A DNA stretch of 64,000 nt from Microtetraspora fusca. GTDB lineage: Bacteria > Actinomycetota > Actinomycetes > Streptosporangiales > Streptosporangiaceae. The DNA lies in the NCBI RefSeq assembly GCF_001570365.1, contig NZ_BBYK01000040.1, positions 227,915 through 291,914 on the forward strand, in the 5' to 3' direction. Positions 1 through 64,000 of the stretch are shown here, one piece after another. The notes under the pieces are model-generated. The model ran no database searches, had not been told where the DNA came from, and worked only from the letters and a program-made list of their open reading frames with translations. The position numbers and the translations under genes were made by a program. Position 1 is the stretch's first letter, and the number at the start of each line of letters is the position of its first letter.

Positions 1-768
1 GTGCTGGACGACAACCCGCCCGCCCCGCCCATCTCGCGGGAGTCGGCTCCGGGGGTGCCCACGGCCGGCCTGCCGTACCCGGAGATGATGCAGTTCCGGG
101 TCGCGGCCGGGAGCGGAGCCGACCGGTTCACCCCTCCCGCGGTGCTCTCGTCCTCGTTCACCCGCCTGACGTACGGCGCGCTGCCCGCGGACCGCTACCA
201 CCGGATCGTCGCCACGAAGGTGCTCGGCGGACGGCACGCGGAGATGTGGGAGATGGAGGAGGTGGACGCGGCGTCGGTGAAGGTCCCCTCGGACGGCGTG
301 GTGCAGTTGCGGGGGCCGGACGGCAGGCTGCGGACCTTCAACCGGATCTCCCGCAACCCCGACGACACCGTGAACTTCTACAGCGAGCTGGGCAAGTGCG
401 AGCAGTGGACGTTCATCAACGTCGCCACGGCGCTGCACCCGATGCACATCCACCTGATGCGCTTCCAGATCCTGTCGCGGGACGTCTACGACGTCGGCGG
501 GTTCGACATGAAGCTCTGCGGCACCACCCGTCCCCTCGCGTTCAAGGAGACGGGCGTGGTCGAGGAGGGCGAGAAGGGCTGGAAGGACGTGGTCCGGCTC
601 GGCGACGCGGAGGTCGTGGAGATCGCCGGCAGGTTCGTGGGCGGCACCGGGCGGTACGCCTACCACTGCCACCTGCTGGAACACCAGGACATGGGGATGA
701 TGCGGCCGATCATCGTCTTCCCGCCGGGGATCGCGACGATGCGCCTGGCACACCAGCACACCTCCTGA
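1..768 (+). CDS. Multicopper oxidase, C-terminal part (5' truncated by window)
   Basis: This is the C-terminal cupredoxin domain of a multicopper oxidase, a family that oxidises phenols or metals and reduces O2 at a trinuclear copper site. The fragment carries both C-terminal copper-ligand motifs: HPMHIHLM from residue 146 and YHCHLLEHQDMGMM from residue 221, which includes the His-Cys-His pair bridging the T1 and T2/T3 sites and the axial Met region. The N-terminal domains lie upstream of the window, so the GTG at base 1 is probably internal. The ending without further domains resembles CotA/bilirubin-oxidase-like enzymes. The substrate cannot be judged from this fragment. Confidence 0.85.
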   Translation: MLDDNPPAPPISRESAPGVPTAGLPYPEMMQFRVAAGSGADRFTPPAVLSSSFTRLTYGALPADRYHRIVATKVLGGRHAEMWEMEEVDAASVKVPSDGVVQLRGPDGRLRTFNRISRNPDDTVNFYSELGKCEQWTFINVATALHPMHIHLMRFQILSRDVYDVGGFDMKLCGTTRPLAFKETGVVEEGEKGWKDVVRLGDAEVVEIAGRFVGGTGRYAYHCHLLEHQDMGMMRPIIVFPPGIATMRLAHQHTS

Positions 769-795
769 TCGACCGGGTGTTCTAGTGTTCCGTTC

Positions 796-1794
796 ATGGA
801 ATTCCGCCATCTCGGCCGGAGCGGTCTCATGGTCAGTGAGATCAGCTACGGCAACTGGATCACGCACGGTTCCCAGGTTGAGGAGGACGCCGCGCACGCC
901 TGCGTGCGCGCGGCCCTGGACGAGGGCATCACGACCTTCGACACCGCGGACGTCTACGCGGGCACGAGGGCCGAGGAGGTGCTCGGCCGGGCACTGAAGG
1001 GCGTGCGCCGTGAGTCACTTGAGATCTTCACGAAGGTCTACTGGCCGACCGGGCCCGGCCACAACGACCGCGGCCTGTCCCGCAAGCACATCATGGAGTC
1101 GATCAACGGTTCGCTGCGGCGGCTCGGCACGGACTATGTCGACCTCTACCAGGCGCACCGGTTCGACGTCGAGACGCCGCTGGAGGAGACCCTCCGGGCC
1201 TTCGACGACCTCGTACGGCAGGGCAAGGTGCTCTACGTCGGCGTCAGCGAGTGGAGCGCCGACCAGATCTCCCAGGCGTTGAAGATCGCCGAATCGATGG
1301 GCTTCGACCGCATCGTCTCGAACCAGCCGCAGTACTCCATGCTGTGGCGGGTAATCGAGGCCGAGGTCGTGCCGCTGAGCGAGCGCGAGGGGATCGGGCA
1401 GATCGTGTGGTCGCCCATCGCGCAGGGCGTGCTGACCGGCAAGTACCTGCCCGGGCAGCCGCCGCCCGCCGGCTCGCGGGCCACGGACGCCACCGGGTCG
1501 CGGTTCATCGACGACCTCATGGCCGACGAGGTGCTGCGCCGCGTGCAGGAGCTGAAGCCGGTCGCGGCCGACCACGGGCTCACCATGGCCCAGCTCGCCG
1601 TGGCCTGGGTGCTGCAGAACCCCAACGTGTCGTCGGCGATCGTGGGGGCGAGCCGTCCCGAGCAGGTCCGCGACAACGTGAAGGCGGCCGGGGTCAAGCT
1701 CGACGCCGACACCATGCGCAAGATCGACGAGATCCTCGGCCCGGTGGTCGAGCGCGACCCGGCCAAGACGGTGAGCCCGGCGAGCCGGCCGTAG
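796..1794 (+). CDS. Aldo/keto reductase (Kv-beta-like subgroup)
   Basis: A complete 332-residue NADPH-dependent aldo/keto reductase with a TIM barrel. The catalytic tetrad is visible: Asp49 and Tyr54 in FDTADVY, Lys80 in IFTKVYW and His121 in YQAHRFD. The cofactor-binding segment near the C-terminus (SSAIVGASRPEQV) is typical. The opening (MEFRHLGRSGLMVSEISYGN) and the KVYWPTGPGHNDRGLSRKH stretch match the voltage-gated potassium-channel beta-subunit-like branch, which reduces aldehydes and ketones. It stands alone, 27 bp after the multicopper oxidase and before a bidirectional hairpin. The physiological substrate is unknown. Confidence 0.9.
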   Translation: MEFRHLGRSGLMVSEISYGNWITHGSQVEEDAAHACVRAALDEGITTFDTADVYAGTRAEEVLGRALKGVRRESLEIFTKVYWPTGPGHNDRGLSRKHIMESINGSLRRLGTDYVDLYQAHRFDVETPLEETLRAFDDLVRQGKVLYVGVSEWSADQISQALKIAESMGFDRIVSNQPQYSMLWRVIEAEVVPLSEREGIGQIVWSPIAQGVLTGKYLPGQPPPAGSRATDATGSRFIDDLMADEVLRRVQELKPVAADHGLTMAQLAVAWVLQNPNVSSAIVGASRPEQVRDNVKAAGVKLDADTMRKIDEILGPVVERDPAKTVSPASRP

Positions 1795-1817
1795 TCAGCC
1801 GCGCGCCGGACGGAGGC

Positions 1818-1854
1818 GCGGCGCGGATCCCTGCCGGTGGGGGATCCGCGCCGC
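1818..1854. terminator. Hairpin between convergent genes
   Basis: A 14-bp perfect stem (1818-1831 pairing with 1841-1854, core GGCGCGGATCCC) with a 9-nt loop sits between the convergent aldo/keto reductase and extradiol dioxygenase genes. Position and symmetry fit a bidirectional terminator. There is no U-tract, as is usual in high-GC actinobacteria. Confidence 0.65.
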
Positions 1855-1904
1855 CCCGTCAGAGCCCGGCGCCGTGCCTGGCGGGCGGGCGGCCCGGCGC
1901 CGGG

Positions 1905-2795
1905 TCAGAAGCGGTCCCAGTCGTTGTCGGCGGCGCGCCACACGTCGATGTTGCGCGGGTCGGCGACCATGCGGCGGGCCCGGTGCGTCTCGTGCTCCTC
2001 GGGCGTGAAGACCCGGTGGCCGTCGCACAGCTCGTACCGCGGCCCGTGCTTGGGCTCGAACATGTAGAACGCGATCGACGTGGACGCGGAGTGGTTGACC
2101 AGGTCGGAGGCGATCGGCACCTTCTTGTACAGCGCCCGCGCCCGCCCGCGCATGACGTGGTCGAAGCTCTTCATCATGAAGCACAGGTGCGCGACGAAGT
2201 ACTCCTTGTTCCGCTGCAGCGCGAGGCTGTGGTGGAACCGGTCCTCCGAGCGGAGGAACGCCGAGATGTCGCCGACGTAGTCCGAGACCTGGAAGCCGAG
2301 GACCTTGGTGTAGAACTCCAGGCACTCGTCGTACTTGTCCGTGGCGAGGAAGGGGTGCACCAGCTTGAGCGGGCGCAGCTCGACCGTGGGCGGCTCGGCG
2401 TACTCCTGGAACTCGGTGAACAGCTCGATGACCAGGCCGTTCGGGTCGCGTACGGCGAAGCCGTCCTGGCACAGGCCCTTCATCCGGTCCTGGAGCGCCA
2501 GCACATCCAGGCCGGCGGCGGTGACGCGGTCGCGCAGGTCGGCGAGCACCTCGGCGGACTCGACGCTGAAGCCGACCGCGACGGTGTGCGACGCCGCAAG
2601 GCTCGGGTCGCTGATCAGCTCGATGCAGTGGTGCTCGATGTCGGCGCGCAGGTAGGCGTACTCGTCCGTGTGCCGCTCCAGCTGGAGGCCGACGTGGTAG
2701 CGCAGGAACTCGATGGTCTCGGCCATGTCCGGGACCAGGATCCGCGCGTACTCCATGCTGTGGGGCCCCCTGCGGCGGGCGCCGTCGGTCGTCAT
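1905..2795 (-). CDS. Type I extradiol dioxygenase (VOC family), two-domain
   Basis: A 296-residue two-domain vicinal-oxygen-chelate protein resembling 2,3-dihydroxybiphenyl/catechol 1,2- and 2,3-dioxygenases, which open catechol rings next to the diol using Fe(II). The C-terminal domain keeps the expected metal triad: His147 (LVHPFL), His203 (VAHLCFM) and Glu255 (RYELCDG). The GDPNG-like turn in domain 1 (VRDPNGLVIELF, 116-127) is also typical. ATG at 2795 is preceded by GAGGAACTGAC, a good ribosome site; a second in-frame ATG lies 13 codons on. It is the last gene of a unit with the Rieske oxygenase and Dabb genes, so it plausibly cleaves the diol they make. Confidence 0.8.
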   Translation of the reverse strand: MTTDGARRRGPHSMEYARILVPDMAETIEFLRYHVGLQLERHTDEYAYLRADIEHHCIELISDPSLAASHTVAVGFSVESAEVLADLRDRVTAAGLDVLALQDRMKGLCQDGFAVRDPNGLVIELFTEFQEYAEPPTVELRPLKLVHPFLATDKYDECLEFYTKVLGFQVSDYVGDISAFLRSEDRFHHSLALQRNKEYFVAHLCFMMKSFDHVMRGRARALYKKVPIASDLVNHSASTSIAFYMFEPKHGPRYELCDGHRVFTPEEHETHRARRMVADPRNIDVWRAADNDWDRF

Positions 2796-2834
2796 GTCAG
2801 TTCCTCATCGGTCGTGGTCGTGGGGGCGCGCACG

Positions 2835-3128
2835 TCAGTACGCGAAGGTGACGATCGCCTGCCGGTCGATCACCGGGCGCCAGCGCTCGCGGACGAACTC
2901 CTCGTGGGAGTCGCTGCCGAGGTAGTCCAGGAGATCCTGCTCGGTGTCGAACTCGACGACGAACCCGTGCGTCATCGTGGTGTCGCGGGTGCTGATGTTG
3001 CGACCGCTGGCCCAGTTGCGCATCGTGGGGTATTTCCCCGGGAAGGTGTCCAGCTCCGCGAGGACGGCGGCGACGGTCTCCTCCGGGACGTCGTCGCGGA
3101 ACCGGAACACCAGCGTGTGCCTGATCAT
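2835..3128 (-). CDS. Dabb (stress-responsive A/B barrel) protein
   Basis: A 97-residue dimeric ferredoxin-fold protein of the Dabb family: the opening MIRHTLVFRFRDDVPEE and the later HGFVVEFDTEQDLLDYL are characteristic. Such proteins serve as small cyclases, isomerases or unknown accessory enzymes in aromatic and polyketide pathways. The gene starts 10 bp after the Rieske beta-subunit stop and precedes the extradiol dioxygenase by 39 bp, so the three are co-transcribed. A specific reaction cannot be assigned. Confidence 0.8.
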   Translation of the reverse strand: MIRHTLVFRFRDDVPEETVAAVLAELDTFPGKYPTMRNWASGRNISTRDTTMTHGFVVEFDTEQDLLDYLGSDSHEEFVRERWRPVIDRQAIVTFAY

Positions 3129-3138
3129 GGACGCCGCC

Positions 3139-3627
3139 TCAGAGGATGAAGCTCAGCCGGGCGCCCGGGGCCATCGTCTCCGCGGTCGGGATCGACCTGC
3201 GGAGCCGGAACCTGAGCCCGTCGTCGTCGACCAGCAGGACGTGCTCGTACCGGCCGACGTACGAGAACTCCTGGTTGTCGCGATAGCGGTGGATGATGAA
3301 GTTGGCGGCGACCCAGACCGTCTCGTCCCCCTGCTCCAGGATGATCACGTTGGAGATCATCCGGTGGGTGCGGGAGTGCGGGTTCTCGGCGTGCGCCTTG
3401 CGGCTCTTCAGCCGCTTCACCCTGGCCTTGAGCAGGCCGTAGTCGTCGCACATGAAGGCGCCGGCCGAGGAACTGTCCCACCCGTTCCAGTCGGTGGTGG
3501 TGACCTCCATCCGGCCGTCCTCTTCGAAGAGGGCCAGCCACTCGTCCAGGCGCCACTCGTCGAGCAGCATCGCCTCCCGGTAGAGGAAGTCCTCGGCTTC
3601 CGCCCTGGTCACCGTGCGGCGGCCCAT
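3139..3627 (-). CDS. Aromatic-ring-hydroxylating dioxygenase, beta subunit
   Basis: A 162-residue NTF2/SnoaL-fold small subunit of a Rieske non-heme iron oxygenase. Visible features are the early REAMLLDEWRLDEWLALF helix, typical of beta subunits, and the C-terminal FRLRRSIPT strand. I chose ATG 3627 because AAGGAGAGCACC directly precedes it; upstream in-frame starts would overlap the alpha-subunit gene without a good site. It lies just downstream of the alpha subunit, and the two should form an alpha3beta3 oxygenase that dihydroxylates or hydroxylates an aromatic ring. Confidence 0.88.
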   Translation of the reverse strand: MGRRTVTRAEAEDFLYREAMLLDEWRLDEWLALFEEDGRMEVTTTDWNGWDSSSAGAFMCDDYGLLKARVKRLKSRKAHAENPHSRTHRMISNVIILEQGDETVWVAANFIIHRYRDNQEFSYVGRYEHVLLVDDDGLRFRLRRSIPTAETMAPGARLSFIL

Positions 3628-3673
3628 GGTGCTCTCCTTACGCTGATCCATGCTCTCCACCCGTCCCGGCCGC

Positions 3674-4996
3674 TCAGGCACCCGGGGTTCCGTCGCCCTC
3701 GACGCGACGCGACCACTGCCGCCAGAAGCTGCGCATCGCGCCCTCGTCGATGGAGCGACCCTGGTTGCCCTGCTTCTCGTTCGCCATGCCGCGCGACATG
3801 TCGCTCCAGTCGTAGGCGGGGTCGGCCGAGTCCGCGGTGGCCTCGATGCCGCGCTGCACCGCCTCGTACGCCTCGATGTCGTCCGGGGTCGCGAGCCCTC
3901 CGGGGCCGACGAAGCTGACCATCGTCTTGATGCGCAGCGCCCGGACCTCGTCCGGCTCGCCGGTCTCGACGAACTGCCAGGCCCGCACGTCCGTACGGCC
4001 CGCCTCGACCGGCTCGATCTGCCGGATGGTCAGCGCCTCCAGGTCGAACAGCAGCAGGTTGGGGAACACGAACAGGATCCGGCTGGCGTCGGCGACCTCG
4101 GCGGCGAGCTCCTTGCCGAGGCGCTCCTCCATCTCCTGCCGCTTGGCGGCCGTGCGCTCCTTCTCCCCCTCGCCGAAGCGCGGCTCCCACACCATGCCGA
4201 TGCGGCCGTTGTGCCCGGTCAGGATGAGCAGCCCGTGGCCGTCGCCGAGGTCGTAGGCGTACTGGTCGTCGTCGGTGACCGCGAACCCGGTCTCGCGCAG
4301 ATAGCCCACGAAGGTGTTGTGGGTGGGGGCGAAGTGGTAGCCGTCCATGGCGTTCTCGACGGCGAGCTTCCAGTTGCCCTTGACCGAGTAGAGCTGGACG
4401 CCGGGCACGGTCTGCATGCCCTGCGGGCCGATCTTGGCGGTGAGCGACATGTAGTGCGCGGCCTCGCCGAGGTGGGTCAGCAGGTCCGGCACGTCGGGGT
4501 CGAACGCGATGAAGACGAAGCCCTCGTGGCTGTCCACGCGCGGGACGGAGCGCAGCCGGTGCCGCTCCTTGAAGCCGGGAACGTCGGCGTACGCCTCGTC
4601 GCCGGGCAGCGCGGCCAGCTCTCCGGAGTTGCTGAACGCCCAGGCGTGGTAGAAGCACTGGAAGAACTTGGTGTTGCCCTCGCTGTGCCGGCACAGGACG
4701 GTGCCGCGGTGCGTGCAGGCGTTGAAGAACACCTGGATCTTGCCGGAGGAGTCGCGGCAGAAGATGAGCGGTCGGCCGCCGAGCGTCCGGGACTTGAAGT
4801 CGCCCGGGTTCGGGATCTCGGTCTCGTGCCCCAGATACAGCCAGGTGTGTCCCCAGATGCGGGACATCTCCTTCTGGAACAGGGCGGGCGACCGGTAGGC
4901 CGACCTGTGCACCTTGAACGTCAACGCGTCCCAGTCCTCGTGGACGAGGGAGCGGTTGGGCGTTCCACCGGGGTCCGTATGTGTCAACTGCGTCAT
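3674..4996 (-). CDS. Aromatic-ring-hydroxylating dioxygenase, alpha subunit (Rieske)
   Basis: The 440-residue catalytic subunit of a Rieske oxygenase. The [2Fe-2S] ligands are clear as CTH (Cys94, His96) and CFYH (Cys114, His117). The mononuclear iron site follows in the segment NWKLAVENAMDGYHFAPTH, with the usual Asp-x2-His-x4-His arrangement. It inserts O2 into an aromatic ring with electrons from a ferredoxin and reductase, for which the pair at 10136-11475 are the obvious candidates. ATG 4996 is preferred over an ATG at 5053 whose first codons fall inside a palindromic operator (5036-5050). It heads the unit alpha-beta-Dabb-extradiol dioxygenase. The exact substrate class (benzoate-, cumate- or phthalate-like) is not decidable by eye. 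Confidence 0.9.
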   Translation of the reverse strand: MTQLTHTDPGGTPNRSLVHEDWDALTFKVHRSAYRSPALFQKEMSRIWGHTWLYLGHETEIPNPGDFKSRTLGGRPLIFCRDSSGKIQVFFNACTHRGTVLCRHSEGNTKFFQCFYHAWAFSNSGELAALPGDEAYADVPGFKERHRLRSVPRVDSHEGFVFIAFDPDVPDLLTHLGEAAHYMSLTAKIGPQGMQTVPGVQLYSVKGNWKLAVENAMDGYHFAPTHNTFVGYLRETGFAVTDDDQYAYDLGDGHGLLILTGHNGRIGMVWEPRFGEGEKERTAAKRQEMEERLGKELAAEVADASRILFVFPNLLLFDLEALTIRQIEPVEAGRTDVRAWQFVETGEPDEVRALRIKTMVSFVGPGGLATPDDIEAYEAVQRGIEATADSADPAYDWSDMSRGMANEKQGNQGRSIDEGAMRSFWRQWSRRVEGDGTPGA

Positions 4997-5035
4997 CGCC
5001 GCGGTCTGGCCCTTCTTGCGATTTGAGCGAGAATT

Positions 5036-5050
5036 CGAGATACCGTCTCG
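5036..5050. promoter_or_regulatory. IclR-type palindrome A, upstream of the Rieske oxygenase operon
   Basis: CGAGATACCGTCTCG, with perfect 5-bp arms, lies 40 bp upstream of the Rieske alpha start. It is one of eight similar 15-mers in the locus. The 5056-5371 stretch beyond it, up to the cupin stop, holds no gene that I can support. Confidence 0.7.
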
Positions 5051-5371
5051 CAATGTGATGCTGGCCCGGAGCCTCGTGGAATGTCAAGAGGGTCCGGCTC
5101 ATCCCGGTCCAGGGGAAATCCACCCCGCAAAGGCCGCAGCCCGGACACGTCCGCCACGGCGCGAGAGCGCAGGACCCGGGGAACGGACGCGACGCACGGG
5201 CACGCTCGCGCCCACCGCGCCCTGGCGCGTTCATCCCAGCGGCCGAGGACGAGCGTACGTGGCGTCAAGAAGCACGCCACAGCCGCCGGGACGGCGCCAC
5301 GGGCGGGCCGCCCCCGCCGGCCGGTCACATGCGGTCGGCGTGGGCGGCCGGTCACTTACCGGGGGTGCCGG

Positions 5372-5746
5372 TCAGGGGCCTTCCGGGAGCCAGACGGCGT
5401 CGCGGAAGTCCGCGCGCGGCGGCGCGAAGACGTCCACGTTGACGCACGGCCCCTCGACGGGCTCGATGTAGTGCTCGGCCCCCTTGGGCACCAGCAGCAT
5501 CGAGCCCGGCCCGAGGTCGTGGCCCACGCCGTCCACGTAGTACGTGCAGCGCCCCTGGTGGATGAGCACGAGCTGGTCGAAGTCGTCGTGGCGGTGCGGG
5601 TTGAGGGTCATCCCGACGGCCAGCTCGTGCCAGGCGAGCATGACCTCGTCGGTGGAGTACACCTTGCGCCGCACGCCCGGGCGGATCTCGGTCGCGGGAA
5701 TGTCGTCCCAGTTCACCGCGACGCCGTACAGGTGCTGGTTGAACAT
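5372..5746 (-). CDS. Cupin-domain protein
   Basis: A 124-residue single-domain cupin. Motif 1 appears as NPHRHDDFDQLVLIHQG and motif 2 as PKGAEHYIEP, giving a likely metal site of three His and one acidic residue. Small cupins in aromatic gene clusters act as ring-cleavage dioxygenases, isomerases or unknown accessory proteins. ATG 5746 has AAAGGAACGACC before it. A GTG at 5773 would instead overlap the aldolase stop as GTGA, so the start is not settled. It is the last gene of the FAH-amidohydrolase-aldolase-cupin run. Confidence 0.8.
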   Translation of the reverse strand: MFNQHLYGVAVNWDDIPATEIRPGVRRKVYSTDEVMLAWHELAVGMTLNPHRHDDFDQLVLIHQGRCTYYVDGVGHDLGPGSMLLVPKGAEHYIEPVEGPCVNVDVFAPPRADFRDAVWLPEGP

Positions 5747-5769
5747 GGTCGTTCCTTTCTCGGCGTCCT

Positions 5770-6588
5770 TCACGGGGCTGCCGGTTCCGGGCCGGGCAGG
5801 TCGCGCGCGACGGCCGCGGTGGCGCGCAGCGCGGATCCGAGGAACTGCAGGTCGGACCCGGCGATGATGTACGCGGCGGAGTCGAGCCCGGCCGCGCCGA
5901 TCAGCGCGGCCTCCGGGCGGGCCACCCAGCCGCCGAAGGCCGTGCCCGCCGCGCGGGCGGCCGCGGCGATCTCGGCGACCCGCGCCGCGAGCGCCGTCTG
6001 GTCGGCGGCCCCGGCGAGGCCGAGGCCGACCGCGAGGTCGGTGGTGCCGACGAAGGCGACGTCGAGGCCGCGGACGAGCTCCACGAGCGGGTCGCGGGTC
6101 GTCGCGGTCTCGATCTGCCCGACGAGCAGCGGCCGGTCACGCTCCTCGGCGGCCAGGTACGCGGCCAGGTCGGCCGCGCCGAAGCCCGCCGCCGGATGCG
6201 CCAGGCTGACGCTGCGCTCGCCGTACGGCGCGTACCGCGTGGCCGCGACCAGGGCGGACGTCTCGGCGGCGCGGGTCAGCATCGAGAGCTGGACTCCGGC
6301 CGCGCCGCTCTCCAGCACGCGATTGATCCACGCCGGGTCCACCGAGGGCACCCGGACCAGGGCGGGCAGCCCCGTGGCCGCGGCGTGCCGTACCAACGCG
6401 AGGACGGTCTCGTCGGTGAGGGCGGAGTGCTCGCCGTCCACCACGACGAAGTCGAACCCGGCCTGGCGGGCCAGGTCCACGCAGTCGATCGTCGGCAGCT
6501 TGACGAAGGTGCCGGTGATCCGGCGCCCGGCGGCGAGCGCGGCCCGCAGCCGCCGCCGGGCGTCCGTCACCGGGGTGGCCCAGGTCAC
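5770..6588 (-). CDS. HpcH/HpaI-type aldolase
   Basis: A 272-residue class II aldolase of the HpcH/HpaI family, which splits 4-hydroxy-2-oxo acids into pyruvate (or oxaloacetate-derived product) and an aldehyde. Hallmarks seen: the catalytic-loop segment FVVVDGEHSALTDE, the metal-ligand strands GQIETA (Glu) and VGTTDLAVGLG (Asp), and the PYGERSVSLAHPAAGFG active-site segment. The GTG at 6588 overlaps the amidohydrolase stop as GTGA, implying translational coupling; longer in-frame starts would overlap by 40 nt. It suits the last carbon-carbon cleavage of a meta-cleavage pathway. Confidence 0.85.
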   Translation of the reverse strand: MTWATPVTDARRRLRAALAAGRRITGTFVKLPTIDCVDLARQAGFDFVVVDGEHSALTDETVLALVRHAAATGLPALVRVPSVDPAWINRVLESGAAGVQLSMLTRAAETSALVAATRYAPYGERSVSLAHPAAGFGAADLAAYLAAEERDRPLLVGQIETATTRDPLVELVRGLDVAFVGTTDLAVGLGLAGAADQTALAARVAEIAAAARAAGTAFGGWVARPEAALIGAAGLDSAAYIIAGSDLQFLGSALRATAAVARDLPGPEPAAP

Positions 6589-7772
6589 CGGGATCCGGCC
6601 GGCTCCGCCGCCAGGCCGCGCCACGGGGTCGGCTCGACCTTGCGGCCCTTGTGCAGGATGAGGGCGGGCTCGAGCCGGGGCGCGACGATCGAGTTGCCCG
6701 CCGCGTCGGGCAGCACCGTCTCGTCGGTCTCAGCGAGCACCGTGACGTGGGCGGGGCCCCCTTCGACGAGGGTTCCGTACCCCTCGGTGTCGAGGCCGAG
6801 GACGCGGGCGGGGGCGATCGTCATGCGCGGCGCGATCTCGTCCATCGGCATGCCGAGCGCGAGCAGCTTGGCCGCGCTGGTGACCAGGTCGAACACCGGT
6901 CCGCGCCAGTTGCGTCCGCTGGTGTCGGAGGTGAGCAGGTCCGGGAGGAAGCCTTCGGCGATGGCCCGCCGGGCGACCTCGAAGCTGAGGTTGCTCTTGC
7001 CGTGCGCGCTGTCGAACAGCACGCCGCGCGCCCTGGCCTCCTGCACGGCGGGGATGACCTTGCCGTCGTCGAGGATGCCGTGCGGCTTGCCGGTGTAGCA
7101 GTGGGCGACGATGTCACCGGCGCGGAGCATCGGCAGCACGTCGGGCAGCGGCTCCTCGGTCTCACCGATGTGGACCATGAGGGGCAGGCCCGCCTCGTCG
7201 GCGAGTTCGAGCGACGTCTTCAGCAGGGACCGCCAGGCCGGGCCGACGACGTCCTCCGACAGCCGGATCTTGAAGCCGCGCACCACACCCGGGTTCTCCC
7301 TGGCCACGGCCAGCGCGTCCTCCGGGACCAGCGTCGCGGGGTTCAGCAGCTCTCCGAACCGGAAGTCGATCAGGCCGAGCACCGACACGTTGAGGAAGTT
7401 CACCAGCCGCATCTCGGCCCGGCCGACCACGTACGCGTCGAAGGCGGCGAACGTGGACGCGCCGACCGTGCCCGCGTCGGCGGCGGCGACCACTCCCCTG
7501 CGCAGGTGGGCCTCGTCCGGCGGCGCCCCCACCTTCGACACGTTCTCGAAGATGTGGGTGTGGCCCTCCACCAGGCCGGGGAGCACCCAGCGGCCGGAGC
7601 AGTCCACGACCTCCCGCGCCCGGTCCTTGGCGTCCTGGTCGAGGGACGGCGCGATCCGCGCGACCCGGTCGCCCGAGATCGCCACGTCGGCCACCGCGGA
7701 CGTCCCCGCCTCGGTGTCGAAGACGGTGCCGTTCGTCAGGACGAGATCGTAGGAAACATCTGTCTCGGTCAT
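6585..7772 (-). CDS. Amidohydrolase/deacetylase-type metallohydrolase
   Basis: A 395-residue amidohydrolase-superfamily TIM barrel resembling the dihydroorotase-like 'amidohydrolase/deacetylase' subgroup. Ligands can be placed: His71 and His73 in EGHTHIF, the probable carboxylated Lys168 in RGFKIRL, His201 in MVHIGE, His224 in VAHCYTG and Asp283 in TSDTSG, so a binuclear site is expected. AAGGAGATTCG precedes the ATG. It lies between the FAH-family gene and the aldolase in one operon. It probably hydrolyses an amide, lactam or lactone of the ring-cleavage product, but the substrate is unknown. Confidence 0.82.
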   Translation of the reverse strand: MTETDVSYDLVLTNGTVFDTEAGTSAVADVAISGDRVARIAPSLDQDAKDRAREVVDCSGRWVLPGLVEGHTHIFENVSKVGAPPDEAHLRRGVVAAADAGTVGASTFAAFDAYVVGRAEMRLVNFLNVSVLGLIDFRFGELLNPATLVPEDALAVARENPGVVRGFKIRLSEDVVGPAWRSLLKTSLELADEAGLPLMVHIGETEEPLPDVLPMLRAGDIVAHCYTGKPHGILDDGKVIPAVQEARARGVLFDSAHGKSNLSFEVARRAIAEGFLPDLLTSDTSGRNWRGPVFDLVTSAAKLLALGMPMDEIAPRMTIAPARVLGLDTEGYGTLVEGGPAHVTVLAETDETVLPDAAGNSIVAPRLEPALILHKGRKVEPTPWRGLAAEPAGSR

Positions 7773-7892
7773 CGAATCTCCTTGAGCGTGGAGACCCCGG
7801 CCTGTGGACGGGGGAGCCGGCGCGGCACGGTGCCGCGCGGCGGATGCGGAAAAGGCGAGTGACCCCGACGGGGCGTCGGGAAGCGGGCGAGG

Positions 7893-8738
7893 TCAGGAGT
7901 GGCCGGGAAGCGCCCGGTATCGGGTGCGCAGGGGCAGCACCCCCGGCACGGTGATCTCCACCTCGTCGCCCGCGCCGAGGAAGACCCGGCGGTCCTGACC
8001 CGTGCCCGCCGGGGTGCCGGTCAGCACCACGTCTCCGGGCTCCAGCACGGCGAAGTGCGAGATCCGCGAGACCAGGTCAGGCACCGGGAAGATCAGCTCG
8101 GCCGTGCTGGAGTCCTGGTGGACGACACCGTTGACGGTCCCGCGGACGGCGATGTCCTCGGGGTCGGGCACCGCGGACAGGTCGAGCACCGAGGCGCCGA
8201 GCGCGCCGAAGCCGGGGAAGCTCTTGGCCAGGGACGGCGTGCCGGTGGCCACCATGACGTCGCGGGCGGTCATGTCGTTCGCGGCGGTGACGGCGGCGAG
8301 GTGCTCCCACACCTGCTCGGGCCGTACGCGGGACATGCGGCGGCCGACGACGAAGGCGACCTCGGCCTCGTAGTCGATCTGGCTGGACCGGTCCTGCGGC
8401 AGCTCGACCTCCGCGCCCGGCGCCGACACGGCGGACAGGGCGCGCAGGAAGAGGATCGGCTCATCCGGCACCGGCCGCCCGGTCAGCTCGGCCTTGGAGT
8501 GGTAGTTCAGTCCGACGCCCCAGATCGCCCGCGTGCGGGCCAGCGGCGCCAGGAGCTCTCCTTCGAGGTCGGCCAGCGGAAGGCGGCGCAGCTCCCGCGC
8601 CCGCCGGGCGGGCGCGAAGCCCTCGCCCAGGGCGAGGAGTTCGGCGACGTCGCCGTACGGCAGGTCGAGGAGGACGACCTCCTGGTCCTCGACGCGGGCC
8701 AGCCCGCCGGGGGTGGCCACCAGGTTGAGCGCGGTCAT
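7893..8738 (-). CDS. Fumarylacetoacetate hydrolase family protein
   Basis: A 281-residue FAH-fold enzyme with the metal ligands Glu124 and Glu126 (IDYEAEVAF) and Asp155 (AANDMTARD), plus the C-terminal TGTPAGTG loop. Family members hydrolyse acylpyruvates or hydrate and decarboxylate 2-oxo-dienoates, i.e. lower steps of catechol meta-cleavage. The ATG at 8738 overlaps the stop of a 29-codon leader ORF as ATGA. A much longer in-frame extension to 8975 is low-complexity and crosses an operator, so I rejected it. A 120-bp gap separates it from the amidohydrolase. Confidence 0.87.
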   Translation of the reverse strand: MTALNLVATPGGLARVEDQEVVLLDLPYGDVAELLALGEGFAPARRARELRRLPLADLEGELLAPLARTRAIWGVGLNYHSKAELTGRPVPDEPILFLRALSAVSAPGAEVELPQDRSSQIDYEAEVAFVVGRRMSRVRPEQVWEHLAAVTAANDMTARDVMVATGTPSLAKSFPGFGALGASVLDLSAVPDPEDIAVRGTVNGVVHQDSSTAELIFPVPDLVSRISHFAVLEPGDVVLTGTPAGTGQDRRVFLGAGDEVEITVPGVLPLRTRYRALPGHS

Positions 8739-8824
8739 CGGGCCGCCGCCGTGGACCGGCCGTACGCCGGGGTGAGGGGGACGGTGATCAGGGCCACGAG
8801 GGCGCCCACGCGTCCGGTTCGCAT
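8735..8824 (-). CDS. Putative 29-residue leader peptide coupled to the FAH-family gene
   Basis: This short ORF has a strong ribosome site (AAGGAGCCTGC before the ATG at 8824), and its TGA overlaps the start of the FAH-family gene as ATGA, an arrangement for translational coupling. The peptide begins MRTGRVGALVALITVP and is hydrophobic in the middle. No family is recognised. It could be a regulatory leader or a small membrane peptide. The support is the spacing, ribosome site and overlap only. Confidence 0.5.
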   Translation of the reverse strand: MRTGRVGALVALITVPLTPAYGRSTAAAR

Positions 8825-8967
8825 GCAGGCTCCTTGGTTCCCGTCGCCGCCCACGCCCACCGCCGTCGGAAAGCGGAGCCGTTCGGCGGTACGGGCGTGG
8901 GCGACCGGGAGGGGGGTTGGAGGGATACGCACGAACGTAAGAGGAAGATTCCACCCATGTCAATATG

Positions 8968-8982
8968 CGAAACAATATCTCG
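8968..8982. promoter_or_regulatory. IclR-type palindrome B, upstream of leader/FAH operon
   Basis: CGAAACAATATCTCG, flanked symmetrically by ATG on the left and CAT on the right. It lies 144 bp upstream of the leader ORF and downstream of the IclR gene on the same strand. The rest of the 8825-9228 interval shows no credible gene and probably serves as the promoter region. Confidence 0.65.
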
Positions 8983-9228
8983 CATTACGTCACACAGCAG
9001 AAGCGGAGCGGCGGAACCACGCACGGGGTGGACGGGAAGCACGCCGACGGCGATCGCCATGGGCAGGACAGAGGGCGTGACAGCGACGGCGCGCCGGAAC
9101 AGCCACCCGCCGCAGCGCAGCGCCGTAACCAGCGGCGGTGGAGGCGGTGCCGACCGGCAGGCCAAGCGGGTGTGGAGCCGGTGCAGGCAGGTGGACCAGG
9201 AGAGCGTGAAGGCGGTGCAGGCCCGGGG

Positions 9229-10032
9229 TCAGGCAGGCGTGGAGGCGGTGCCGCCCAGTTCGGCGGACAGGCGGTGCGAGAGGGCGCGCAGCGCCTCCGT
9301 CACCTGGTGCTCGGTCTCTCCGGCCAGGGCGGCCACCGTGCTCACCACCGCCATCGAGGCGACGATCTGGTCGCCCTCGAAGATCGGCGCGGCGATCACC
9401 CGCACGCCGTGGTCGGCGGGCGAGTTGACCGCGACGCCGGTGCGCCGCACCTCGTCGATCAGATCGCGCAGCTCGGGCGTGGTACGGAGTTTGCGCGCCA
9501 GCCCGGGAACCTCCCCCACCGGCAGGTACGCGCAGAAGACGCGGCCCTGTGCCGAGCGGAGCAGGTCGAGGGTGGAGCCGGTGCGCACGCTGAGCCGGAT
9601 GTCGCCGTCGGTGTTGTCCACGCAGCGCACGACGACCGGGCTCTCGCCGTTCCAGACGCTGAGCACGGCGGTCTGGTTGGTCTCTCGGACCAGCAGGTCG
9701 AGGTACGGCCCGGCCGCGGCGGCGATGGGCAGCCCGGCGCGGGCGGCCGCCTCCAGGGCGAGGATCTCGGGCCCCAGCGTGTAGGTCGCCTGCTGGGCGT
9801 CGTACCGGAGCAGGTTGGCCGCCCGCAGCGCCCGCGTGTAGCGGTGCGCGGTGGGCTTGCTGGTGCCGAGGCGGGCGGTGATCTCGCTCAGGCTGAGCCG
9901 GGGGCGTTCGACGGTGAACGCGCTCAGGATCAGCGCCGCGCGCCGTACGGTCTGGATCGCGGGGGCCTCGTCGTTCGCTTCGGGCGACGCACCGGACTGG
10001 TTCGCGTCGTCGCGCCGCCCTGGCCCCGGCAT
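9229..10032 (-). CDS. IclR-family transcriptional regulator (first copy)
   Basis: A 267-residue IclR protein: an N-terminal winged helix-turn-helix (about residues 25-85, recognition segment LGTSKPTAHRYTRALR) followed by the effector-binding GAF-like domain (LGPEILALEAAARAG onward). IclR proteins bind short palindromes near catabolic promoters and respond to aromatic acids or their breakdown products. GGAGGAGACGGG precedes the ATG. Its recognition segment is nearly identical to that of the second IclR at 13207, so the two may share the eight palindromes of this locus. No copy of the palindrome is visible just upstream of this gene. Confidence 0.93.
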   Translation of the reverse strand: MPGPGRRDDANQSGASPEANDEAPAIQTVRRAALILSAFTVERPRLSLSEITARLGTSKPTAHRYTRALRAANLLRYDAQQATYTLGPEILALEAAARAGLPIAAAAGPYLDLLVRETNQTAVLSVWNGESPVVVRCVDNTDGDIRLSVRTGSTLDLLRSAQGRVFCAYLPVGEVPGLARKLRTTPELRDLIDEVRRTGVAVNSPADHGVRVIAAPIFEGDQIVASMAVVSTVAALAGETEHQVTEALRALSHRLSAELGGTASTPA

Positions 10033-10135
10033 CCCGTCTCCTCCGTCGAGTACCCCTTACGTCGGATGGGACTCTATCCAGGGACGCGCCGGAACGCATG
10101 CGACTTGACGTTCAACCTCGGAATCAACGCGACAT

Positions 10136-11167
10136 TCACACCGCATCCGACGAATGCCCCGGAACCGTGCTGAACGCCGGGTTGATGAGCGGCGCCAGGT
10201 TATTGACCGCCGCGGCGGCCTCTCCGAACCCGACGGAGATCAGCCGGACCTTCCCGTCGTAGTCGCTGATGTCGCCGGCGGCGAAGACCCGCTCCAGGTT
10301 GGTCCGCATGGACCGGTCGACCAGGACGTGCCGCTTGCGCAGGTCGAGGCCCCACTTCTGGACCGGGCCGAGGTCGGCGATGAAGCCGAGCGCGGCCACG
10401 ACGGTCTGCGCGGGCAGGGTGATCCGCTCGCCGCCCCGGACCCGCTCGACGGTCACCTCGCCGATCCCGTCGCCGCCGGTGATGTCGGCCACCTCGAACG
10501 GCGTGAGCACCCGTACGGACGACGCGCGCAGCCGGGTGACGCTGTGCTCGTGGGCGCGGAAGGCGTCCCGGCGGTGGACCAGCGTGAGCGACCGGGCGAT
10601 CGGCTCCAGGGCGAGCGCCCAGTCCACGGCCGAGTCGCCGCCGCCGACCACCACCACGTCCTGGCCGGCCAGCTCGTCCAGCTTCCGGACGAAGTAGCGC
10701 AGGCCGCGCCCGAGGTACTCGCTGCCCACGGGCAGTTCCCTGGGGGTGAAGGTGCCGATGCCGCCGGTGAGCAGCAGCGCCTTGGCCCGCACCCGGGTGC
10801 CCGCGTCGGTGACGACCTCGACCGCGTCGGCGTCGTGCCGCAGTTCCAGGGCGCTCTCCCCCAGCAGGTAGAGCGGCTCCGCCTGGCTCGCCTGGGCGAC
10901 CAGGGCGTCGACCAGCGCCTGTCCCTTCACGGCCGGATATCCGGCGATGTCGAAGATGTCCTTCTCGGGGTACAGCGCGGCCACCTGGCCGCCGGGCTCC
11001 GGCAGGGAGTCGATCACGGCGACGGACATGCCGCGAAACCCGGCGTAGTAGGCGCCGTACAGCCCGGCGGGGCCGGCGCCGACGATGACCAGGTCCACCT
11101 CGTGAACCGGGCGTGGCCCGCCGCTCTCTCCCGGCTCGCCGATGCCGTACGCGTCGGAGGCGGTCAC
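10136..11167 (-). CDS. Ferredoxin-NADP+ reductase, thioredoxin-reductase-like
   Basis: A 343-residue two-domain flavoprotein. The FAD fingerprint GAGPAGLY is near residue 30 and the NADPH fingerprint VGGGDSAVDWAL is mid-protein; there is no redox-active CxxC as in true thioredoxin reductases, and the C-terminal DGKVRLISVGFGEAA stretch fits the TrxR-like ferredoxin reductase group. The GTG at 11167 overlaps the ferredoxin stop as GTGA. It should pass electrons from NADPH to the adjacent 7Fe ferredoxin and thence to the Rieske oxygenase or another oxygenase of the locus. Confidence 0.87.
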   Translation of the reverse strand: MTASDAYGIGEPGESGGPRPVHEVDLVIVGAGPAGLYGAYYAGFRGMSVAVIDSLPEPGGQVAALYPEKDIFDIAGYPAVKGQALVDALVAQASQAEPLYLLGESALELRHDADAVEVVTDAGTRVRAKALLLTGGIGTFTPRELPVGSEYLGRGLRYFVRKLDELAGQDVVVVGGGDSAVDWALALEPIARSLTLVHRRDAFRAHEHSVTRLRASSVRVLTPFEVADITGGDGIGEVTVERVRGGERITLPAQTVVAALGFIADLGPVQKWGLDLRKRHVLVDRSMRTNLERVFAAGDISDYDGKVRLISVGFGEAAAAVNNLAPLINPAFSTVPGHSSDAV

Positions 11168-11475
11168 GACGGGTCCCCGGAGACGGCGGGGTGATCGGCC
11201 CCCGTCCGGCCGACTTTGCGCGCACCCCCGGGGGAGCCGAGGTCGGCGAAGAACTCGGTGTTGATCTGGGCGAATCCGGCCAGGTTCGGCGGCAGGTCCT
11301 CGTGGTGGTAGATCGACGTCACCGGGCAGACCGGTTCGCATCGGCCGCAGTCCACGCACTCGTCCGGATGGATGTACATCATCCGGTCTCCCTCGTAGAT
11401 GCAGTCGACCGGGCACTCCTCGACGCACGATTGGTCCTGCACGTCCACGCACGCGTCGGTCACGACGTAGGCCAT
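11164..11475 (-). CDS. 7Fe ferredoxin (3Fe-4S plus 4Fe-4S)
   Basis: A 103-residue ferredoxin of the FdxA type. Cysteines at 9, 17 and 21 (C-x7-C-x3-CP) bind the 3Fe-4S cluster with Cys50; Cys25, 40, 43 and 46 serve the 4Fe-4S cluster (CVDCGRCEPVCP). The start ATG 11475 has AGGAGGACTG in front. It is the first gene of a unit with the ferredoxin reductase and lies divergent from an M20-like gene across an operator. Its C-terminal tail of about 35 residues carries no motif. Confidence 0.92.
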   Translation of the reverse strand: MAYVVTDACVDVQDQSCVEECPVDCIYEGDRMMYIHPDECVDCGRCEPVCPVTSIYHHEDLPPNLAGFAQINTEFFADLGSPGGARKVGRTGADHPAVSGDPS

Positions 11476-11659
11476 CAGTCCTCCTGGGATGGGCGCCCGC
11501 GCGGGAACGGGGGGACGCGCGAGCCGTTGGCCGAAGGCCCGCCGGCAGAAGGGCGGGCCGGGAGCGGCGGGAGCCGTGGGAATCCGGTTGGCCTGCGGAA
11601 TCGGCCTCTCCACCGACGTGAGGGAACAGTAGGTTCCGGCCGAGAACGTTGTCAAGATG

Positions 11660-11674
11660 CGAGATGCCATCTTG
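11660..11674. promoter_or_regulatory. IclR-type palindrome C, divergent ferredoxin/M20 promoters
   Basis: CGAGATGCCATCTTG (arms match 5 of 6) lies in the 271-bp divergent gap between the ferredoxin start at 11475 and the M20-like start at 11747, so one bound dimer could control both directions. Confidence 0.65.
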
Positions 11675-11746
11675 GATTGAGTTACCATCAGTGCGATGCG
11701 GGCCGCCCGCCCCATCGCGGAGCCCGAGCGGAACTCTGGAGAGCCC

Positions 11747-13084
11747 GTGACGACCGACCCCTTGGAAGGCCTGCGGAGCGCCGCGCACGGCGCGATCGAC
11801 GGCGAGCGGATCGTCGAGGCGGTGCGGCTGCTCGCCGCCGGCCCGAGCCCGCGTGGAGGCGAGCGCGCCGCCGCCGACCGGCTCATGGAGTGGGCGCGGA
11901 CGCGGTGGCCCCGAATCTCGTGGCGTCGCGACGCGATCGGGGCCGCGGGCGCCAATCTCGTGGCCACATCCGCCCAGGGAGATGCCGGCCACCCCCCAGG
12001 CGGCCGGGAACTGCTCGTCTACTCCCACCTGGACACGTCCCTGCCCGGCGACCCGGAGCGGGACCGGTGGACGACGGGGGTCGACGCTCCCCCGGCCCCG
12101 CTGAGCGTGGACCACGAGTCGGGCACGCTCACGGGGTTCGGCCTCGGCGTGGCGCGGGCCCCCGCCGCGGCCGCGCTCGCCGGGTACGCGGCCGCCGTGG
12201 CGGCACTGCGGGACGCGGGCGTCCCCCACCGGCTCACGCTGCTGCTGGCCGGCGGCGGCACGCACGCCTCCCCGTTCGCGGCGACCCCGGAGTCGGCCGC
12301 GCCGGTCGGCGTCGAGGAGTACCTCCGCTCCGGCCCGCGCCCGGACGCCGCCGTCGTGGCCAAGTGCGGCCCGCCCGGAATCCTGTACGAGGAGCCGGGG
12401 GCGGCCTTCGTCCGGGTGCGGCTGGGCACCGCGTACCGTCCCGTGCTGGCCAGGGACGCCGCGCCGCCGGCCGGCGGGCTGATCGCGCACCTCGGCGAGG
12501 TGATCGGCGTCCTGGAGCGGTGGCGGGAACGGCACGTCGCCGCCCGCGCCGGGGTCGGCGGCCAGATCGCGGCCGAGGCCGGGATCGGCGCGGTACGCGG
12601 CGGCCTGGCGGCCAAGCCGGATCTGCTGCCCGGCGTCGTCGAGCTGCACCTCTACCTGGTCACCGTGCCCGGGGACGACGTCGCGCGGATCGCCGACGAC
12701 ATCCGGGCCGCGCTGGAGACCGGCCTGCGCGGCGGCCCGCTGGAGGGCTGCGCGCTGTCCGTGGCGGCCCGGACGGCCCACCCCTCGGGCGCGACGCCGC
12801 AGGACGCGTCCGTCGTACGGCACGCCGCCGCCGCGTGGGCCCGCGAGCACGGGGCCGCGCCCCCGCCCATCTCGGGCTGGAAGGGCTCGACCGACGGCGT
12901 GGTGCTGCGCGGCCACGGCGTCCCCACCGTGCGGGTCGGCCCCGCCGTACGCGCCGATCCGGCAGACCCTCGGAGAGATGTCATCGAGTTGGACACTTTG
13001 CTGCGATTCGCCCGGATTTATAGCGACATCGTCGTGCGGCATGTCGTTTACGGCGAATCAGTCATCGAAACGTCTCACTCCTGA
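11747..13084 (+). CDS. Degenerate M20/ArgE-type metallopeptidase-like protein
   Basis: A 445-residue protein with the layout of M20 aminoacylases/deacetylases. The first metal motif is present (SHLDTS, His94 and Asp96) and the late SGWKGSTDGVVLRGHGVPTV block is recognisable. The segment that should contribute the bridging Asp and catalytic Glu is altered: residues 131-140 read FGLGVARAPA where M20 enzymes have a G-x-x-D-x-K/R-G pattern, and 167-173 read LAGGGTH without the Glu-Glu pair. It may be inactive or catalyse something else. GTG 11747 has a GGAG site. It is divergent from the ferredoxin gene under a shared palindrome. Confidence 0.65.
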   Translation: MTTDPLEGLRSAAHGAIDGERIVEAVRLLAAGPSPRGGERAAADRLMEWARTRWPRISWRRDAIGAAGANLVATSAQGDAGHPPGGRELLVYSHLDTSLPGDPERDRWTTGVDAPPAPLSVDHESGTLTGFGLGVARAPAAAALAGYAAAVAALRDAGVPHRLTLLLAGGGTHASPFAATPESAAPVGVEEYLRSGPRPDAAVVAKCGPPGILYEEPGAAFVRVRLGTAYRPVLARDAAPPAGGLIAHLGEVIGVLERWRERHVAARAGVGGQIAAEAGIGAVRGGLAAKPDLLPGVVELHLYLVTVPGDDVARIADDIRAALETGLRGGPLEGCALSVAARTAHPSGATPQDASVVRHAAAAWAREHGAAPPPISGWKGSTDGVVLRGHGVPTVRVGPAVRADPADPRRDVIELDTLLRFARIYSDIVVRHVVYGESVIETSHS

Positions 13085-13138
13085 GAAGATCGTCGTCGCC
13101 GGACAGCTCCGTTCCATCCCGTGGAAGCATCTCCAAAC

Positions 13139-13153
13139 CAAGACGATGTCTCG
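13139..13153. promoter_or_regulatory. IclR-type palindrome D, upstream of second iclR gene
   Basis: CAAGACGATGTCTCG (arms match 5 of 6) lies 53 bp before the second IclR start, consistent with autoregulation. Confidence 0.6.
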
Positions 13154-13206
13154 GAAAATGGAACGAGCGTGTCCCCGGGCCACCACCCCGACACAAAGGA
13201 AGCCAC

Positions 13207-14004
13207 ATGGGTGACGAGACCACGCCTGCCGCTCCCGGCGCAGGGGCCGAGCGGGCGGCTCCGGCGATCCAGACCGTCCAGCGCGCGGCCATGATCCTCA
13301 GCGCGTTCACGGTCAGCCGTCCGCAGCTCAGTCTCAACGAGCTGACCGCCAGCCTGGGCACCAGCAAGGCGACCGCGCACCGGTACACGAAGGCGCTGCG
13401 CGAGAGCAACCTGCTGCGCTACGACGAGCGCGAGGCGCTGTACTCGCTGGGCCCGCAGATCCTGACGCTGTCGGCCGCCGCGCGGGCCGGGATGCCGGTC
13501 ATCGGCATCGCCGGGCCGTACATGCAGCGGCTGGTACGCGAGATCGACGAGACCGTGGTGCTGAGCGTCTGGGACGGCGACAGCGCGGTGGTGGTGCGGG
13601 TGGACGACAACACCGACCGCGTCATCCGGGTCAGCGTGCGCACCGGGACCCGGCTGTCGCGCACGGAGTCGGCGCAGGGCCGGGTCTTCTGCGCGTTCCT
13701 GCCGGAGGGCGAGGTGCCGGGGCTGGCGAAGGAGCTGGCGGCGTCCACGGAGCTGCGGCGGGAGCTGGAGCGGATCCGCGAGGAGAAGATCTCGGCCAAC
13801 ACACCGTCGGTGAACGGCGTGCGCACCATCGCCGCCCCGGTCTTCCGGGACCGGATCCCGATCGCCACGATGGCCGTCGTGGCGACCACGGACTCGGTGC
13901 CGCCGGGCAGCGGCTCCCCCGCCGCCGAGGCGCTCAAGCGCGTCACCGCCGAGATCACCGCGGAACTCGGGAGGGAGAGCCACCTCCCGGACGGCACGGC
14001 ATGA
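13207..14004 (+). CDS. IclR-family transcriptional regulator (second copy)
   Basis: A 265-residue IclR protein closely similar to the one at 9229-10032. The helix-turn-helix region (QRAAMILSAFTVSRPQLSL then LGTSKATAHRYTKALR) differs at only a few positions from the first copy. The effector domain starts at about LGPQILTLSAAARAG and includes RTESAQGRVFCAFLPEGEVPG, also shared. AAAGGAAGCCAC precedes the ATG. A palindrome of the common type sits upstream. The two proteins look like a duplication, perhaps with different effectors or forming heteromers. Confidence 0.93.
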   Translation: MGDETTPAAPGAGAERAAPAIQTVQRAAMILSAFTVSRPQLSLNELTASLGTSKATAHRYTKALRESNLLRYDEREALYSLGPQILTLSAAARAGMPVIGIAGPYMQRLVREIDETVVLSVWDGDSAVVVRVDDNTDRVIRVSVRTGTRLSRTESAQGRVFCAFLPEGEVPGLAKELAASTELRRELERIREEKISANTPSVNGVRTIAAPVFRDRIPIATMAVVATTDSVPPGSGSPAAEALKRVTAEITAELGRESHLPDGTA

Positions 14005-14013
14005 GCGTCGGCT

Positions 14014-14058
14014 CGGCCACCTGAGCCTCAGTTACCTGAGCCTCGGCTACCTGAACGG
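14014..14058. repeat. Three tandem 15-bp imperfect repeats
   Basis: Units 14014-14028, 14029-14043 and 14044-14058 share the core ACCTGAGCCT (third unit with one change). They lie directly after the IclR stop, before two hairpins. No function is evident. Confidence 0.7.
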
Positions 14059-14141
14059 TGTCACCGTCGGCGTCTCCGACACCGACGGTGACAAACCGGA
14101 TCGAGCCGAGCTTCTCCCCGTACTTCGGCGGGGAGAAGCTC
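14059..14141. terminator. Two successive hairpins between convergent genes
   Basis: The first stem pairs 14059-14070 with 14082-14093 (12 bp, TGTCACCGTCGG). The second pairs 14108-14120 with 14129-14141 (13 bp, GAGCTTCTCCCCG) around an 8-nt loop. They separate the convergent IclR and P450 genes and most likely terminate both. Confidence 0.7.
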
Positions 14142-14196
14142 TGCGGCTACACGACGGCGGGCCGCCGGCCCGGAGAGATCGTCTGATCTCCGGTCG

Positions 14197-16410
14197 TCAC
14201 AGATCCAGCACGAGCTTCGGCGACGTCGCGCGGCCGACGCAGATCATCATGGTCCGGCCGGACTCCCGCTCCTCGGGCGTGAGCAGCGAGTCCCGGTGCT
14301 CCGGGGTCCCGGCGAGGACCCGCGTCTCGCAGGCCCCGCAGTACCCCTTCTCGCAGTCGTAGGAGAGGCCGGGAACGGCCTCGCGCACCGCCTCAATGAG
14401 GCGCTGGTCCTCCCTGACCCGCACCGTGTGGCCGGAGCGCGCGAGATGGACGTCGAACGCGATGTTGTCGGCCGGATCGAACGCCGCCTCCAGGTCGTCG
14501 CCGGCTGCGAACCGCTCGATGTGCAGCCGGTCGGCGAGGCCGCGGCGGGCGCAGTCGCGCTCGACCGCCTCGATCATCCCGGCGGGACCGCAGCAGTAGA
14601 TCGCGGTGCCCGGCCCGGCCGAGGAGAGGATCGCGTCGAGGTCGGGCAGCCCGCACTCGTCCTGCGGCAGCAGCGTGACCCGCTCTCCCGCGTGCTCCAC
14701 CAGCTCGTCCCGGAACGCCATGGACGAGCGGGACCTGCCGCCGTAGACGGCGCGCAGGGCGGCCCCGTCGCGGGCGATGGCCCGGACCATGGCGAGGATC
14801 GGGGTGACGCCGATGCCCCCGGCGAGGAACAGGTAGTCCTCGGCGGGCACGAGCGGGAAGTGGTTGCGCGGCCCCTTCACCGTGAGGGTCACGCCCTCCC
14901 CGGCCAGGTCGTGCAGCTCGGCCGAGCCGCCGCGCCCGGCGTCCTCCCGGAGGACGGCCACGCGGTAGGTGGCGCGGTCGTCCGGGTCGCCGCAGAGGGA
15001 GTACTGCCGGATGCGGCCCGAGGGAAGGCGGAACTCCAGGTGCGCGCCGGGCGCCCACGCGGGCAGCTCCGCGCCGTCCGGCGCGGCCAGCGTCAGCGAC
15101 AGCACTCCGTCGGCGACGGTCTCCGCCGCCGTGACGACGACGTCGAACGGCGTCGCCTGCTGGAAGGCCGCCGGAGCGACCCCGGAGGCCGGCGTGCCCA
15201 GGCGGGCGCCGGGCGTGAAGACGGCGGGGATGGCGTCCCAGCCGGACTGGTTGCCCCGGGTGGGATAGGCGACCAGGCCCTCCTCCAGGACCGTGAAGTC
15301 GGGCAACCGGGTGAGGACCTGGGTGATCATCTCCCGGAACATGGCGCGGGCCAGGTGCGCGCCGGCGCAGCGGTGCGTGCCGATGCCGAAGCTGAGGTGG
15401 CGGGTGGCGTCCCGGTCCAGCCGGATCTCCTCCGGGTCGGAAAAGACGGCCGGGTCGTGGTTGGCCGCCACCCACGGGATCAGCACCCGCTCGCCCGCGC
15501 GCACCGGGCAGCCGCCGATCTCGGTGTCGGCCAGGGCCGTACGCGCCATCGACTGGGAGGGCGCGAACGCGCGGAGGAACTCCTCGGTGGCCGTCTCCAG
15601 CAGGTCGGGCGACTCGATGAGCCGGCGGCGCTGGTCGGGGTTCCGGCTCAGGTGCACGAGGACGGAACCGGTCAGCGACGTGGTGGTGTCCACGCCTCCG
15701 GCGATGAGGAGGCCGATCACGGAGACGAGCTCGTCCTCGCCGAACGGCTCTCCGTCCGGGCGGCGTTGCGTGACGAGGCGGCTCACTCCGTCGTCGGCCG
15801 GCTCCTCGCGGCGGAGCCGTACCAGCTCGCGGATGCGGCGCTCCATGTGGGCGAGGCCCTCGGCGCCGCGGCGGGCCCGCTCGCTGTCGGCGGGCGCGGC
15901 GAAGATGTCGTGGATGGGACCGGCCAGCGGGGCCCAGTCCTCCTCGGGGAAGCCGAGCCAGTCGAGGGTGACCGCGGCGGGCAGCGGGTTGGTCAGGTCG
16001 CGGACGAAGTCGGCCGAGCCCAGCTCGACGAACTCGTCCACGATCCGGGTCGCGTGCCGGGCGATCATCGGCCGGAGCCGCTCGACGGCGTCGGGGGTGA
16101 GCAGCGGGTTGATGAGGTCGCGGTACCGCGTGGAATCCGGCGGGTCCAGCTCGATCGGGTACTGCTCGAGGCCGGGCCCGCTCGGGATCACGATCGCGAC
16201 GCGGTCCGGGCCGGCGGCGGCCCGCGAGGAGGAGAAGGCCCCGTCGTCGCGGGCCACGCGGACCACGTCGGCGTAGCGGGTCGTGAAGACGTAGCCGCCG
16301 TGGGCCGCCGTACGGCCGACCGGGCACGCTTCACGGAAGGACGCGTAGTAGGCGACCGGATCCTCCGTGCAGAGGGCGGAGTGGTGGTCGAAGTCAACCT
16401 GTCGGGTCAT
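14197..16410 (-). CDS. Self-sufficient cytochrome P450 fused to phthalate-type reductase (CYP116-like)
   Basis: A 737-residue single-chain monooxygenase. Residues 1-about 400 are a P450 with I-helix AGGVDTTTS (237-245), an ExxR at 277-280 and heme loop FGIGTHRCAG with Cys348 as the thiolate. A ferredoxin-reductase module follows (flavin strand RQYSLCGDP, NAD strand FLAGGIGVTPILAM). A plant-type [2Fe-2S] domain ends the chain (YDCEKGYCGAC plus a later Cys in MMICVG). This order is that of class VII enzymes, known for O-dealkylation and hydroxylation of aromatics. ATG 16410 is preferred to longer starts that carry no conserved sequence. It sits alone downstream of palindrome E. Confidence 0.92.
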   Translation of the reverse strand: MTRQVDFDHHSALCTEDPVAYYASFREACPVGRTAAHGGYVFTTRYADVVRVARDDGAFSSSRAAAGPDRVAIVIPSGPGLEQYPIELDPPDSTRYRDLINPLLTPDAVERLRPMIARHATRIVDEFVELGSADFVRDLTNPLPAAVTLDWLGFPEEDWAPLAGPIHDIFAAPADSERARRGAEGLAHMERRIRELVRLRREEPADDGVSRLVTQRRPDGEPFGEDELVSVIGLLIAGGVDTTTSLTGSVLVHLSRNPDQRRRLIESPDLLETATEEFLRAFAPSQSMARTALADTEIGGCPVRAGERVLIPWVAANHDPAVFSDPEEIRLDRDATRHLSFGIGTHRCAGAHLARAMFREMITQVLTRLPDFTVLEEGLVAYPTRGNQSGWDAIPAVFTPGARLGTPASGVAPAAFQQATPFDVVVTAAETVADGVLSLTLAAPDGAELPAWAPGAHLEFRLPSGRIRQYSLCGDPDDRATYRVAVLREDAGRGGSAELHDLAGEGVTLTVKGPRNHFPLVPAEDYLFLAGGIGVTPILAMVRAIARDGAALRAVYGGRSRSSMAFRDELVEHAGERVTLLPQDECGLPDLDAILSSAGPGTAIYCCGPAGMIEAVERDCARRGLADRLHIERFAAGDDLEAAFDPADNIAFDVHLARSGHTVRVREDQRLIEAVREAVPGLSYDCEKGYCGACETRVLAGTPEHRDSLLTPEERESGRTMMICVGRATSPKLVLDL

Positions 16411-16505
16411 GATGCACAGGCCCCACATACATGGACGACGCGCGGTGTTTCCCAGCCGCGCCACTGGGTGTCTGCGGTCCCGAGAGTCTAACGGCGCTCA
16501 CAACG

Positions 16506-16520
16506 CGAGACAATGTCTCG
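16506..16520. promoter_or_regulatory. IclR-type palindrome E, upstream of the P450
   Basis: CGAGACAATGTCTCG, with perfect 6-bp arms, is the most symmetrical copy. It lies 95 bp upstream of the P450 start, in the gap after the alcohol dehydrogenase gene. Confidence 0.75.
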
Positions 16521-16578
16521 ATTGACGCGACAACGGCTCGTGAGTGCCGTCCGGACTCCGGGAGGGGCGGCCGGGACG

Positions 16579-17661
16579 TCAGAACGTCAGGACGGCCTTG
16601 GCGACCTCGCCCGCCCGTACGGCGGCGACGGCCTCGTTGATCTTCTCGAAGGGGAACGCCGTCATCATCCGGTCCACCGGGAAGCGGCCCGCGGCGTGCA
16701 GGTCGAGCAGCTTCGGCAGGAAGACCTGCGGGACGCTGCTCCCGGCGATGATCCCGGTGATGGTCCGGCCGTTGAGCACGCTGCGCCAGTCGAAGCTCAT
16801 CTCGGGGCTCGGTCCGACGCCGATCACGCCGCACCGGCCGAGCGGCCCGAGCGCCTCGACCGCCGTGCGCAGGACGTCCTGCCGTCCGGTGGTGTCGATG
16901 ACGTGGTCGAAGCCGTGCGGCGCGATCTCGCGGAGCGCGGCGGCGGCATTCGTCGCGGCCGAGTTCACGGCGTGCGTCGCGCCGTAGGAGCGGGCCGCCT
17001 CCAGCTTGGCCGCGTTCACGTCGACCGCGGCGACGACGCCGCAGCCGCTCACGGCGGCCGCGATGATCGCGGCGACGCCGACCGCGCCCGCGCCGAAGAC
17101 CGCGATGGACGAGCCCGCCTCGGGGCGCAGCACGTTGAACACGCCGCCCGCCCCCGTCTGGAAGCCGCAGCCGAACGGGCCGGCGACGGTCAGGTCGACC
17201 GCGTCGCCGACGGGGACGACCGCGCGCTCCGGCACCACGGCGTGCGTCGCGAAGGACGACTGGCCGAGGAAGTGCCCGTTGATCTCGGCGCCGTCGAGGG
17301 ACAGCGCGGAGGAGCCGTCGGGGCGCCGGCCGCTGAAGTTGACCGCGTCGAAGGCGTGACAGTACGCGGGCGAGCCGGTCCGGCAGGTCGGGCAGCGCCC
17401 GCAGGAGGTGAAGCTCATCGCCACGTGGTCTCCCGGGGCCACGGAGGTGACCTGCGCGCCCACCCGCTCGACCACGCCCGCCCCCTCGTGGCCGAGTACG
17501 GCCGGGGTGGGGAAGAAGGTGGCGAATTCCAGGTCGGTGCCGCAGACGCCGGTGCCGCTGAGCCGTACGAGCACCTCGTCGGGGCGGGGCTCGCCGAGAT
17601 CCACGTCACGAAGGGTGAACGGGCCCCCCGCCGTCTCCAGAACCGCTGCGGTGATGCGCAC
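16579..17661 (-). CDS. Zinc-dependent alcohol dehydrogenase (aryl-alcohol type)
   Basis: A 360-residue medium-chain dehydrogenase. Catalytic zinc ligands fall in GVCGTDLEF (Cys) and GHEGAGVVE (His, Glu). The structural zinc loop CGRCPTCRTGSPAYC and the nucleotide motif FGAGAVGVAA are clear. The overall pattern, including GPFGCGFQTGAGGVFNV, resembles aryl/benzyl-alcohol dehydrogenases. GTG 17661 is preceded by GAGGAGGCTCC. It is divergent from an aldehyde dehydrogenase across an operator, so the pair probably oxidises an alcohol to an acid through the aldehyde. Confidence 0.88.
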   Translation of the reverse strand: MRITAAVLETAGGPFTLRDVDLGEPRPDEVLVRLSGTGVCGTDLEFATFFPTPAVLGHEGAGVVERVGAQVTSVAPGDHVAMSFTSCGRCPTCRTGSPAYCHAFDAVNFSGRRPDGSSALSLDGAEINGHFLGQSSFATHAVVPERAVVPVGDAVDLTVAGPFGCGFQTGAGGVFNVLRPEAGSSIAVFGAGAVGVAAIIAAAVSGCGVVAAVDVNAAKLEAARSYGATHAVNSAATNAAAALREIAPHGFDHVIDTTGRQDVLRTAVEALGPLGRCGVIGVGPSPEMSFDWRSVLNGRTITGIIAGSSVPQVFLPKLLDLHAAGRFPVDRMMTAFPFEKINEAVAAVRAGEVAKAVLTF

Positions 17662-17689
17662 GGAGCCTCCTCTGAGCGTTTTCATAAAA

Positions 17690-17704
17690 CGAGATGGCAT
17701 CTTG
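17690..17704. promoter_or_regulatory. IclR-type palindrome F, divergent ADH/ALDH promoters
   Basis: CGAGATGGCATCTTG sits in the 77-bp gap between the divergent alcohol and aldehyde dehydrogenase genes, 28 and 34 bp from the two starts, where it must overlap at least one promoter. Confidence 0.7.
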
Positions 17705-17738
17705 ACATGCAGAATATTGGGGGTCAAGGATTCCCTGC

Positions 17739-19220
17739 ATGGCCGAACTCCTGATCCCTCCCGCCCAGCAGCTGATCGACGGCGAGTGGGCACCCGCCCG
17801 CGACAAGGGCGAGCTTCCCGTCACGGATCCCGCGACCGGACAGACGATCCAGGCGGTGGCCCGCGCCGGACGCGCGGACGTCGACGACGCCGTGGCCGCC
17901 GCCCGCCGGGCGTTCCCCGGCTGGGCCGCCACCTCGCCGTCCGAGCGCGGCGCGCTGCTGCGCCGCTGGGCCGAGCTCATCGGGCGGCACGTCGAGGAAC
18001 TGGCCGCCCACGAGGCCCGCGACGTCGGCAAGCCGCTGTCCGGCGGCCGGATGAACGTCTACATCGCGCAGGGCATCGTCGACTACTTCGCCGGCGCGGC
18101 CGACAAGCTCACCGGGGTCACCCTGCCCACCCGCTCCCCCGGCTACCTCGGTTACACCGTGCAGGAGCCGTACGGCGTGTGCGCCGTGGTGATCCCGTGG
18201 AACGTTCCCTCCGTGCTCACGGCGGCCAACGTGGCGCCGGCGCTGGCGGCGGGCAACACCGTGGTGCTCAAGCCGTCCGAGGTGGCGCCGCTCGCGCCGC
18301 TCGCCCTGGCCGAGCTGGCCCGGCGAGCCGGGTTCCCCCCGGGCGTGCTGAACGTCCTGACCGGCGAGGGGGCCGAGGCCGGGGCCGCGCTCACCTCGCA
18401 CCCCGGCGTGAACCACATCAGCTTCGTCGGCTCGACCGCCACCGGCCGCGCCATCATGCGCGCCGCCGCGGAGAACCTGGTGCCGGTCAAGCTGGAGCTG
18501 GGCGGCAAGTCGCCCAACGTGCTCTTCGCGGACGCGGACATGGACGTGGCGATCCCCGCGATCGTCGGCTCCATCACCGAGAACGCCGGGCAGAACTGCT
18601 ACGCCGGGTCCCGGCTGCTGGTCGAGGCGTCCGTCAAGGACGAGGTCGTCGAGCGGATCGCCGCCGCCATGCGGGCCGTACGGCTCGGCCCCTGGGACGC
18701 GGAACTGGACATGGGCCCGCTGATCAGCGAGGCGCAGTACCGCCGTGTGCTCGGGTTCCTGGAGGAGGCGCCGCGTGAGGGGGCCCGCCTGGTGACCGGC
18801 GGCGGCCCTGCCAGAGAGTGGGCCGGAGAGCGGGCCGGAGGGCGGCCGGACGGCTGGTTCGTCGAGCCCACCGTCTTCGACGACGTCGATCCGGGCTCCC
18901 GGCTGTACCGGGAGGAGGTCTTCGGCCCCGTGCTCGCCGTCCAGGCGTTCTCGGGCACCGCGCAGGCCGTCGAGATGATGAACGACACCGACTTCGGCCT
19001 GCTGGCGTGCGTCTGGACGAACGACGTGTCGCGCGCGCTGCGGCTGGCGGGCGAGGTGCGCTCGGGCCAGGTGTCGGTGAACCAGTTCGCCGACGCCGGG
19101 GTCATCGGCTTCCCCTTCAACATGCAGAAGGACAGCGGCTTCAGCCGGGGCGGCGGCCACGGCGCCATGCGGGAGTACACGCAGGAGAAGGGGGTCGCGA
19201 TCCGCCTGCTCGACCGCTGA
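17739..19220 (+). CDS. NAD(P)-dependent aldehyde dehydrogenase
   Basis: A 493-residue aldehyde dehydrogenase with a complete active site: Asn155 (PWNVPS), Glu253 (KLELGGKSP) and the nucleophile Cys287 (AGQNCYAGS). The nucleotide loop is FVGSTATGR. Length and motifs fit the betaine/benzaldehyde-type superfamily, which oxidises aldehydes to carboxylates. A short Gly/Arg-rich insertion (residues about 359-368) is unusual but in frame. AAGGA precedes the ATG by 8 nt. It pairs with the divergent alcohol dehydrogenase. Confidence 0.93.
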   Translation: MAELLIPPAQQLIDGEWAPARDKGELPVTDPATGQTIQAVARAGRADVDDAVAAARRAFPGWAATSPSERGALLRRWAELIGRHVEELAAHEARDVGKPLSGGRMNVYIAQGIVDYFAGAADKLTGVTLPTRSPGYLGYTVQEPYGVCAVVIPWNVPSVLTAANVAPALAAGNTVVLKPSEVAPLAPLALAELARRAGFPPGVLNVLTGEGAEAGAALTSHPGVNHISFVGSTATGRAIMRAAAENLVPVKLELGGKSPNVLFADADMDVAIPAIVGSITENAGQNCYAGSRLLVEASVKDEVVERIAAAMRAVRLGPWDAELDMGPLISEAQYRRVLGFLEEAPREGARLVTGGGPAREWAGERAGGRPDGWFVEPTVFDDVDPGSRLYREEVFGPVLAVQAFSGTAQAVEMMNDTDFGLLACVWTNDVSRALRLAGEVRSGQVSVNQFADAGVIGFPFNMQKDSGFSRGGGHGAMREYTQEKGVAIRLLDR

Positions 19221-19341
19221 CGAGGGGCCGGGACCGCGTCACTGTGTAATCCGCGCGGACCCGCTCCGACATGCGTGTATCCGGGCCGGGAGGCGCCGGA
19301 TAACAAGCGCATGACGCGCGGCCCGAGATGCCGCGGAGGCA

Positions 19342-19370
19342 TTGACACGCTACCGGAGCGGTAGCAGAGT
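19342..19370 (+). promoter_or_regulatory. Candidate sigma-70 promoter overlapped by an inverted repeat
   Basis: TTGACA at 19342-19347 is a perfect -35; with a 17-nt spacer the -10 would be CAGAGT at 19365-19370, which is weak. The spacer is almost filled by the inverted repeat GCTACCGGAGCGGTAGC (19349-19365, 7-bp arms), a shape typical of TetR-family operators. No TetR gene is nearby. Confidence 0.45.
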
Positions 19371-19401
19371 ACGTCGCATTGCGAGCCACCGAATCACAAT
19401 G

Positions 19402-19416
19402 CGAGATGGCATCAAC
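19402..19416. promoter_or_regulatory. IclR-type site G (half-conserved), upstream of oxidoreductase-transporter operon
   Basis: CGAGATGGCATCAAC keeps the left arm and centre of site F exactly but its right arm has drifted. It lies 24 bp before the GTG of the oxidoreductase. A second partial copy (TTGCGAG at about 19379) lies just upstream. Confidence 0.5.
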
Positions 19417-19440
19417 ATTCGCGAACCTCGGAGGGTAAGC

Positions 19441-20469
19441 GTGCGAGCACTGGTCCAGACGGCCTTCGGAGGCCCCGAGGCGGTGGCCGTCCAGCGGGTC
19501 CCGGACCCCGAGCCCGGCCCGCGCGACGTGGTGGTCGAGGTGGCCGCCTGCGCGCTCAACCGCCTGGACCTGCTGCAGCGGCGCGGTCCGGGGATGCTCC
19601 CGGGCTTCAGCCTGCCGCACATCGCCGGCATGGACATCGCCGGGCGGGTGGTGGCGACCGGCGCGGCCGTCACGTCCCGCTCCGTCGGCGACCGGGTGGT
19701 GATCGACCCCACCGTCGGCTGCGGCTCCTGCTCCTACTGCGCCGCCGGGGATCGGGGACACTGCGCCGCGCTGCGGGTCATCGGCGGCAACACGCCGGGA
19801 GGGTACGCCGAGTTCGTGGCCGTCCCGGCCGACCTGGCCCACCCGGTGCCCGAGCACGTCACCCTCGACGAGGCCGCCGCGCTGCCCACCCCGTGGAGCA
19901 CCGCCTGGCAGGCGACGTACCGCGTGGGCGAGGTCGGCGCGGGCGACTGCGTGGTCGTCCAGGCGGCGGCCAGCTCGGTCAGCATCGCCGCCATCCAGCT
20001 CGCCAAGCGGGCCGGAGCCCGCGTCGTCGCGGTGGCCAGCACCGACGAGAAACTCGCCGTGGCCGCCGGGCTCGGAGCGGACCTGCTGCTGCGCGGCGAC
20101 GCCCCGATCGCCGAGCCGGTACGCGACTTCACCGGCGGGCACGGCGCGGACGTGGTCCTCGACCACGTGGGCGCCGCCACCTGGCAGCGCTCGCTCGACT
20201 GCCTGCGGGTCGGCGGGCGGATGGTGATGTTCGGCAACACCACCGGGGACGAGGTGTCGCTCTCGCTGGCGAGCGTCTACCACCGCGGCCTGCGGCTGCT
20301 CGGCTCGGGCGCCTACACCGCGAACGACTTCGGCCTCATGCTCCAGGCGTACTTCTCCGGCGGCCTGCGCACCGTCACCGCCGCCGAGTGCGGGCTGGAG
20401 GACCTGCACGCCAGCTTCGGCCTCGACAACTCCCGGGCGCTGGTCGGCCGGGTCCTGGTGCGGCCATGA
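19441..20469 (+). CDS. Zinc-binding quinone-oxidoreductase/alcohol-dehydrogenase family protein
   Basis: A 342-residue medium-chain reductase. It opens MRALVQTAFGGPEAVAVQ, as do quinone oxidoreductases, but also carries the structural zinc cysteines CGSCSYCAAGDRGHC. The nucleotide-binding region is VVVQAAASSVSIAAIQLAK, with an alanine/serine-rich turn instead of the usual GxGxxG. GTG 19441 follows GGAGGGTAAGC. Its stop overlaps the next ATG as ATGA. It begins an operon that continues through an amidohydrolase and probably into the ABC transporter. The substrate is unknown. Confidence 0.83.
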   Translation: MRALVQTAFGGPEAVAVQRVPDPEPGPRDVVVEVAACALNRLDLLQRRGPGMLPGFSLPHIAGMDIAGRVVATGAAVTSRSVGDRVVIDPTVGCGSCSYCAAGDRGHCAALRVIGGNTPGGYAEFVAVPADLAHPVPEHVTLDEAAALPTPWSTAWQATYRVGEVGAGDCVVVQAAASSVSIAAIQLAKRAGARVVAVASTDEKLAVAAGLGADLLLRGDAPIAEPVRDFTGGHGADVVLDHVGAATWQRSLDCLRVGGRMVMFGNTTGDEVSLSLASVYHRGLRLLGSGAYTANDFGLMLQAYFSGGLRTVTAAECGLEDLHASFGLDNSRALVGRVLVRP

Positions 20470-21890
20470 CGACGCCGGCCGACGCGCCCGCGGCGCCCGC
20501 GGACCTGCTGGTCGTGGGCGGCGACGTGGTCACGATGGCGCCCGGACGCGAGGTGGTCACCGGTGCCGCGATCGCCGTCGCGGGCGGGCGGATCGCCGCG
20601 ATCGGCGCTCCCGGCGAGCTGCGGGCCCGCTTCCCCGGCAGCCCGGAGCTGGACGCCCGCGAGTGCGTGGTGATCCCCGGCATGGTCAACGCGCACCAGC
20701 ACACCACCGCCGACCCCCTCGTGCGGAGCATGATCCCGGACGACATCTCCTCCCAGGAGGCGATCTTCGACTGGATCGTTCCGCTGCACGACCAGGTCAG
20801 CGGCGACGACGACGAGCTGGCGGCGGCGCTGACGGCGGCCGAGTCGCTGCTGCGCGGCGTCACCACGCTCCTCGATCCGGGCACCGTCGCCCACCCGCTG
20901 CGGGTGGCGGCCGGTCTCGCCTCGGCCGGGATCCGCGCCCGGGTCGGCCGGTGGGGCTGGGACGTTCCGGGCGTCGCCCACTCCCTGCCCGCGGCCGAGA
21001 CCCTGGCCCTCCAGGAGGAGACCGTACGCGCGCTGTCCCAGGGCGGCACCGTCACCGGCTGGGTCACCCTCGTCGGGCACGACCTCGCCAGTGACGAGCT
21101 GTTCACCGGCGCCGCCGAGCTGGCCGAGCGGCTCGACGTGGGCCTGACCTGGCACATCTCCCCCAGCGCCGCCGACACCCGCGCGTACGCGGAGCGGGCG
21201 GGCACCTCGCCCGTGCTGCACTTCCGGCGGCTCGGCGTGCTCGGCCCCCGGCTGCTGCTCGGCCACGCCGTCTGGCTGGACGACGCGGAGATCGACGCCG
21301 TCGTCGAGTCGGGCACGGCGGTGGCCTCGTGTCCCGGGGCGTACCTGCGGCTCGGGCAGGGGTACGGCCGGGCCGGGCGGCACGCCGAGCTGGTCCGCCG
21401 GGGCGGCAGGGTCGCCCTCGGCGGCGACTCGCACAACGCGGGCGACGTGCCCGACGTGCTGGCCACGGCGCGGCTGCTCGCGGCGCTCGAACGCGACCGG
21501 GACGAGACGCCCGTCCTGCGCGCCGACCAGGTCTTCGCCCTGGCGACCATCGACGGCGCGCGGGCGGCCGGCCTCGGCGGGCTCGTCGGCTCCGTCGAGG
21601 TGGGCAAGGCCGCCGACCTGGTGATCATGGACACCCGGGACCTGTCCTGGACGCCCCGGGGCGACCTGGCCACGCACCTGGTGTGGGGCGCACCCACCCA
21701 CACGGTCCGCGACGTGCTGGTGGACGGCAGGGTCGTCGTACGCGACCGCCGGCTCACCATGCTCGACGCGGACGCGCTGCGCCGGGAGGCCACCGATCGC
21801 TCGGCCGCGCTGCTGCGCCGGGCCGGCCTCGACGTTCCGCACCGCTGGCCGGTGGTCCCGGCCGACTCGTACGCCCGAAGACCCTCCTGA
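20466..21890 (+). CDS. Amidohydrolase of the TRZ/ATZ (cytosine-deaminase-like) group
   Basis: A 474-residue amidohydrolase with a mononuclear metal site as in chlorohydrolases and S-adenosylhomocysteine/guanine-type deaminases: His77 and His79 (NAHQHTT), His230 (LTWHISPS), His267 (LLGHAVWL) and Asp321 (GGDSHN). This group removes amino, chloro or alkylamino groups from N-heterocycles. The ATG overlaps the preceding stop by 4 nt. Placed directly before a nucleoside-type importer, it suggests that the imported compound, or an intermediate, is a nitrogen heterocycle or amide. That is an inference from context. Confidence 0.83.
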   Translation: MTTPADAPAAPADLLVVGGDVVTMAPGREVVTGAAIAVAGGRIAAIGAPGELRARFPGSPELDARECVVIPGMVNAHQHTTADPLVRSMIPDDISSQEAIFDWIVPLHDQVSGDDDELAAALTAAESLLRGVTTLLDPGTVAHPLRVAAGLASAGIRARVGRWGWDVPGVAHSLPAAETLALQEETVRALSQGGTVTGWVTLVGHDLASDELFTGAAELAERLDVGLTWHISPSAADTRAYAERAGTSPVLHFRRLGVLGPRLLLGHAVWLDDAEIDAVVESGTAVASCPGAYLRLGQGYGRAGRHAELVRRGGRVALGGDSHNAGDVPDVLATARLLAALERDRDETPVLRADQVFALATIDGARAAGLGGLVGSVEVGKAADLVIMDTRDLSWTPRGDLATHLVWGAPTHTVRDVLVDGRVVVRDRRLTMLDADALRREATDRSAALLRRAGLDVPHRWPVVPADSYARRPS

Positions 21891-22005
21891 CCCCCCGTCC
21901 CGGCCCGCGGATCCCCACTGTCCCCCGCTTCGGCCGGGACCCACCACCCGACAACCCACCGCGAACTCCAGAAGATCGAGCCCCCAGAAGATCGAGAGGA
22001 TCGTT

Positions 22006-23103
22006 ATGGCCGGAAACTACCGCGCGGGCACTGCCGCCGGTGCGATGATCGCCTGTTTCGGCGCGATCGCCCTGACCGGATGCGCGAGCAACGACGCGAC
22101 CGCGGTCAAGGCTCCGGCCGCGGCCGGCGACAGCACGGCCGGCGGCGGCTCCCAGACCGGCCAGCCGGACGTCAACGGCGACGGCAAGGTCGTCATCGGG
22201 GTGCTCAGCCCCGGCGACATCAACGACGGCGGCTACTACCAGAGCTTCGTGGACACGGCGGAGAAGTTCGCCACGTCCCAGGGCTGGACGCTGATCAAGC
22301 GTGGCAGCGTCAACACCAGCGACGCGCTCAACGCCGCGCGTGCGCTCTGCCAGCAGAAGGTGGACATGATCGCGCTGGGCGCCTCGGAGCTGCGGGACGC
22401 GATCCCCGCCTCCGAGGAGCCGGTCTGCGGCAACACCGCGTGGTACGTGCCGTCCTCCGACAACATCCCGCAGACCCCCAAGATCATGCTCTCGGTGGAC
22501 GACGCGAACCAGAGCCTGCTGGCCGCCGGGTACGCCGCCGGGCTGCTGCTCGAGGAGCGCGGCGACAAGAAGGCCGGGTTCATCACCGGCCCCGAGGTGG
22601 ACTTCACCCAGTCCGCTGTCCGGGCGTACCGCGCGGGCATCCGCCTGGTGGTGCCCGACGCGACCGTGGTGACCACCTTCACCGGCGACCTCAACGACTC
22701 GGCGAAGGCCAAGGAGGCGATGCAGGCGCAGATCAGCCAGGGCGTCAAGGTGGTGTACCCCTACCTCGGGGGCGCCACGAACGCCGCCACCGAGCTGGCC
22801 AACTCGGCCGGGGTGTACACCCTGACGCCGGGCACCGACCAGTGCGCCTCCACCAAGCCGAAGTTCGACGTCTCGGTGATGTTCAGCCCCGGCGACTACT
22901 TCGCCTCCGCGCTGGAGAGCTTCGCCGAGGGCAAGCTGCAGATGGGCGTCAAGAAGGTCTGGCAGCTCGGCGTCGACCCGTACCCGACGGTGAAGCTGTG
23001 CGGCGACAAGCCGGAGATCAAGAAGAAGCTCGACGCGTTCATGGCGGACGTCGGCGCCAAGAAGTTCGACCCGGCGGCCGAGGTCAAGAGGCTCGGATCC
23101 TGA
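22006..23103 (+). CDS. BMP-family substrate-binding lipoprotein
   Basis: A 365-residue Bmp/Med-family periplasmic-type binding protein that presents a ligand to the adjacent ABC importer. The signal peptide ends in lipobox LTGC with the lipidated Cys at residue 26. The mature part starts with a Gly/Ser-rich linker and then KVVIGVLSPGDINDGGYYQS, the family's ligand-pocket signature. Known ligands of the family include nucleosides, riboflavin and related heterocycles. The 115-bp gap upstream contains a 12-bp direct repeat (21969-21980 and 21985-21996) and the site GAGAGGATCGTT. It is followed after 1 nt by the ATPase gene. Confidence 0.9.
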   Translation: MAGNYRAGTAAGAMIACFGAIALTGCASNDATAVKAPAAAGDSTAGGGSQTGQPDVNGDGKVVIGVLSPGDINDGGYYQSFVDTAEKFATSQGWTLIKRGSVNTSDALNAARALCQQKVDMIALGASELRDAIPASEEPVCGNTAWYVPSSDNIPQTPKIMLSVDDANQSLLAAGYAAGLLLEERGDKKAGFITGPEVDFTQSAVRAYRAGIRLVVPDATVVTTFTGDLNDSAKAKEAMQAQISQGVKVVYPYLGGATNAATELANSAGVYTLTPGTDQCASTKPKFDVSVMFSPGDYFASALESFAEGKLQMGVKKVWQLGVDPYPTVKLCGDKPEIKKKLDAFMADVGAKKFDPAAEVKRLGS

Positions 23104-23104
23104 C

Positions 23105-24772
23105 ATGACGACAGTTGACGAGCGGGCGAGGGAGCTGACCCCGCCATCGACACCCGCTCTGCGGCTGCGGGGCGTCAGCAAGCGCTACGGCCCGGTCGTC
23201 GCCTCCGACAACGTGGATCTCGACGTCAACCACGGCGAGATCCACGGGCTGCTCGGAGAGAACGGCGCGGGCAAGTCGACGCTGATGAAGATCCTCCTCG
23301 GGCTGGTTCAGCGGGACTCCGGGACGATCATGCGCGGCGACACGCCCGTGGCCGTACGCGATCCGCAGGACGCCGTGGCGCTGGGCATCGGCATGGTGCA
23401 CCAGCACTTCAGCCTGATCGACGCGCTGACCGTCTGGGAGAACGTCATCCTCGGCGACACCGGGCGGATCGACCGCGCCGCGGCGTGCCGCCAGGTGGAG
23501 GAGGTGTCCCGCAGGTACGGCCTGCCGATCGACCCGACGGCCCGCGTCGAGCGGCTCTCCGCCGGTGAGCGGCAGCGGGTCGAGCTGATCAAGTGCCTGC
23601 GCCGGGACCCGTCCGTGCTCATCCTCGACGAGCCCACCTCGGTGCTGACCCAGGCGGAGTCGGCGGAGCTGTTCACCGTCCTGCGCCACGTCGTACGCGC
23701 CGAGAACCGCGCGGTGATCCTGATCAGCCACAAGCTGGCGGAGATCACCGCGGCCACCGACCGCGTGACGGTGCTGCGCAAGGGGAAGGTGGTCTTCCAC
23801 AGCCCGACCGGCGACACCACGCCGCCGGAGCTGGCCCGCTGGATGGTCGGCCGGGACGTGTCGCTGCGCGCGGAGGGGGCGGCGCTCGGGATGCTCCCGG
23901 TGGACGGCGCCGCGCCGTCCGGGGACCCCCCGGCGCAAACCACGGCGGAATCCCCGTCAGGAGCCGAAGCGGAAGCCGTGACTCCGGCGGAAACCACGGC
24001 GGAACCCGCGGCCGGCGCCGGATCCGGGATCGCGCCGGCCCTGCGGCTGCGCGACCTGACGGTCGTGATCGACGGCGTGACCGTCCTGTCCGAGCTGAGC
24101 CTGGACGTCGCCCCCGGCGAGATCGTCGGCCTGTACGGCGTCGAGGGCAACGGCCAGTCCACGCTCGGCGACCTGCTCTCCGGCCTCGTCCTCCCCTCCT
24201 CCGGCACGGTCGAGCTGACCGGGCGGCCGGTGGAGCTGGAGCGCCCGGGGGCGCTGCACCGGGCCGGGCTCGGCATCATCCCCGAGGACCGGCACAGCTC
24301 CGGCGTCGTCCTGGACATGAGCGTCGCCGAGAACCTGGTGATGAAGTCCATCGGCGACGTCAGCGGGCGCGGCTTCGTCAGCCGCAGGAAGATGCACGCC
24401 GTCGCCCGCCGCCTGGCGGCCGAGTTCAACATCGTCGCCCCGTCCCTGGACGCCCCGGTACGGAGCCTCTCCGGGGGCAACCAGCAGCGCGTCGTCCTCG
24501 CCCGCGAGCTGTCGGCCGGGCCCTCCGTGCTCGTCGCCGCACAGCCCACCCACGGGCTCGACGTCGGCGCGATCGAGGACATGTACCAGCGGCTCCGGGA
24601 CGCGGCGTCAGAAGGCGTGGCGGTGCTGCTGATATCCACCGAACTGGAGGAGGTCATGGCTCTGGCGTCCCGCATCGCGGTCATCTGCTCGGGCCGGATC
24701 ACCGGCGTCCTGCCCGCCGCCGAGGCCACCGCCGAACGGCTCGGCATGCTGGTGGGAGGGGTGGCCGCGTGA
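23105..24772 (+). CDS. ABC transporter ATP-binding protein with two ATPase domains (BMP/nucleoside type)
   Basis: A 555-residue tandem ATPase. Domain 1 is complete: Walker A GENGAGKST, signature LSAGERQRVEL and Walker B VLILDEPTS. Domain 2, after an Ala/Glu-rich linker (about residues 260-300), has an altered Walker A (GVEGNGQST, Gln in place of Lys), signature LSGGNQQRVVL and a Walker B without Asp-Glu (VLVAAQPTHGLD). That degenerate second site is the norm in this transporter family. The gene is 1 nt after the binding protein and overlaps the first permease as GTGA. Confidence 0.93.
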   Translation: MTTVDERARELTPPSTPALRLRGVSKRYGPVVASDNVDLDVNHGEIHGLLGENGAGKSTLMKILLGLVQRDSGTIMRGDTPVAVRDPQDAVALGIGMVHQHFSLIDALTVWENVILGDTGRIDRAAACRQVEEVSRRYGLPIDPTARVERLSAGERQRVELIKCLRRDPSVLILDEPTSVLTQAESAELFTVLRHVVRAENRAVILISHKLAEITAATDRVTVLRKGKVVFHSPTGDTTPPELARWMVGRDVSLRAEGAALGMLPVDGAAPSGDPPAQTTAESPSGAEAEAVTPAETTAEPAAGAGSGIAPALRLRDLTVVIDGVTVLSELSLDVAPGEIVGLYGVEGNGQSTLGDLLSGLVLPSSGTVELTGRPVELERPGALHRAGLGIIPEDRHSSGVVLDMSVAENLVMKSIGDVSGRGFVSRRKMHAVARRLAAEFNIVAPSLDAPVRSLSGGNQQRVVLARELSAGPSVLVAAQPTHGLDVGAIEDMYQRLRDAASEGVAVLLISTELEEVMALASRIAVICSGRITGVLPAAEATAERLGMLVGGVAA

Positions 24773-25947
24773 CCGCCTCCTCGCCCGGCGCCCCGTCGGG
24801 GACCGGCCGCCGCCTGCTCGGTCTGCTGACCCCGCGCCCGTCCGGCTGGCAGACCCCGGCGGCCACCGCGGTCGCCGTGGTGGCCGCGCTGGCCCTCTCC
24901 TCGGCCCTCATCACGCTCACCGGCGGCTCGCCGTCGGCGTCCGTCCAGGCCCTCTTCGAGGGCAGCATGGCCGACTGGACGGCGTGGACCTCGACGCTGC
25001 TCTACACCGCGCCGCTGCTGCTCGTCGCGGTCGGCGCGTGCGTCAGCGCCCGCTCCGGGTCGTTCAACATCGGCCAGGAGGGGCAGGTGCTCATCGGCGC
25101 GCTCGCCGCCGCCTGGGTCGGCCTGCGCCTCGCGATCAACGGACCCGCGCTGCTCGTGATCATGCTGCTGGCCGCCGCGCTGGCGGCGGGCGCGTGGGCC
25201 GGTCTCAGCTCGCTGATGCACCGGCTGCGCGGGGTCAACGTCGTCGTCAGCACCATGCTGATGACGTTCGTCGCCCAGCAGGTCGTCGCGTACGCGGTGA
25301 ACATGCCGTGGCTGCTGCAGGAGTCGCGGGTCGGCAACGCGCCGGTCTCCCCGCAGTCGAACCCGCTGCCGCCCTCCGGCCTGCTGGGCTCGTTCGGCGA
25401 GTATCCCGGCCTGCAGATCAACGGCGGCCTGATCCTCGCCGTGGCCGCCGCCGTGCTCGCCGCGGTGGCCATCACACGCACCCCCTGGGGCTTCAGGCTG
25501 ACGATGCTCGGCCGCAACCCCCTCGCCGCCAAGCACGCGGGCGTACGCGTCAACGCGCTGGGCGGCCTGGCTCTGGCGATCTCCGGCGCGCTGGCCGGCC
25601 TGGCCGGGGCGGTGCTGCTGGCCAGCCCCGTCGGCGTCAACCGGCTCCAGCCGGGCATGGCCATGAACATCGGCTGGGACGGTCTGCTGGTCGCCCTGGT
25701 CGCGCGGAACCGGCCGCTGGCGGCCATGCCGGTCGCGCTGCTGTTCGGCGTACTGCGCTCCGGAGGCGGCTTCCTCGCCGCGACCGGGGTGCCGTCGTTC
25801 CTGGTCGACGTGGTCAAGGCGCTGCTGGTGCTCGCCTTCGTCGCGCCGCCCGTGGTCGTCGCCCTGGCCAGGCGGCGCCGTTCCGGAGGCCGTCCGGCGG
25901 GAGCCCGCCGGGAGGCCGCGCCCGCCGCAGAGGAGGCCATCGCGTGA
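24769..25947 (+). CDS. ABC transporter permease (BMP/nucleoside type), first
   Basis: A 392-residue membrane subunit with about nine hydrophobic segments and the conserved SFNIGQEGQVLIGALAAAW loop near residue 100, the hallmark of YufP-like permeases. GTG 24769 overlaps the ATPase stop as GTGA, and its own stop overlaps the next permease the same way. It forms the pore with the second permease. Confidence 0.92.
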   Translation: MTASSPGAPSGTGRRLLGLLTPRPSGWQTPAATAVAVVAALALSSALITLTGGSPSASVQALFEGSMADWTAWTSTLLYTAPLLLVAVGACVSARSGSFNIGQEGQVLIGALAAAWVGLRLAINGPALLVIMLLAAALAAGAWAGLSSLMHRLRGVNVVVSTMLMTFVAQQVVAYAVNMPWLLQESRVGNAPVSPQSNPLPPSGLLGSFGEYPGLQINGGLILAVAAAVLAAVAITRTPWGFRLTMLGRNPLAAKHAGVRVNALGGLALAISGALAGLAGAVLLASPVGVNRLQPGMAMNIGWDGLLVALVARNRPLAAMPVALLFGVLRSGGGFLAATGVPSFLVDVVKALLVLAFVAPPVVVALARRRRSGGRPAGARREAAPAAEEAIA

Positions 25948-26858
25948 GCGCAGCGGACGACATCTCGACGATCCTGTCCAGCGGGATCAGGCTCACCGTG
26001 CCGCTGGCGTTCGCCGCGTGCGGCGAGTACCTGGCCGAGCGGGCCGGGACGATGAACATCTCCCTTGAGGCGATGATGCTCGGCGCGGCCTTCGGCTCGG
26101 TGGCCACCGCCTCGGCGACCGGCAGCGCGACCACGGGCCTGGTGGCGGGCGTGCTGATCGGCCTGCTGATCGGGTTCGTGCACGGCAACCTGGCCCACCG
26201 CCTGGAGGTCAACACGTTCGTGGTCGGCCTGGTGCTCAACGCCCTCGTGCTCGGCCTGACCAGCTACCTGATCACGATCAGCTCCTTCGACTCCCACCAG
26301 GTGACGCAGGTGAGCGTCCCCTGGCTGCGGGACATCCCCCTGATCGGCCACCCGCTGTTCGTCGAACGCTGGCCGGTCTACCTGCTGCTCCTCATCGTCC
26401 CGCTGACCTGGTGGCTGGTGGAGCGCAGCAGGTGGGGCCTCGAACTGCGGGCCGTCGGCGAGCAGCCGCAGGCGGCCGACGTCACCGGCATCCGCGTCAA
26501 CCTGCGCCGCCGCCAGGCGCTGCTGTGGTGCGGCGCGCTGGCCGGGCTCGGCGGCGCCTACCTGGCGGTGGGCGAGGTCGGCTCGTTCAACCAGAACATG
26601 ACGGCCGGACGGGGGTACATCGTCATCGCGGCGGTGATCTTCGGCGCGTGGCGGCTGGGCCGCACGCTGCTCGGCTGCGTGCTGTTCGGGCTCGCCGACG
26701 CCATGCGCCTGGCGCTGCCGGCGCTGGGTCTGACCATGAACTCGCAGCTCCTGGTGGTCGCGCCGTACCTGCTGGCGCTGGTCGCGATGCTGGTCTTCAC
26801 GACCAGGAACCGCGAGCCGAAGTCCCTCGGGCAGCCCTTCGTACGGGGCTCGACCTGA
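25944..26858 (+). CDS. ABC transporter permease (BMP/nucleoside type), second
   Basis: A 304-residue membrane subunit of the YufQ type. Near the N-terminus it shows the paired signature AERAGTMNISLEAMMLGAAF, followed by about eight membrane segments and the QALLWCGALAGLGGAYLAV segment. GTG 25944 overlaps the first permease by 4 nt. It completes the importer: one lipoprotein, one double ATPase and two permeases. Confidence 0.92.
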   Translation: MSAADDISTILSSGIRLTVPLAFAACGEYLAERAGTMNISLEAMMLGAAFGSVATASATGSATTGLVAGVLIGLLIGFVHGNLAHRLEVNTFVVGLVLNALVLGLTSYLITISSFDSHQVTQVSVPWLRDIPLIGHPLFVERWPVYLLLLIVPLTWWLVERSRWGLELRAVGEQPQAADVTGIRVNLRRRQALLWCGALAGLGGAYLAVGEVGSFNQNMTAGRGYIVIAAVIFGAWRLGRTLLGCVLFGLADAMRLALPALGLTMNSQLLVVAPYLLALVAMLVFTTRNREPKSLGQPFVRGST

Positions 26859-26910
26859 CCCGATCCACATGTCCACCCCTTGATTGATCACTCGAAATCG
26901 GAGGAGAACC

Positions 26911-27363
26911 ATGAGCGGTCTGACCCAGGCACGCTGGACGCACGTCGCGCTGCCGACCGGCGACCTCGACAAGGCCATCGACTTCTACACCTCGCTGACG
27001 CCGCTGGTCGTCGTGGAGCGCTTCCGGGACGCCGACGGCGAGAGCGCCTGGCTGTCCAACGACCGGCAGGTCGAGACGCCGATGGTGCTGGTGCTGGTCT
27101 CGTTCAACAAGGACAAGGGCGGGCAGCTCGGCCTGCTCACGCCGTTCGCGCACATCGGCATCGAGGTGCCCGAGCGCGGTGACGTGGACGCCATCGCCGA
27201 GCGGGCGCGCGAGCTGGGCTCCCTGCACTGGGAGCCCCGGGACATGCCCGACCCGGTCGGCTACATCTGCGCCCTGAAGGACCCGGACGGCAACGTCATC
27301 GAGATCTCGCACAACCAGCAGGTGTTCGACACGGTGCGCAAGCTGTGGGCGAACCCCTCCTGA
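26911..27363 (+). CDS. VOC (glyoxalase/bleomycin-resistance fold) protein
   Basis: A 150-residue single-unit VOC protein (HVALPTGDLDKAIDFYTSL early and LKDPDGNVIEISHN near the C-terminus). Candidate metal ligands are His10 and the Glu of VIEISHN, so it may act as an isomerase, glyoxalase-like lyase or dioxygenase. ATG 26911 has GGAGGAGAACC directly in front; a longer in-frame start lacks a site. It lies 52 bp after the permease, probably in the same operon. Confidence 0.8.
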   Translation: MSGLTQARWTHVALPTGDLDKAIDFYTSLTPLVVVERFRDADGESAWLSNDRQVETPMVLVLVSFNKDKGGQLGLLTPFAHIGIEVPERGDVDAIAERARELGSLHWEPRDMPDPVGYICALKDPDGNVIEISHNQQVFDTVRKLWANPS

Positions 27364-27764
27364 GCGCCGAGCTCACCCGGGCCGCGGTCGCGCGGTACGT
27401 CGACGCGCTCAACGCGCACGACGCCGACGCGATCGCGGCCTGCGTGAGCCCGGACTTCGTCAACGAGCACACCTCCCCGCTCGGCCGGAGCGTCACCGGG
27501 CGGGACGGCTACCGGGCCAACCTCACCGGTTTCCTGGCCGACTTCGCCGACCTGCACTACGCGGTCGAGGACCTGATCGTGGAGGACTGCCGCGCGGCGC
27601 TCGCCTACCGCATGTCGTTCCGGCTGCTCTCCGCGGGGGGCAAGCCGGTCGCGGTGCGCGGTGTGTTCCGCTTGCAGGTCGGCGCGCACGGCCTGATCAC
27701 GCACCGTACGGACTACTGGGACAGCGGCGAGGTGCGGCGCCAGCTCGCCGACCCGGCGCCGTGA
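27345..27764 (+). CDS. SnoaL/NTF2-like ester-cyclase-type protein
   Basis: A protein of about 139 residues with the SnoaL-like fold: an N-terminal helix (RAAVARYVDALNAHDADAIAA), the early HTSPLG turn and a C-terminal strand HRTDYWD typical of polyketide-cyclase-like or ketosteroid-isomerase-like proteins. The GTG used here overlaps the VOC stop by 19 nt and no better start is visible, so the first few residues are uncertain. It is the last gene before a strong hairpin. No reaction can be assigned. Confidence 0.72.
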   Translation: MGEPLLSAELTRAAVARYVDALNAHDADAIAACVSPDFVNEHTSPLGRSVTGRDGYRANLTGFLADFADLHYAVEDLIVEDCRAALAYRMSFRLLSAGGKPVAVRGVFRLQVGAHGLITHRTDYWDSGEVRRQLADPAP

Positions 27765-27813
27765 CCGCGAAACCACGCGTTTCCCTGCCCATGCCGTGAC
27801 GGTGTCACGAACG

Positions 27814-27850
27814 GACGATGCCCTGGGGACCGAGTCCCCAGGGCATCGTC
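27814..27850. terminator. Strong 17-bp hairpin, bidirectional terminator
   Basis: A perfect 17-bp stem (27814-27830 with 27834-27850, core GATGCCCTGGGGAC) closed by a 3-nt loop lies between the convergent SnoaL-like and TauD-type genes. It is the strongest terminator-like structure in the locus. Confidence 0.85.
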
Positions 27851-27884
27851 GTGTTCAGATGTCAGGCCGTGTGCCGTGCCGAGG

Positions 27885-28961
27885 TCAGTTGCCCCACTCC
27901 TGGTTCGGGACGACCGCCTTGGCGATGCGGAAGGCGCCGCCCTCCACCGGCTTCTTCTCCTCGGCGTCGCGCGCCTTGACGACGTTCTTGCCGAAGCCCT
28001 CCACCAGCGGACGGCCCACGTCGCGCTTGAGCCACAGGCGGAGCAGGTGGCGGCGGCGCTCGGGCTCCGGCCAGTCGACGTACTCGGTGCGCGAGTGCAG
28101 GGCGGCGTAGTTCAGCAGCCACTGCACGTCACCCGGCTGGAAGTCCATGTCGAGCGCGAGCCCCTGCTCCTGGCTGATCTCGTCGTAGAGGTGCAGCAGC
28201 TCGATCTGGGCGTCGGTCAGCGGCGGCACGCCGTCGTACTTCTGCGCCGAGAAGATCATCGAGCTGCCCGCGTACGTGCTGAAGATGCCGTTCACGTAGC
28301 TGCAGATCGGGGACACGTAGGTGTCGGCGGGCGCGTCCGGGTCCTGGCCCCGCCAGTCCCAGTGCCAGGGCTCGAACAGCAGCGGGGCGAGGTCGGGCCG
28401 CCGGCGCAGGATCTCGTTGTAGATCGCCGTGCCGCTCACCAGGCTGCTGGCGCCGCCCTCCTTCGCGGCGCGCAGGCACATGAGCGCCACGACGTCCGAG
28501 CTGTCGGAGTGGAACGGCAGCCGGTCGCGGACCCGGGACGGCAGGGCGCCGGGGTCGTCCAGCGTCTTGTTGGACGTGGCGATGACGTGGTCGAGCACGT
28601 CGCCGAGCTGGTTCTGCTCCATCGGCGTGCCGAGGTGCAGGCCCATCACGAAGAAGATCGCGCCGGCGACGGCGTCGCCGTACTCCTCCGTGCGCAGGCC
28701 GCGCACCAGCACGAAGCCGCGCCCGGCGTCCATCTGCCGCGCGCACTCGTCGATCAGACCGCGCGCCGCGTCCAGCGGGTAGTCCGCGGCGACCACGGTC
28801 CGCAGGTCGGGGTCGGCGGCGACGAACTTGCGGCCGACCACCTCCAGCTCCTCGCGCTCGGCGTCGCTGAGAACGTAGATCCATTCGGTGGAGCCGGCCA
28901 GCTCGTCACCGCGCCATGCGGAAGGACCGGTGATCGGGGACAGGGAGACTTCTGTGGTCAT
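27885..28961 (-). CDS. TauD/TfdA-family Fe(II)/2-oxoglutarate dioxygenase
   Basis: A 358-residue dioxygenase of the TauD superfamily, which couples 2-oxoglutarate decarboxylation to hydroxylation of a substrate. The iron ligands can be placed as His151 and Asp153 (PFHSDSSDVV) and His289 (AALHSRTEYVD), with the 2-oxoglutarate-binding Arg in HLLRLW. It stands alone on the minus strand after the convergent hairpin, with a 348-bp upstream region that carries palindrome H, so it probably belongs to the same regulon. It is longer than TauD itself (about 280 residues). Confidence 0.87.
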   Translation of the reverse strand: MTTEVSLSPITGPSAWRGDELAGSTEWIYVLSDAEREELEVVGRKFVAADPDLRTVVAADYPLDAARGLIDECARQMDAGRGFVLVRGLRTEEYGDAVAGAIFFVMGLHLGTPMEQNQLGDVLDHVIATSNKTLDDPGALPSRVRDRLPFHSDSSDVVALMCLRAAKEGGASSLVSGTAIYNEILRRRPDLAPLLFEPWHWDWRGQDPDAPADTYVSPICSYVNGIFSTYAGSSMIFSAQKYDGVPPLTDAQIELLHLYDEISQEQGLALDMDFQPGDVQWLLNYAALHSRTEYVDWPEPERRRHLLRLWLKRDVGRPLVEGFGKNVVKARDAEEKKPVEGGAFRIAKAVVPNQEWGN

Positions 28962-29117
28962 GATGATGCACTCCGAGTACTTGGGGGTCGCGTCTCAGAA
29001 GGCGGTGACAGCTCGGAAGGGCCGTTACAGCCGGGATGCGAAGGTCCGAACAGGCGAGGACGGCAAACGACGCCGCGGGACCGCTCGATGCGGCGCCGCT
29101 CGCCTTCGATGGAGAGC

Positions 29118-29246
29118 TCAGAAAGGAGTCTGCGGATCTCCCGCGGCGGTGCCGGGGCGCATGCCCTTCCGCGGCGGGCTCACTCGCATCGGGTCCTCCC
29201 AGCCGGACAGGGTCGCCGCGAAGCCGGGTACGGCTACGTGGATCAT
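29118..29246 (-). CDS. Candidate 42-residue leader ORF upstream of the TauD-type gene
   Basis: The ATG at 29246 is preceded by GCAGGAGAGCGCC, a good ribosome site, and lies 62 bp downstream of palindrome H. The peptide begins MIHVAVPGFAATLSGWED. It ends 156 bp before the TauD-type gene, so it is not coupled to it. No homology is recognised; codon support is thin. It is listed because another operator-linked unit (8735-8824) has a similar small ORF. Confidence 0.3.
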   Translation of the reverse strand: MIHVAVPGFAATLSGWEDPMRVSPPRKGMRPGTAAGDPQTPF

Positions 29247-29308
29247 GGCGCTCTCCTGCGGTGGTCGACTTTCCGCCACGCTAGACCGGCACAGATGGTT
29301 CCGTCAAT

Positions 29309-29323
29309 AGAGACATCGTCTCG
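29309..29323. promoter_or_regulatory. IclR-type palindrome H, upstream of the TauD-type gene
   Basis: AGAGACATCGTCTCG (arms match 5 of 6) marks the right edge of the catabolic locus. The remainder of 28962-29596 holds only the candidate leader ORF and no other gene that I can support. Confidence 0.6.
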
Positions 29324-29596
29324 CCATCCGTTACAGATCTCCGGCCATCCCCGTCGTCCCGACATGGGTGGACCCCGGCGCCGGTCCCAGCCCGTGGATC
29401 GCCGCGCAAGCCGCCACCGTGCGGCGCTCAGCCGGTCGGCCCACCGGTGGACGTCACCGAGGGCCGCCCCGACCGATCACCTCAGCGACGGGCGGACGAG
29501 GTCGTCGATCGATCACCGCCGCGATGGGCGGGCGGCGCGGTCGGCGTTCGACACAGGCCCCGTCGATCCGCCCGTCCCGGTCGCCCGCACGTCGAC

Positions 29597-29665
29597 GTGC
29601 CCGGCGCGTGGATGTGCACGGCGCGTGGATGTGGACGGCACGTTGGATGTGCCCGGCGCGTCAAT
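29597..29665. repeat. Four tandem 17-18-bp repeats
   Basis: Units at 29597-29613, 29614-29630, 29631-29648 and 29649-29665 share GTGCCCGGCGCGTGGAT with few changes. The last unit overlaps the final codons of the 68-residue gene that ends at 29661. This looks like a small minisatellite formed by slippage. Confidence 0.75.
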
Positions 29666-29867
29666 CCGCGCGCAGCGACATCGCGCTGTACTCGACACGG
29701 TCGTCATCGAGCAGGGACACCTGCTCGACACCCGAGTCCAGCAGCTCGCGCCAGTTCTCCCCGATCCAGGACTCGGCGTCGGCCTGGCTGGTGAAGATCT
29801 CCGTCGGCAGCTCCCGACCGGTCACTTCGCCGCCGTTCGCGTCCTCGTACCGCCATCGCCACGTCAT
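29661..29867 (-). CDS. Conserved small actinobacterial hypothetical protein
   Basis: A 68-residue acidic soluble protein beginning MTWRWRYEDANGGEV and containing SQADAESWIGENWRELLDSG and VSLLDDDRVEY. I recognise this pattern as a small conserved protein of unknown function common in actinobacteria. AAAGGGAGCGTGAGTC precedes the ATG. Its 3' end runs into the minisatellite. No function is proposed. Confidence 0.75.
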   Translation of the reverse strand: MTWRWRYEDANGGEVTGRELPTEIFTSQADAESWIGENWRELLDSGVEQVSLLDDDRVEYSAMSLRAD

Positions 29868-30096
29868 GACTCACGCTCCCTTTCCGGTGCGGCCGACCCC
29901 CGCCCGGCCGCGATCCGACGGTCCGCGACTCCGAGCAGGTCCCGCCGACCATACAACCGCCAAAAGCGTCGATCTTTCCAGTACGCCCCGAGCCCGCGAT
30001 CGAATTCCGCGCTCGGAAGGCCCGGCATCGGACGGAAACACACGCCACGAAAAGATGGCGTCCCGACAACCCGGGCCGCATACGGAACCGCCCGGC

Positions 30097-30134
30097 GCCG
30101 GACGGGATCAGGCAGGCCGGACGGGATCAGGCAG
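30097..30134. repeat. Perfect 19-bp tandem duplication before cobU
   Basis: GCCGGACGGGATCAGGCAG occurs twice head to tail (30097-30115, 30116-30134), ending 13 bp before the cobU start and just before its AGGAGG site. The surrounding gap 29868-30147 shows no B12-box or riboswitch-like sequence that I can recognise. Confidence 0.85.
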
Positions 30135-30147
30135 CAGGAGGGACGGG

Positions 30148-31428
30148 ATGCGGATCATTCTGGAGGGCACAGCCGGACCCGAGGGGTGGCCCTCCCCCGG
30201 CTGCCGTTGCGCCTCCTGCGGGCGGGTGACCACCGTACGCCGGCGGCTGTCGATCGTCATCGACGGCCGGATACGGCTCGCGCCCGATGGCCCCGGGCAC
30301 CCGGATGACGCGCGGCACCACCGGATACCCGAGCGACCCGAACGCGCCGGAGACGGCGTCCGGGCCGACCACTCCACCGGAGGCCCGCGGTCGTGGCCGG
30401 AGGGCTACCTGGTGGCGCACACCCCGGACGGCCTCGCGGTGACCGGCCCCGACGGGGGGCGGCTGCTCTACGCCGGGTTTCACCTGACCGCGACCGCCTC
30501 CCTGCCGCCGGAGACCCGTGGGGACCGGCAAGGAGACGAACGGCCGGACAGAGATCAGCGGAGCGGCCCGGAGCGACGGGAGGAGCCGTCGAGGCCGTAC
30601 GACGTCGTGCTCATCGACCCGCTCGACCGTCCCGAGCGTCTCGGCGACCTGCGCCGGCGTGGTCTGGTGACGCCTCGGACCCGCGTCGTCGCCGTCGGTC
30701 TCGACCATCGGGTCCCCTCGGAGGGAGAGCTGGCCCGCAGGCTCGCGTTCTGGGGAGCGGAGGCCGTGTCCGACGGCACCGTGGTGGACACGCGGGACCG
30801 GCCGCTCCCCGCCCGTACGGCGCCGCGGCGCACGCTGCTGCTCGGCGGCGCCCGTTCCGGCAAGTCCGAGGAGGCCGAGCTGCGCCTCGCCGCGGAGCCT
30901 CACGTCACGTATGTCGCGACAGGTCCCTCCGGCGGCGACGATCCCTCCTGGCTCGCGCGCGTGAAGGCGCATCGCGACCGCCGACCGGCGCACTGGGGCA
31001 CGGTGGAGACGACCGACCTCGCCGAGTTGCTCCGTACGTCCTCGGGGACCCTGCTCATCGACGGTCTCGGCACCTGGATCGCCGCCGTCTTCGACGAATG
31101 CGGCGCCTGGCCGGGGTACGGGCAGGACGACACGCACGCACAGAGTGCCGTACCGGATGAGGCCGAGCAGAAGACGGGCCGGGCCGGGGCGGAGCCGTCG
31201 CCGCTCGACCGGGTGGCCCTGCGGTGCGACGAACTGGTCGAGGCGTGGCGGACGACGGCGGCCCGGGTGGTGGCCGTGAGCGACGAAGTGGGGCTCGGCG
31301 TGATCCCGGCCACCGCGAGCGGCCGCCTCTTCCGGGACACGCTCGGCAGCCTGAACCAGCGCCTCGCCCGCGAGTCCGAGGACGTCGCCCTGGTCGTGGC
31401 CGGCCGCGTGCTCTCCCTCCCGATCTGA
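30148..31428 (+). CDS. cobU: Adenosylcobinamide kinase/guanylyltransferase fused to a degenerate MBL-like domain
   Basis: A 426-residue fusion. The C-terminal part is CobU: P-loop LLLGGARSGKSEEAE (about 230-244), the guanylylated-His region KAHRDRRPAHWGTVE and the late TASGRLFRDTLGSLNQRLA. It phosphorylates adenosylcobinamide and adds GMP in cobalamin assembly. The N-terminal 225 residues begin like PhnP-type metallo-beta-lactamases (GTAGPEGWPSPGCRCASC) and end like them (HRVPSEGELARRLAFWGAE), but no HxHxDH motif is present, so that half is probably not a hydrolase. ATG 30148 follows AGGAGGGACGGG. cobS follows after 140 bp. Confidence 0.88.
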   Translation: MRIILEGTAGPEGWPSPGCRCASCGRVTTVRRRLSIVIDGRIRLAPDGPGHPDDARHHRIPERPERAGDGVRADHSTGGPRSWPEGYLVAHTPDGLAVTGPDGGRLLYAGFHLTATASLPPETRGDRQGDERPDRDQRSGPERREEPSRPYDVVLIDPLDRPERLGDLRRRGLVTPRTRVVAVGLDHRVPSEGELARRLAFWGAEAVSDGTVVDTRDRPLPARTAPRRTLLLGGARSGKSEEAELRLAAEPHVTYVATGPSGGDDPSWLARVKAHRDRRPAHWGTVETTDLAELLRTSSGTLLIDGLGTWIAAVFDECGAWPGYGQDDTHAQSAVPDEAEQKTGRAGAEPSPLDRVALRCDELVEAWRTTAARVVAVSDEVGLGVIPATASGRLFRDTLGSLNQRLARESEDVALVVAGRVLSLPI

Positions 31429-31554
31429 GCCGCGCCCGGAGTCCTGAAGACCGGGCGGCCGAACGGCTCGGCTTCCCGAACACGCTCGAACGGCCAAAGC
31501 CTCGCGACCCACGCCGAGGGGCCGGGCGGGATATTTCGGGCTCCGGCCTGCGGC

Positions 31555-31560
31555 TACGAT
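31555..31560 (+). promoter_or_regulatory. -10 box of a leaderless cobS promoter
   Basis: TACGAT ends 8 nt before the GTG start of cobS, placing the transcription start at or next to the start codon. No ribosome site is visible between them. Confidence 0.55.
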
Positions 31561-31568
31561 CACGGTTT

Positions 31569-32531
31569 GTGCCGGGAACGCCAGAGCGAGAGACCGCCTC
31601 GACCGCGGAGGCGTGGCTGTTCGCGCTGGGAACGCTGACCGTCTTCCCCGTACGCGCCATCGAGGTGAACCGCCGGATCGCCGGGCGCGGGATGGTCCTC
31701 GCGCCGTTCGCCGGGCTGCTCCTCGGGGCGACCGCCGCCGCGGTGTCGGGCGCGGCGACCTGGCTGAGCGGCTCGGCGCTGCTCGCCTCGGTGCTGGCGG
31801 TCGGAACGCTCGCCTGGCTCACCCGGTGCCTGCATCTCGACGGCCTCGCGGACCTGGCCGACGGCCTGGGCAGCGGCAAGCCCGCCGATCAGGCGCTGGA
31901 CATCATGAAGCGTTCCGACATCGGGCCGTTCGGCGTGGTCACGCTCGTGTTCACGCTGCTCGCCCAGGTGGCCGCGCTGACCCGGCTGGAGGGCCTCGGA
32001 CCGCCCGCGCTGATCGCGGCCTGCGCGGCGGGGCGGCTCGCGATCACCTGGTCGTGCCGGGACGGGGTCCCGGCGGCGCGCCCCGGAGGCCTGGGCGCCT
32101 TCGTCGCGGGCACCGTGCGGCGCGGTCCCGCCCTCGCCGTGACGGCCGCCGTGCTCGTCTGCGCGGCCGTCCTCCTGCCCGCCCTCGGCTCGGCGCTCCT
32201 GCCTCACCTCACCGACGCGCCGAGATCGGTCGCCGGCCAGGTGCACGCACCGGCCGGGATGCCGCCCTCGTACTCCTCCGGGGGCGACGTCGCCCCCTAT
32301 CACGTGGTCACTCCCCTGGTAGGGGTACGAGTGGTGGAGACGCCGTTCCGGTCGTCGATCTCGTGGGCGGCGGTGACGTTCCCGCTGGCCGTGCTGGCCG
32401 GGCTCGGCGCCGCGGCGCTGCTGCGGCGGCGGGCGGTGCGCAGGCTCGGCGGGATCACCGGGGACGTGCTCGGCGCGCTGGTCGAGTGCGCGACCACCAC
32501 GACGCTCCTGCTCTGCGCCCTCCTCCTTTGA
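31569..32531 (+). CDS. cobS: Adenosylcobinamide-GDP ribazoletransferase (cobalamin synthase)
   Basis: A 320-residue integral membrane enzyme that joins adenosylcobinamide-GDP with alpha-ribazole. Signatures: CLHLDGLADLADGLGS (88-102), DIMKRSDIGPFGV (111-123) and RRLGGITGDVLGA near the C-terminus. The usual length is about 250 residues; the excess is largely a hydrophilic insertion at about residues 212-263, between two membrane segments. GTG 31569 is chosen because TACGAT lies 8 nt upstream, implying a leaderless transcript. Together with cobU it covers the nucleotide-loop steps. Confidence 0.9.
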   Translation: MPGTPERETASTAEAWLFALGTLTVFPVRAIEVNRRIAGRGMVLAPFAGLLLGATAAAVSGAATWLSGSALLASVLAVGTLAWLTRCLHLDGLADLADGLGSGKPADQALDIMKRSDIGPFGVVTLVFTLLAQVAALTRLEGLGPPALIAACAAGRLAITWSCRDGVPAARPGGLGAFVAGTVRRGPALAVTAAVLVCAAVLLPALGSALLPHLTDAPRSVAGQVHAPAGMPPSYSSGGDVAPYHVVTPLVGVRVVETPFRSSISWAAVTFPLAVLAGLGAAALLRRRAVRRLGGITGDVLGALVECATTTTLLLCALLL

Positions 32532-32572
32532 GGCCCCACGACAGCCGCACGCGAGCCGCCGTACGCGCCGGG

Positions 32573-33526
32573 TCAGCCGGAGACCGGCGACGCGGCGTCC
32601 GCCGAGGCACGCCCACGCGACCGGTACGGCGAACCCAGGACGGCCACGACGACGGCGAGGACAACCCAGCCGACGACACCGGTGGCGCCCGCGAGCGCGA
32701 GGTTGGGCGGGTAGGCGACGTCGCCGACGAGCAGGATCAGTCCGGCCGAGGCGTTGAAGGCGCCGTGTCCCACCACCGCGGGCCACACGCTGCCGGTGCG
32801 CAGGCGCAGCCAGCCGAAGATCGCGCCGAGCAGGACGCAGGCGCCCACGAACATCAGCGCGGCCCAGGGCCCGAGATTCGGGTAGTTGTACCCGAGCAGC
32901 GTCAGCGGCGCGTGCCAGAGCCCCCAGATCACGCCGGAGACGAGCATCGCGCGCCACACGATCCGGGTCGGCCGCGGCGCGGCGTCGAGGGCGGCTCCGC
33001 CGAGGAGCCGCGGCAGGAGGTACCCGCGCCACCCCCACTCCTCGCCGAGCGACGGGATCGCGTTCAGCAGCGGCGCGACGACGACCGCGGAGACGAGCTG
33101 GGCCACGGCCAGCGTCTCCGGGGGAAGCGGCGCCGCCCCACCGGCCGCCTCCAACTGGGCCCGGAAGAGGCTGAGCCCGTCGAGGTCGAGGCGGACCGCG
33201 CCGACCAGGGCGCTCACGGCCAGTGTGACCAGCACGACCAGCGGCGTCCCGACCCAGGTCGCGGCGAGGACCCCGAAGGTCCGGCCGCGGGCCGGCCCCA
33301 AGCCCAGGCCGGTACGGCCGGCCCACTCGCGGAACGGCGTCCCGCGACGGCAGATCAGCCACACGGCGAGCACGCCGAGGGAGGGGGTGAACATCATCGC
33401 GGCCGCGACGGGCATCAAGCTCGGCGTGGCGAGGCCGGATCCGCCCAGCCACAGCGGCAGCGCCACCAGCCACGCGCCTCCGAAGGCGACGGCGAGAAAC
33501 ACGGCGAGATCGTTGACACGGCGCAT
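32573..33526 (-). CDS. CPBP-family intramembrane glutamic protease
   Basis: A 317-residue protein with about eight membrane segments and the CAAX-protease/bacteriocin-processing motifs: EEWGWRG (Glu-Glu and Arg), the downstream GLWHAP (His) and VVGHGAFN (His-x3-Asn). Such proteases cleave membrane-embedded substrates; the actual substrate is unknown. It stops 13 bp... downstream of the next gene's end in the same direction, so it is likely the distal member of the GntR-DUF1648 operon. Confidence 0.88.
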   Translation of the reverse strand: MRRVNDLAVFLAVAFGGAWLVALPLWLGGSGLATPSLMPVAAAMMFTPSLGVLAVWLICRRGTPFREWAGRTGLGLGPARGRTFGVLAATWVGTPLVVLVTLAVSALVGAVRLDLDGLSLFRAQLEAAGGAAPLPPETLAVAQLVSAVVVAPLLNAIPSLGEEWGWRGYLLPRLLGGAALDAAPRPTRIVWRAMLVSGVIWGLWHAPLTLLGYNYPNLGPWAALMFVGACVLLGAIFGWLRLRTGSVWPAVVGHGAFNASAGLILLVGDVAYPPNLALAGATGVVGWVVLAVVVAVLGSPYRSRGRASADAASPVSG

Positions 33527-33538
33527 CGGACGGACTCC

Positions 33539-34534
33539 TCAGTTCTTCCCGGCGACGAGGGCGTTGATCAGTGCGGCGCCCCGGGCGGCGTCGTCGACGC
33601 TGATCCCGAGCTCTCCGCCGGAGGTGTAGCGGACGACGAGGCACTCCCCACCGCGGATCATGATCGTGGTCCGGCCGGGCAGCCCCCGGTATCCCCAGCC
33701 GCCCACGTCGGCCGGGTGGCGCTCCTCCGTCCAGGCGCGGTCGAGCCCGCCGATCGGCACCGACCTGGTCGGCCAGCGCAGCGGGCCGTACGACACGGTG
33801 AAGGCTTCGGGGCTCACCTTCACCCTGATCGAGGTGAGCCAGAGACCGCTCAGCCCGACGAGCGCGAGCAGCGCCGCCCCGATCCACAGCTGGGGCGGGA
33901 GGCCGACGAGCGCGCAGACGGCGAGCGACACGGCGGCGGCGAGCAGCGCGAGGGCCACGCCCGTGCCCACCGGGGAGGCCGCGGCGGAGACCCACACGGG
34001 CCGCTCCCCCTGGTTGAGCACGAGGCTCTCCGGAGCGGGTCCGGCGGCGACCGGCCGCTCGTCGGGACCTGGACGGCCCGCGAGCCAGCCGAGCCCGCCG
34101 GCCGCGAACGCCGCGAAGATCACGACGACCGCCTGCCAGCCGAGCGACGCCGCGTCCTCCCAGCGCCGCCGGTCCAGGTTGGCTGCGACGGTGGTGGCCT
34201 GCAGGCCGATCAGGAGTACGCCGCTCCAGCCGAGTGCGGCGGTGAGCCCCCGGCGCGCCGCCCGCCTCATCGCGACGCGTCCGGCCGCCGTCGCGCCCAG
34301 GCCCGCGCCCGCGACGAGGACCCACAGCAGGGCGGTGAGGACGAACACGGCGAACGGCATCGAACCGTCGGGCTCTCCGGACGGCCCCCAGTGCGCGGCC
34401 AGCGGGTCGGGCAGGCGGCTCTCGAACCCGAGCGGCACGGCGACCAACACGGCGGCGACGAGAACGGCCCACGCACCGGTCGCCAGGAGGAATCGGCTGC
34501 GGAAGACCGCGTCCCGTGCGGACGAGTCGTTCAT
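33539..34534 (-). CDS. DUF1648-type membrane protein
   Basis: A 331-residue protein with about seven hydrophobic segments and a soluble C-terminal domain (residues about 230-331). The first extracytoplasmic loop contains RLPDPLAAHWGPSGEPDG, the DUF1648 signature, as in proteins linked to SdpI. The ATG overlaps the GntR stop as ATGA, so regulator and membrane protein are co-translated. The usual role proposed for such pairs is envelope stress or toxin-immunity sensing; here this is inference. Confidence 0.78.
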   Translation of the reverse strand: MNDSSARDAVFRSRFLLATGAWAVLVAAVLVAVPLGFESRLPDPLAAHWGPSGEPDGSMPFAVFVLTALLWVLVAGAGLGATAAGRVAMRRAARRGLTAALGWSGVLLIGLQATTVAANLDRRRWEDAASLGWQAVVVIFAAFAAGGLGWLAGRPGPDERPVAAGPAPESLVLNQGERPVWVSAAASPVGTGVALALLAAAVSLAVCALVGLPPQLWIGAALLALVGLSGLWLTSIRVKVSPEAFTVSYGPLRWPTRSVPIGGLDRAWTEERHPADVGGWGYRGLPGRTTIMIRGGECLVVRYTSGGELGISVDDAARGAALINALVAGKN

Positions 34535-34878
34535 GACACTTCCTTGATCAGTTCGATGACGTCGTGGGGGCCGTAGCCGTACCGGCCGGCCTCGTCGAGC
34601 AGGTCGCGCGCCAGGGACCTGAGCGCCTCGCGGGGGTCGGGCCGGCGCAGGACCGAGACGCCCCGGCCGCGGCGGAACTCCAGCAGTCCCTCGTCCCTCA
34701 GGTCGCGCAGCGACCGCAGAACCGTGTTGGCGTTGACGCCCAGGGCGTCGGCGAGATCGCGCGCCGGGGGCAGCCGGTCCCCCGGCGCGACGTCGCCCTG
34801 GACGATCGCCCGCCGGATGGCGTCGGCGACCTGCTCGTGGAGCGGCCGCGGATCGTTGAGATCGAGCTTCAGCAACAT
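34531..34878 (-). CDS. GntR-family regulator, YtrA subfamily
   Basis: A 115-residue repressor: an N-terminal winged helix (HEQVADAIRRAIVQGDVAPG then LADALGVNANTVLRSLRDL) and a short C-terminal dimerisation tail of about 40 residues, the hallmark of the YtrA group. These regulators normally control an operon of membrane proteins they belong to. A 10-bp-arm palindrome lies 33 bp upstream of its start. It is coupled to the DUF1648 gene by an ATGA overlap. Confidence 0.9.
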   Translation of the reverse strand: MLLKLDLNDPRPLHEQVADAIRRAIVQGDVAPGDRLPPARDLADALGVNANTVLRSLRDLRDEGLLEFRRGRGVSVLRRPDPREALRSLARDLLDEAGRYGYGPHDVIELIKEVS

Positions 34879-34910
34879 GGTGATAGCGACATTAGCACCA
34901 CTTCGCAGCG

Positions 34911-34937
34911 AATGGTGCTGTCGTCATCAGCACCATT
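34911..34937. promoter_or_regulatory. Palindromic operator of the YtrA-type regulator
   Basis: AATGGTGCTG and CAGCACCATT form perfect 10-bp arms separated by 7 nt. A third half-site AGCACCA lies at 34894-34900, so the 34894-34937 stretch carries three copies of the same heptamer. The spacing suits a YtrA-type dimer, and autoregulation is likely. Confidence 0.7.
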
Positions 34938-34992
34938 CAGTCACATGATTGGTAGGACGAACCCTCGTTTATGCGTACGCTCAAAGCAGAGC

Positions 34993-34998
34993 TAGCAT
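34993..34998 (+). promoter_or_regulatory. -10 box of a leaderless pepA promoter
   Basis: TAGCAT ends 8 nt before GTG 35007, and no ribosome site intervenes. This supports the GTG rather than the ATG at 34971 as the start of pepA. Confidence 0.5.
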
Positions 34999-35006
34999 CG
35001 GCTCAC

Positions 35007-36500
35007 GTGACCACAGTGCGCGTTCTCGCATCTGACACGGTCTCCATCGAGACCGGTGCTCTCGTAGTCGGCTTCCATGCCTCGCCCGACGGCCCACAGG
35101 TCGCCGCAGGCGCCGACGACTTCGACACGACCCTGGGAGCGACCCTCGCCACGGCGCTCGGCGCGGTCGGATTCACCGGAAAACCCGAGGAGATCGCCAA
35201 GATCCCCAGCCTCGGCGCCGTTCCCGCGCCGCTCGTCCTCGCCGTCGGCCTCGGCGACCGCCCCGAAGACGGATACGACCTGGAGTCGCTCCGGCGCGCG
35301 GCCGGCGCCGCCGCCCGCGCCCTCGCCGGCACGGCCTCCGCCGTCTTCGCCCTCCCCGCCTCAACCGCCGAGCAGGCGGAAGCCGTCGCGCTCGGCGCGC
35401 TGCTCGGCGCCTACGACTTCAGCCGCTATCGCACGGGCGAGCGCAAGGACCCGGTGGCCGACGTCTCCGTGCTGTCCCGCGCCGAGGGCGCGGACGCCGC
35501 CGTCGAGCGGGCGTCCACCGTCGCCGACGCGGTCGCCCTGGTGCGCGACCTCGTCAACATGCCGCCGTCGGACCTGTGGCCGGCCAAGTTCGCCGACATC
35601 GCCGAGGACGTCGCCACCAAGGCGGGCCTGACCGTCGAGGTGCTCGACGAGACCGCGCTCAAGGAGGGCGGATACGGCGGCATCACCGGCGTCGGCCAGG
35701 GCTCGGTCAACCCGCCCCGGCTGGTCCGTCTCGCCCACACGCACCCGGACGCCTCGCGCACCGTCGCCTTCGTGGGCAAGGGCATCACCTTCGACTCCGG
35801 TGGCCTGTCGCTCAAGCCCGCCAACTCGATGGACTGGATGAAGTCCGACATGGGCGGCGCGGGCGCCGTCCTGGGCGCGCTGATCACCATCGCCAGGCTC
35901 GGCCTCCCGATCAACGCCGTCGGCTACCTGTGCCTCGCCGAGAACATGCCGTCCGGCACCGCGATGCGCCCCTCCGACGTGCTGCACACCTTCAGCGGCA
36001 AGACCGTCGAGGTGCTCAACACCGACGCCGAGGGCCGGCTGGTGCTGGTCGACGGCATCGCCCGCGCCGGACAGGACAACCCCGAGCTGATCGTCGACGT
36101 CGCCACCCTCACCGGCGCGCAGATCGTCGCGCTCGGATGGCGCACCAGCGGCGTGATGACGAACGACGACGCGCTCCGCGACGAGGTCGTCGAGGTCGCC
36201 GTCGGTCAGGGCGAGGCCGCGTGGGGCATGCCGCTCCCCGCCGAGCTGCGCAAGGGCCTCGACTCGCCCGTCGCCGACATCGCCAACCTCAACCCCGACC
36301 GGTGGGGCGGAATGCTCGCGGCGGGCATCTTCCTGCGCGAGTTCGTCCCGGACGGCGTCCGCTGGGCGCACATCGACATGGCCGGCCCCGCCTTCAACAA
36401 GGCGGAGCCGTACGGCTACACGCCGAAGGGCGGGACCGGCGCGATCACCCGCACGCTGGTCGCCCTGGCCGAGCGCTACGCCCTGCGCGCCGCCGACTGA
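35007..36500 (+). CDS. pepA: Leucyl aminopeptidase, M17 family
   Basis: A 497-residue cytosolic aminopeptidase. The two-metal active site is clear in VGKGITFDSGGLSLKP and NTDAEGRLVLVDG (the family signature), with MKSDMGGAG between them. The N-terminal 170 residues form the regulatory domain. A start at ATG 34971 would add 12 residues but would ignore the promoter-like TAGCAT. M. tuberculosis has pepB in the same position upstream of dlaT-lipB-lipA-glnA. Confidence 0.95.
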   Translation: MTTVRVLASDTVSIETGALVVGFHASPDGPQVAAGADDFDTTLGATLATALGAVGFTGKPEEIAKIPSLGAVPAPLVLAVGLGDRPEDGYDLESLRRAAGAAARALAGTASAVFALPASTAEQAEAVALGALLGAYDFSRYRTGERKDPVADVSVLSRAEGADAAVERASTVADAVALVRDLVNMPPSDLWPAKFADIAEDVATKAGLTVEVLDETALKEGGYGGITGVGQGSVNPPRLVRLAHTHPDASRTVAFVGKGITFDSGGLSLKPANSMDWMKSDMGGAGAVLGALITIARLGLPINAVGYLCLAENMPSGTAMRPSDVLHTFSGKTVEVLNTDAEGRLVLVDGIARAGQDNPELIVDVATLTGAQIVALGWRTSGVMTNDDALRDEVVEVAVGQGEAAWGMPLPAELRKGLDSPVADIANLNPDRWGGMLAAGIFLREFVPDGVRWAHIDMAGPAFNKAEPYGYTPKGGTGAITRTLVALAERYALRAAD

Positions 36501-36590
36501 CCCACGAACTACACGGACAAGTGAAAAGATGCTGTCGGTCCACCCGGCGGCGTGGCAATCAACTGTGGCAATCCAACGAGGAGCATTCCT

Positions 36591-37970
36591 GTGGCAGATG
36601 GCAGCGGCCCCTATGACATCGTCGTCCTAGGCGGCGGCAGCGGCGGATACGCCTGCGCCCTGCGGGCGGCCGAGCTCGGCATGAACGTCGTCCTCATCGA
36701 GAAGGACAAGGTCGGCGGCACCTGCCTGCACCGCGGCTGCATCCCCACCAAGGCCCTTCTGCACGCGGCCGAGCTGGCGGACCAGACCCGTGAGAGCGAG
36801 GCGTTCGGCGTCCGCGCGCGGCTCGACGGCATCGACGTCCCTGGGGTGCACGCGTACAAGGACAAGGTGATCAGCGGGCTCTACAAGGGGCTCGCCGGCC
36901 TCATCAAGAGCAAGAAGATCACCGTTGTCGAGGGCGAGGGCCGGCTGGCCGGTCCCGGCCGCGTCGTGGTGGGCGACCAGGTCATCGAGGGCCGCAACGT
37001 CGTCCTGGCCACCGGTTCCGTGCCCAAGTCGCTGCCCGGCCTGGAGATCGACGGCGACAAGGTCATCTCCAGCGACCACGCCCTGGTCCTCGACCGCGTC
37101 CCCAGCTCCGTGGTCATCCTGGGCGGCGGCGTGATCGGCGTCGAGTTCGCCAGCGTGTGGCGGTCGTTCGGCGCCGAGGTCACCATCGTCGAGGCGCTCC
37201 CCCACCTCCTGCCCCTCGAGGACGAGTCGAACTCCAAGCTCCTTGAGCGCGCCTTCCGCCGCCGCGGCATCAAGTACGAGCTGGGCGTCCGGTTCGAGAG
37301 CGTCAAGACCACCGACACCGGTGTCGTCGTCACCCTGGAGAACGGCAAGACCCTCGACGCCGAGCTGATGCTCGTCGCCGTGGGGCGCGGCCCGGTCTCC
37401 GCCGGGCTCGGCTTCGAGGAGGCGGGCGTCACCGTCGACCGCGGCTACGTCAAGGTCGACGAGTACTGCCAGACCGGCGTCCCCGGCGTGTACGCGGTGG
37501 GCGACCTGATCCCGACCCTCCAGCTCGCGCACGTCGGTTTCGCCGAGGGCATCCTCGTCGCGGAGCACATCGCCGGGCTGAACCCGGTCGCGATCGACTA
37601 CGACGGCGTGCCGCGCATCACCTACTCCGAGCCCGAGGTGGCGTCGGTGGGCATCAGCACCGCGGTGGCGCGCGAGCGCGGCCACGACGTGGTGGAGCTG
37701 AGCTACAACCTCGCCGGAAACGGCAAGAGCAAGATCCTGCAGACCCAGGGCGAGGTCAAGGTCGTCGCCGAGCGCGACGGCCGGGTCCTGGGCGTGCACA
37801 TGGTGGGCAGCCGCGTCGGCGAGCTCGTCGCCGAGGCCCAGCTGATCTACAACTGGGAGGCCACGCCGGGTGACGTCGCCCAGCTGATCCACCCGCACCC
37901 GACCCAGTCCGAGGCCCTCGGTGAGGCGATGCTGGCCCTGGCGGGCAAGCCGCTTCACGTACACAACTAA
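36591..37970 (+). CDS. lpdA: Dihydrolipoyl dehydrogenase (E3)
   Basis: A 459-residue FAD disulfide oxidoreductase that re-oxidises dihydrolipoyl groups of 2-oxo-acid dehydrogenase complexes. Features: FAD motif [16 protein letters not shown], the redox pair Cys45/Cys50 (GGTCLHRGC), NAD motif [15 protein letters not shown], and the C-terminal His-Glu region [16 protein letters not shown] 36591 has GAGGAG 8 nt upstream. It lies 32 bp before the E2 gene, so the two are probably co-transcribed. Confidence 0.95.
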
Positions 37971-38002
37971 GGCCCTCACAGGAAACGCGAGAGAAGAGAA
38001 CC

Positions 38003-39436
38003 ATGCCGGTCTCCGTAACCATGCCCCAGCTCGGAGAGAGCGTTACCGAGGGCACCGTCACCCGTTGGCTGAAGAAGGAAGGCGAGCGCGTCGAGGCCGA
38101 CGAGCCGCTGCTCGAGGTGTCGACCGACAAGGTCGACACCGAGATCCCGTCGCCGTCCGCGGGTTACCTGACCAAGATCCTCGTCGCCGAGGACGAGACG
38201 GTCGAGGTCGGCGCCGAGCTCGCCGTCATCGACGAGAGCGCCGCCGCCGCGGCTCCGGCGCCCGCCGCCGAGGCGCCCGCCCCGGCACCGGCTCCCGAGC
38301 CCGAGCCTGAGCCCGCTCCGGCCCCGGCTCCGGCTCCGGCTCCGCCGATCTCCTCGATCCCGCAGCCCGCCCCGGCCCCGGCGCCCGCTCCGGCTCCGGC
38401 GCCCGCTCCGGCTCCGGCGCCCGCTCCGGTGGCTCCGGTGGCCCCCGCGGCCGAGGTCGCCCCGGCCGGCGAGACCCCGTACGTCACGCCGCTGGTCCGC
38501 AAGCTCGCCGCCGAGCACGGCGTGGACCTCGACGCGCTGACCGGCACCGGCGTCGGCGGCCGCATCCGCAAGCAGGACGTCATCGAGGCCGCCCGCGTCC
38601 AGCGCGAGCAGGCCGCGGCCCAGGCCGCCGCTCCGGCCGCTCCGGCGGCCCCCGCCGCGGTGGCTCCCGCCGCCCCGGCCGCCGCGCCCGAGCAGGTCCA
38701 GGTGGACACCACGCTGCGTGGCACCACCGAGAAGATGTCCCGCCTGCGGCAGACGATGTCCAAGCGCCTGGTCGAGTCGCTGCAGACCGCGGCCCAGCTC
38801 ACCACGGTGGTCGAGGTCGACGTCACCAAGATCGCGCGGCTGCGCGCGCGGGCCAAGGACGAGTTCTTCCGCCGCGAGGGCGTCAAGCTGTCGTTCATGC
38901 CGTTCTTCGAGATGGCGGCGATCGAGGCCCTCAAGCAGCACCCCAAGCTCAACGCGACGATCAACAACGAGACCATGGAGGTCACGTACTTCGACGTCGA
39001 GCACCTGGGCATCGCGGTCGACACCGAGCGCGGCCTGATCGCGGCGACGATCAAGAACGCCGGTGACCTCAACCTGGCCGGCCTCGCCCGTAAGACGGCC
39101 GACCTCGCCGAGCGCACCCGCGCCAACAAGGTCACGCCGGACGAGATCACCGGGGCCACGTTCACGCTGACCAACACCGGCAGCCGCGGCGCGCTGTTCG
39201 ACACGCCGATCCTCAACCAGCCGCAGGTCGGCATGCTGGGCACCGGCGCGGTCGTCAAGCGTCCGGTCGTGCTCGACACGCCCGAGGGCGAGGTCATCGC
39301 GGTCCGCTCGATGGTCTACCTCGCGCTGACCTACGACCACCGCCTGGTCGACGGCGCCGACGCCGCCCGCTTCCTCACGACGGTCAAGCGCCGTCTGGAG
39401 GAGGGCCGCTTCGAGAACCAGCTCGGGCTCGCCTGA
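38003..39436 (+). CDS. sucB: 2-oxo-acid dehydrogenase E2 (dihydrolipoamide acyl/succinyltransferase)
   Basis: A 477-residue E2 component. One lipoyl domain (modified Lys43 in STDKVDTE) is followed by an Ala-Pro linker of about 75 residues with near-perfect AP repeats, a peripheral-subunit-binding domain ([20 protein letters not shown]) and a second Ala-rich linker. The catalytic domain has His446 and Asp450 in YDHRLVDG. It corresponds to mycobacterial DlaT, which serves both pyruvate and 2-oxoglutarate dehydrogenases. Neighbouring lpd, lipB and lipA supply E3 and lipoate. Confidence 0.94.
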
Positions 39437-39452
39437 CGCGACCCGCGCAGGA

Positions 39453-39480
39453 GGCCGTCCCGCGTGCGCGCGGGGCGGCC
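39453..39480 (+). terminator. Hairpin after the E2 gene
   Basis: A 12-bp stem (39453-39464 with 39469-39480, one G-U pair) with a TGCG loop lies 16 bp after the E2 stop, followed by TTCGCCGTTT. A good intrinsic-type terminator for this GC content. Confidence 0.75.
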
Positions 39481-39517
39481 TTCGCCGTTTCCGGGGCCTC
39501 CGCCTACCGTGGAGGTC

Positions 39518-40414
39518 ATGACGATCGTTGTGACCGGCTCGTCGGGTTTCCTCGGCTCGGCCCTCGTCCGGGCCCTGCGCGCGGACGGCGCCCGGGTCCT
39601 GCGGCTCGTACGGCGGGACCCCACGGCGGCGGACGAGGCGTTCTGGGACCCGGAGCGCGACCTGCTCGACCCCTCCGTCCTCGAGGGCGCGGAGGCGGTC
39701 GTCCACCTCGCCGGAGCGGGCATCGCCGACCGCAGGTGGACGGAGCCGTACAAGCGGGAGCTGGTCGACAGCCGTGTGGTCGGCACGCACACGCTCGTCG
39801 AGGCGCTCGGCGTGCTCAAGAACAGGCCGCGGGTGCTGCTGTCCGGCTCGGCGGTCGGCTACTACGGCGACACCGGGTCACACGAGGTGGACGAGTCCGC
39901 CCCGCCGGGAGACGGCTTCCTCGCCGACATGGTGCGGGATTGGGAGGAGGCGGCGGCCCCGGCCGAGCAGGAGGGCATCCGGCTCGTACGGCTCCGCACG
40001 GGCGTGGTGCTGAGCCGCCACGGCGGCGCGCTGGCCAAGGTCCTGCCGCTCTTCAAGGTGGGCGCGGGCGCCGCCCTGGGCGGCGGCCGGCAGTACGTCC
40101 CGTGGATCTCGCTGCCCGACTGGCTGGACGCGGTGCGGTTCCTCCTTACCCATCCCGAGGTCTCCGGTTCGGTCAACCTCACCGCTCCAGAACCGGTCAC
40201 CAACGCCGAGTACACGAAGGCGATCGCGCGTGCCCTGCGCCGGCCGGTCATGCCGCTCGGCACGCCCGCGTTCGCGCTGCGCCTGGCGCTGGGCGAGTTC
40301 GCGGACGAGGGTCTACTGAAGGGGCAGCGTGCCGTCCCCCGCCGCCTGCTGGGCGCCGGCCACCGGTTCTCGCATCCCACCCTCAAAGAGGCGCTGGCCG
40401 CCGTACTCTGGTGA
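39518..40414 (+). CDS. TIGR01777 family SDR-like epimerase
   Basis: A 298-residue extended short-chain-dehydrogenase-like protein. The nucleotide motif is TGSSGFLGSALVRAL, followed by LAGAGIADRRWTEPYKREL and SGSAVGYYGDTG, the family signatures. The homolog in M. tuberculosis (Rv2216) lies at the same place between dlaT and lipB. Its reaction is not known. TACCGT ends 7 nt before the ATG, and GGAGG also lies close, so the transcript may be leaderless. Confidence 0.9.
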   Translation: MTIVVTGSSGFLGSALVRALRADGARVLRLVRRDPTAADEAFWDPERDLLDPSVLEGAEAVVHLAGAGIADRRWTEPYKRELVDSRVVGTHTLVEALGVLKNRPRVLLSGSAVGYYGDTGSHEVDESAPPGDGFLADMVRDWEEAAAPAEQEGIRLVRLRTGVVLSRHGGALAKVLPLFKVGAGAALGGGRQYVPWISLPDWLDAVRFLLTHPEVSGSVNLTAPEPVTNAEYTKAIARALRRPVMPLGTPAFALRLALGEFADEGLLKGQRAVPRRLLGAGHRFSHPTLKEALAAVLW

Positions 40415-40443
40415 CTCCCTGTTTCCGTTTTTGGGAGTGTCCG

Positions 40444-41193
40444 ATGAACCGTATGGGACAGTCGCACATCGTCGCCATCGGTGGCGGATCTTTCCGGCAG
40501 ACCGAGCGGTACGGCTTCATCGAGCCGACCGGGCTGCTGCGTTACGTCCTGGACCTGACCGGCCAGGACCGGCCCAAGCTGGGGCTCCTGGCCACCGCGA
40601 CCGGGGACGACGCCGACTGGCTGCTGAAGATGTACGGGGCGTTCCGCGAGTGGGACGTCGAGGTCAGCCACCTGACGGTGTTCCCCATGCCGAACGTCGC
40701 CGAGCCTGGCGAGTGGATCCTGGAACAGGACGCGATCTACGTGAGCGGCGGCAGCGTGGCCAATCTTGCCGCGCTGTGGCGCCTGCACGGCCTGGACGAG
40801 GCGTTCGCCGAGGCGTGGCGGTCCGGGATCGTCCTGTCCGGCCAGAGCGCGGGAGCGCTGTGCTGGCACGTCGGCGGCAACACCGATTCGTTCGGGCCGA
40901 AACTCCGGCCGTGGGCCGAGGGGCTGGGCTTCCTGCCGTACTCGTGCGGCGTCCACTACAACTCCGACCCGCAGCGCAGAGAGCTGCTGCATGCGTCGGT
41001 GGCGTCGGGCGAGCTGCCCGACGGGTACGCCGCCGACGAGGGCGTCGGGCTGCACTATGTGGGCACCGAGTTCATCCAGGCCGTGACGGTCGACCCCGGC
41101 GGCTACGCGTACCGGATCGAAAGGGACGGTGCAGGCGGTGTCAAGGAGTTCCGTATCGAGCCGCGACTGCTCACCTCTACCCTGGACGAGTGA
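40444..41193 (+). CDS. Peptidase E-like protein (S51 family)
   Basis: A 249-residue serine peptidase of the S51 (aspartyl dipeptidase) fold. The nucleophile is Ser135 in LSGQSAGALCW and a probable catalytic His is His171 in GVHYNSD. The N-terminal VAIGGGSF and the YVSGGSVANLAALW strand are typical. GGGAGTGTCCG precedes the ATG. It sits between TIGR01777 and lipB, an insertion relative to the mycobacterial order. Confidence 0.87.
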   Translation: MNRMGQSHIVAIGGGSFRQTERYGFIEPTGLLRYVLDLTGQDRPKLGLLATATGDDADWLLKMYGAFREWDVEVSHLTVFPMPNVAEPGEWILEQDAIYVSGGSVANLAALWRLHGLDEAFAEAWRSGIVLSGQSAGALCWHVGGNTDSFGPKLRPWAEGLGFLPYSCGVHYNSDPQRRELLHASVASGELPDGYAADEGVGLHYVGTEFIQAVTVDPGGYAYRIERDGAGGVKEFRIEPRLLTSTLDE

Positions 41194-41245
41194 ACGAGGC
41201 GAGCATGATCCCGAGGTCGGCCGGACGGGAAGCCGGGAGCGCCGC

Positions 41246-41899
41246 ATGACCGGGCTCGCGGTCGTCCGGCTGGGCGTCGACGTTCCGTACGAGCAGGTGT
41301 GGGGCCTCCAGCGCCGGGCACACCGGCGCCGGGCGGCGAACGAGCTCTCCGACCTGTGCCTGATGCTGGAGCACGCCCCGGTCTACACGGCGGGCAGCCG
41401 CACCCTTCCGCGCGAGCGGCCCGCCGACGGCACCCCCGTCATCGACGTGGACCGTGGCGGGAAGCTCGCCTGGCACGGTCCCGGGCAGCTCGTGTGCTAC
41501 CCCATCCTGCGGATCGCCGACGTCGCCGGGTACGTCCGGCTGCTCGAAGACGTGCTGATCCAGATCTGCGCGGACTTCGGGGTGGCCGCGCGGCGGATCG
41601 CGGGCCAGGGCGGGGTGTGGGTCCCCGGAGACGCCGCGAGCGGCCTGCCCGACCGCAGGATCGCCGCGATCGGCATCAGGGTCGCGAGCGGCGTCAGCAT
41701 GCACGGGTTCTCGCTCAACTGCGTCAACGACCTGAGCTGGTACAACCGCATCGTCGAAGGCGACGCGGGCGTCACCTCCCTGTCCGCCGAGACCGGCCGC
41801 CGCATCACGGTGGACGAGGTCATGCCGTTCGCCGAGAAGCGCCTCGCCGAGGCGCTCGGCACCGAGCCGTACGACATGTACGAGGAGGACCTCGCCTGA
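41246..41899 (+). CDS. lipB: Octanoyltransferase-like protein LipB lacking the usual catalytic Cys and Lys
   Basis: A 217-residue LipB-family protein that by position (next to lipA) should transfer octanoyl groups from acyl carrier protein to lipoyl domains. The substrate loop [12 protein letters not shown] (70-81) and the IAAIGIRV and MHGFSLN strands are intact. The catalytic Lys, which precedes IAAIG in LipB proteins, is Arg138 here. The segment that should read P-C-G with the catalytic Cys is missing: residues 169-177 run IVEGDAGVT, several residues shorter than relatives. It may be inactive or use another mechanism. The ATG lies 53 bp after the peptidase gene. Confidence 0.8.
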
Positions 41900-41934
41900 C
41901 GGCACATGCGACGTCTGGTAATAAGCTGGACAGC

Positions 41935-42864
41935 GTGTCCGTTGCCCCTGATGGCCGTAAGCTCCTCCGCCTGGAGGTGCGCAACAGCCAGACCCCGATC
42001 GAGAAGAAGCCGCCGTGGATCAGGACCCGGTTGAAGACCGGGCCGGAGTACACCGAGCTCAAATCGCTGGTGCGGCGCGAGGGACTGCACACGGTCTGTG
42101 AAGAGGCCGGCTGTCCCAACATCTATGAGTGCTGGGAGGACCGGGAGGCCACGTTCCTCATCGGTGGCGACCAGTGCACCCGGCGCTGCGATTTCTGCCA
42201 GATCGACACCGGCAAGCCCGCCGAGTACGACCGGGACGAGCCACGCCGTGTGGCCGAGTCGGTCCAGCAGATGGGCCTGCGCTACGCCACCGTCACCGGT
42301 GTCGCCCGTGACGACCTGCCCGACGGCGGCGCCTGGCTGTACGCCGAGACCGCCCGCCAGATCCACGCGCTGCTCCCCGGCTGCGGTGTCGAGCTGCTGG
42401 TGCCCGACTTCAACGGGAACCAGGAGCAGCTCGAGGAGGTCTTCTCCGCCAAGCCCGAGGTGTTCGCGCACAACATCGAGACCGTCCCGCGGATCTTCAA
42501 GCGGATCCGCCCCGCGTTCCGTTATGAGCGCTCCCTCGGAGTGATCACGACGGCCCGTGAGGCCGGGATGGTCACCAAGTCCAACCTCATCCTCGGCATG
42601 GGCGAGGAACGCGAGGAGATCACCCAGGCGCTGCGCGACCTCCACGAGGCGGGCTGCGACCTGGTGACGATCACCCAGTACCTCCGCCCGAGCCCTCGCC
42701 ACCACCCCGTGGAGCGCTGGGTCAAGCCCGAGGAGTTCGTCGAGCTGCAGAAGGAAGCCGAGGAGATCGGCTTCGCCGGCGTCATGTCCGGGCCGCTCGT
42801 CCGCTCCTCCTACCGTGCCGGTCGCCTCTACCAGCAGGCGATCGCGGCCCGGCAGACGCTCTAG
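41935..42864 (+). CDS. lipA: Lipoyl synthase
   Basis: A 309-residue radical-SAM enzyme that inserts two sulfurs into octanoyl-lipoyl domains. Auxiliary-cluster cysteines are Cys55, Cys60 and Cys66 ([12 protein letters not shown]); the radical-SAM cluster is Cys81, Cys85 and Cys88 (CTRRCDFC); the C-terminal RSSY supplies the serine ligand. GTG 41935 lies 7 nt after TAAGCT (41922-41927), so the mRNA is probably leaderless. It is encoded 35 bp after lipB. Confidence 0.96.
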
Positions 42865-42876
42865 ACGCACCGTCAC

Positions 42877-42926
42877 GACCCGCCCCTACGGCTCCGCCAC
42901 GAGCCGTGCGGGCGGGTCTCGTTTTC
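42877..42926 (+). terminator. Hairpin with T-tract after lipA
   Basis: GACCCGCCC (42877-42885) pairs with GGGCGGGTC (42910-42918), with an inner stem ACGGCTC/GAGCCGT, followed by TCGTTTTC. A clear intrinsic terminator. Confidence 0.85.
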
Positions 42927-42960
42927 ATTAATTCACCCTGGGATTTGTATCCTGCAGAGC

Positions 42961-43632
42961 ATGGCGAAAGACCCTGCGACTCCGGGACGGCTCAAGCAGA
43001 TCCGGATGGTCGCCCAGTTCGTTAAACAGGCCAACCCCAAGGGCATGCCGATCGTCTACGGGTCGGCGCTGGGCACCCTCGCCGTCTTCGTCGTCCTCGG
43101 TGTCTTCTTCGGCTGGACCTGGTACGTCTTCGGCGTGCTGGCCGCCATCCTGGTGGGCCTGATCGTGTTCAGCCGGCTGGCGCAGAGCGCGCAGTACAGC
43201 ATGCTCCACGGCCAGCCCGGCGCGACGTACGCGATCCTCCAGGGCATGCGCGGCAACTGGTACGTCGAGGAGAAGCCGGTGGCGGTCAACCGCGAGCAGG
43301 ACCTCGTGTTCCGCGTGGTCGGCCACCCGGGTGTGATTCTCGTCTCAGAGGGGCCGGGCAGCCGCGTGCAGCGGATGCTGGTCGCAGAGAAGAAGCGGGT
43401 GCAGCGGGTCGCGATCGACGTCCCGGTGTACGACGTCCAGTGCGGCGACGGCGAGGGACAGGTGCCGCTGGCCAAGCTGCAGCGCCACCTGATGAAGCTG
43501 CCGCGCAACCTCAGGAAGCCGGTCGTCTCCGAGGTGAACAACCGGATGCGCGCGCTGACCCCGGCGATGCCGATGCCCAAGGGGCCCATGCCGAAGAACG
43601 TCCGGATGCCGCGCGGCCCCAAGGCCCGCTGA
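42961..43632 (+). CDS. DUF4191 membrane protein
   Basis: A 223-residue protein with two adjacent membrane segments (about residues 32-70) and a basic cytoplasmic remainder ending in a Met/Pro/Lys-rich tail (MPMPKGPMPKNVRMPRG). The homolog Rv2219 follows lipA in M. tuberculosis. Function is unknown. TATCCT (42948-42953) ends 7 nt before the ATG, implying a leaderless start. Confidence 0.9.
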   Translation: MAKDPATPGRLKQIRMVAQFVKQANPKGMPIVYGSALGTLAVFVVLGVFFGWTWYVFGVLAAILVGLIVFSRLAQSAQYSMLHGQPGATYAILQGMRGNWYVEEKPVAVNREQDLVFRVVGHPGVILVSEGPGSRVQRMLVAEKKRVQRVAIDVPVYDVQCGDGEGQVPLAKLQRHLMKLPRNLRKPVVSEVNNRMRALTPAMPMPKGPMPKNVRMPRGPKAR

Positions 43633-43648
43633 GCCGCCGGGATTCGAG

Positions 43649-44437
43649 GTGAGCGTCGTGAAGCGCCCGGTCACCCGGGCGGAGACCTCCCGGGCCAACC
43701 GGGGCTGGTGGGACGGCGCGGCGGACGAGTACCAGGCCGAGCACGGCGGCTTCCTGCGGGACGACGGGTTCATCTGGTGCCCGGAGGGCCTGGACGAGGC
43801 GGACGCCCGGTTGCTCGGCGACGTGTCCGGCCGCCGGGTCCTTGAGGTGGGCTGCGGCGCCGGGCAGTGCGGCCGGTGGCTGCTCACGCAGGGCGCCACC
43901 GTCGCGGCCGTGGACCTGTCGCATCAGCAGCTACAGCACTCCCGCCGCATCGACGAGGCGACCGGCCTCTCGCTGCCGGTCGCTCAGGCGGACGCGGAGG
44001 TCCTGCCGTTCCGGGACGGTTCCTTCGATCTGGCGTGCTCGGCGTTCGGGGCACTGCCGTTCGTCGCGGACGCGAGCGCCGTGCTCGCCGAGGTACGCCG
44101 GGTGCTCCGTCCCGGCGGGCGGTTCGTGTTCTCGGTCAGCCACCCGATCCGATGGGCGTTCCCCGACGATCCCGGCCCGCGTGGGCTGACGGCGGACCGG
44201 TCCTACTTCGACCGCTCGCCGTACGTGGAGCTGGACGACGACGATGTGCCGTCCTATGTCGAGCACCACCGGACGCTGGGCGACTGGGTGGGCCTCATCG
44301 CCGGGTCGGGGTTCGTCCTGGCCGGATTGGTGGAACCGGAGTGGCCGGACGGCCACGAGGGCGTGTGGGGCGGCTGGAGCCCGCTGCGCGGCCGCCACTT
44401 CCCCGGCACCGCGATCTTCACCTGTCTGAATATCTAG
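43649..44437 (+). CDS. Class I SAM-dependent methyltransferase
   Basis: A 262-residue methyltransferase with motif I VLEVGCGAGQCG, an acidic residue ending strand 2 (VAAVDLS), and motif IV FDLACSAFGALPF. The later RVLRPGGRFVFSVSHPIRWAF is typical of ubiquinone/menaquinone-type enzymes. GTG 43649 or GTG 43658 are both possible starts. It lies 16 bp after DUF4191 and overlaps the convergent glycosidase-like gene by 20 bp. The substrate is unknown. Confidence 0.87.
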   Translation: MSVVKRPVTRAETSRANRGWWDGAADEYQAEHGGFLRDDGFIWCPEGLDEADARLLGDVSGRRVLEVGCGAGQCGRWLLTQGATVAAVDLSHQQLQHSRRIDEATGLSLPVAQADAEVLPFRDGSFDLACSAFGALPFVADASAVLAEVRRVLRPGGRFVFSVSHPIRWAFPDDPGPRGLTADRSYFDRSPYVELDDDDVPSYVEHHRTLGDWVGLIAGSGFVLAGLVEPEWPDGHEGVWGGWSPLRGRHFPGTAIFTCLNI

Positions 44438-45362
44438 CCGCCATGGCGTGGAAGACCTCCCTCGGCCTCCACCGCGCCTCGTCGATCATGCTGACCACGC
44501 CGTACGAGCCGAGGTCGGCGTCGCCGCGCCGCTCATAACCGGCGAAGGTGAACCAGAACGCGCTGTCCACGCCCTCCGCCTCGAAGACGTCGAGCAGCTC
44601 GGTGAAGTACCGCACCTGCTCGGACTCGTCCGGCTCCAGGTCGTCCACCTGCTCGATCGCCCACGCCATGCCGCCTCGGTCACCGGCCCCCTTGTAGGGG
44701 CAGGTGCCGAACTCGGTGACCGCGACCGGCTTGCCGTGCCGGAGATGTCCGCGGATCTCCTCGGGGAAGCCCGCCGCGTTGTAGGCGGCCCGGTACGCGT
44801 CGACGGCGACGACGTCGAACGGCGTCCAGTCGATGAACTCCCAGGGCGCCGACGCGTAGGTCACGCGGCCACCGAACCGCGCGCGGGCGCCCTCCGCTGC
44901 CTCGGCCAGGAAGGCGTTCAGCCGGGCGAGCATCGGCCCGATCGACATCCAGTCCTCCTCGGTGAAGGCCCCGAGGGCGGCCAGTCGGTCGTACAGCGTC
45001 TCCCCCGGCAGGAAGCCGGGCGCGAAGCCGCTGATCTCGCATCCCATGACGTAGACGACCTCGGCGCCCGCCGTACGCAGCCGCTCGGCGCGGGCGGCGC
45101 AGTCGGCGAAGAAGGGCCGCATCTCGTCGGTGGTGAGCTCGCAGGGGAACGGCGCGAACCAGACCTCCAGGCCCGCGTCGGCGGCGTGCTCGGCGGCCAC
45201 GCTGAGCCGCTCCGGATCCCCTCCGGACACGCGTACGGCGGTGCAGTGCAGCTCGTCCGCGATGACCCGCATCTCGCGGCGGACGACCTCGGGATCGAAG
45301 TGCCGCCGGGAGGCGACTCCGGGCAGGAAGCCGGTGTCGTAGTTGACGCCCACGGCTCTCAT
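44418..45362 (-). CDS. Glycoside-hydrolase-like TIM-barrel protein
   Basis: A 314-residue predicted TIM barrel. Features seen are RVSGGDPERL near the start, EVVYVMGCEISGFAPGF (a Glu at the end of a mid-barrel strand) and GKPVAVTEFGTCPY (a second Glu), matching acid/base and nucleophile positions in clan GH-A enzymes. No signal peptide is visible. The ATG at 45362 follows GAGAGAGGAACGAC and overlaps the TetR stop as ATGA. I have seen relatives misnamed 'abortive infection protein'; the motifs favour a glycosidase fold. Confidence 0.6.
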   Translation of the reverse strand: MRAVGVNYDTGFLPGVASRRHFDPEVVRREMRVIADELHCTAVRVSGGDPERLSVAAEHAADAGLEVWFAPFPCELTTDEMRPFFADCAARAERLRTAGAEVVYVMGCEISGFAPGFLPGETLYDRLAALGAFTEEDWMSIGPMLARLNAFLAEAAEGARARFGGRVTYASAPWEFIDWTPFDVVAVDAYRAAYNAAGFPEEIRGHLRHGKPVAVTEFGTCPYKGAGDRGGMAWAIEQVDDLEPDESEQVRYFTELLDVFEAEGVDSAFWFTFAGYERRGDADLGSYGVVSMIDEARWRPREVFHAMAARYSDR

Positions 45363-46084
45363 GTCGTTCCTCTCTCTCCGAGCCAGGCCAGCCCGTTCTC
45401 CAGCAGGTCGAAGGCGAGATCGACGTCGCCGCGCAGCAGCCGCCCGGCCTCGGCGGGCGGCATTCCGGCCGCGACGCGCTGGAAGAAGGTCTCCTGGAGT
45501 GTCAGGACGGCGGCGCTGATCTGCGCGGCCGCCAGTTCTGCCGCCAGCGCGTCCGCGTCGCCGCCGGGGACGCCTGCGGGCCGCGGGCGAGGTCCCGGCG
45601 TCCCCTGGCCCGCGTCGCTCCGCGGGGATGTCCCGCCGCGGGCCTCGCACGGCGTGGGCGGTCCCCCGCCGGGCAGCAGGGCGCGGGCCAGGGCACGTCG
45701 GCTGCCGTACTGCAGGCGGTTGACGGCTGCGGTGAGCGTGGGGCTGTCCACGATCACCTTCATCCGGGTGATCAGCTCGTCCGCGTCGCCGACGACACCT
45801 GGCGCGGCGGCGAAGGCCAGCAGGTGCTCACGCAGGGCGCGCAGCGGAGATCGGCCAGGCGGACGGGCGGTCACCACTCCGGCGAGGTTCTCCTCGACCG
45901 CGTGCAGGACGAGGGACTCCTTGGACGGGAAGTACTTGAACAGCGTCACCTTCACGACGCCCGCCGCCTCGGCGATCTCGTTGACCGTGACCGCCTCGAA
46001 CCCGCGCTCGGCGAACAACCGCATCGCCACGTCGGCGATCGCCTGCCGCGTCCGCCGCTTCTTGTCCTCTCTGAGACCGGCCAT
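45359..46084 (-). CDS. TetR-family transcriptional regulator
   Basis: A 241-residue TetR protein with the N-terminal helix-turn-helix TRQAIADVAMRLFAERGFE through VNEIAEAAGVVKVTLFKYFPSKE. The ligand domain has a Pro/Gly-rich insertion (about residues 139-170) unlike most relatives. It is co-translated with the glycosidase-like gene (ATGA overlap). A long palindrome lies 14 bp upstream of its start and TATTGT lies 6 nt upstream, so it is probably autoregulated and leaderless. Confidence 0.92.
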   Translation of the reverse strand: MAGLREDKKRRTRQAIADVAMRLFAERGFEAVTVNEIAEAAGVVKVTLFKYFPSKESLVLHAVEENLAGVVTARPPGRSPLRALREHLLAFAAAPGVVGDADELITRMKVIVDSPTLTAAVNRLQYGSRRALARALLPGGGPPTPCEARGGTSPRSDAGQGTPGPRPRPAGVPGGDADALAAELAAAQISAAVLTLQETFFQRVAAGMPPAEAGRLLRGDVDLAFDLLENGLAWLGERGTT

Positions 46085-46097
46085 ACCGGCACAATAA

Positions 46098-46129
46098 ATG
46101 AACCGGGTTCAGATGCAAACCCGGTTCAT
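46098..46129. promoter_or_regulatory. TetR operator: 12-bp-arm palindrome
   Basis: ATGAACCGGGTT (46098-46109) and AACCCGGTTCAT (46118-46129) are perfect inverted arms 8 nt apart; each arm is itself nearly symmetric around TGAACCGGGTTCA. The site covers the promoter of the TetR gene. Confidence 0.78.
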
Positions 46130-46156
46130 CTTTTAATCCGACGTCCGCGGACCCAC

Positions 46157-46618
46157 TCAGAGGCGGACGACGACCGTGTTGGAGGCCCGGTCGTGCAGGC
46201 CGCGGCGGTCCCGGTCCCAGATCAGCGCGGGTACGGCGAGGCAGAGCAGGAAGGTCCGGATCAACACGGCCACGAAGGGAGGCCGACCGCCGTCGAGCGT
46301 GGCGACGCGCAGGCCGAACAGCCGCATGCCGAGCGTCATGCCGAGGGTGCCGACGAGGAGGACGTTCACCACCGCGAACACGGCGAGGCCGACCCAGCCG
46401 ACGTCCTGGCCCTGGGCGCGGAAGATACCTCCGGCGATGGCCCAGGTGCACAGCAGCCAGTCGACGAGGATGGCGCCGAGGCGGCGCCCCCAGCCGGTGA
46501 CGGAACCGCTGCCTTCGGCAGGAAGGCCGAGACGCTCGCCCGGATAGCCAAGGTCGTAGCCGGCCGACCGGACTCCCCCCATCCAGGTCTGGGTCCACCG
46601 GGGCTGCTGCTTGCTCAT
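46157..46618 (-). CDS. RDD-family membrane protein
   Basis: A 153-residue protein with an N-terminal cytoplasmic stretch and three membrane segments. The family residues appear in GWGRRLGAILVDWL (Arg-Arg and Asp) and MRLFGLRV, and it ends with DRRGLHDRASNTVVV. An RDD protein precedes glnA in mycobacteria too. TACGCT lies 8 nt upstream of the ATG (complement of 46627-46632). Function is unknown. Confidence 0.88.
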   Translation of the reverse strand: MSKQQPRWTQTWMGGVRSAGYDLGYPGERLGLPAEGSGSVTGWGRRLGAILVDWLLCTWAIAGGIFRAQGQDVGWVGLAVFAVVNVLLVGTLGMTLGMRLFGLRVATLDGGRPPFVAVLIRTFLLCLAVPALIWDRDRRGLHDRASNTVVVRL

Positions 46619-46721
46619 GACTCCACAGCGTATCCGCGCCTGTCACCGGTCTTCCGCTTGGAGGTCAAGACGACCATGATTAATCCCACCGTTTCCGCAA
46701 ATTTCAGTATTGGAGTGAACT

Positions 46722-47087
46722 GTGCGCTCGGCGGACCCTGACGACATCGACGCGCGTTTCGAGGCGCTGGTCGCGCAGTTCGACGAGGACGAGATCAGGC
46801 GGATGGAGGCGGCGGCGGCGCGCCTCCCCCGCTCGGGGCGGCGCCGTACGCCGGTGGTGATGCTGGCCATCCTGGGAGTGGTCGCCCTTGCGGGTGCGAT
46901 CATCAGCCTCCGGCCGGACCTGCTGGCCGGGGACACCGATCCGGTACCGACACCGCGCCCGCCCACGCCCGCCATCCTGCGCCCGGCGAGGGAGGCGACC
47001 GACCCGCCGGTCACCGATCCGCCGACCGACGCCGCTACCCGGGGCGCCTCGCCCGCGCCGGATGTCGTGCCATCCTCACGCCCCTGA
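46722..47087 (+). CDS. Small single-pass membrane protein, Pro-rich C-terminus
   Basis: A 121-residue protein. An acidic N-terminal helix (DDIDARFEALVAQFDEDEIRRME) is followed by one membrane segment (about residues 44-63) and an extracytoplasmic Pro/Thr-rich tail. GGAGTGAACT precedes the GTG. It is divergent from the RDD gene. No family is recognised and the role is unknown. Confidence 0.7.
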   Translation: MRSADPDDIDARFEALVAQFDEDEIRRMEAAAARLPRSGRRRTPVVMLAILGVVALAGAIISLRPDLLAGDTDPVPTPRPPTPAILRPAREATDPPVTDPPTDAATRGASPAPDVVPSSRP

Positions 47088-47429
47088 AACCACCTTCGCA
47101 CCTGAGCTCCCAGCGGTCTCGTATTTTCACAGGCACATCATGACCGTTTTGATATGCCGGGCGCATCGCAAAGATATTCGGTGAACGGGCAATTTCTTTA
47201 CAGGAAATGCCGTCCCGGCACCTCGCCGGCCCCATGATGGAAATCGGTCCGGCGCGTACGAGCGGTCGGGAACGAGACGCCCATCGCGCGGCGGCGCTCT
47301 CTGCCACGACCTGGCGGCGCCACGAGCGGATCCCGCCACGCGTTGACGACCGAGACAGGTTCACCGCTTTGACCTGCGCGTACGCATGATCGGCCGCCGG
47401 TTCGCGGTTACCGCCCGAGCACGTTCCCA

Positions 47430-47467
47430 TTAACACGGGCGAAACAAACGAGACATGGGGTGGAAAC
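47430..47467 (+). promoter_or_regulatory. GlnR box upstream of glnA
   Basis: The spacing matches the actinobacterial GlnR box: TTAAC-N6-GAAAC (47430-47445), N6, GACAT-N6-GAAAC (47452-47467), so the two GAAAC elements are exactly 22 nt apart. TATTTT at 47478-47483 may be the -10. The rest of the 47088-47518 gap holds no gene that I can support. Confidence 0.72.
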
Positions 47468-47518
47468 GGCCGGGACATATTTTCGGGGTGCTGGCCCATT
47501 CCCCTGGGAGGTTCAAGA

Positions 47519-48943
47519 GTGTTCAACTCTGCCGATGACGTCCTGAAGTTCATCCGGGACGAGGGTGTGCAGTTCGTCGACGTCAGGTTCACGGACCTGC
47601 CGGGGACGACGCACCACTTCACCTTTCCCGTTGAGAACTTCGGCCCAAATGTATTCAGCGACGGCCTCATGTTCGACGGCTCGTCGATCCGCGGTTTCCA
47701 GGCCATTCACGAGTCGGACATGCTGCTGCTGCCCGACCCGTCCACCGCCGTGCTCGACCCGTTCCGCGTCCACAAGACGCTGAACATGAACTTCTTCGTG
47801 CACGACCCGCTGACGGGTGAGGCCTACAGCCGCGACCCGCGCAACGTCGCCCGCAAGGCCGAGGAGTACCTCAAGGGCACGGGCATCGCCGATACGGCCT
47901 ACTTCGGCCCGGAGGCAGAGTTCTACATCTTCGACGACGTCCGGTTCGAGACCAAGGCGAACGCCGGGTACTACTTCATCGACTCCGTCGAGGGCGCCTG
48001 GAACACCGGCAAGGCCGCCGAGGGCGGGAATCTGGGCTACAAGCCCCGTTACAAGGGCGGCTACTTCCCCGTCCCGCCGATGGACCACTTCACCGACCTG
48101 CGCTCGCAGATGGTCCGCAACCTCATCGAGGCGGGCATCGAGACCGAGATGCAGCACCACGAGGTGGGCACCGCGGGCCAGGCCGAGATCGACTTCAAGT
48201 TCGGCACGCTGCTCAAGAGCGCCGACAACCTGATGCTGTACAAGTACATCATCAAGAGCACGGCGCTCCAGCACGGGCACACCGTCACGTTCATGCCCAA
48301 GCCGCTCTTCGGTGACAACGGCTCCGGCATGCACTGCCACCAGTCGCTGTGGAAGGACGGCGCGCCGCTCTTCTACGACGAGGTCGGCTACGCGGGCCTG
48401 TCCGACATCGCGCGTTACTACATCGGCGGCCTCCTCAGGCACGCCCCGTCGCTGCTCGCGTTCACCAATCCGACGGTGAACTCCTACCACCGCCTGGTCC
48501 CGGGCTACGAGGCCCCGGTCAACCTGGTGTACTCGCAGCGCAACCGGTCGGCCTGCGTGCGCATCCCGATCACTGGCTCGAACCCCAAGGCCAAGCGCCT
48601 GGAGTTCCGCGTACCGGACCCGTCCTGCAACCCGTACTTCGCCTTCGCGGCGCAGTTGATGGCGGGCATCGACGGCATCCGCAACAAGATCGAGCCGCCG
48701 GAGCCGATCGACAAGGACCTCTACGAGCTTCCTCCGGAGGAGGCCCGCCAGGTCCCGCAGGTGCCGGGCTCGCTGGAAGAGGTGCTCGACGCCCTTGAGG
48801 ACGACCACGACTACCTGCTCGAAGGCGGCGTCTTCACGCCCGACCTGATCCAGACCTGGATCTCGTACAAGCGGGAGAACGAGATCGACCCGATCCGCCT
48901 CCGCCCGCACCCGCACGAGTTCGAGCTCTACTACGACTGCTGA
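47519..48943 (+). CDS. glnA: Glutamine synthetase, type I
   Basis: A 474-residue GS-I subunit that makes glutamine from glutamate and ammonia. Signatures: FDGSSIRGF, the EAEFYIFD metal strand, the [21 protein letters not shown] region and NRSACVRIP. The adenylylation site is Tyr402 in [11 protein letters not shown], so it is of the regulated beta type. GTG 47519 follows GGGAGG. Its last 21 nt plus stop context are duplicated downstream as an integration site, and its final codon is TGC (Cys) where the displaced copy at 51437 has GTG (Val) before the stop. Confidence 0.97.
48917..48937 (+). other. Attachment-site core at the 3' end of glnA (attL)
   Basis: The 21 bp encoding the residues EFELYYD near the end of glnA recur exactly at 51416-51436. 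Just beyond this copy lies the end of a decayed integrase gene, as expected for the element-side junction. Confidence 0.75.
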
Positions 48944-48970
48944 CGGGCTACCGCGCGGTGACCTGCATGT

Positions 48971-49240
48971 TCATCGCGCGGCTCCCGCCTGGTTCTGCCG
49001 CAGTTCCGTTCGGGCAACGAGAACCGCATCGATGGCGGCCCGCGTCGACTCGTCGGAGTGGGGCCACAAGTGGCTGTAGGTATCGAGGGTCGTCTTGGCG
49101 CTCGCGCGCCGTAGTCGGGCCTGGACGATCTTGACGTCCGCACCCGAGGCGATCAGGAGCGACGCGAGGTAGTGCCGCAAGTCATGGAATCGAAAGCCCG
49201 CGGGAAGGTCCTGCACCTTGCTGCGGGCTTTCCGCATTGC
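48971..49240 (-). pseudogene. Tyrosine recombinase (integrase), C-terminal remnant
   Basis: About 85 codons of the C-terminal catalytic part of a phage/ICE-type integrase: FRFHDLRHYLASLLIASGAD (the His-x2-Arg box) and TLDTYSHLWPHSDE with the catalytic Tyr. The N-terminal and core regions are absent upstream, where 49241-49792 is GC-rich with no gene that I can support. It ends 27 bp after the glnA stop, next to the att core. It is a relic of the element that used this site. Confidence 0.85.
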
Positions 49241-49792
49241 ACGCTCAAGGCGGCCCTGACCGGGCCGCACGCGCCGCCGTCACGGCACGCCGCCGCCTCC
49301 CGCTGGCGCTCCCGGCGGCCGGCGAAAGAGCAACGCCGGACGGCTGGCGCGGACGAGTGGAGCGGGCCGCCGGGCGACAGTACCGGTCTGTTCACAGGGC
49401 GGCAGGGCCGGGCTGGAACAGCCGCCAGTGCAGCGCGGCGCGGGGTGGTGCCTCCGGCGGGGGGCGCTCCGGCTCCGGGATGACCTCGAACGCATGTGCG
49501 GGTTGTGGGGTGGCTGATGTGGGAGCCATCCCGCCAGCCATCGACCCCAGGCAAGCCCAGCAGCCCGCCTCCGCCGCCGCAAGCCCGGCTGTGACCGTTG
49601 GCATCCGATGGCCGTGGAAGGTGCCCACGCGAAGGGACACGTCAAGCCGGGCTTGCACCTCCGTCGTCGGCCCGCTGCCGCTCCGCGGTGGGGTCGACGG
49701 CAGACGGGATGGACGGTCATAGGGTGCTGCAAGCTGGCGTGTTAGCTGATCCTAGAAGCCATTTCCAAGCGGCCACGCTTATCAACACTGAT

Positions 49793-50812
49793 TCAATCAG
49801 AATCTCTAGAGTCCACCATAAAACCCAGTGAATCCTTAAATGGCACGTAAGCATCATCGCTATTACTACCGTCATCGTTTGTCGCCAAGTCCAGCAAACT
49901 CTCTTGCGTCAGCTTCTCAAAGCGAGCGAAGACAGGCGATTCAACCCTTCCAACGAGAATAGCCTCTGCCAGGATCCCCGCACTTTCACTTCGGCGCTGC
50001 ATGCCAGTGAGAAAAAGGGCCACTGGTAAGACTAATAGGGCGAGCCATATTGGGTGATTGATGATTGCGAGAGCGGTGATTACGAAAGAAATTGGCAGGG
50101 ATATGGCTATCCTAAATTGCGCTTCCGCCTGTAGGCGATCATAGGCGCTATACAATTCAGGATCGTTGCCGAGAAGGCGAGCCGGAACAAGAGTCAAATC
50201 ACGATTAAGATCCTCGACATAATCGTCAACGATCAATTGCTCTATGGCTTCGACGAAGTCTGCGTCAAAATCACCCGACAAGTTCCGCAAGTAGTGAGAT
50301 CGGCTTGGGTGTCGAAATCTGCTACGCAGCTTGCTAATTCGATAACTACTCGTATTTTCATAGACGTGTTTAGCGATAGCTTCACGGTGGGGCTCTAATC
50401 GAATATGCAAAGCTTCGCGAAGTCGATTTTGGACAGGGCTTTTTTCGCGTTTTTGATACAGGGCTCTTATTTTGCCATTGAGCCTATCCGGATCTTGTGA
50501 GTTGCGACGCCTTCGCATGGCTCTTTTTAGTCGAGCTTCAAGGGATGTATAGGAATTCAGCCGATCGACTGAAATATCACTTAAGGTGGTTGATAAACAT
50601 CCGACTAGGTAAGCCATAAAACTTGCCGCTATACCGATAGCAACAGGATTGAGCGCATGAACTGCTCCGTAAAGGTCCTTGAGTAAGCCTGTAGCCGTAA
50701 CAGCATCGGGCAGACTTCTTCCCCAGATCAGCCAAATGAAGAAAATCCAAATATATCCCGTAGCCAACGGCGTCCTCACCTCTCGGACGCCGGGCAATAG
50801 TTCATTCAGCAT
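49793..50812 (-). CDS. AT-rich accessory membrane protein, unknown
   Basis: A 339-residue protein with two N-terminal membrane segments (TGYIWIFFIWLIWG and IGIAASFMAYLVG), a long charged cytoplasmic middle (about residues 85-225, rich in Arg and Glu) and a second membrane pair (ISLPISFVITALAIINHPIW and onward). Base composition is far lower in GC than the neighbours; for example 25 of 60 bases are G or C in 50401-50460. ATG 50812 is preferred to an upstream TTG. No family is recognised. It is the only clear cargo gene of the remnant island between the two glnA-end copies. Confidence 0.7.
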   Translation of the reverse strand: MLNELLPGVREVRTPLATGYIWIFFIWLIWGRSLPDAVTATGLLKDLYGAVHALNPVAIGIAASFMAYLVGCLSTTLSDISVDRLNSYTSLEARLKRAMRRRRNSQDPDRLNGKIRALYQKREKSPVQNRLREALHIRLEPHREAIAKHVYENTSSYRISKLRSRFRHPSRSHYLRNLSGDFDADFVEAIEQLIVDDYVEDLNRDLTLVPARLLGNDPELYSAYDRLQAEAQFRIAISLPISFVITALAIINHPIWLALLVLPVALFLTGMQRRSESAGILAEAILVGRVESPVFARFEKLTQESLLDLATNDDGSNSDDAYVPFKDSLGFMVDSRDSD

Positions 50813-51072
50813 GAGGCTATCCCTACTGCACTTCCATGCCAATCATATGTCAGTTGGATCTTAATGCTCGACATGGCCCTCCACTATGGATCTACTATCA
50901 CGAGTCAGCCTCTCACACCTCACAGGCCGCAAACACGACCTGTTTCGTCTCTGTTCAACCGCAACGCGAAAAATGTCCGAAGCCGTTGCGGCTGCTGAAA
51001 CACAAACTCGCCCTCGCGAGAAGAACCCGGCCTACAGGCTGAGACGTGCCGTGCTCGTCCCCCCGACCTGGG

Positions 51073-51090
51073 AGGGCACAACGAGGGCAC
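51073..51090. repeat. AGGGCAC pair 1 (11-nt period)
   Basis: AGGGCAC at 51073-51079 and 51084-51090. Two further pairs with the same 11-nt spacing occur near the other att-like sites. The 50813-51415 stretch around it has no gene that I can support. Confidence 0.6.
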
Positions 51091-51415
51091 ATGACATCAA
51101 GATCATCCGTGAAACACTGAGAACCACCGAGACAGCCATTGCAGGCCATCAGGGTGGTCCTCAGGACTACCGCAGGCCAGAACGGCGGCCACTTACTTCC
51201 AGCGGAGGTGAGCGGACGAAATGACCCGGACAACCGACCCGGCATGGTTACACCTGCCCGAGGGGCCCCGTTGTGGGTAGCTGACGCCCTCAGTTCCGTT
51301 CTGGTTCCGTCCGAGACCGCAAAACGCCGGAAGTCGGTGGGAGACGTTGAGAGCCGTATTGCCTGTTCAGAGCACTAATCGACGCCATAGGTGCAGGTCG
51401 AAAGATGGCAGGCGA

Positions 51416-51436
51416 GAGTTCGAGCTCTACTACGAC
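51416..51436 (+). other. Second copy of the glnA-end core (attR)
   Basis: Identical over 21 bp to 48917-48937. It is followed by GTG TGA, i.e. a Val codon and stop in the glnA frame, which probably is the original glnA ending displaced by the insertion. Confidence 0.72.
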
Positions 51437-51488
51437 GTGTGAGCCCGTAAGACGTTGACCTGAGCAGATGGGCACATGCCACCAGCTC

Positions 51489-51506
51489 AGGGCACATCCA
51501 GGGCAC
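51489..51506. repeat. AGGGCAC pair 2 (11-nt period)
   Basis: AGGGCAC at 51489-51495 and 51500-51506, 52 bp after the second att copy. Together with pairs 1 and 3 it may mark integrase arm-binding sites. The remaining sequence to 51720 shows no gene that I can support. Confidence 0.6.
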
Positions 51507-51720
51507 TCGCGTTCAGCGGAAGGCCATCGGCCGGCACTCCACCGAGGGCACGATTGATGGCCTTCCGCATGCGCTGCTCACCAGATGGTTCCACTTCCGC
51601 GGCGCTCGGCTCGCATGGCGCGCGTCACGTCGCGACGGTCATGTTCGGCGATGACGGTGAGCGCCTCCAAGACAGGCAGCACCGATCGAAGGGCCGGCAC
51701 CATTACTGTAGAACGAATGT

Positions 51721-52068
51721 ATGAAGAACGATCACAGGCTGCGTCGCCTCGTCGATGGCGACACCATATGGCTCTGGTCGGTGCGCCAGAAGCTCGACCG
51801 GGACCGGTATGAGAATTGCCGTATAACCCTGTCGCTCTGGCGGGAGGGCTCACGTTCCCGCCTGTCGATCGTCTTCCGGCCCGGCCCGGACAGGGTCATT
51901 TCCAACACCTACTTCGAGGCCGGCACCGTGGTAGTGCTCCCCGAACGGGACTGGTTGAACCTCTACGAGCCTAAGACGGTGCGGCGCCTTCTTCAGATTG
52001 CAGCGGCGCGCGGAGAGCTGCCCGTGGGGTCCGGCACCAGGGAAATCGATGGGTGGCACCTTTTTTGA
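51721..52068 (+). CDS. Hypothetical protein of the accessory region
   Basis: A 115-residue protein rich in Arg and Trp (LVDGDTIWLWSVRQKL, CRITLSLWREGSRSRLSIVF) with a C-terminal helix containing KTVRRLLQIAAARGELP. I recognise no domain. The residue pattern and plausible codon use favour a real gene. It ends 11 bp before the IS21 element and was not disrupted by it. Confidence 0.55.
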   Translation: MKNDHRLRRLVDGDTIWLWSVRQKLDRDRYENCRITLSLWREGSRSRLSIVFRPGPDRVISNTYFEAGTVVVLPERDWLNLYEPKTVRRLLQIAAARGELPVGSGTREIDGWHLF

Positions 52069-52156
52069 AGCTTTGATGGTGTCAACGACGCTCGAAAACG
52101 GACCCCCTATCGACGTCTGAAAGTTGACCCCCTGACGTTGATGTTTGCACGGCTTG

Positions 52157-52969
52157 TTACTGATGGTCGTTTCTGGTCTCGGCAGCGGGAACACGACCGA
52201 GGTCTCGGTTCTTCAGCCGGTAGCTGTCTCCCTTCAAGCTGATGACCTCGGCATGATGGACGAGGCGGTCGATCATCGCAGCAGCGACGACATCGTCACC
52301 GAAGACCTCACCCCAACGGCCGAACGGCTTGTTGGAGGTGACGATCAGCGAGGTGCGTTCGTATCGGCTGGAGACCAGCTGAAAGAACAAGTTCGCGGCC
52401 TCGGGCTCGAAGGGGATGTAGCCGACCTCGTCGACGATGAGGACGGGAGTGCGGGCGAGCTTGGTGAGCTCGTCGTGGAGCCGCCCAGTGGCATGGGCGT
52501 CGGCAAGGCGGGCGACCCACGCGGCGGCGGTGGCGAAGGCGACCCGGTGCCCGGCCTGGCAGGCCCGGATGCCCAGGCCGATCGACAGGTGGGTCTTGCC
52601 AGTACCGGGCGGGCCGAGGAAGACGACGTTCTCTTTGGCGGTGACGAAGTCGAGAGTGCCCAGATGGGCGATGACCTCCCGTTTCAGGGACCGCTGATGG
52701 TCGAAGTCGAAGTCCTCCAGCGCCTTTCGCGCGGGGAAGCGGGCTGAGCGGATGCGGGCCTCACCGCCGTGAGACTCGCGGGCGGCGACCTCCCGCTGCA
52801 GGCAGGCGGCCAGGAACTCCTCATGCGTCCAGGACTCGGCCCTGGCCCGCTCACCGAGCCGTTCGACGGCCGCGTGCAGCGACGGGGCCTTCAGCACCCG
52901 GGTGAGGTAGGCCAGTTCGGCCGCAACGTTCCTGCCGGCACCCGCGGTCGTGGTGGTGGGGGTGGCCAT
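52157..52969 (-). CDS. istB: IS21-family helper ATPase IstB
   Basis: A 270-residue AAA+ ATPase that assists the transposase. Walker A is GPPGTGKTH and Walker B VLIVDEVGY; ALEDFDFDHQRSLKREVIAHL and SNKPFGRWGEVFGDD are standard family segments. The ATG at 52969 follows GAGGGGGTGGCGTG and overlaps the istA stop by one base (TGATG); a GTG at 52972 is the alternative. Confidence 0.95.
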   Translation of the reverse strand: MATPTTTTAGAGRNVAAELAYLTRVLKAPSLHAAVERLGERARAESWTHEEFLAACLQREVAARESHGGEARIRSARFPARKALEDFDFDHQRSLKREVIAHLGTLDFVTAKENVVFLGPPGTGKTHLSIGLGIRACQAGHRVAFATAAAWVARLADAHATGRLHDELTKLARTPVLIVDEVGYIPFEPEAANLFFQLVSSRYERTSLIVTSNKPFGRWGEVFGDDVVAAAMIDRLVHHAEVISLKGDSYRLKNRDLGRVPAAETRNDHQ

Positions 52970-54198
52970 CACGCCACCCCCTCGATACCCAGCGCAGCGT
53001 CGTAATCGCCGAGCTGGCGCTGCTCGACCTGGACATCAGCCGGAGCGCAGACGGCGAGCGGGAGGCGTGAGTGTCGCATCGCGGCCGCGGCCTGGGCGTG
53101 GTCGGGGTCGGTGACGGTCTGGTGGGTGGCCCAGCACCGCTCGTGGCGGGCCACTACCTGTCCCGCGCAGGTGACAGTCACCTGCTGCGGGTCGGCCATC
53201 ACCTCGACCAGCCGGCCGACCACCGACGGGTGCACCGAGTAGTCATTGGACGCGACCCGCACGTAGTGGTCGCGGGCCAACCGGGTCGCGGTGCGCCAGC
53301 CGACCACCGGCGCAACCGGCGGCAGCGGCACCATCGCGGCAAGGTCGGTGACGATCCGGTCCGCGGGCCTGCACTCGATCCGCCGGTGATGGCGGGTGTT
53401 GGCCCGATGCGCCAGCCAGCCATCCAGCTGCGCGTTGAAGTCATGCGGGTCGGTGAACGAGCGGCCCGGCAGGAACGAGGTCTCCAGGTAGCCGTTGGCC
53501 CGCTCGACCAGCCCTTTGGCCTCCGGGTCGCCTGGTTTGCACTGCAGGATGCGCACTCCCAGGGTTCCGCGGAACGCGTTCGCCTCACCGGTCAGCTGCG
53601 GCCGTCCGCCCCTCCACTGCCCGATCGCGCTCTCGTTGTCCCAGACCAGTGTCTTGGGCACGGCGCCCAGCATGCGCAGCAGCGCCCACATTCCGGCGAA
53701 CAGATCACCGGCCGCTCGTGAGGGCAGCATCCGTGCCATCAGCCACCGCGAGTACCCGCAGACCATCACCAGCACCGGCAGGCTGGCCGCCTGTCCGGCG
53801 CCCACCGGCACCTTGACCGGCGGGAACCACAGATCGCACTGGGCCAGTTCGCCCGGCTGATACGTCGTTCGTGATGCCGGATCGGTGGGCTTGTACTGCG
53901 GGCGCAGGGTCCGGATCCGGTCCTTGAGCACCGTGATCGAGTTCGTCCAGCCGATCCGTTCGGCGATCACGGTCGCGGGCATGTCGGGGAAGTCCTGCAG
54001 CAGTTGCCGGATCTGCGGCTCCACCACGTCCACGATCGATCCCTTGCTCGCCCGCCGGTACTTCGGCGGTTCCTCGGCCGCCAACGCACGCTTCACGGTG
54101 TTCTTCGAGATGCCCATCCGCCGAGCGATCGCCTTGATCGGCATCCCTTCGGCCCGGCGCAAGCGGCGGATCTCCGCCCAGTCCTCCACCTTGATCAC
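52969..54198 (-). CDS. istA: IS21-family transposase IstA
   Basis: A 409-residue DDE transposase. A helix-turn-helix near the N-terminus (MPIKAIARRMGISKNTVKRAL) binds the ends; the catalytic residues lie in AQCDLWFPPVKV (Asp), LVWDNESAIG (Asp) and KGLVERANGYLETSF (Glu). The C-terminal beta domain (DHYVRVASNDYSVHPSVVG) is typical of the family. It is coupled to istB downstream. Confidence 0.95.
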   Translation of the reverse strand: MIKVEDWAEIRRLRRAEGMPIKAIARRMGISKNTVKRALAAEEPPKYRRASKGSIVDVVEPQIRQLLQDFPDMPATVIAERIGWTNSITVLKDRIRTLRPQYKPTDPASRTTYQPGELAQCDLWFPPVKVPVGAGQAASLPVLVMVCGYSRWLMARMLPSRAAGDLFAGMWALLRMLGAVPKTLVWDNESAIGQWRGGRPQLTGEANAFRGTLGVRILQCKPGDPEAKGLVERANGYLETSFLPGRSFTDPHDFNAQLDGWLAHRANTRHHRRIECRPADRIVTDLAAMVPLPPVAPVVGWRTATRLARDHYVRVASNDYSVHPSVVGRLVEVMADPQQVTVTCAGQVVARHERCWATHQTVTDPDHAQAAAAMRHSRLPLAVCAPADVQVEQRQLGDYDAALGIEGVA

Positions 54199-54516
54199 CC
54201 TCCACGGTGACAGCAGAAGGGGTCAGATTTCAGTCGTCGCCTGGGGGTCAGTTTTCACGTGTCGTCGACAGATGGCTGCCCAGAACGCCGAGGCTTGAGG
54301 ACGCGACTTCTGTACAGCAGCCGGATACAGCAACGTCGCCGCACACGACCACACCGCACCGCACCGCACCTACCACTTGAGCAGGGGCGAGGGGCCCTCT
54401 CCCCTGTGACTGGCTCCCGTTTGCAAGCAGGCAGTCCCGCTGCCGTGACTGTCACACCGGGTTCCTGCGAGAGGACGAACCGGAGGATGTCACTGGCGTC
54501 CGATTGGATGGGACTC

Positions 54517-55185
54517 ATGACTGCTCATGATGTGGCCCGGCTATTGCCGGATGTCCCGGTGCTTCGCGACCTGTGCCGCTCTCTGGCGGTACTGGAAGCG
54601 GTGCTGAGCCCGGATTGGGAGAGCCGCTACCACTCCTTCGACACGAGCTGGGGGCCGGGAGAAGAGATGGCCTCTATGCGGAACGGCTCGGGGGACGAAT
54701 ATTCCATCGTCTTCTCGGCTGGAGGCGCGTATATTCGCGGCTTCGATCACGAGGCGGTGATGAGCCCGTACGAGAACGACGGGCCGTGGCCGGGGGTGCT
54801 CGATTCGGTCCCTGACGCCTTCCGCCACTGTGTGGAGGAGCCCGCGTTCTGCGACGAGGACGGCACGCCGGTCGTAACTGCCTGCCTGTGGCGTGAGTCC
54901 GGCGACGGCCGCTGGCGGGTAGGAGAGATCGAGTACCCGGACGACGAGAGCGACCCGGACGGTTCCGCGCACCTTTTCGGGCTGCTCGTCGATTCCTCGT
55001 CGGAGGCGTTCACGCGGTTTGCCGAGGACTACTACGGAGTCCCCCTGGACATCGATGCGGTACGGCATGTCTATGCCCTTCGTCCGCTGACGCAGGCGGT
55101 GGTCTATGCGCTGAATCCCGACCTCACCTTGCAGGACCTTGCCCAAGACCTTGCGGCGTGTCGGTACCCGTCTTCCGGAGAGTGA
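54517..55185 (+). CDS. Conserved actinobacterial hypothetical protein
   Basis: A 222-residue acidic soluble protein. The segment EMASMRNGSGDEYSIVFSAG followed by GAYIRGFDHEAVMSPY and GPWPGVLDSVP is a pattern I recognise from a widespread actinobacterial family of unknown function. ATG 54517 is chosen because relatives begin with a similar DVARLLPDVPVLRDLCRSLA segment; ATGs at 54487 and 54508 are alternatives. It lies just beyond the IS21 right end. Confidence 0.75.
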   Translation: MTAHDVARLLPDVPVLRDLCRSLAVLEAVLSPDWESRYHSFDTSWGPGEEMASMRNGSGDEYSIVFSAGGAYIRGFDHEAVMSPYENDGPWPGVLDSVPDAFRHCVEEPAFCDEDGTPVVTACLWRESGDGRWRVGEIEYPDDESDPDGSAHLFGLLVDSSSEAFTRFAEDYYGVPLDIDAVRHVYALRPLTQAVVYALNPDLTLQDLAQDLAACRYPSSGE

Positions 55186-55236
55186 GATGCAGATGGGCTG
55201 GCGGGCCTCTCCTGCATCGCTCGTGATGGAGAGATC

Positions 55237-55254
55237 AGGGCACACCCAGGGCAC
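55237..55254. repeat. AGGGCAC pair 3 (11-nt period)
   Basis: AGGGCAC at 55237-55243 and 55248-55254, 111 bp before the third att-like sequence. Confidence 0.6.
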
Positions 55255-55364
55255 ACGAGGACGCGAACGGCTGCAAGACAGCGACAACCAGCGGAAGGCG
55301 AAGCCGCTGGTCGAGAGCGGGGGCCAATCCACCTGCCCAGGTCAGCCCGCGGCAGCGGTCAGAT

Positions 55365-55378
55365 CTACGACTGCTGAC
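55365..55378 (+). other. Third, partial copy of the glnA-end junction
   Basis: CTACGACTGCTGAC matches 48931-48944, which spans the last codons and stop of glnA, and is followed by the same CCGCGCGGTGA and then a decayed integrase end. It is the junction of a related element. Confidence 0.65.
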
Positions 55379-55384
55379 CGCTGG

Positions 55385-55415
55385 CCGCGCGGTGATCTGG
55401 GTGGTCACCGCGCGG
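55385..55415. terminator. Hairpin downstream of the second integrase remnant
   Basis: CCGCGCGGTGA (55385-55395) pairs perfectly with TCACCGCGCGG (55405-55415). At the glnA copy the corresponding hairpin is eroded. Probably the integrase-side terminator of the element. Confidence 0.6.
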
Positions 55416-55662
55416 TTTCCGTCTGACTCTGCCGCAATTCCGTCCGGGCGACGACAGCCACATCCATCGGGGCCTGCGTCGACTCGTCGCAGTCCGGCCA
55501 CAGGTGGCCGCTCGTGTCGAGGGCGGCGCTTGCATGACGGAGGCGAGCCTGGACGACCTTGACGTCGGAGGCGATCAGCAGAAACGCGAGGTAGCACCCC
55601 AAGTCGTGAAATCGGAAGCTCGGGGAAGGTCCTGTACCTTGCCACGGGCTTTCGCAATGGGA
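55405..55662 (-). pseudogene. Second tyrosine-recombinase remnant, frame-broken
   Basis: Homologous to the remnant at 48971-49240 (shared KVQDLP, YLA-LLIAS, VKVVQARLRHASA, HLWPDCDEST and ARTELRQ segments) but more decayed. The His-x2-Arg box is destroyed, codons are missing, the catalytic Tyr is replaced by Ser (LDTSGHLW), and a frame change separates the KARGKVQDLP part from the rest. Confidence 0.8.
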
Positions 55663-55763
55663 TCTGCCGAACCAAAGGCTCTGTCTCTCTTCATAACGCC
55701 ATGAATGTTCCCGACCGGTCGATCGTGAACCTGGCCCCCTTGGTCCTCAAATAGGGTGCCGAC

Positions 55764-56150
55764 ATGACGGAAATGGAGAAAAGCAGGCGAGCGTTCCGAA
55801 TGCCGAGCGAGCTGCACGATGTCTACGAGTTCCTGGATGAGGTTCGGCTCCGGCCAAGCATGTGGATCCGACGCGGTTCTCTGCAGCACTTGGACTCCAC
55901 ACTGGCCGGTTATGGGACCGCTTTGCAAATCCACGGAATCGATGAGCCGTTCGACTTCTGGAACAACGGGCCCTTCGCGGAGTGGCTGTGGAAGCGGCTG
56001 GAGATGTCGTATCCCAGCGCTTTGGGCTGGGCCGTGGAAATCGAACGTGCGGCCGAGAAGACCGGCACGCCGGCGATGGAGCTGTTCTTCGCCCTCCTGG
56101 ATGAATTCCGCGCTGAACGCGATCAGCCGCGAGATCCTGCGGAGGAGTAG
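55764..56150 (+). CDS. Conserved small hypothetical protein
   Basis: A 128-residue soluble protein with DVYEFLDEVRLRPSMWIRRGSL, a LAGYGTALQIHGIDE segment and a Trp-rich GPFAEWLWKRL helix, then LFFALLDEFRAERD. The pattern (LHxxLxGY...HGIDE...FxxWLW) recurs in actinobacterial proteins often found near polymorphic-toxin or mobile loci, possibly as immunity-like proteins; that role is a guess. AGGGTGCCGAC precedes the ATG. Confidence 0.68.
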   Translation: MTEMEKSRRAFRMPSELHDVYEFLDEVRLRPSMWIRRGSLQHLDSTLAGYGTALQIHGIDEPFDFWNNGPFAEWLWKRLEMSYPSALGWAVEIERAAEKTGTPAMELFFALLDEFRAERDQPRDPAEE

Positions 56151-56189
56151 GGTCAACGCTGATGGGCGGCTCTCAGGGGCCGTCCACGT

Positions 56190-56305
56190 TCATAGCGGTT
56201 GCTCCAGCGAACGCTTCATCGGCAGGAAGCCCGAGGCTTCGTAGAACGAGCGGGCTTCGTCATTGAAATCCCAGACCTCGGTGACGAGGCGGCCGTCCGG
56301 ACCAG
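56190..56305 (-). pseudogene. GNAT acetyltransferase, C-terminal fragment
   Basis: About 35 codons in frame read RLVTEVWDFNDEARSFYEA then SGFLPMKRSLEQPL and a stop, the ending of a GNAT N-acetyltransferase (final beta-bulge and FY...GF motif). The upstream acetyl-CoA-binding part is absent, so this is a remnant. Confidence 0.65.
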
Positions 56306-56416
56306 TGCCTGGCGAGATGGGCGGCGGGGGCGCCCGTGCCACAGGTATGACGAACGCAGCCCCGTTCCCCCTCGTGGTTATGCTCCGTATGACCGCCTGC
56401 GACGGGAGGCGTATCC

Positions 56417-56899
56417 ATGACAGAGCGGAAACCGCCCGGGGTCAGCTTCGAGACCTGGGTCGATCGGCAGATACGCGAGGCCACCGAGCGCGGCCTGTTC
56501 GACAACCTGCCCGGCGCGGGCAAACCCCTTCCCGACCGGGGCAAGCCGTACGACGAAATGTGGTGGGTCAAGCAGAAGCTCCGCGAGGAGAACCTGTCCA
56601 TGCCGCTGCCCGGCACGCTCGCCCTGCGGAAGGAGGCCGAGGAGGCCCTCGCCGAGGCGCAGGGGGCGAGGTCGGAGGCCGAGGTCCGGGAGATCGTCGC
56701 CGACATCAACGAGAAGATCGTCGAGGGGATCAGGAAGGCGATGTCGGGTCCGCCGCTCAATCTGGCACCCTTCGACGTCGAACGGGTCGTGCGTGAATGG
56801 CGGGAGCGGCAGCCCGCCGAGACGCCGCCCGTGCCCCCGGCGGAAACCCGCCCCAAACGGGAGCGCTCCTGGTTCAGACGGTGGCGCAGGTCGTCCTGA
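56417..56899 (+). CDS. DUF1992 (DnaJ-homolog subfamily C member 28-like) protein
   Basis: A 160-residue protein with the DUF1992 core: VDRQIREATERGLFDNLPGA, GKPLPDRG and WWVKQKLREENLS. The C-terminal tail is Pro- and Arg-rich. GGAGGCGTATCC precedes the ATG. Function is unknown. The following gap 56900-57215 contains an imperfect duplication of AGGTCCCTT followed by CGGC (at about 56990 and 57038) and no gene that I can support. Confidence 0.9.
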   Translation: MTERKPPGVSFETWVDRQIREATERGLFDNLPGAGKPLPDRGKPYDEMWWVKQKLREENLSMPLPGTLALRKEAEEALAEAQGARSEAEVREIVADINEKIVEGIRKAMSGPPLNLAPFDVERVVREWRERQPAETPPVPPAETRPKRERSWFRRWRRSS

Positions 56900-57215
56900 C
56901 CCGGGCTCGAACCCGAGGCCACCAGCGCGAGCCGATCAGGCGGCGCGTACCAATCGAGCATGCGGTCGAGTTGCCCGGGCCCGCGTACCCAGGTCCCTTT
57001 CGAACGGCCACCGCCGCCCGAATGGCAGCGTAAGCAGGTCCCTTCCAGACGGCTGCCCCGCCGAGTATGACGCCCCTGGCCCCGCCGAGTCCCGCGCGAT
57101 CCGGGCCGACCGTACGGCAGGCGACCAGAGCGCACGGCCGCATGCTCCTCGGAACGGGATGAACATCGCCAAGTATGCTCAACGGCGGTCCATCAGCGCG
57201 ACGACGGGAGCGACC

Positions 57216-57878
57216 ATGCCCGAGAGCATCAAGTCGGCGGAGTTCGTGGAGATCACTTCGGAGGCCGAGCTCCGCGAGTTGCTGGGGGAACCGATGCCGA
57301 GGGCGATCGCCAAGGAGCGCGTACGGCTGCACGAGCGCGACCGGGAGTGGCTGGCGACCTCGCCGTTCTGCCTGGTCGCGACGGCCGACGCGGACGGGGC
57401 CTGCGACGTCTCCCCGAAGGGCGACCCCGCCGGGTTCACGCTCGTCCTGGACGACACCACGATCGCGATCCCCGAACGGCCCGGCAACCGCAGGGCGGAC
57501 GGCTTCCGCAACGTGCTGTCCAACCCGCACGTCGGCCTCATCTATTTCGTCCCGGGCCGGAACGAGACGCTCCGCATCAACGGCCGGGCCCGGCTGGTCC
57601 GCGAGGCGCCGTTCTTCGACCAGATGATCGTCAAGGGGCACCGGCCGAGCTTCGCCCTCGTCGTCGAGATCGAGCAGATCTTCTTCCACTGCGCCAAGGC
57701 GTTCCTGCGCTCCGAGCTGTGGAAGCCGGAGACGTGGAACCCCGACGCGCTGCCGTCGCACGCGCGCATCGTCGCGAGCGTCCAGAAGACGGAGGAGACG
57801 CTGGAGGAGCTGGAGCGCTACTACGGACCCGAGTACGCCACGCGCCTTTACCAGCCCACCCATCCCACCACCAAGTGA
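57216..57878 (+). CDS. Pyridoxamine-phosphate-oxidase-fold FMN protein (MSMEG_1061-like)
   Basis: A 220-residue split-beta-barrel flavin-binding protein. WLATSPFCLVATADADGACDVSPKGD and the IPERPGNRRADGFRNVL segment are typical of the MSMEG_1061 group, and ETLRINGRARLV forms a conserved strand. It probably reduces or senses a small molecule with FMN or F420. GGGAGCGACC precedes ATG 57216; an upstream ATG at 57159 lacks a comparable site. Confidence 0.85.
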   Translation: MPESIKSAEFVEITSEAELRELLGEPMPRAIAKERVRLHERDREWLATSPFCLVATADADGACDVSPKGDPAGFTLVLDDTTIAIPERPGNRRADGFRNVLSNPHVGLIYFVPGRNETLRINGRARLVREAPFFDQMIVKGHRPSFALVVEIEQIFFHCAKAFLRSELWKPETWNPDALPSHARIVASVQKTEETLEELERYYGPEYATRLYQPTHPTTK

Positions 57879-58016
57879 CCGCCGAGGCCGACCCGGCCTC
57901 CTCATCCGGCCGGGCGGGAGACCGTACCGGCCGCGCCGTTCCGGGGCGGGAGCGTGGCCGGGCGACCGGCCAAAACGGTTGGACACACCAGTTGCGGCAC
58001 CTGAAGGATGCGAGCC

Positions 58017-58520
58017 ATGACACGCACCGACATGCCCTCGTCCTTCGACGAGCGCACCATGCTGACGACCTTCCTCGACTACGCGCGTGCCACCGTCCAC
58101 GCGAAGTGTGAGGGGCTCTCGGACGAGGACGCCCGCAAGGCCCCCCTCCCCGGGTCGCCGCTCATGACGATCTCCGGCCTGGTCAGCCATCTGCGCTGGG
58201 TGGAGTACTCCTGGATGCAGGTCGTGTTCCTCGGCGAGGAGGACGAGGGACCGTGGACGGACGAGGACCCCGACCGGGAGATGCGGATCGGCCCCGACTT
58301 CCCGCTGGCAGAGCTGCTGGCCGACTACGAGGCCCAGTCCGACCGCTACCGGAAGCTGGTGGCGTCCCACGATCTCGGCACCCTCGCGAAGCGCAAGATC
58401 CGGAGCGGCAAAGAGGTGGAGCTGCGCTGGATCATCATGCATCTGATCGAGGAGACCGCCCGCCACAACGGGCACATCGACATCCTCAGGGAGATGGCCG
58501 ACGGCGTCACCGGCGACTGA
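58017..58520 (+). CDS. DinB/DUF664 family protein
   Basis: A 167-residue four-helix-bundle protein of the DinB/YfiT superfamily (DUF664 type), with TISGLVSHLRWVEYSWMQ, and WIIMHLIEETARHNGHIDIL near the C-terminus, which holds two of the metal-binding His residues (the third is in SHLRWVE). Such proteins are often mycothiol-dependent transferases in actinobacteria. GAAGGATGCGAGCC precedes ATG 58017. Confidence 0.88.
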   Translation: MTRTDMPSSFDERTMLTTFLDYARATVHAKCEGLSDEDARKAPLPGSPLMTISGLVSHLRWVEYSWMQVVFLGEEDEGPWTDEDPDREMRIGPDFPLAELLADYEAQSDRYRKLVASHDLGTLAKRKIRSGKEVELRWIIMHLIEETARHNGHIDILREMADGVTGD

Positions 58521-58563
58521 GCCCCGGCCCGAATCATCCGACCGGACGGCGGGGCCGCCGGCT

Positions 58564-58614
58564 CCGCCCCCGTGCGTTCCCCGGGAGGGTCACGCGGACC
58601 ACAGACGGGGGCGG
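58564..58614. terminator. Hairpin between convergent DinB and phnE genes
   Basis: CCGCCCCCGT (58564-58573) pairs with ACGGGGGCGG (58605-58614) across a 31-nt loop, in the 146-bp convergent gap. Confidence 0.4.
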
Positions 58615-58666
58615 GAAACGCCGTCAGAGGGAGCCCGAGGCCAGGGAGACGACAGGCCGTCGGACG

Positions 58667-59566
58667 TCAGACGGTGATGCGGCGGCGTACGGCGGCGGAG
58701 AGCAGGTCCACGCCGATGACGAGCACGAGCACGATCAGCAGGTGCGTGGCCATCTGGTCGAACCGGAAGAGCTTGATCGACTGGTTGACCAGGAAGCCGA
58801 TCCCTCCGGCGCCGACGAGCCCGAGCACCAGGGACGAGCGCACGTTGACGTCGAACCGGTAGAGCAGCAGCCCGATGAACTGCGGCACGACCGCGGGCAG
58901 GATCGCGTGCGCCACGACCTGGACGCCGCCCGCGCCGTTGGTGCGCAGCGCGTCGCGGGGGCCGAGGTCGATCTCCTCCATCGCCTCCGACCACAGCTTC
59001 CCCATCACCCCGGTGTTGTGGAAGATCAGCGCGAGGACGCCGGCGAACGGCCCCAGCCCGACGGCGGTCACGAAGATCAGCGCGAACACGACGTCCGGCA
59101 CCGCCCGCAGGAACGACAGCAGCGACCGGGCCGCCTGGTAGATCCACCGGTTCGGCGCGGTGGTCCGGGCGCCGAGCACGGCGAGGACGAGCGCGAACGG
59201 CACCGAGAACGTCGTCCCGAGCAGGCCGATGTAGAGCGTGACGAGCGCCGCCTGGATCCCGGGCCCCAGCACCGGCCAGGACAGGTCCGGAGGGATCGCC
59301 TCGCCGATGAAGTCGGCCATCCCACGCCAGCCCCGTACGAGGTCGGCCGGCGAGAAGCCGGTCCCCTGCCAGGCCAGGACGTGAAGCGCGACGAGCACGG
59401 TGACGACGGCCGCTCCGAGCGCCGAGGGCGAGCGGCGCCGGGGCGGCGGGCCCGGCACCGCTCCTCTCCGTTCGCCCGGGTTGCCCGCCGCGACGGCGGC
59501 CAGGCCGCTCCCCCTGTCCGGCGTGAACGGGTCGCCGGCCGCGGGCCCGCGCGTGTCCCAGGTCAT
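58667..59566 (-). CDS. phnE: Phosphonate-type ABC transporter permease
   Basis: A 299-residue permease with a Pro-rich cytoplasmic N-terminus and about six membrane segments. The EAA-like loop lies in EEIDLGPRDALRTNGAGG, and LLYRFDVNVRSSLVLGLVGAGGIG is the phosphonate-permease signature. The ATG overlaps the phnC stop as ATGA. It is the last gene of phnD-phnC-phnE. Confidence 0.9.
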   Translation of the reverse strand: MTWDTRGPAAGDPFTPDRGSGLAAVAAGNPGERRGAVPGPPPRRRSPSALGAAVVTVLVALHVLAWQGTGFSPADLVRGWRGMADFIGEAIPPDLSWPVLGPGIQAALVTLYIGLLGTTFSVPFALVLAVLGARTTAPNRWIYQAARSLLSFLRAVPDVVFALIFVTAVGLGPFAGVLALIFHNTGVMGKLWSEAMEEIDLGPRDALRTNGAGGVQVVAHAILPAVVPQFIGLLLYRFDVNVRSSLVLGLVGAGGIGFLVNQSIKLFRFDQMATHLLIVLVLVIGVDLLSAAVRRRITV

Positions 59567-60387
59567 GACGCCCCCTCCCCGGCGGCGTAGAGGTCGTCGA
59601 GATCGCGCTCCGAGAGGTGCTCGGGCGCCGTGTCGAACGCGAGCCGGCCGCGCGCGAGCCCCACCACCCGGTCCGCGTAGCGCCGCGCCAGCTCCGGCTG
59701 GTGCAGTACGGCGGCGACCGCGAGGCCCTGGCCGCGGGCCAGGTCGGACAGCAGCTCCAGGACCTGCGTGGCGGCGGCCGGGTCGAGGGCGGCGACGGGC
59801 TCGTCCGCGAGCACGACGTCGGCGCGCTGGCACAGCGCGCGGGCGACCGCGACGCGTTGCTGCTGGCCGCCGGAGAGCCGGCCCACCGTGTCACCCGCCC
59901 GGTCGGCGAGGCCGACGCGGTGCAGGCACTCCATCGCCTCCTCGCGCAGCTCGCGCGGAAAGAGCGCGGGAACGAGCGAGTGCCGCAGCGGCAGCCGCCC
60001 GAGCGCTCCGGCGCAGACGTTGTCGAGCACGGTCCGGCGCTGGACCAGGTGGATCTTCTGGAAGATCATCGCGGCTCTGCTGCGTCGCCGGGCGAGCTCC
60101 CGCCCGGACAGCCCGACGATCTCTTCGCCGTGCAGCCGGATCGACCCGCCGTCGGGCTGCTCCAGCCCGACCACGCAGCGCAGGGCGGTGGACTTGCCCG
60201 AGCCGTTCGCCCCGAGCACCGCGACCAGGCCGCGCGCGGGGATCCGCAGGTCGAGCCCGGCCAACACGGTACGGCCCGGGAAGGATTTGCGCAGCCCGGT
60301 GATGGACAGCGACGGCACGGCCTCGGGGGACGGCGATCTGTCGGCGACGGCGGTGCCGCCCGCTGAACGTCCCGGCGACACGCTCAT
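59563..60387 (-). CDS. phnC: Phosphonate-type ABC transporter ATP-binding protein
   Basis: A 274-residue ATPase with Walker A GANGSGKST, Q-loop MIFQKIHLVQRRTVLDNV, signature LSGGQQQRVAVARAL and Walker B VVLADEPVAALD. The 'QRRTVLDNV' segment is typical of PhnC. It overlaps both neighbours by 4 nt, so the three transporter genes are translationally coupled. Confidence 0.92.
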   Translation of the reverse strand: MSVSPGRSAGGTAVADRSPSPEAVPSLSITGLRKSFPGRTVLAGLDLRIPARGLVAVLGANGSGKSTALRCVVGLEQPDGGSIRLHGEEIVGLSGRELARRRSRAAMIFQKIHLVQRRTVLDNVCAGALGRLPLRHSLVPALFPRELREEAMECLHRVGLADRAGDTVGRLSGGQQQRVAVARALCQRADVVLADEPVAALDPAAATQVLELLSDLARGQGLAVAAVLHQPELARRYADRVVGLARGRLAFDTAPEHLSERDLDDLYAAGEGAS

Positions 60388-61313
60388 ACGTCCTTCTCGG
60401 TCAGGCCGAGCGCGGTGGCCAGCTCGAACAGCGGCCGGTAGGTGTCCTGGGTGACCTCGGCGAGCGGGCCGGGCGGGTCCACGTCCAGGAAGGCGCCGAC
60501 CTTGGCGACGTCGCCGGGCTCAAGGCCGAGCAGCGCGTCCTTCAGGGCGGTGCGGAAGGCCGGGTCGAGCGTGCCGGCCACGGTGATCGGGTCGTTCGGG
60601 ATCGGGTCGGACGTCCAGATCCTCCGGTAGCCGGAGGGGTCGAACGTGCCGGCGGCCTGCGCGACGGCGAGCTGCTGGCTGTTGATCTCGGCCGCGTCCG
60701 CCTTGCCGTTGGTCAGCGCGAGCAGCGCCTCGGGGTGCCCTCCGGCGTAGTTGATCTTCACGTCCGCCTCGGCGATGCCGGCCTTCTTCAGGGCGTAACG
60801 GGGCAGCGCGTCGCCGGAGGTCGATCCGGTGCCGCCGAGGGCGAGCGTGCGGCCCTTCAGGTCCGCGACGGACGTGACCGGCGAGTCCTTGGGCACCCAG
60901 ATCCCGGCGGTGTACGTGGTCAGCCGGCCGGAGCCGTCGGCGAAGGAGACGAGGGCCTGCGCCCCGGCCTTCTGGCTGGCGAAGACGTAGCCGAGCGGGC
61001 CGAACTGCGCGATGTCGAGCTTCCCGTTGCGCATGGCGAGTACCTCGGCCGAGTAGTCGTCCACGACCTGGAGCTCGACCGGGCAGTTCAGCTTCTTCTG
61101 CAGCGCCGAGGCGAGGACCTCGTACGCGGGCTTGAGCTTGGCCGGGTCCTCGTACGGCTCGATGCCGAACCGGATCTTGCCGTCCGGACAGGTGGCCGAG
61201 GCGGAACCGGCGGCTCCGGTGGCCGTGTCCGTGCCCGTGCCGCCGCAGGCGGCGAGGGCGAAACAGAGGGATGAGACCGCCGCGACGAACGCGATGGGCC
61301 GCTTGGCGCGCAT
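60384..61313 (-). CDS. phnD: Phosphonate-type ABC transporter substrate-binding lipoprotein
   Basis: A 309-residue binding protein. Signal peptide with lipobox ALAACGG (Cys23), then KIRFGIEPYEDPAKLKPAYE and, in the pocket region, GPLGYVFASQKAGAQALVSF and LGGTGSTSGDALPRYAL, the PhnD phosphonate-binding signatures. AAGGAGAATCGG precedes the ATG. It heads the importer unit, downstream of the FAD oxidoreductase gene by 100 bp. Confidence 0.92.
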   Translation of the reverse strand: MRAKRPIAFVAAVSSLCFALAACGGTGTDTATGAAGSASATCPDGKIRFGIEPYEDPAKLKPAYEVLASALQKKLNCPVELQVVDDYSAEVLAMRNGKLDIAQFGPLGYVFASQKAGAQALVSFADGSGRLTTYTAGIWVPKDSPVTSVADLKGRTLALGGTGSTSGDALPRYALKKAGIAEADVKINYAGGHPEALLALTNGKADAAEINSQQLAVAQAAGTFDPSGYRRIWTSDPIPNDPITVAGTLDPAFRTALKDALLGLEPGDVAKVGAFLDVDPPGPLAEVTQDTYRPLFELATALGLTEKDV

Positions 61314-61413
61314 CCGATTCTCCTTCAGCTTTCAACGAGTACGGGGTGGGGGCGACCGGCCCGGATCGGGCGGGCCGGTCGAAGCGGGGATCGAGAAGGG
61401 GGTCAGGGAGGGT

Positions 61414-62550
61414 CTAGGCGAGCAGGTCGTCGAGGACGCGCGGGGCGAGTCCGAGCGCGGTCGTCATGCCGACGCCGGAGGTGACCGCGACCGCGCGCAC
61501 GCCGGGAAGGGGCGCCTCGACGAGGAAGTCACTGTCGGGCGAGGCGGCGTAGACGCCGCGCCACCGCTCGACCACCCGCAACGGCCCCGTCCCGAGGAGC
61601 CGGGCCGCCTGGGCGAGCACCGCCTCGTCGAGGACCTCGGCGTTGAACGGGTCGAGCGTGCGGCCGTACACGTGCGTGTCGCCGAGGGTGAGGTCCCCGT
61701 CCGGCCGCTGGGTGAGCATCAGGTTCAGCCCGGCGGCGACCAGGTCGGGGTGCTCGGCCTCCAACCGCGCGCGTACGGCGGACAGGGACGGGCAGCTCCC
61801 GAAGCCCCGGTAGCGCAGCAGCGAGAAACCGCTGAAGACGGCCGGATCGAGGGCGCGGGCCCACGGCGAGCGCACCCGCAGCATCTGCAGGCCGCAGCGC
61901 TCCACCTTCGCCTCGTCCGCGAGATCGGGGAAGTGCCGGTCCAGGTCGTGGCCGGCGGCCAGCACGACAGCGGTGGCCGCCACGTCGCCCCGGGCGGTGC
62001 GGACCAGCCCCGGCTCGATCGTCAACGCCGCGGTCCCCCACAGGAAGCGCACGCCCTGAGTCGCCAGCCAGGACGCGAGGGCGTGGACCGCCTCGCGGGG
62101 GTCGACCCGGATGTCCAGCGGCAGCCACGCCCCTCCGACGGCGTCCGCGCCGACCGGCACGCGGGCCGCGACGTCGGCGCGGTCGAGCAGCCGCACCTGG
62201 TCGCCGCGCCGGTCGCGGAACTCCTCGAGCACGGCGCGCTCGTCGTCGGCGCGGGCGACCACCACGGTGCCGCACTCGCGCAGCCAGAAGCCGGCCTCCT
62301 TCGCCAGCCGGATCCACGCGGCGCGGGCGTCCAGGGCGTACTCGAGCGCCGGGCCGTCCTGGGCCGTGGTGCATCCGTGGCCGAAGTTCCGCACCGAGGC
62401 TCCGACCGCGTGTTCGTCCCGTTCGACGACCACGACGGACAGGCCACGGCGTACGGCGTCCACGGCGTGGGCGAGGCCGACGATCCCCGCGCCGACGATG
62501 ACGACGTCGGCGCGTTCCCGCGGCCTCGCAAGCAGCGGTGCACTTGTCAT
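61414..62550 (-). CDS. FAD-dependent oxidoreductase of phosphonate clusters (TIGR03364, PbfD-like)
   Basis: A 378-residue glycine-oxidase-type flavoprotein with the FAD motif VVIVGAGIVGLAHA (residues 16-29) and C-terminal SGVGMTTALGLAP. The SVRNFGHGCTTAQ segment is characteristic of TIGR03364, a family found beside phosphonate importers and phosphonatase-like hydrolases. A related enzyme oxidises N-methyl-2-aminoethylphosphonate to phosphonoacetaldehyde; I infer a similar role here. Its start codon lies inside a perfect 16-bp palindrome. Confidence 0.87.
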   Translation of the reverse strand: MTSAPLLARPRERADVVIVGAGIVGLAHAVDAVRRGLSVVVVERDEHAVGASVRNFGHGCTTAQDGPALEYALDARAAWIRLAKEAGFWLRECGTVVVARADDERAVLEEFRDRRGDQVRLLDRADVAARVPVGADAVGGAWLPLDIRVDPREAVHALASWLATQGVRFLWGTAALTIEPGLVRTARGDVAATAVVLAAGHDLDRHFPDLADEAKVERCGLQMLRVRSPWARALDPAVFSGFSLLRYRGFGSCPSLSAVRARLEAEHPDLVAAGLNLMLTQRPDGDLTLGDTHVYGRTLDPFNAEVLDEAVLAQAARLLGTGPLRVVERWRGVYAASPDSDFLVEAPLPGVRAVAVTSGVGMTTALGLAPRVLDDLLA

Positions 62551-62557
62551 GACAAGT
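62542..62557. promoter_or_regulatory. Perfect palindrome over the start codon of the FAD oxidoreductase gene
   Basis: ACTTGTCATGACAAGT is a perfect 16-bp palindrome centred on the ATG (complement of 62548-62550). It is a candidate operator of the divergent GntR regulator, though it could be coincidental coding sequence. Confidence 0.45.
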
Positions 62558-62669
62558 AAGGTGGCCGACCTCTCCGACGCTCGTCAACACGTCGAAGCGA
62601 GTTGTCGCACCTTGTTCGCCTTCTATTAACCTCGCAGGTCAGACGGGGTTATCGAGAGGTCGGAACCGC

Positions 62670-62697
62670 TTGCGTCGGCGACGTCGAGATGTATAGT
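62670..62697 (+). promoter_or_regulatory. Promoter of the GntR regulator, leaderless
   Basis: TTGCGT (62670-62675), 16 nt, TATAGT (62692-62697), then 8 nt to GTG 62706, so transcription should start at the start codon. Confidence 0.6.
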
Positions 62698-62705
62698 CAA
62701 CTGCC

Positions 62706-63497
62706 GTGGAGCAGGCTATTCACGAACGCATCGCCGACGACCTGAGGCGCCGCATCGCCGGCGGTGAGCTCCCGGTCGGCGCGGCGCTGCCATCGGAGTC
62801 CCAACTGTGCGAGCAGTGGTCGGTCTCGCGCGGCCCGGTACGTCAGGCCCTGAGCGCGCTGCGCGCCGAGGGGCTCGTCGGCGGCGGCCGCGGACGACCG
62901 CCGGTCGTGCGCACGGGCCAGGTGCCGCAGCCGTTCGAGACGTTCCTGTCGTTCTCGCTGTGGGCGCGCGGCCTCGGCCGTACGCCCGGCCAGCGCACGG
63001 TGGAGATCGCGCGACGGCCCGCGCGGCCCGAGGTGGCCGACGCGCTGGCGATCGACGAGGGCGACCCGGTCGTCGAACTGCTGCGGCTGCGGCTGCTGGA
63101 CGGCCGGCCGACGATGGTGGAGCGCACCGCCTTCGTCGAGCCGGTGGGCCGCCTGCTCTTCGACTTCGACACCGACTCGGGGTCGGTCTACGCCTACCTC
63201 GCGGAGCGCGGGGTCGATCTCTCCGTCGCCCGGCACGTCTTCGACGCGGTCGCCGCCGACGAGACGGACGCCTCGCTCCTCGACGTCCCGCCGGGTGCGC
63301 CGCTGCTACGCGAGCGCCGGAGGGCCGGCAGCGCGGCGGGCGAGCCGTACGAGTACTCCGACGACCGTTACCGGCCGGACGTCGTCACCTTCACCATCGA
63401 GAACGCCCAGCGGGCCCGCCCCTCTGTCGGCCGCACCTGGCGGCCCGGCCTGGTTGACGACGCGCGGCCCGCACCTGCTGAGGAGGAACCCTCTTGA
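62706..63497 (+). CDS. GntR-family regulator, HutC/UTRA type
   Basis: A 263-residue regulator: N-terminal winged helix (HERIADDLRRRIAGGELPVG then LCEQWSVSRGPVRQALSALR) and a UTRA ligand domain (from LSFSLWARGLG to the EYSDDRYRPDVVTF strand). GTG 62706 follows TATAGT directly. It is divergent from the oxidoreductase-importer genes and overlaps the phosphonatase-like gene (TTGA), so it presumably senses a phosphonate or its product and controls the locus. Confidence 0.92.
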   Translation: MEQAIHERIADDLRRRIAGGELPVGAALPSESQLCEQWSVSRGPVRQALSALRAEGLVGGGRGRPPVVRTGQVPQPFETFLSFSLWARGLGRTPGQRTVEIARRPARPEVADALAIDEGDPVVELLRLRLLDGRPTMVERTAFVEPVGRLLFDFDTDSGSVYAYLAERGVDLSVARHVFDAVAADETDASLLDVPPGAPLLRERRRAGSAAGEPYEYSDDRYRPDVVTFTIENAQRARPSVGRTWRPGLVDDARPAPAEEEPS

Positions 63498-64000
63498 CGA
63501 TCGAACTCGTGGTCCTGGACATGGCCGGCACGACCGTGGAGGAGCACGGCGCCGTGTACGAGGCGCTGGCCGAGGCCGTCACCGCCGCCGGGGGCCGCCC
63601 CACCGAGGCGGACATCCAGCGCTGGATGGGCGCGAGCAAGCGCGAGGCGATCACCCGCCTGCTCGCCGAGAGCACCGGACAGGACCCGGACGAGGCGACG
63701 GTGGACGCCGCCTTCGCCGACTTCCGCGCCCGGCTGGACAAGGCGTACCGCGACCGGCCGCCCGCGCCCCTGCCCGGCGTGCCGGAGGCCCTGGGCCGCA
63801 TCCGGGCGGCCGGTGTGAAGGTCGCGCTGACGACCGGGTTCGACCGCGAGGTCACCACCGCGCTGCTCGCCACCCTCGGCTGGCGCGTCGCGCCCGGCGC
63901 GGCCCCAGTGGACGCCGCGGACGGCATGGACGGCGTGGTGATCGACGCGGCGATCTGCGTGGACGACGTGCCCACCGGCCGTCCCGCCCCCTACATGATC
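63494..64000 (+). CDS. Phosphonatase-like HAD hydrolase (TIGR03351), 3' truncated by window
   Basis: The first 169 residues of a HAD phosphohydrolase that should cleave a C-P bond or hydrolyse a related phosphate. Motif I is LVVLDMAGTTVEE (nucleophile Asp and general acid), motif II VALTTGFDR, followed by the DVPTGRPAPYMI segment with the DDVPxGRPAP hallmark of phosphonatase relatives. The start is TTG 63494 after AGGAGGAACCCTC, overlapping the GntR stop as TTGA. With PhnX-type function it would take the aldehyde made by the FAD oxidoreductase; the end of the gene lies outside. Confidence 0.85.
   Translation, partial: MTIELVVLDMAGTTVEEHGAVYEALAEAVTAAGGRPTEADIQRWMGASKREAITRLLAESTGQDPDEATVDAAFADFRARLDKAYRDRPPAPLPGVPEALGRIRAAGVKVALTTGFDREVTTALLATLGWRVAPGAAPVDAADGMDGVVIDAAICVDDVPTGRPAPYMI

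Follow-up and report, generated by a model that had tools for sequence, protein, structure and literature searches.

A 15-bp palindrome recurs across the catabolic locus of Microtetraspora fusca contained in the window, i.e. the whole stretch of 64,000 nucleotides that was analysed. Two questions arise: whether this palindrome joins the genes of the locus into one regulon, and which regulator reads it. The first-pass annotation had proposed eight sites, and pattern matching found CGAGAYNNYRTCTCG at all eight positions. The match is perfect at 5036 and 16506 and has one mismatch at 8968, 11660, 13139, 17690 and 29309. The site at 19402, described as half-conserved, indeed has one good half and three mismatches. 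Allowing three mismatches gave 107 matches in the window, fewer than the shuffle mean of 178.6; therefore only close matches are informative. Every site lies between genes or just 5' of an inferred start, again as proposed. The longest open reading frames of the Rieske, FAH, ADH1 and ADH2 genes extend across their own sites from TTG or GTG, and their later starts were inferred via relatives and promoter hexamers. The putative operators, given without strand, are as follows.

5036..5050, Rieske gene operator, a perfect palindrome close on the 3' side of the minus-strand hexamer pair TTGACA-N18-CAGCAT (about 5087-5058)
8968..8982, FAH operon operator; the minus-strand hexamer pair TTGACA-N18-TACGTT (8963-8934) follows 4 bp downstream
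11660..11674, operator of the divergent ferredoxin operon and M20 gene; TTGACA-N18-TACTGT of the ferredoxin operon is 4 bp away
13139..13153, operator before iclR2; motif match, weak in many relatives
16506..16520, P450 operator; its span includes the -35 of TTGTCT-N17-TAGACT
17690..17704, operator of the divergent ADH1 and ALDH genes; overlaps the ALDH TTGACA
19402..19416, half-conserved operator of the ADH2-transporter operon; 3-mismatch motif
29309..29323, operator serving the sORF-tauD unit; TTGACG-N18-TAGCGT follows 1 bp downstream

These sites accompany the following genes.

3674..4996, minus strand, Rieske ring-hydroxylating oxygenase alpha subunit (Pfam PF00355 and PF00848); start ATG 4996 inferred
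5372..8930, minus strand, inferred operon of FAH hydrolase, EF_0837-like amidohydrolase, HpcH/HpaI aldolase and cupin (profile matches; FAH start provisional)
9229..10032, minus strand, IclR1 regulator, last gene of the inferred ferredoxin operon; HTH_IclR and IclR_C above cut-off
10136..11475, minus strand, thioredoxin-reductase-like flavoprotein (to about 11107) and ferredoxin FdxA (11185-11475; NCBIfam NF045480 above cut-off)
11696..13084, plus strand, M20-type metallohydrolase (PF01546); start possibly GTG 11747
13207..14004, plus strand, IclR2 regulator; HTH_IclR and IclR_C above Pfam cut-off
14197..16464, minus strand, self-sufficient P450 (P450, reductase and 2Fe2S; PF00067, PF00175, PF00111); real start probably ATG near 16410
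16579..17661, minus strand, zinc alcohol dehydrogenase ADH1 (PF00107/PF08240); start GTG 17661 inferred
17739..19220, plus strand, aldehyde dehydrogenase ALDH (PF00171)
19442..27764, plus strand, inferred operon of ADH2, TRZ/ATZ-type amidohydrolase, BMP lipoprotein, ABC ATPase, two permeases, VOC protein and SnoaL-like protein
27885..28961, minus strand, TauD-family dioxygenase (PF02668)
29118..29246, minus strand, conserved 42-codon ORF ending RPGTAAGDPQTPF, between the operator and tauD; no match in Pfam

The genes of the cluster likely belong to one catabolic pathway. The flavoprotein scores below every cut-off shown and is probably a ferredoxin reductase. ALDH, FAH and HpcH resemble HpaE, HpaG and HpaI at scores that fall short of the cut-offs. 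The related cluster of G475 also has a ribokinase-like gene (below the equivalog cut-off) and a formamidase-like gene, which hint at a nucleoside-like compound without proving it.

Concentration of the motif was measured in the whole genome of 9,023,190 bases by pattern matching with at most one mismatch. It found 35 places (53 strand rows), seven of them within this stretch of 24.3 kb, which also holds both perfect places of the genome. Equal frequency elsewhere had been named beforehand as the outcome that would refute a regulon, and it did not hold. Genome-wide, the number of matches is not elevated: 24 forward and 29 reverse, where the reversed control pattern gives 23 and 22. What makes the motif stand out is its clustering. 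From the 28 outside places, 0.076 would be expected per 24.3 kb against seven observed, giving a Poisson probability of at least seven of about 3e-12, or about 3e-8 after allowing for the choice of stretch. On the site matrix no outside place exceeds 19.1, the seven cluster sites range over 19.9-25.8 and 19402 has 16.8; this separation is circular because the matrix was made from the eight window sites. Eight other genomes were searched, and in the four with matches listed (G095, G726, G475, G555) the one perfect place in the entire genome is the Rieske operator.

Conservation was scored with a matrix of the window sites only, at a threshold of 14 and with upstream regions measured from the alignment start. 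In 23 loci of other genera, a site scoring at least 14 precedes 107 of 156 genes standing first in a transcription unit, counts that are not independent since many relatives come from one family, some loci possibly even from the same genome. In the same loci only 2 of the 196 remaining cluster genes are preceded by such a site, and the score is reached by 3 of 1000 Markov-chain sequences. Within Microtetraspora the figures are 34/36 for first genes versus 0/32. All 20 Rieske orthologues scored in other genera have the site; before iclR2 it reaches 14 in 3 of 21 relatives and 12 in 14 of 21. No site above 14 was found before M20 in three loci, P450 in G212 and G716, TauD in G212, ALDH in G505 and FAH in 16 of 20. 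Some sites were missed for technical reasons, lying deeper in the aligned frame than the scanned region (ADH2 in G501, G475, G546, G562, G555 and G520; ADH1 in G726). Measuring instead from over-extended ORF starts missed many sites, with 68/154 first genes versus 3/200 others, and 27/36 versus 0/31 in Microtetraspora. Not among the 23 loci are L041, L042 and L044 (matching G716, G680 and G706) and the IclR3 loci L035-L037, L040 and L043, where the cluster is absent.

The order of TauD, P450, ALDH/ADH1 and ADH2 is altered in Micromonosporaceae and their sites are retained, while FAH there stands without its own site directly after the reductase gene. Sixteen loci fetched via IclR2 alone, independently of the motif, together contain 33 places with no more than one mismatch versus 5.0 expected; 23 of the 33 fall in four Microtetraspora loci. 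Across other genera and families the sites stay in place ahead of the corresponding genes, which bears out the regulon reading. From the clustering, and from sites kept before first genes despite rearranged gene order, motif and cluster are judged to be a conserved regulon. With an internal negative control, this marks out which genes make up an uncharacterised catabolic pathway shared by several actinomycete families. A chance product of a palindrome-rich, GC-rich stretch could appeal to the low number of loose matches and to a genome total near that of the reversed pattern; it has a negligible probability in view of the clustering in 24 kb and the Poisson figure, and conservation at orthologous positions refutes it.

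The distance between operator and -35 hexamer is fixed in four units: +4 bp in 28/28 FAH and ferredoxin promoters compared, +1 in 8/9 TauD promoters and -8 in 14/14 P450 promoters. These figures cover clearly judged sites; the P450 sites of G688 (16.1) and G716 (11.6) were left out, as were the FAH sites of G444 and G505, which have no TTGACA at +4. The operators overlap or abut promoter-like hexamers, which favours repression relieved by a ligand. The best explanation of the whole, held with considerable confidence, is a single IclR-type regulon whose operators, the eight palindromes, are bound by IclR2 and which an inducer derepresses. IclR2 would bind them as a dimer or a dimer of dimers, and IclR1, made from the ferredoxin operon, would probably read the same or overlapping sites. 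In the absence of inducer, the protein would cover or abut the promoters of ten transcription units (22 genes and the small ORF), its own gene included, and keep them off; the operator at 13139 makes autoregulation of iclR2 probable. A pathway compound held in the IclR_C domain would release the protein from the operators, so that uptake by the BMP-type ABC transporter, oxygenation by the Rieske, P450 and TauD enzymes, dehydrogenation and the hydrolytic and aldolase steps would be switched on jointly. In this model we infer direct binding, the paralogue that binds, repression as opposed to activation, the inducer, the operon limits and the substrate. Regulators, operators and promoters are named, which makes it directly testable.

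The FAH, ferredoxin and TauD sites lie just upstream of -35, a position that could also suit an activator. It is conceivable, albeit unlikely, that the IclR acts as activator of these three units, whose operators are centred around -48 to -44, and as repressor of Rieske, P450, ALDH and its own gene; by eye, the Rieske operator lies downstream of the likely -10. The PcaR/PcaU/PobR subfamily controls aromatic catabolism and includes activators. Its profile (NCBIfam TIGR02431) is the best-scoring named subfamily for both IclRs of the window, but their 78.3 and 86.4 bits are far under the cut-off of 284.75, and therefore neither is a member. The hexamers, TTGAC[AG] and TANNNT with a 17-18-bp spacer, are moreover consensus-like and should make an activator needless.

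As to the reader of the sites under the preferred repression model, the two IclR genes lie where the first-pass annotation had placed them (9229-10032 and 13207-14004), and their recognition segments, LGTSKPTAHRYTRALR and LGTSKATAHRYTKALR, are nearly identical, as it had noted. The proteins share 55% identity overall and, by eye, less in the C-terminal part. Among the fetched clusters, all whose contigs extend to this part of the locus carry an IclR of this clade. The IclR2-type helix SK[AP]TAHRYTKALR is retained across families and nearly invariant, and three distant clusters (G444, G505, G212) keep the motif with a single IclR that bears it. Grouping is weak in each case: the G444 and G505 proteins fall with IclR1 (84/45), the G212 protein with IclR2 (93/27). 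The protein with the IclR2 helix is on both grounds the best candidate regulator, and IclR2 is likely the main reader of the palindrome. Judged by their helices, the two IclRs are not equal, that of IclR2 being constant and that of IclR1 changeable; IclR1 may nonetheless share the sites, though its helix has drifted.

Both proteins might also act on the same operators with different ligands, giving graded or two-signal control. This has a sizeable probability, somewhat short of even. Besides the helices and the lower C-terminal likeness, it is favoured by the joint presence of both genes in Streptosporangiaceae clusters and in the Micromonosporaceae clusters that reach the region, other than G444 and G505 and with the partial locus L039 as an exception. 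It is opposed by the fetched stretches of G444, G505 and G212 (20-50 kb), where the motif is kept and the IclR1 type was not detected, and by the helix ISRATAHRYARALR in 15 of 17 Micromonosporaceae IclR1 proteins, where the motif is unchanged. The palindromes could instead serve another regulator merely conserved with the cluster, such as the PucR-type or TetR-type proteins encoded in or beside the G475 cluster of Micromonosporaceae. This is very improbable: neither type is among the annotated cluster genes of the window, yet the sites are identical, the motif has the 15-bp IclR layout, and an IclR of the clade is present wherever the contig of a fetched cluster extends far enough.

A third paralogue, encoded outside the window on contig C48, shares the recognition helix, and its gene is preceded by a half-conserved site. 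The genome holds 17 further IclR matches at 26-34% identity; the seven checked carry different helices, and within 1.5 kb of them no site reaches 14. KdgR controls a sugar-acid regulon. Its structure (PDB 5y6i) is the closest solved sequence relative of IclR2 (E 4e-18), but the two window proteins reach only 53.1 and 54.7 bits against the KdgR cut-off of 275 (NF011671). No paper in the literature library searched combined Microtetraspora and IclR.

Group 2 IclR operators are described in PMC8222616 as TGRAACA-N1-2-TGTTYCA. The window sites resemble them in being odd 15-bp palindromes of the same half-site layout, mostly close upstream of starts and in catabolic clusters. Length and most positions fit the half-site TGRAACA of a 15-16-bp palindrome, and one key position differs (A to G): the core is GAGAY/RTCTC here and GRAAC/GTTYC there, mainly A for G in each half. 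PMC8222616 also predicts tandem sites for 94 of 181 orthologous groups, whereas the window cluster has single sites over ten units. Since the operator departs from the group 2 consensus mainly at one half-site position and the helix is nearly invariant, the system is well placed to put the rules of IclR protein-DNA contact to a clean test. The ARO microcompartment loci of Micromonospora and Streptosporangiales likewise have an IclR-type regulator adjoining an aromatic-type pathway (PMC10470539); unlike them, the window has no shell gene. PF00936 genes occur in the genome only at C56:88408-89785, where the 19.9 kb fetched contain no site scoring 14. No shell gene was recognized by eye among 24 ORFs translated from the G475 and G688 gaps (6 of 24 were run on Pfam), and with the genome's own BMC-domain genes elsewhere the link was rejected.

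One further element precedes the P450 gene.

16440..16468, minus strand, conserved P450 leader element, candidate H-type pseudoknot

These 29 nt are kept across families and occur in 3 of 394 genomes of the class, the same three that have the Rieske oxygenase of the cluster. Inspection by eye led to rejection of two coding readings, the P450 N-terminus and a conserved leader peptide: in some relatives the frame meets an early stop, and G212 has it out of frame. Covariation is weak: among three distinct sequences one pair is compensatory and one is broken, a result reached by 177 of 500 shuffles. An Rfam search of window positions 3000-30000 (E up to 2) gave one sub-threshold match elsewhere and none at the leader. 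The leader and the small ORF before tauD are two conserved elements without a match in Rfam and Pfam, respectively. The leader could be a very small ligand-binding element for a pathway compound. A scheme in which one operator code is read by three paralogous IclRs (two in the cluster, one unlinked) and joined by RNA-level control through the P450 pseudoknot leader is speculative and rather doubtful. If it is true, the 42-codon protein before TauD would be a further new part of the pathway.

All eight coordinates at which the first-pass annotation had placed a 15-bp palindrome are borne out: two copies are perfect, five carry one mismatch, and that at 19402 is a half-site copy. With three mismatches allowed, the window holds 107 matches versus 178.6 in shuffled sequences, a measure uninformative in GC-rich DNA. 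A pattern search of 9,023,190 bases served as the genome-wide scan that the annotation had called for. It gave 35 places with at most one mismatch, seven of them within a 24.3-kb stretch of the catabolic cluster for which the outside rate predicts 0.076. Both perfect places of the genome fall within this stretch. Strand matches genome-wide at this level number 24 and 29, close to the 23 and 22 found with the reversed control pattern; what is unusual about the palindromes is therefore how they cluster rather than how many there are. On the site matrix, seven cluster sites score 19.9–25.8 and the 28 outside places at most 19.1, a circular comparison since the matrix was made from the window sites.

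Ten transcription units, comprising 22 genes plus a small ORF, were deduced from gene strand, gaps and site positions; the limits of the operons and a number of start codons are predictions.

Predicted units by site, with the upstream regions scoring at least 14 in 23 loci of other genera
5036: Rieske oxygenase unit; 20/20
8968: FAH-amidohydrolase-aldolase-cupin unit; 4/20
11660 (common site): ferredoxin-reductase-IclR1 unit, 17/17, divergent from M20 hydrolase unit, 17/20
13139: IclR2 unit, site before its own gene; 3/21 (14/21 at a score of at least 12)
16506: self-sufficient P450 unit; 9/11
17690 (common site): ADH1 unit, 11/12, divergent from ALDH unit, 12/13
19402: ADH2-amidohydrolase-BMP transporter (four genes)-VOC-SnoaL unit; 6/13
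29309: small ORF and TauD unit; 8/9

Upstream of ADH2, a perfect palindrome CTACCGGAGCGGTAG at about 19354 stands beside a TTGACA and is possibly the site of another regulator.

Conservation in relatives was assessed in 16 loci of Microtetraspora, Streptosporangium and Micromonospora, fetched by IclR2 without use of the motif. In them the motif occurs at 33 places with no more than one mismatch (5.0 expected), 23 of the 33 being in four Microtetraspora loci. At E values of no more than 1e-120, the Rieske protein turned up in 3/394 genomes of the class, the own genome among them, in 18/300 genomes of one further family and in 1/17 of a third. In the 23 loci of other genera, 107 of the 156 first-gene upstream regions score at least 14 on the window-only matrix, as against 2/196 other cluster genes and 3/1000 random sequences. 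Most FAH misses arise because FAH sits in the ferredoxin unit, right after the reductase gene, in most Micromonosporaceae loci; of the seven ADH2 misses, all but one are technical. The low scores of the iclR2 sites in relatives genuinely count against IclR2 autoregulation, although many of these genes are preceded by a half-conserved palindrome at about 20–60 bp. The Rieske operator is the single perfect place genome-wide in each of the four genomes with matches listed (eight other genomes searched).

Genome-wide, four Micromonosporaceae genomes (G475, G501, G534, G555) have roughly double the strand matches to the pattern at no more than one mismatch that they have to the reversed control (17–26 vs 8–12), so the regulon may have some further members there beyond the cluster. 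Additional genes of the G475 cluster are one for an FmdA/AmdA-family amidase, running divergently from the Rieske gene, one resembling ribokinase and one for a PucR-type regulator; in G688, ORFs like the G475 amidase and kinase can be seen by eye (locations L078:4342-5682, L078:9544-10458 and L095:11041-12300).

Conserved promoter-like hexamers keep set positions relative to the operators. The −35 starts 4 bp past the operator in 7/7 FAH and 21/21 ferredoxin promoters and inside it in 14/14 P450 promoters, counts that omit two FAH sites (G444, G505) and two P450 sites. By eye, the FAH sites of G444 and G505 depart from the 4-bp rule. In TauD promoters the distance is 1 bp in 8/9 and 5 bp in G444. 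At ALDH, TTGACA overlaps the operator in 16/17 sequences, and a TANNNT at 16–19 bp was found in 0/17. For most of the Rieske sequences displayed, inspection by eye puts the operator 3' of a promoter resembling TTGACA-N18-TAGCAG. Promoter-like hexamers with operators at about −48 to +10 would fit ligand-relieved repression; at the sites placed upstream of the −35, activation could operate instead.

Two elements lie between operator and coding sequence:
16440-16468, minus strand: P450 leader, 29 nt, before the P450 start, nearly invariant
29118-29246, minus strand: conserved 42-codon ORF before tauD, C-terminus RPGTAAGDPQTPF kept across families

Across 16 sequences from two families the leader varies by no more than one change, and it can be recognised in a third family. 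At up to three mismatches it is single in the own genome and occurs in 3/394 class genomes, which are those that have the Rieske gene; it is linked to the cluster. Through the pairings CCCAG/CTGGG and GCGCGG/CCGCGC it can fold into an H-type pseudoknot. A single stem variant occurs, in which one pair is broken and another has a compensatory A-U to G-C change; this is suggestive of a candidate pseudoknot, though statistically weak, the covariation being reached by 177/500 shuffles. No Rfam family matches the leader. An ORF of 41–46 codons ending RPGTAAG[DN]PQTPF precedes tauD in the window and in 8/8 relatives examined (G444 read by eye; G212, with TauD but no site, lies outside the eight). Two versions tested had no Pfam match.

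The two regulators of the cluster, IclR1 and IclR2, are 55% identical. Among 55 proteins of the clade compared, those of IclR2 type retain the helix SK[AP]TAHRYTKALR; that of Micromonosporaceae IclR1 is ISRATAHRYARALR in 15/17 proteins. G444, G505 and G212 have one IclR only in the 20–50 kb fetched, with an IclR2-type helix, and the motif is still present. The regulon is probably centred on IclR2, whose binding to the operators is predicted. That both regulators share the operators, each with a different ligand, is conceivable but somewhat doubtful. In the tree, IclR1 forms one group (98/100). The single IclR of G444 and G505 stands weakly beside it (84/45) and the G212 protein, likewise weakly, beside IclR2 (93/27), so 'IclR2' in these genomes is a best-match label. 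This placement lowers confidence in the IclR2-centred reading and raises it in shared operators. The three single proteins may predate the IclR1/IclR2 duplication.

In PMC8222616, group 2 IclR motifs are given as TGRAACA-N1-2-TGTTYCA; the window palindrome shares this layout and carries GAGAY where those motifs have GRAAC. Both IclR1 and IclR2 score below the cut-offs of the named NCBIfam subfamilies. The regulon thus belongs to a known IclR kind and its operator is a variant.

A third IclR paralogue of the own genome (C48:4809-5588, locus L125; 79% to IclR2) shares the recognition helix, and the half-conserved site ahead of its gene scores 14.4; no catabolic-cluster genes were recognised around it. 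The 1.5-kb flanks of seven more distant own-genome IclR proteins gave no comparable site. Elsewhere in the genome, two BMC-domain shell genes (C56:88408-89785, locus L128) have near them ORFs that by eye look like an aminotransferase, a permease and an SDR. This locus resembles the RMM type of microcompartment.
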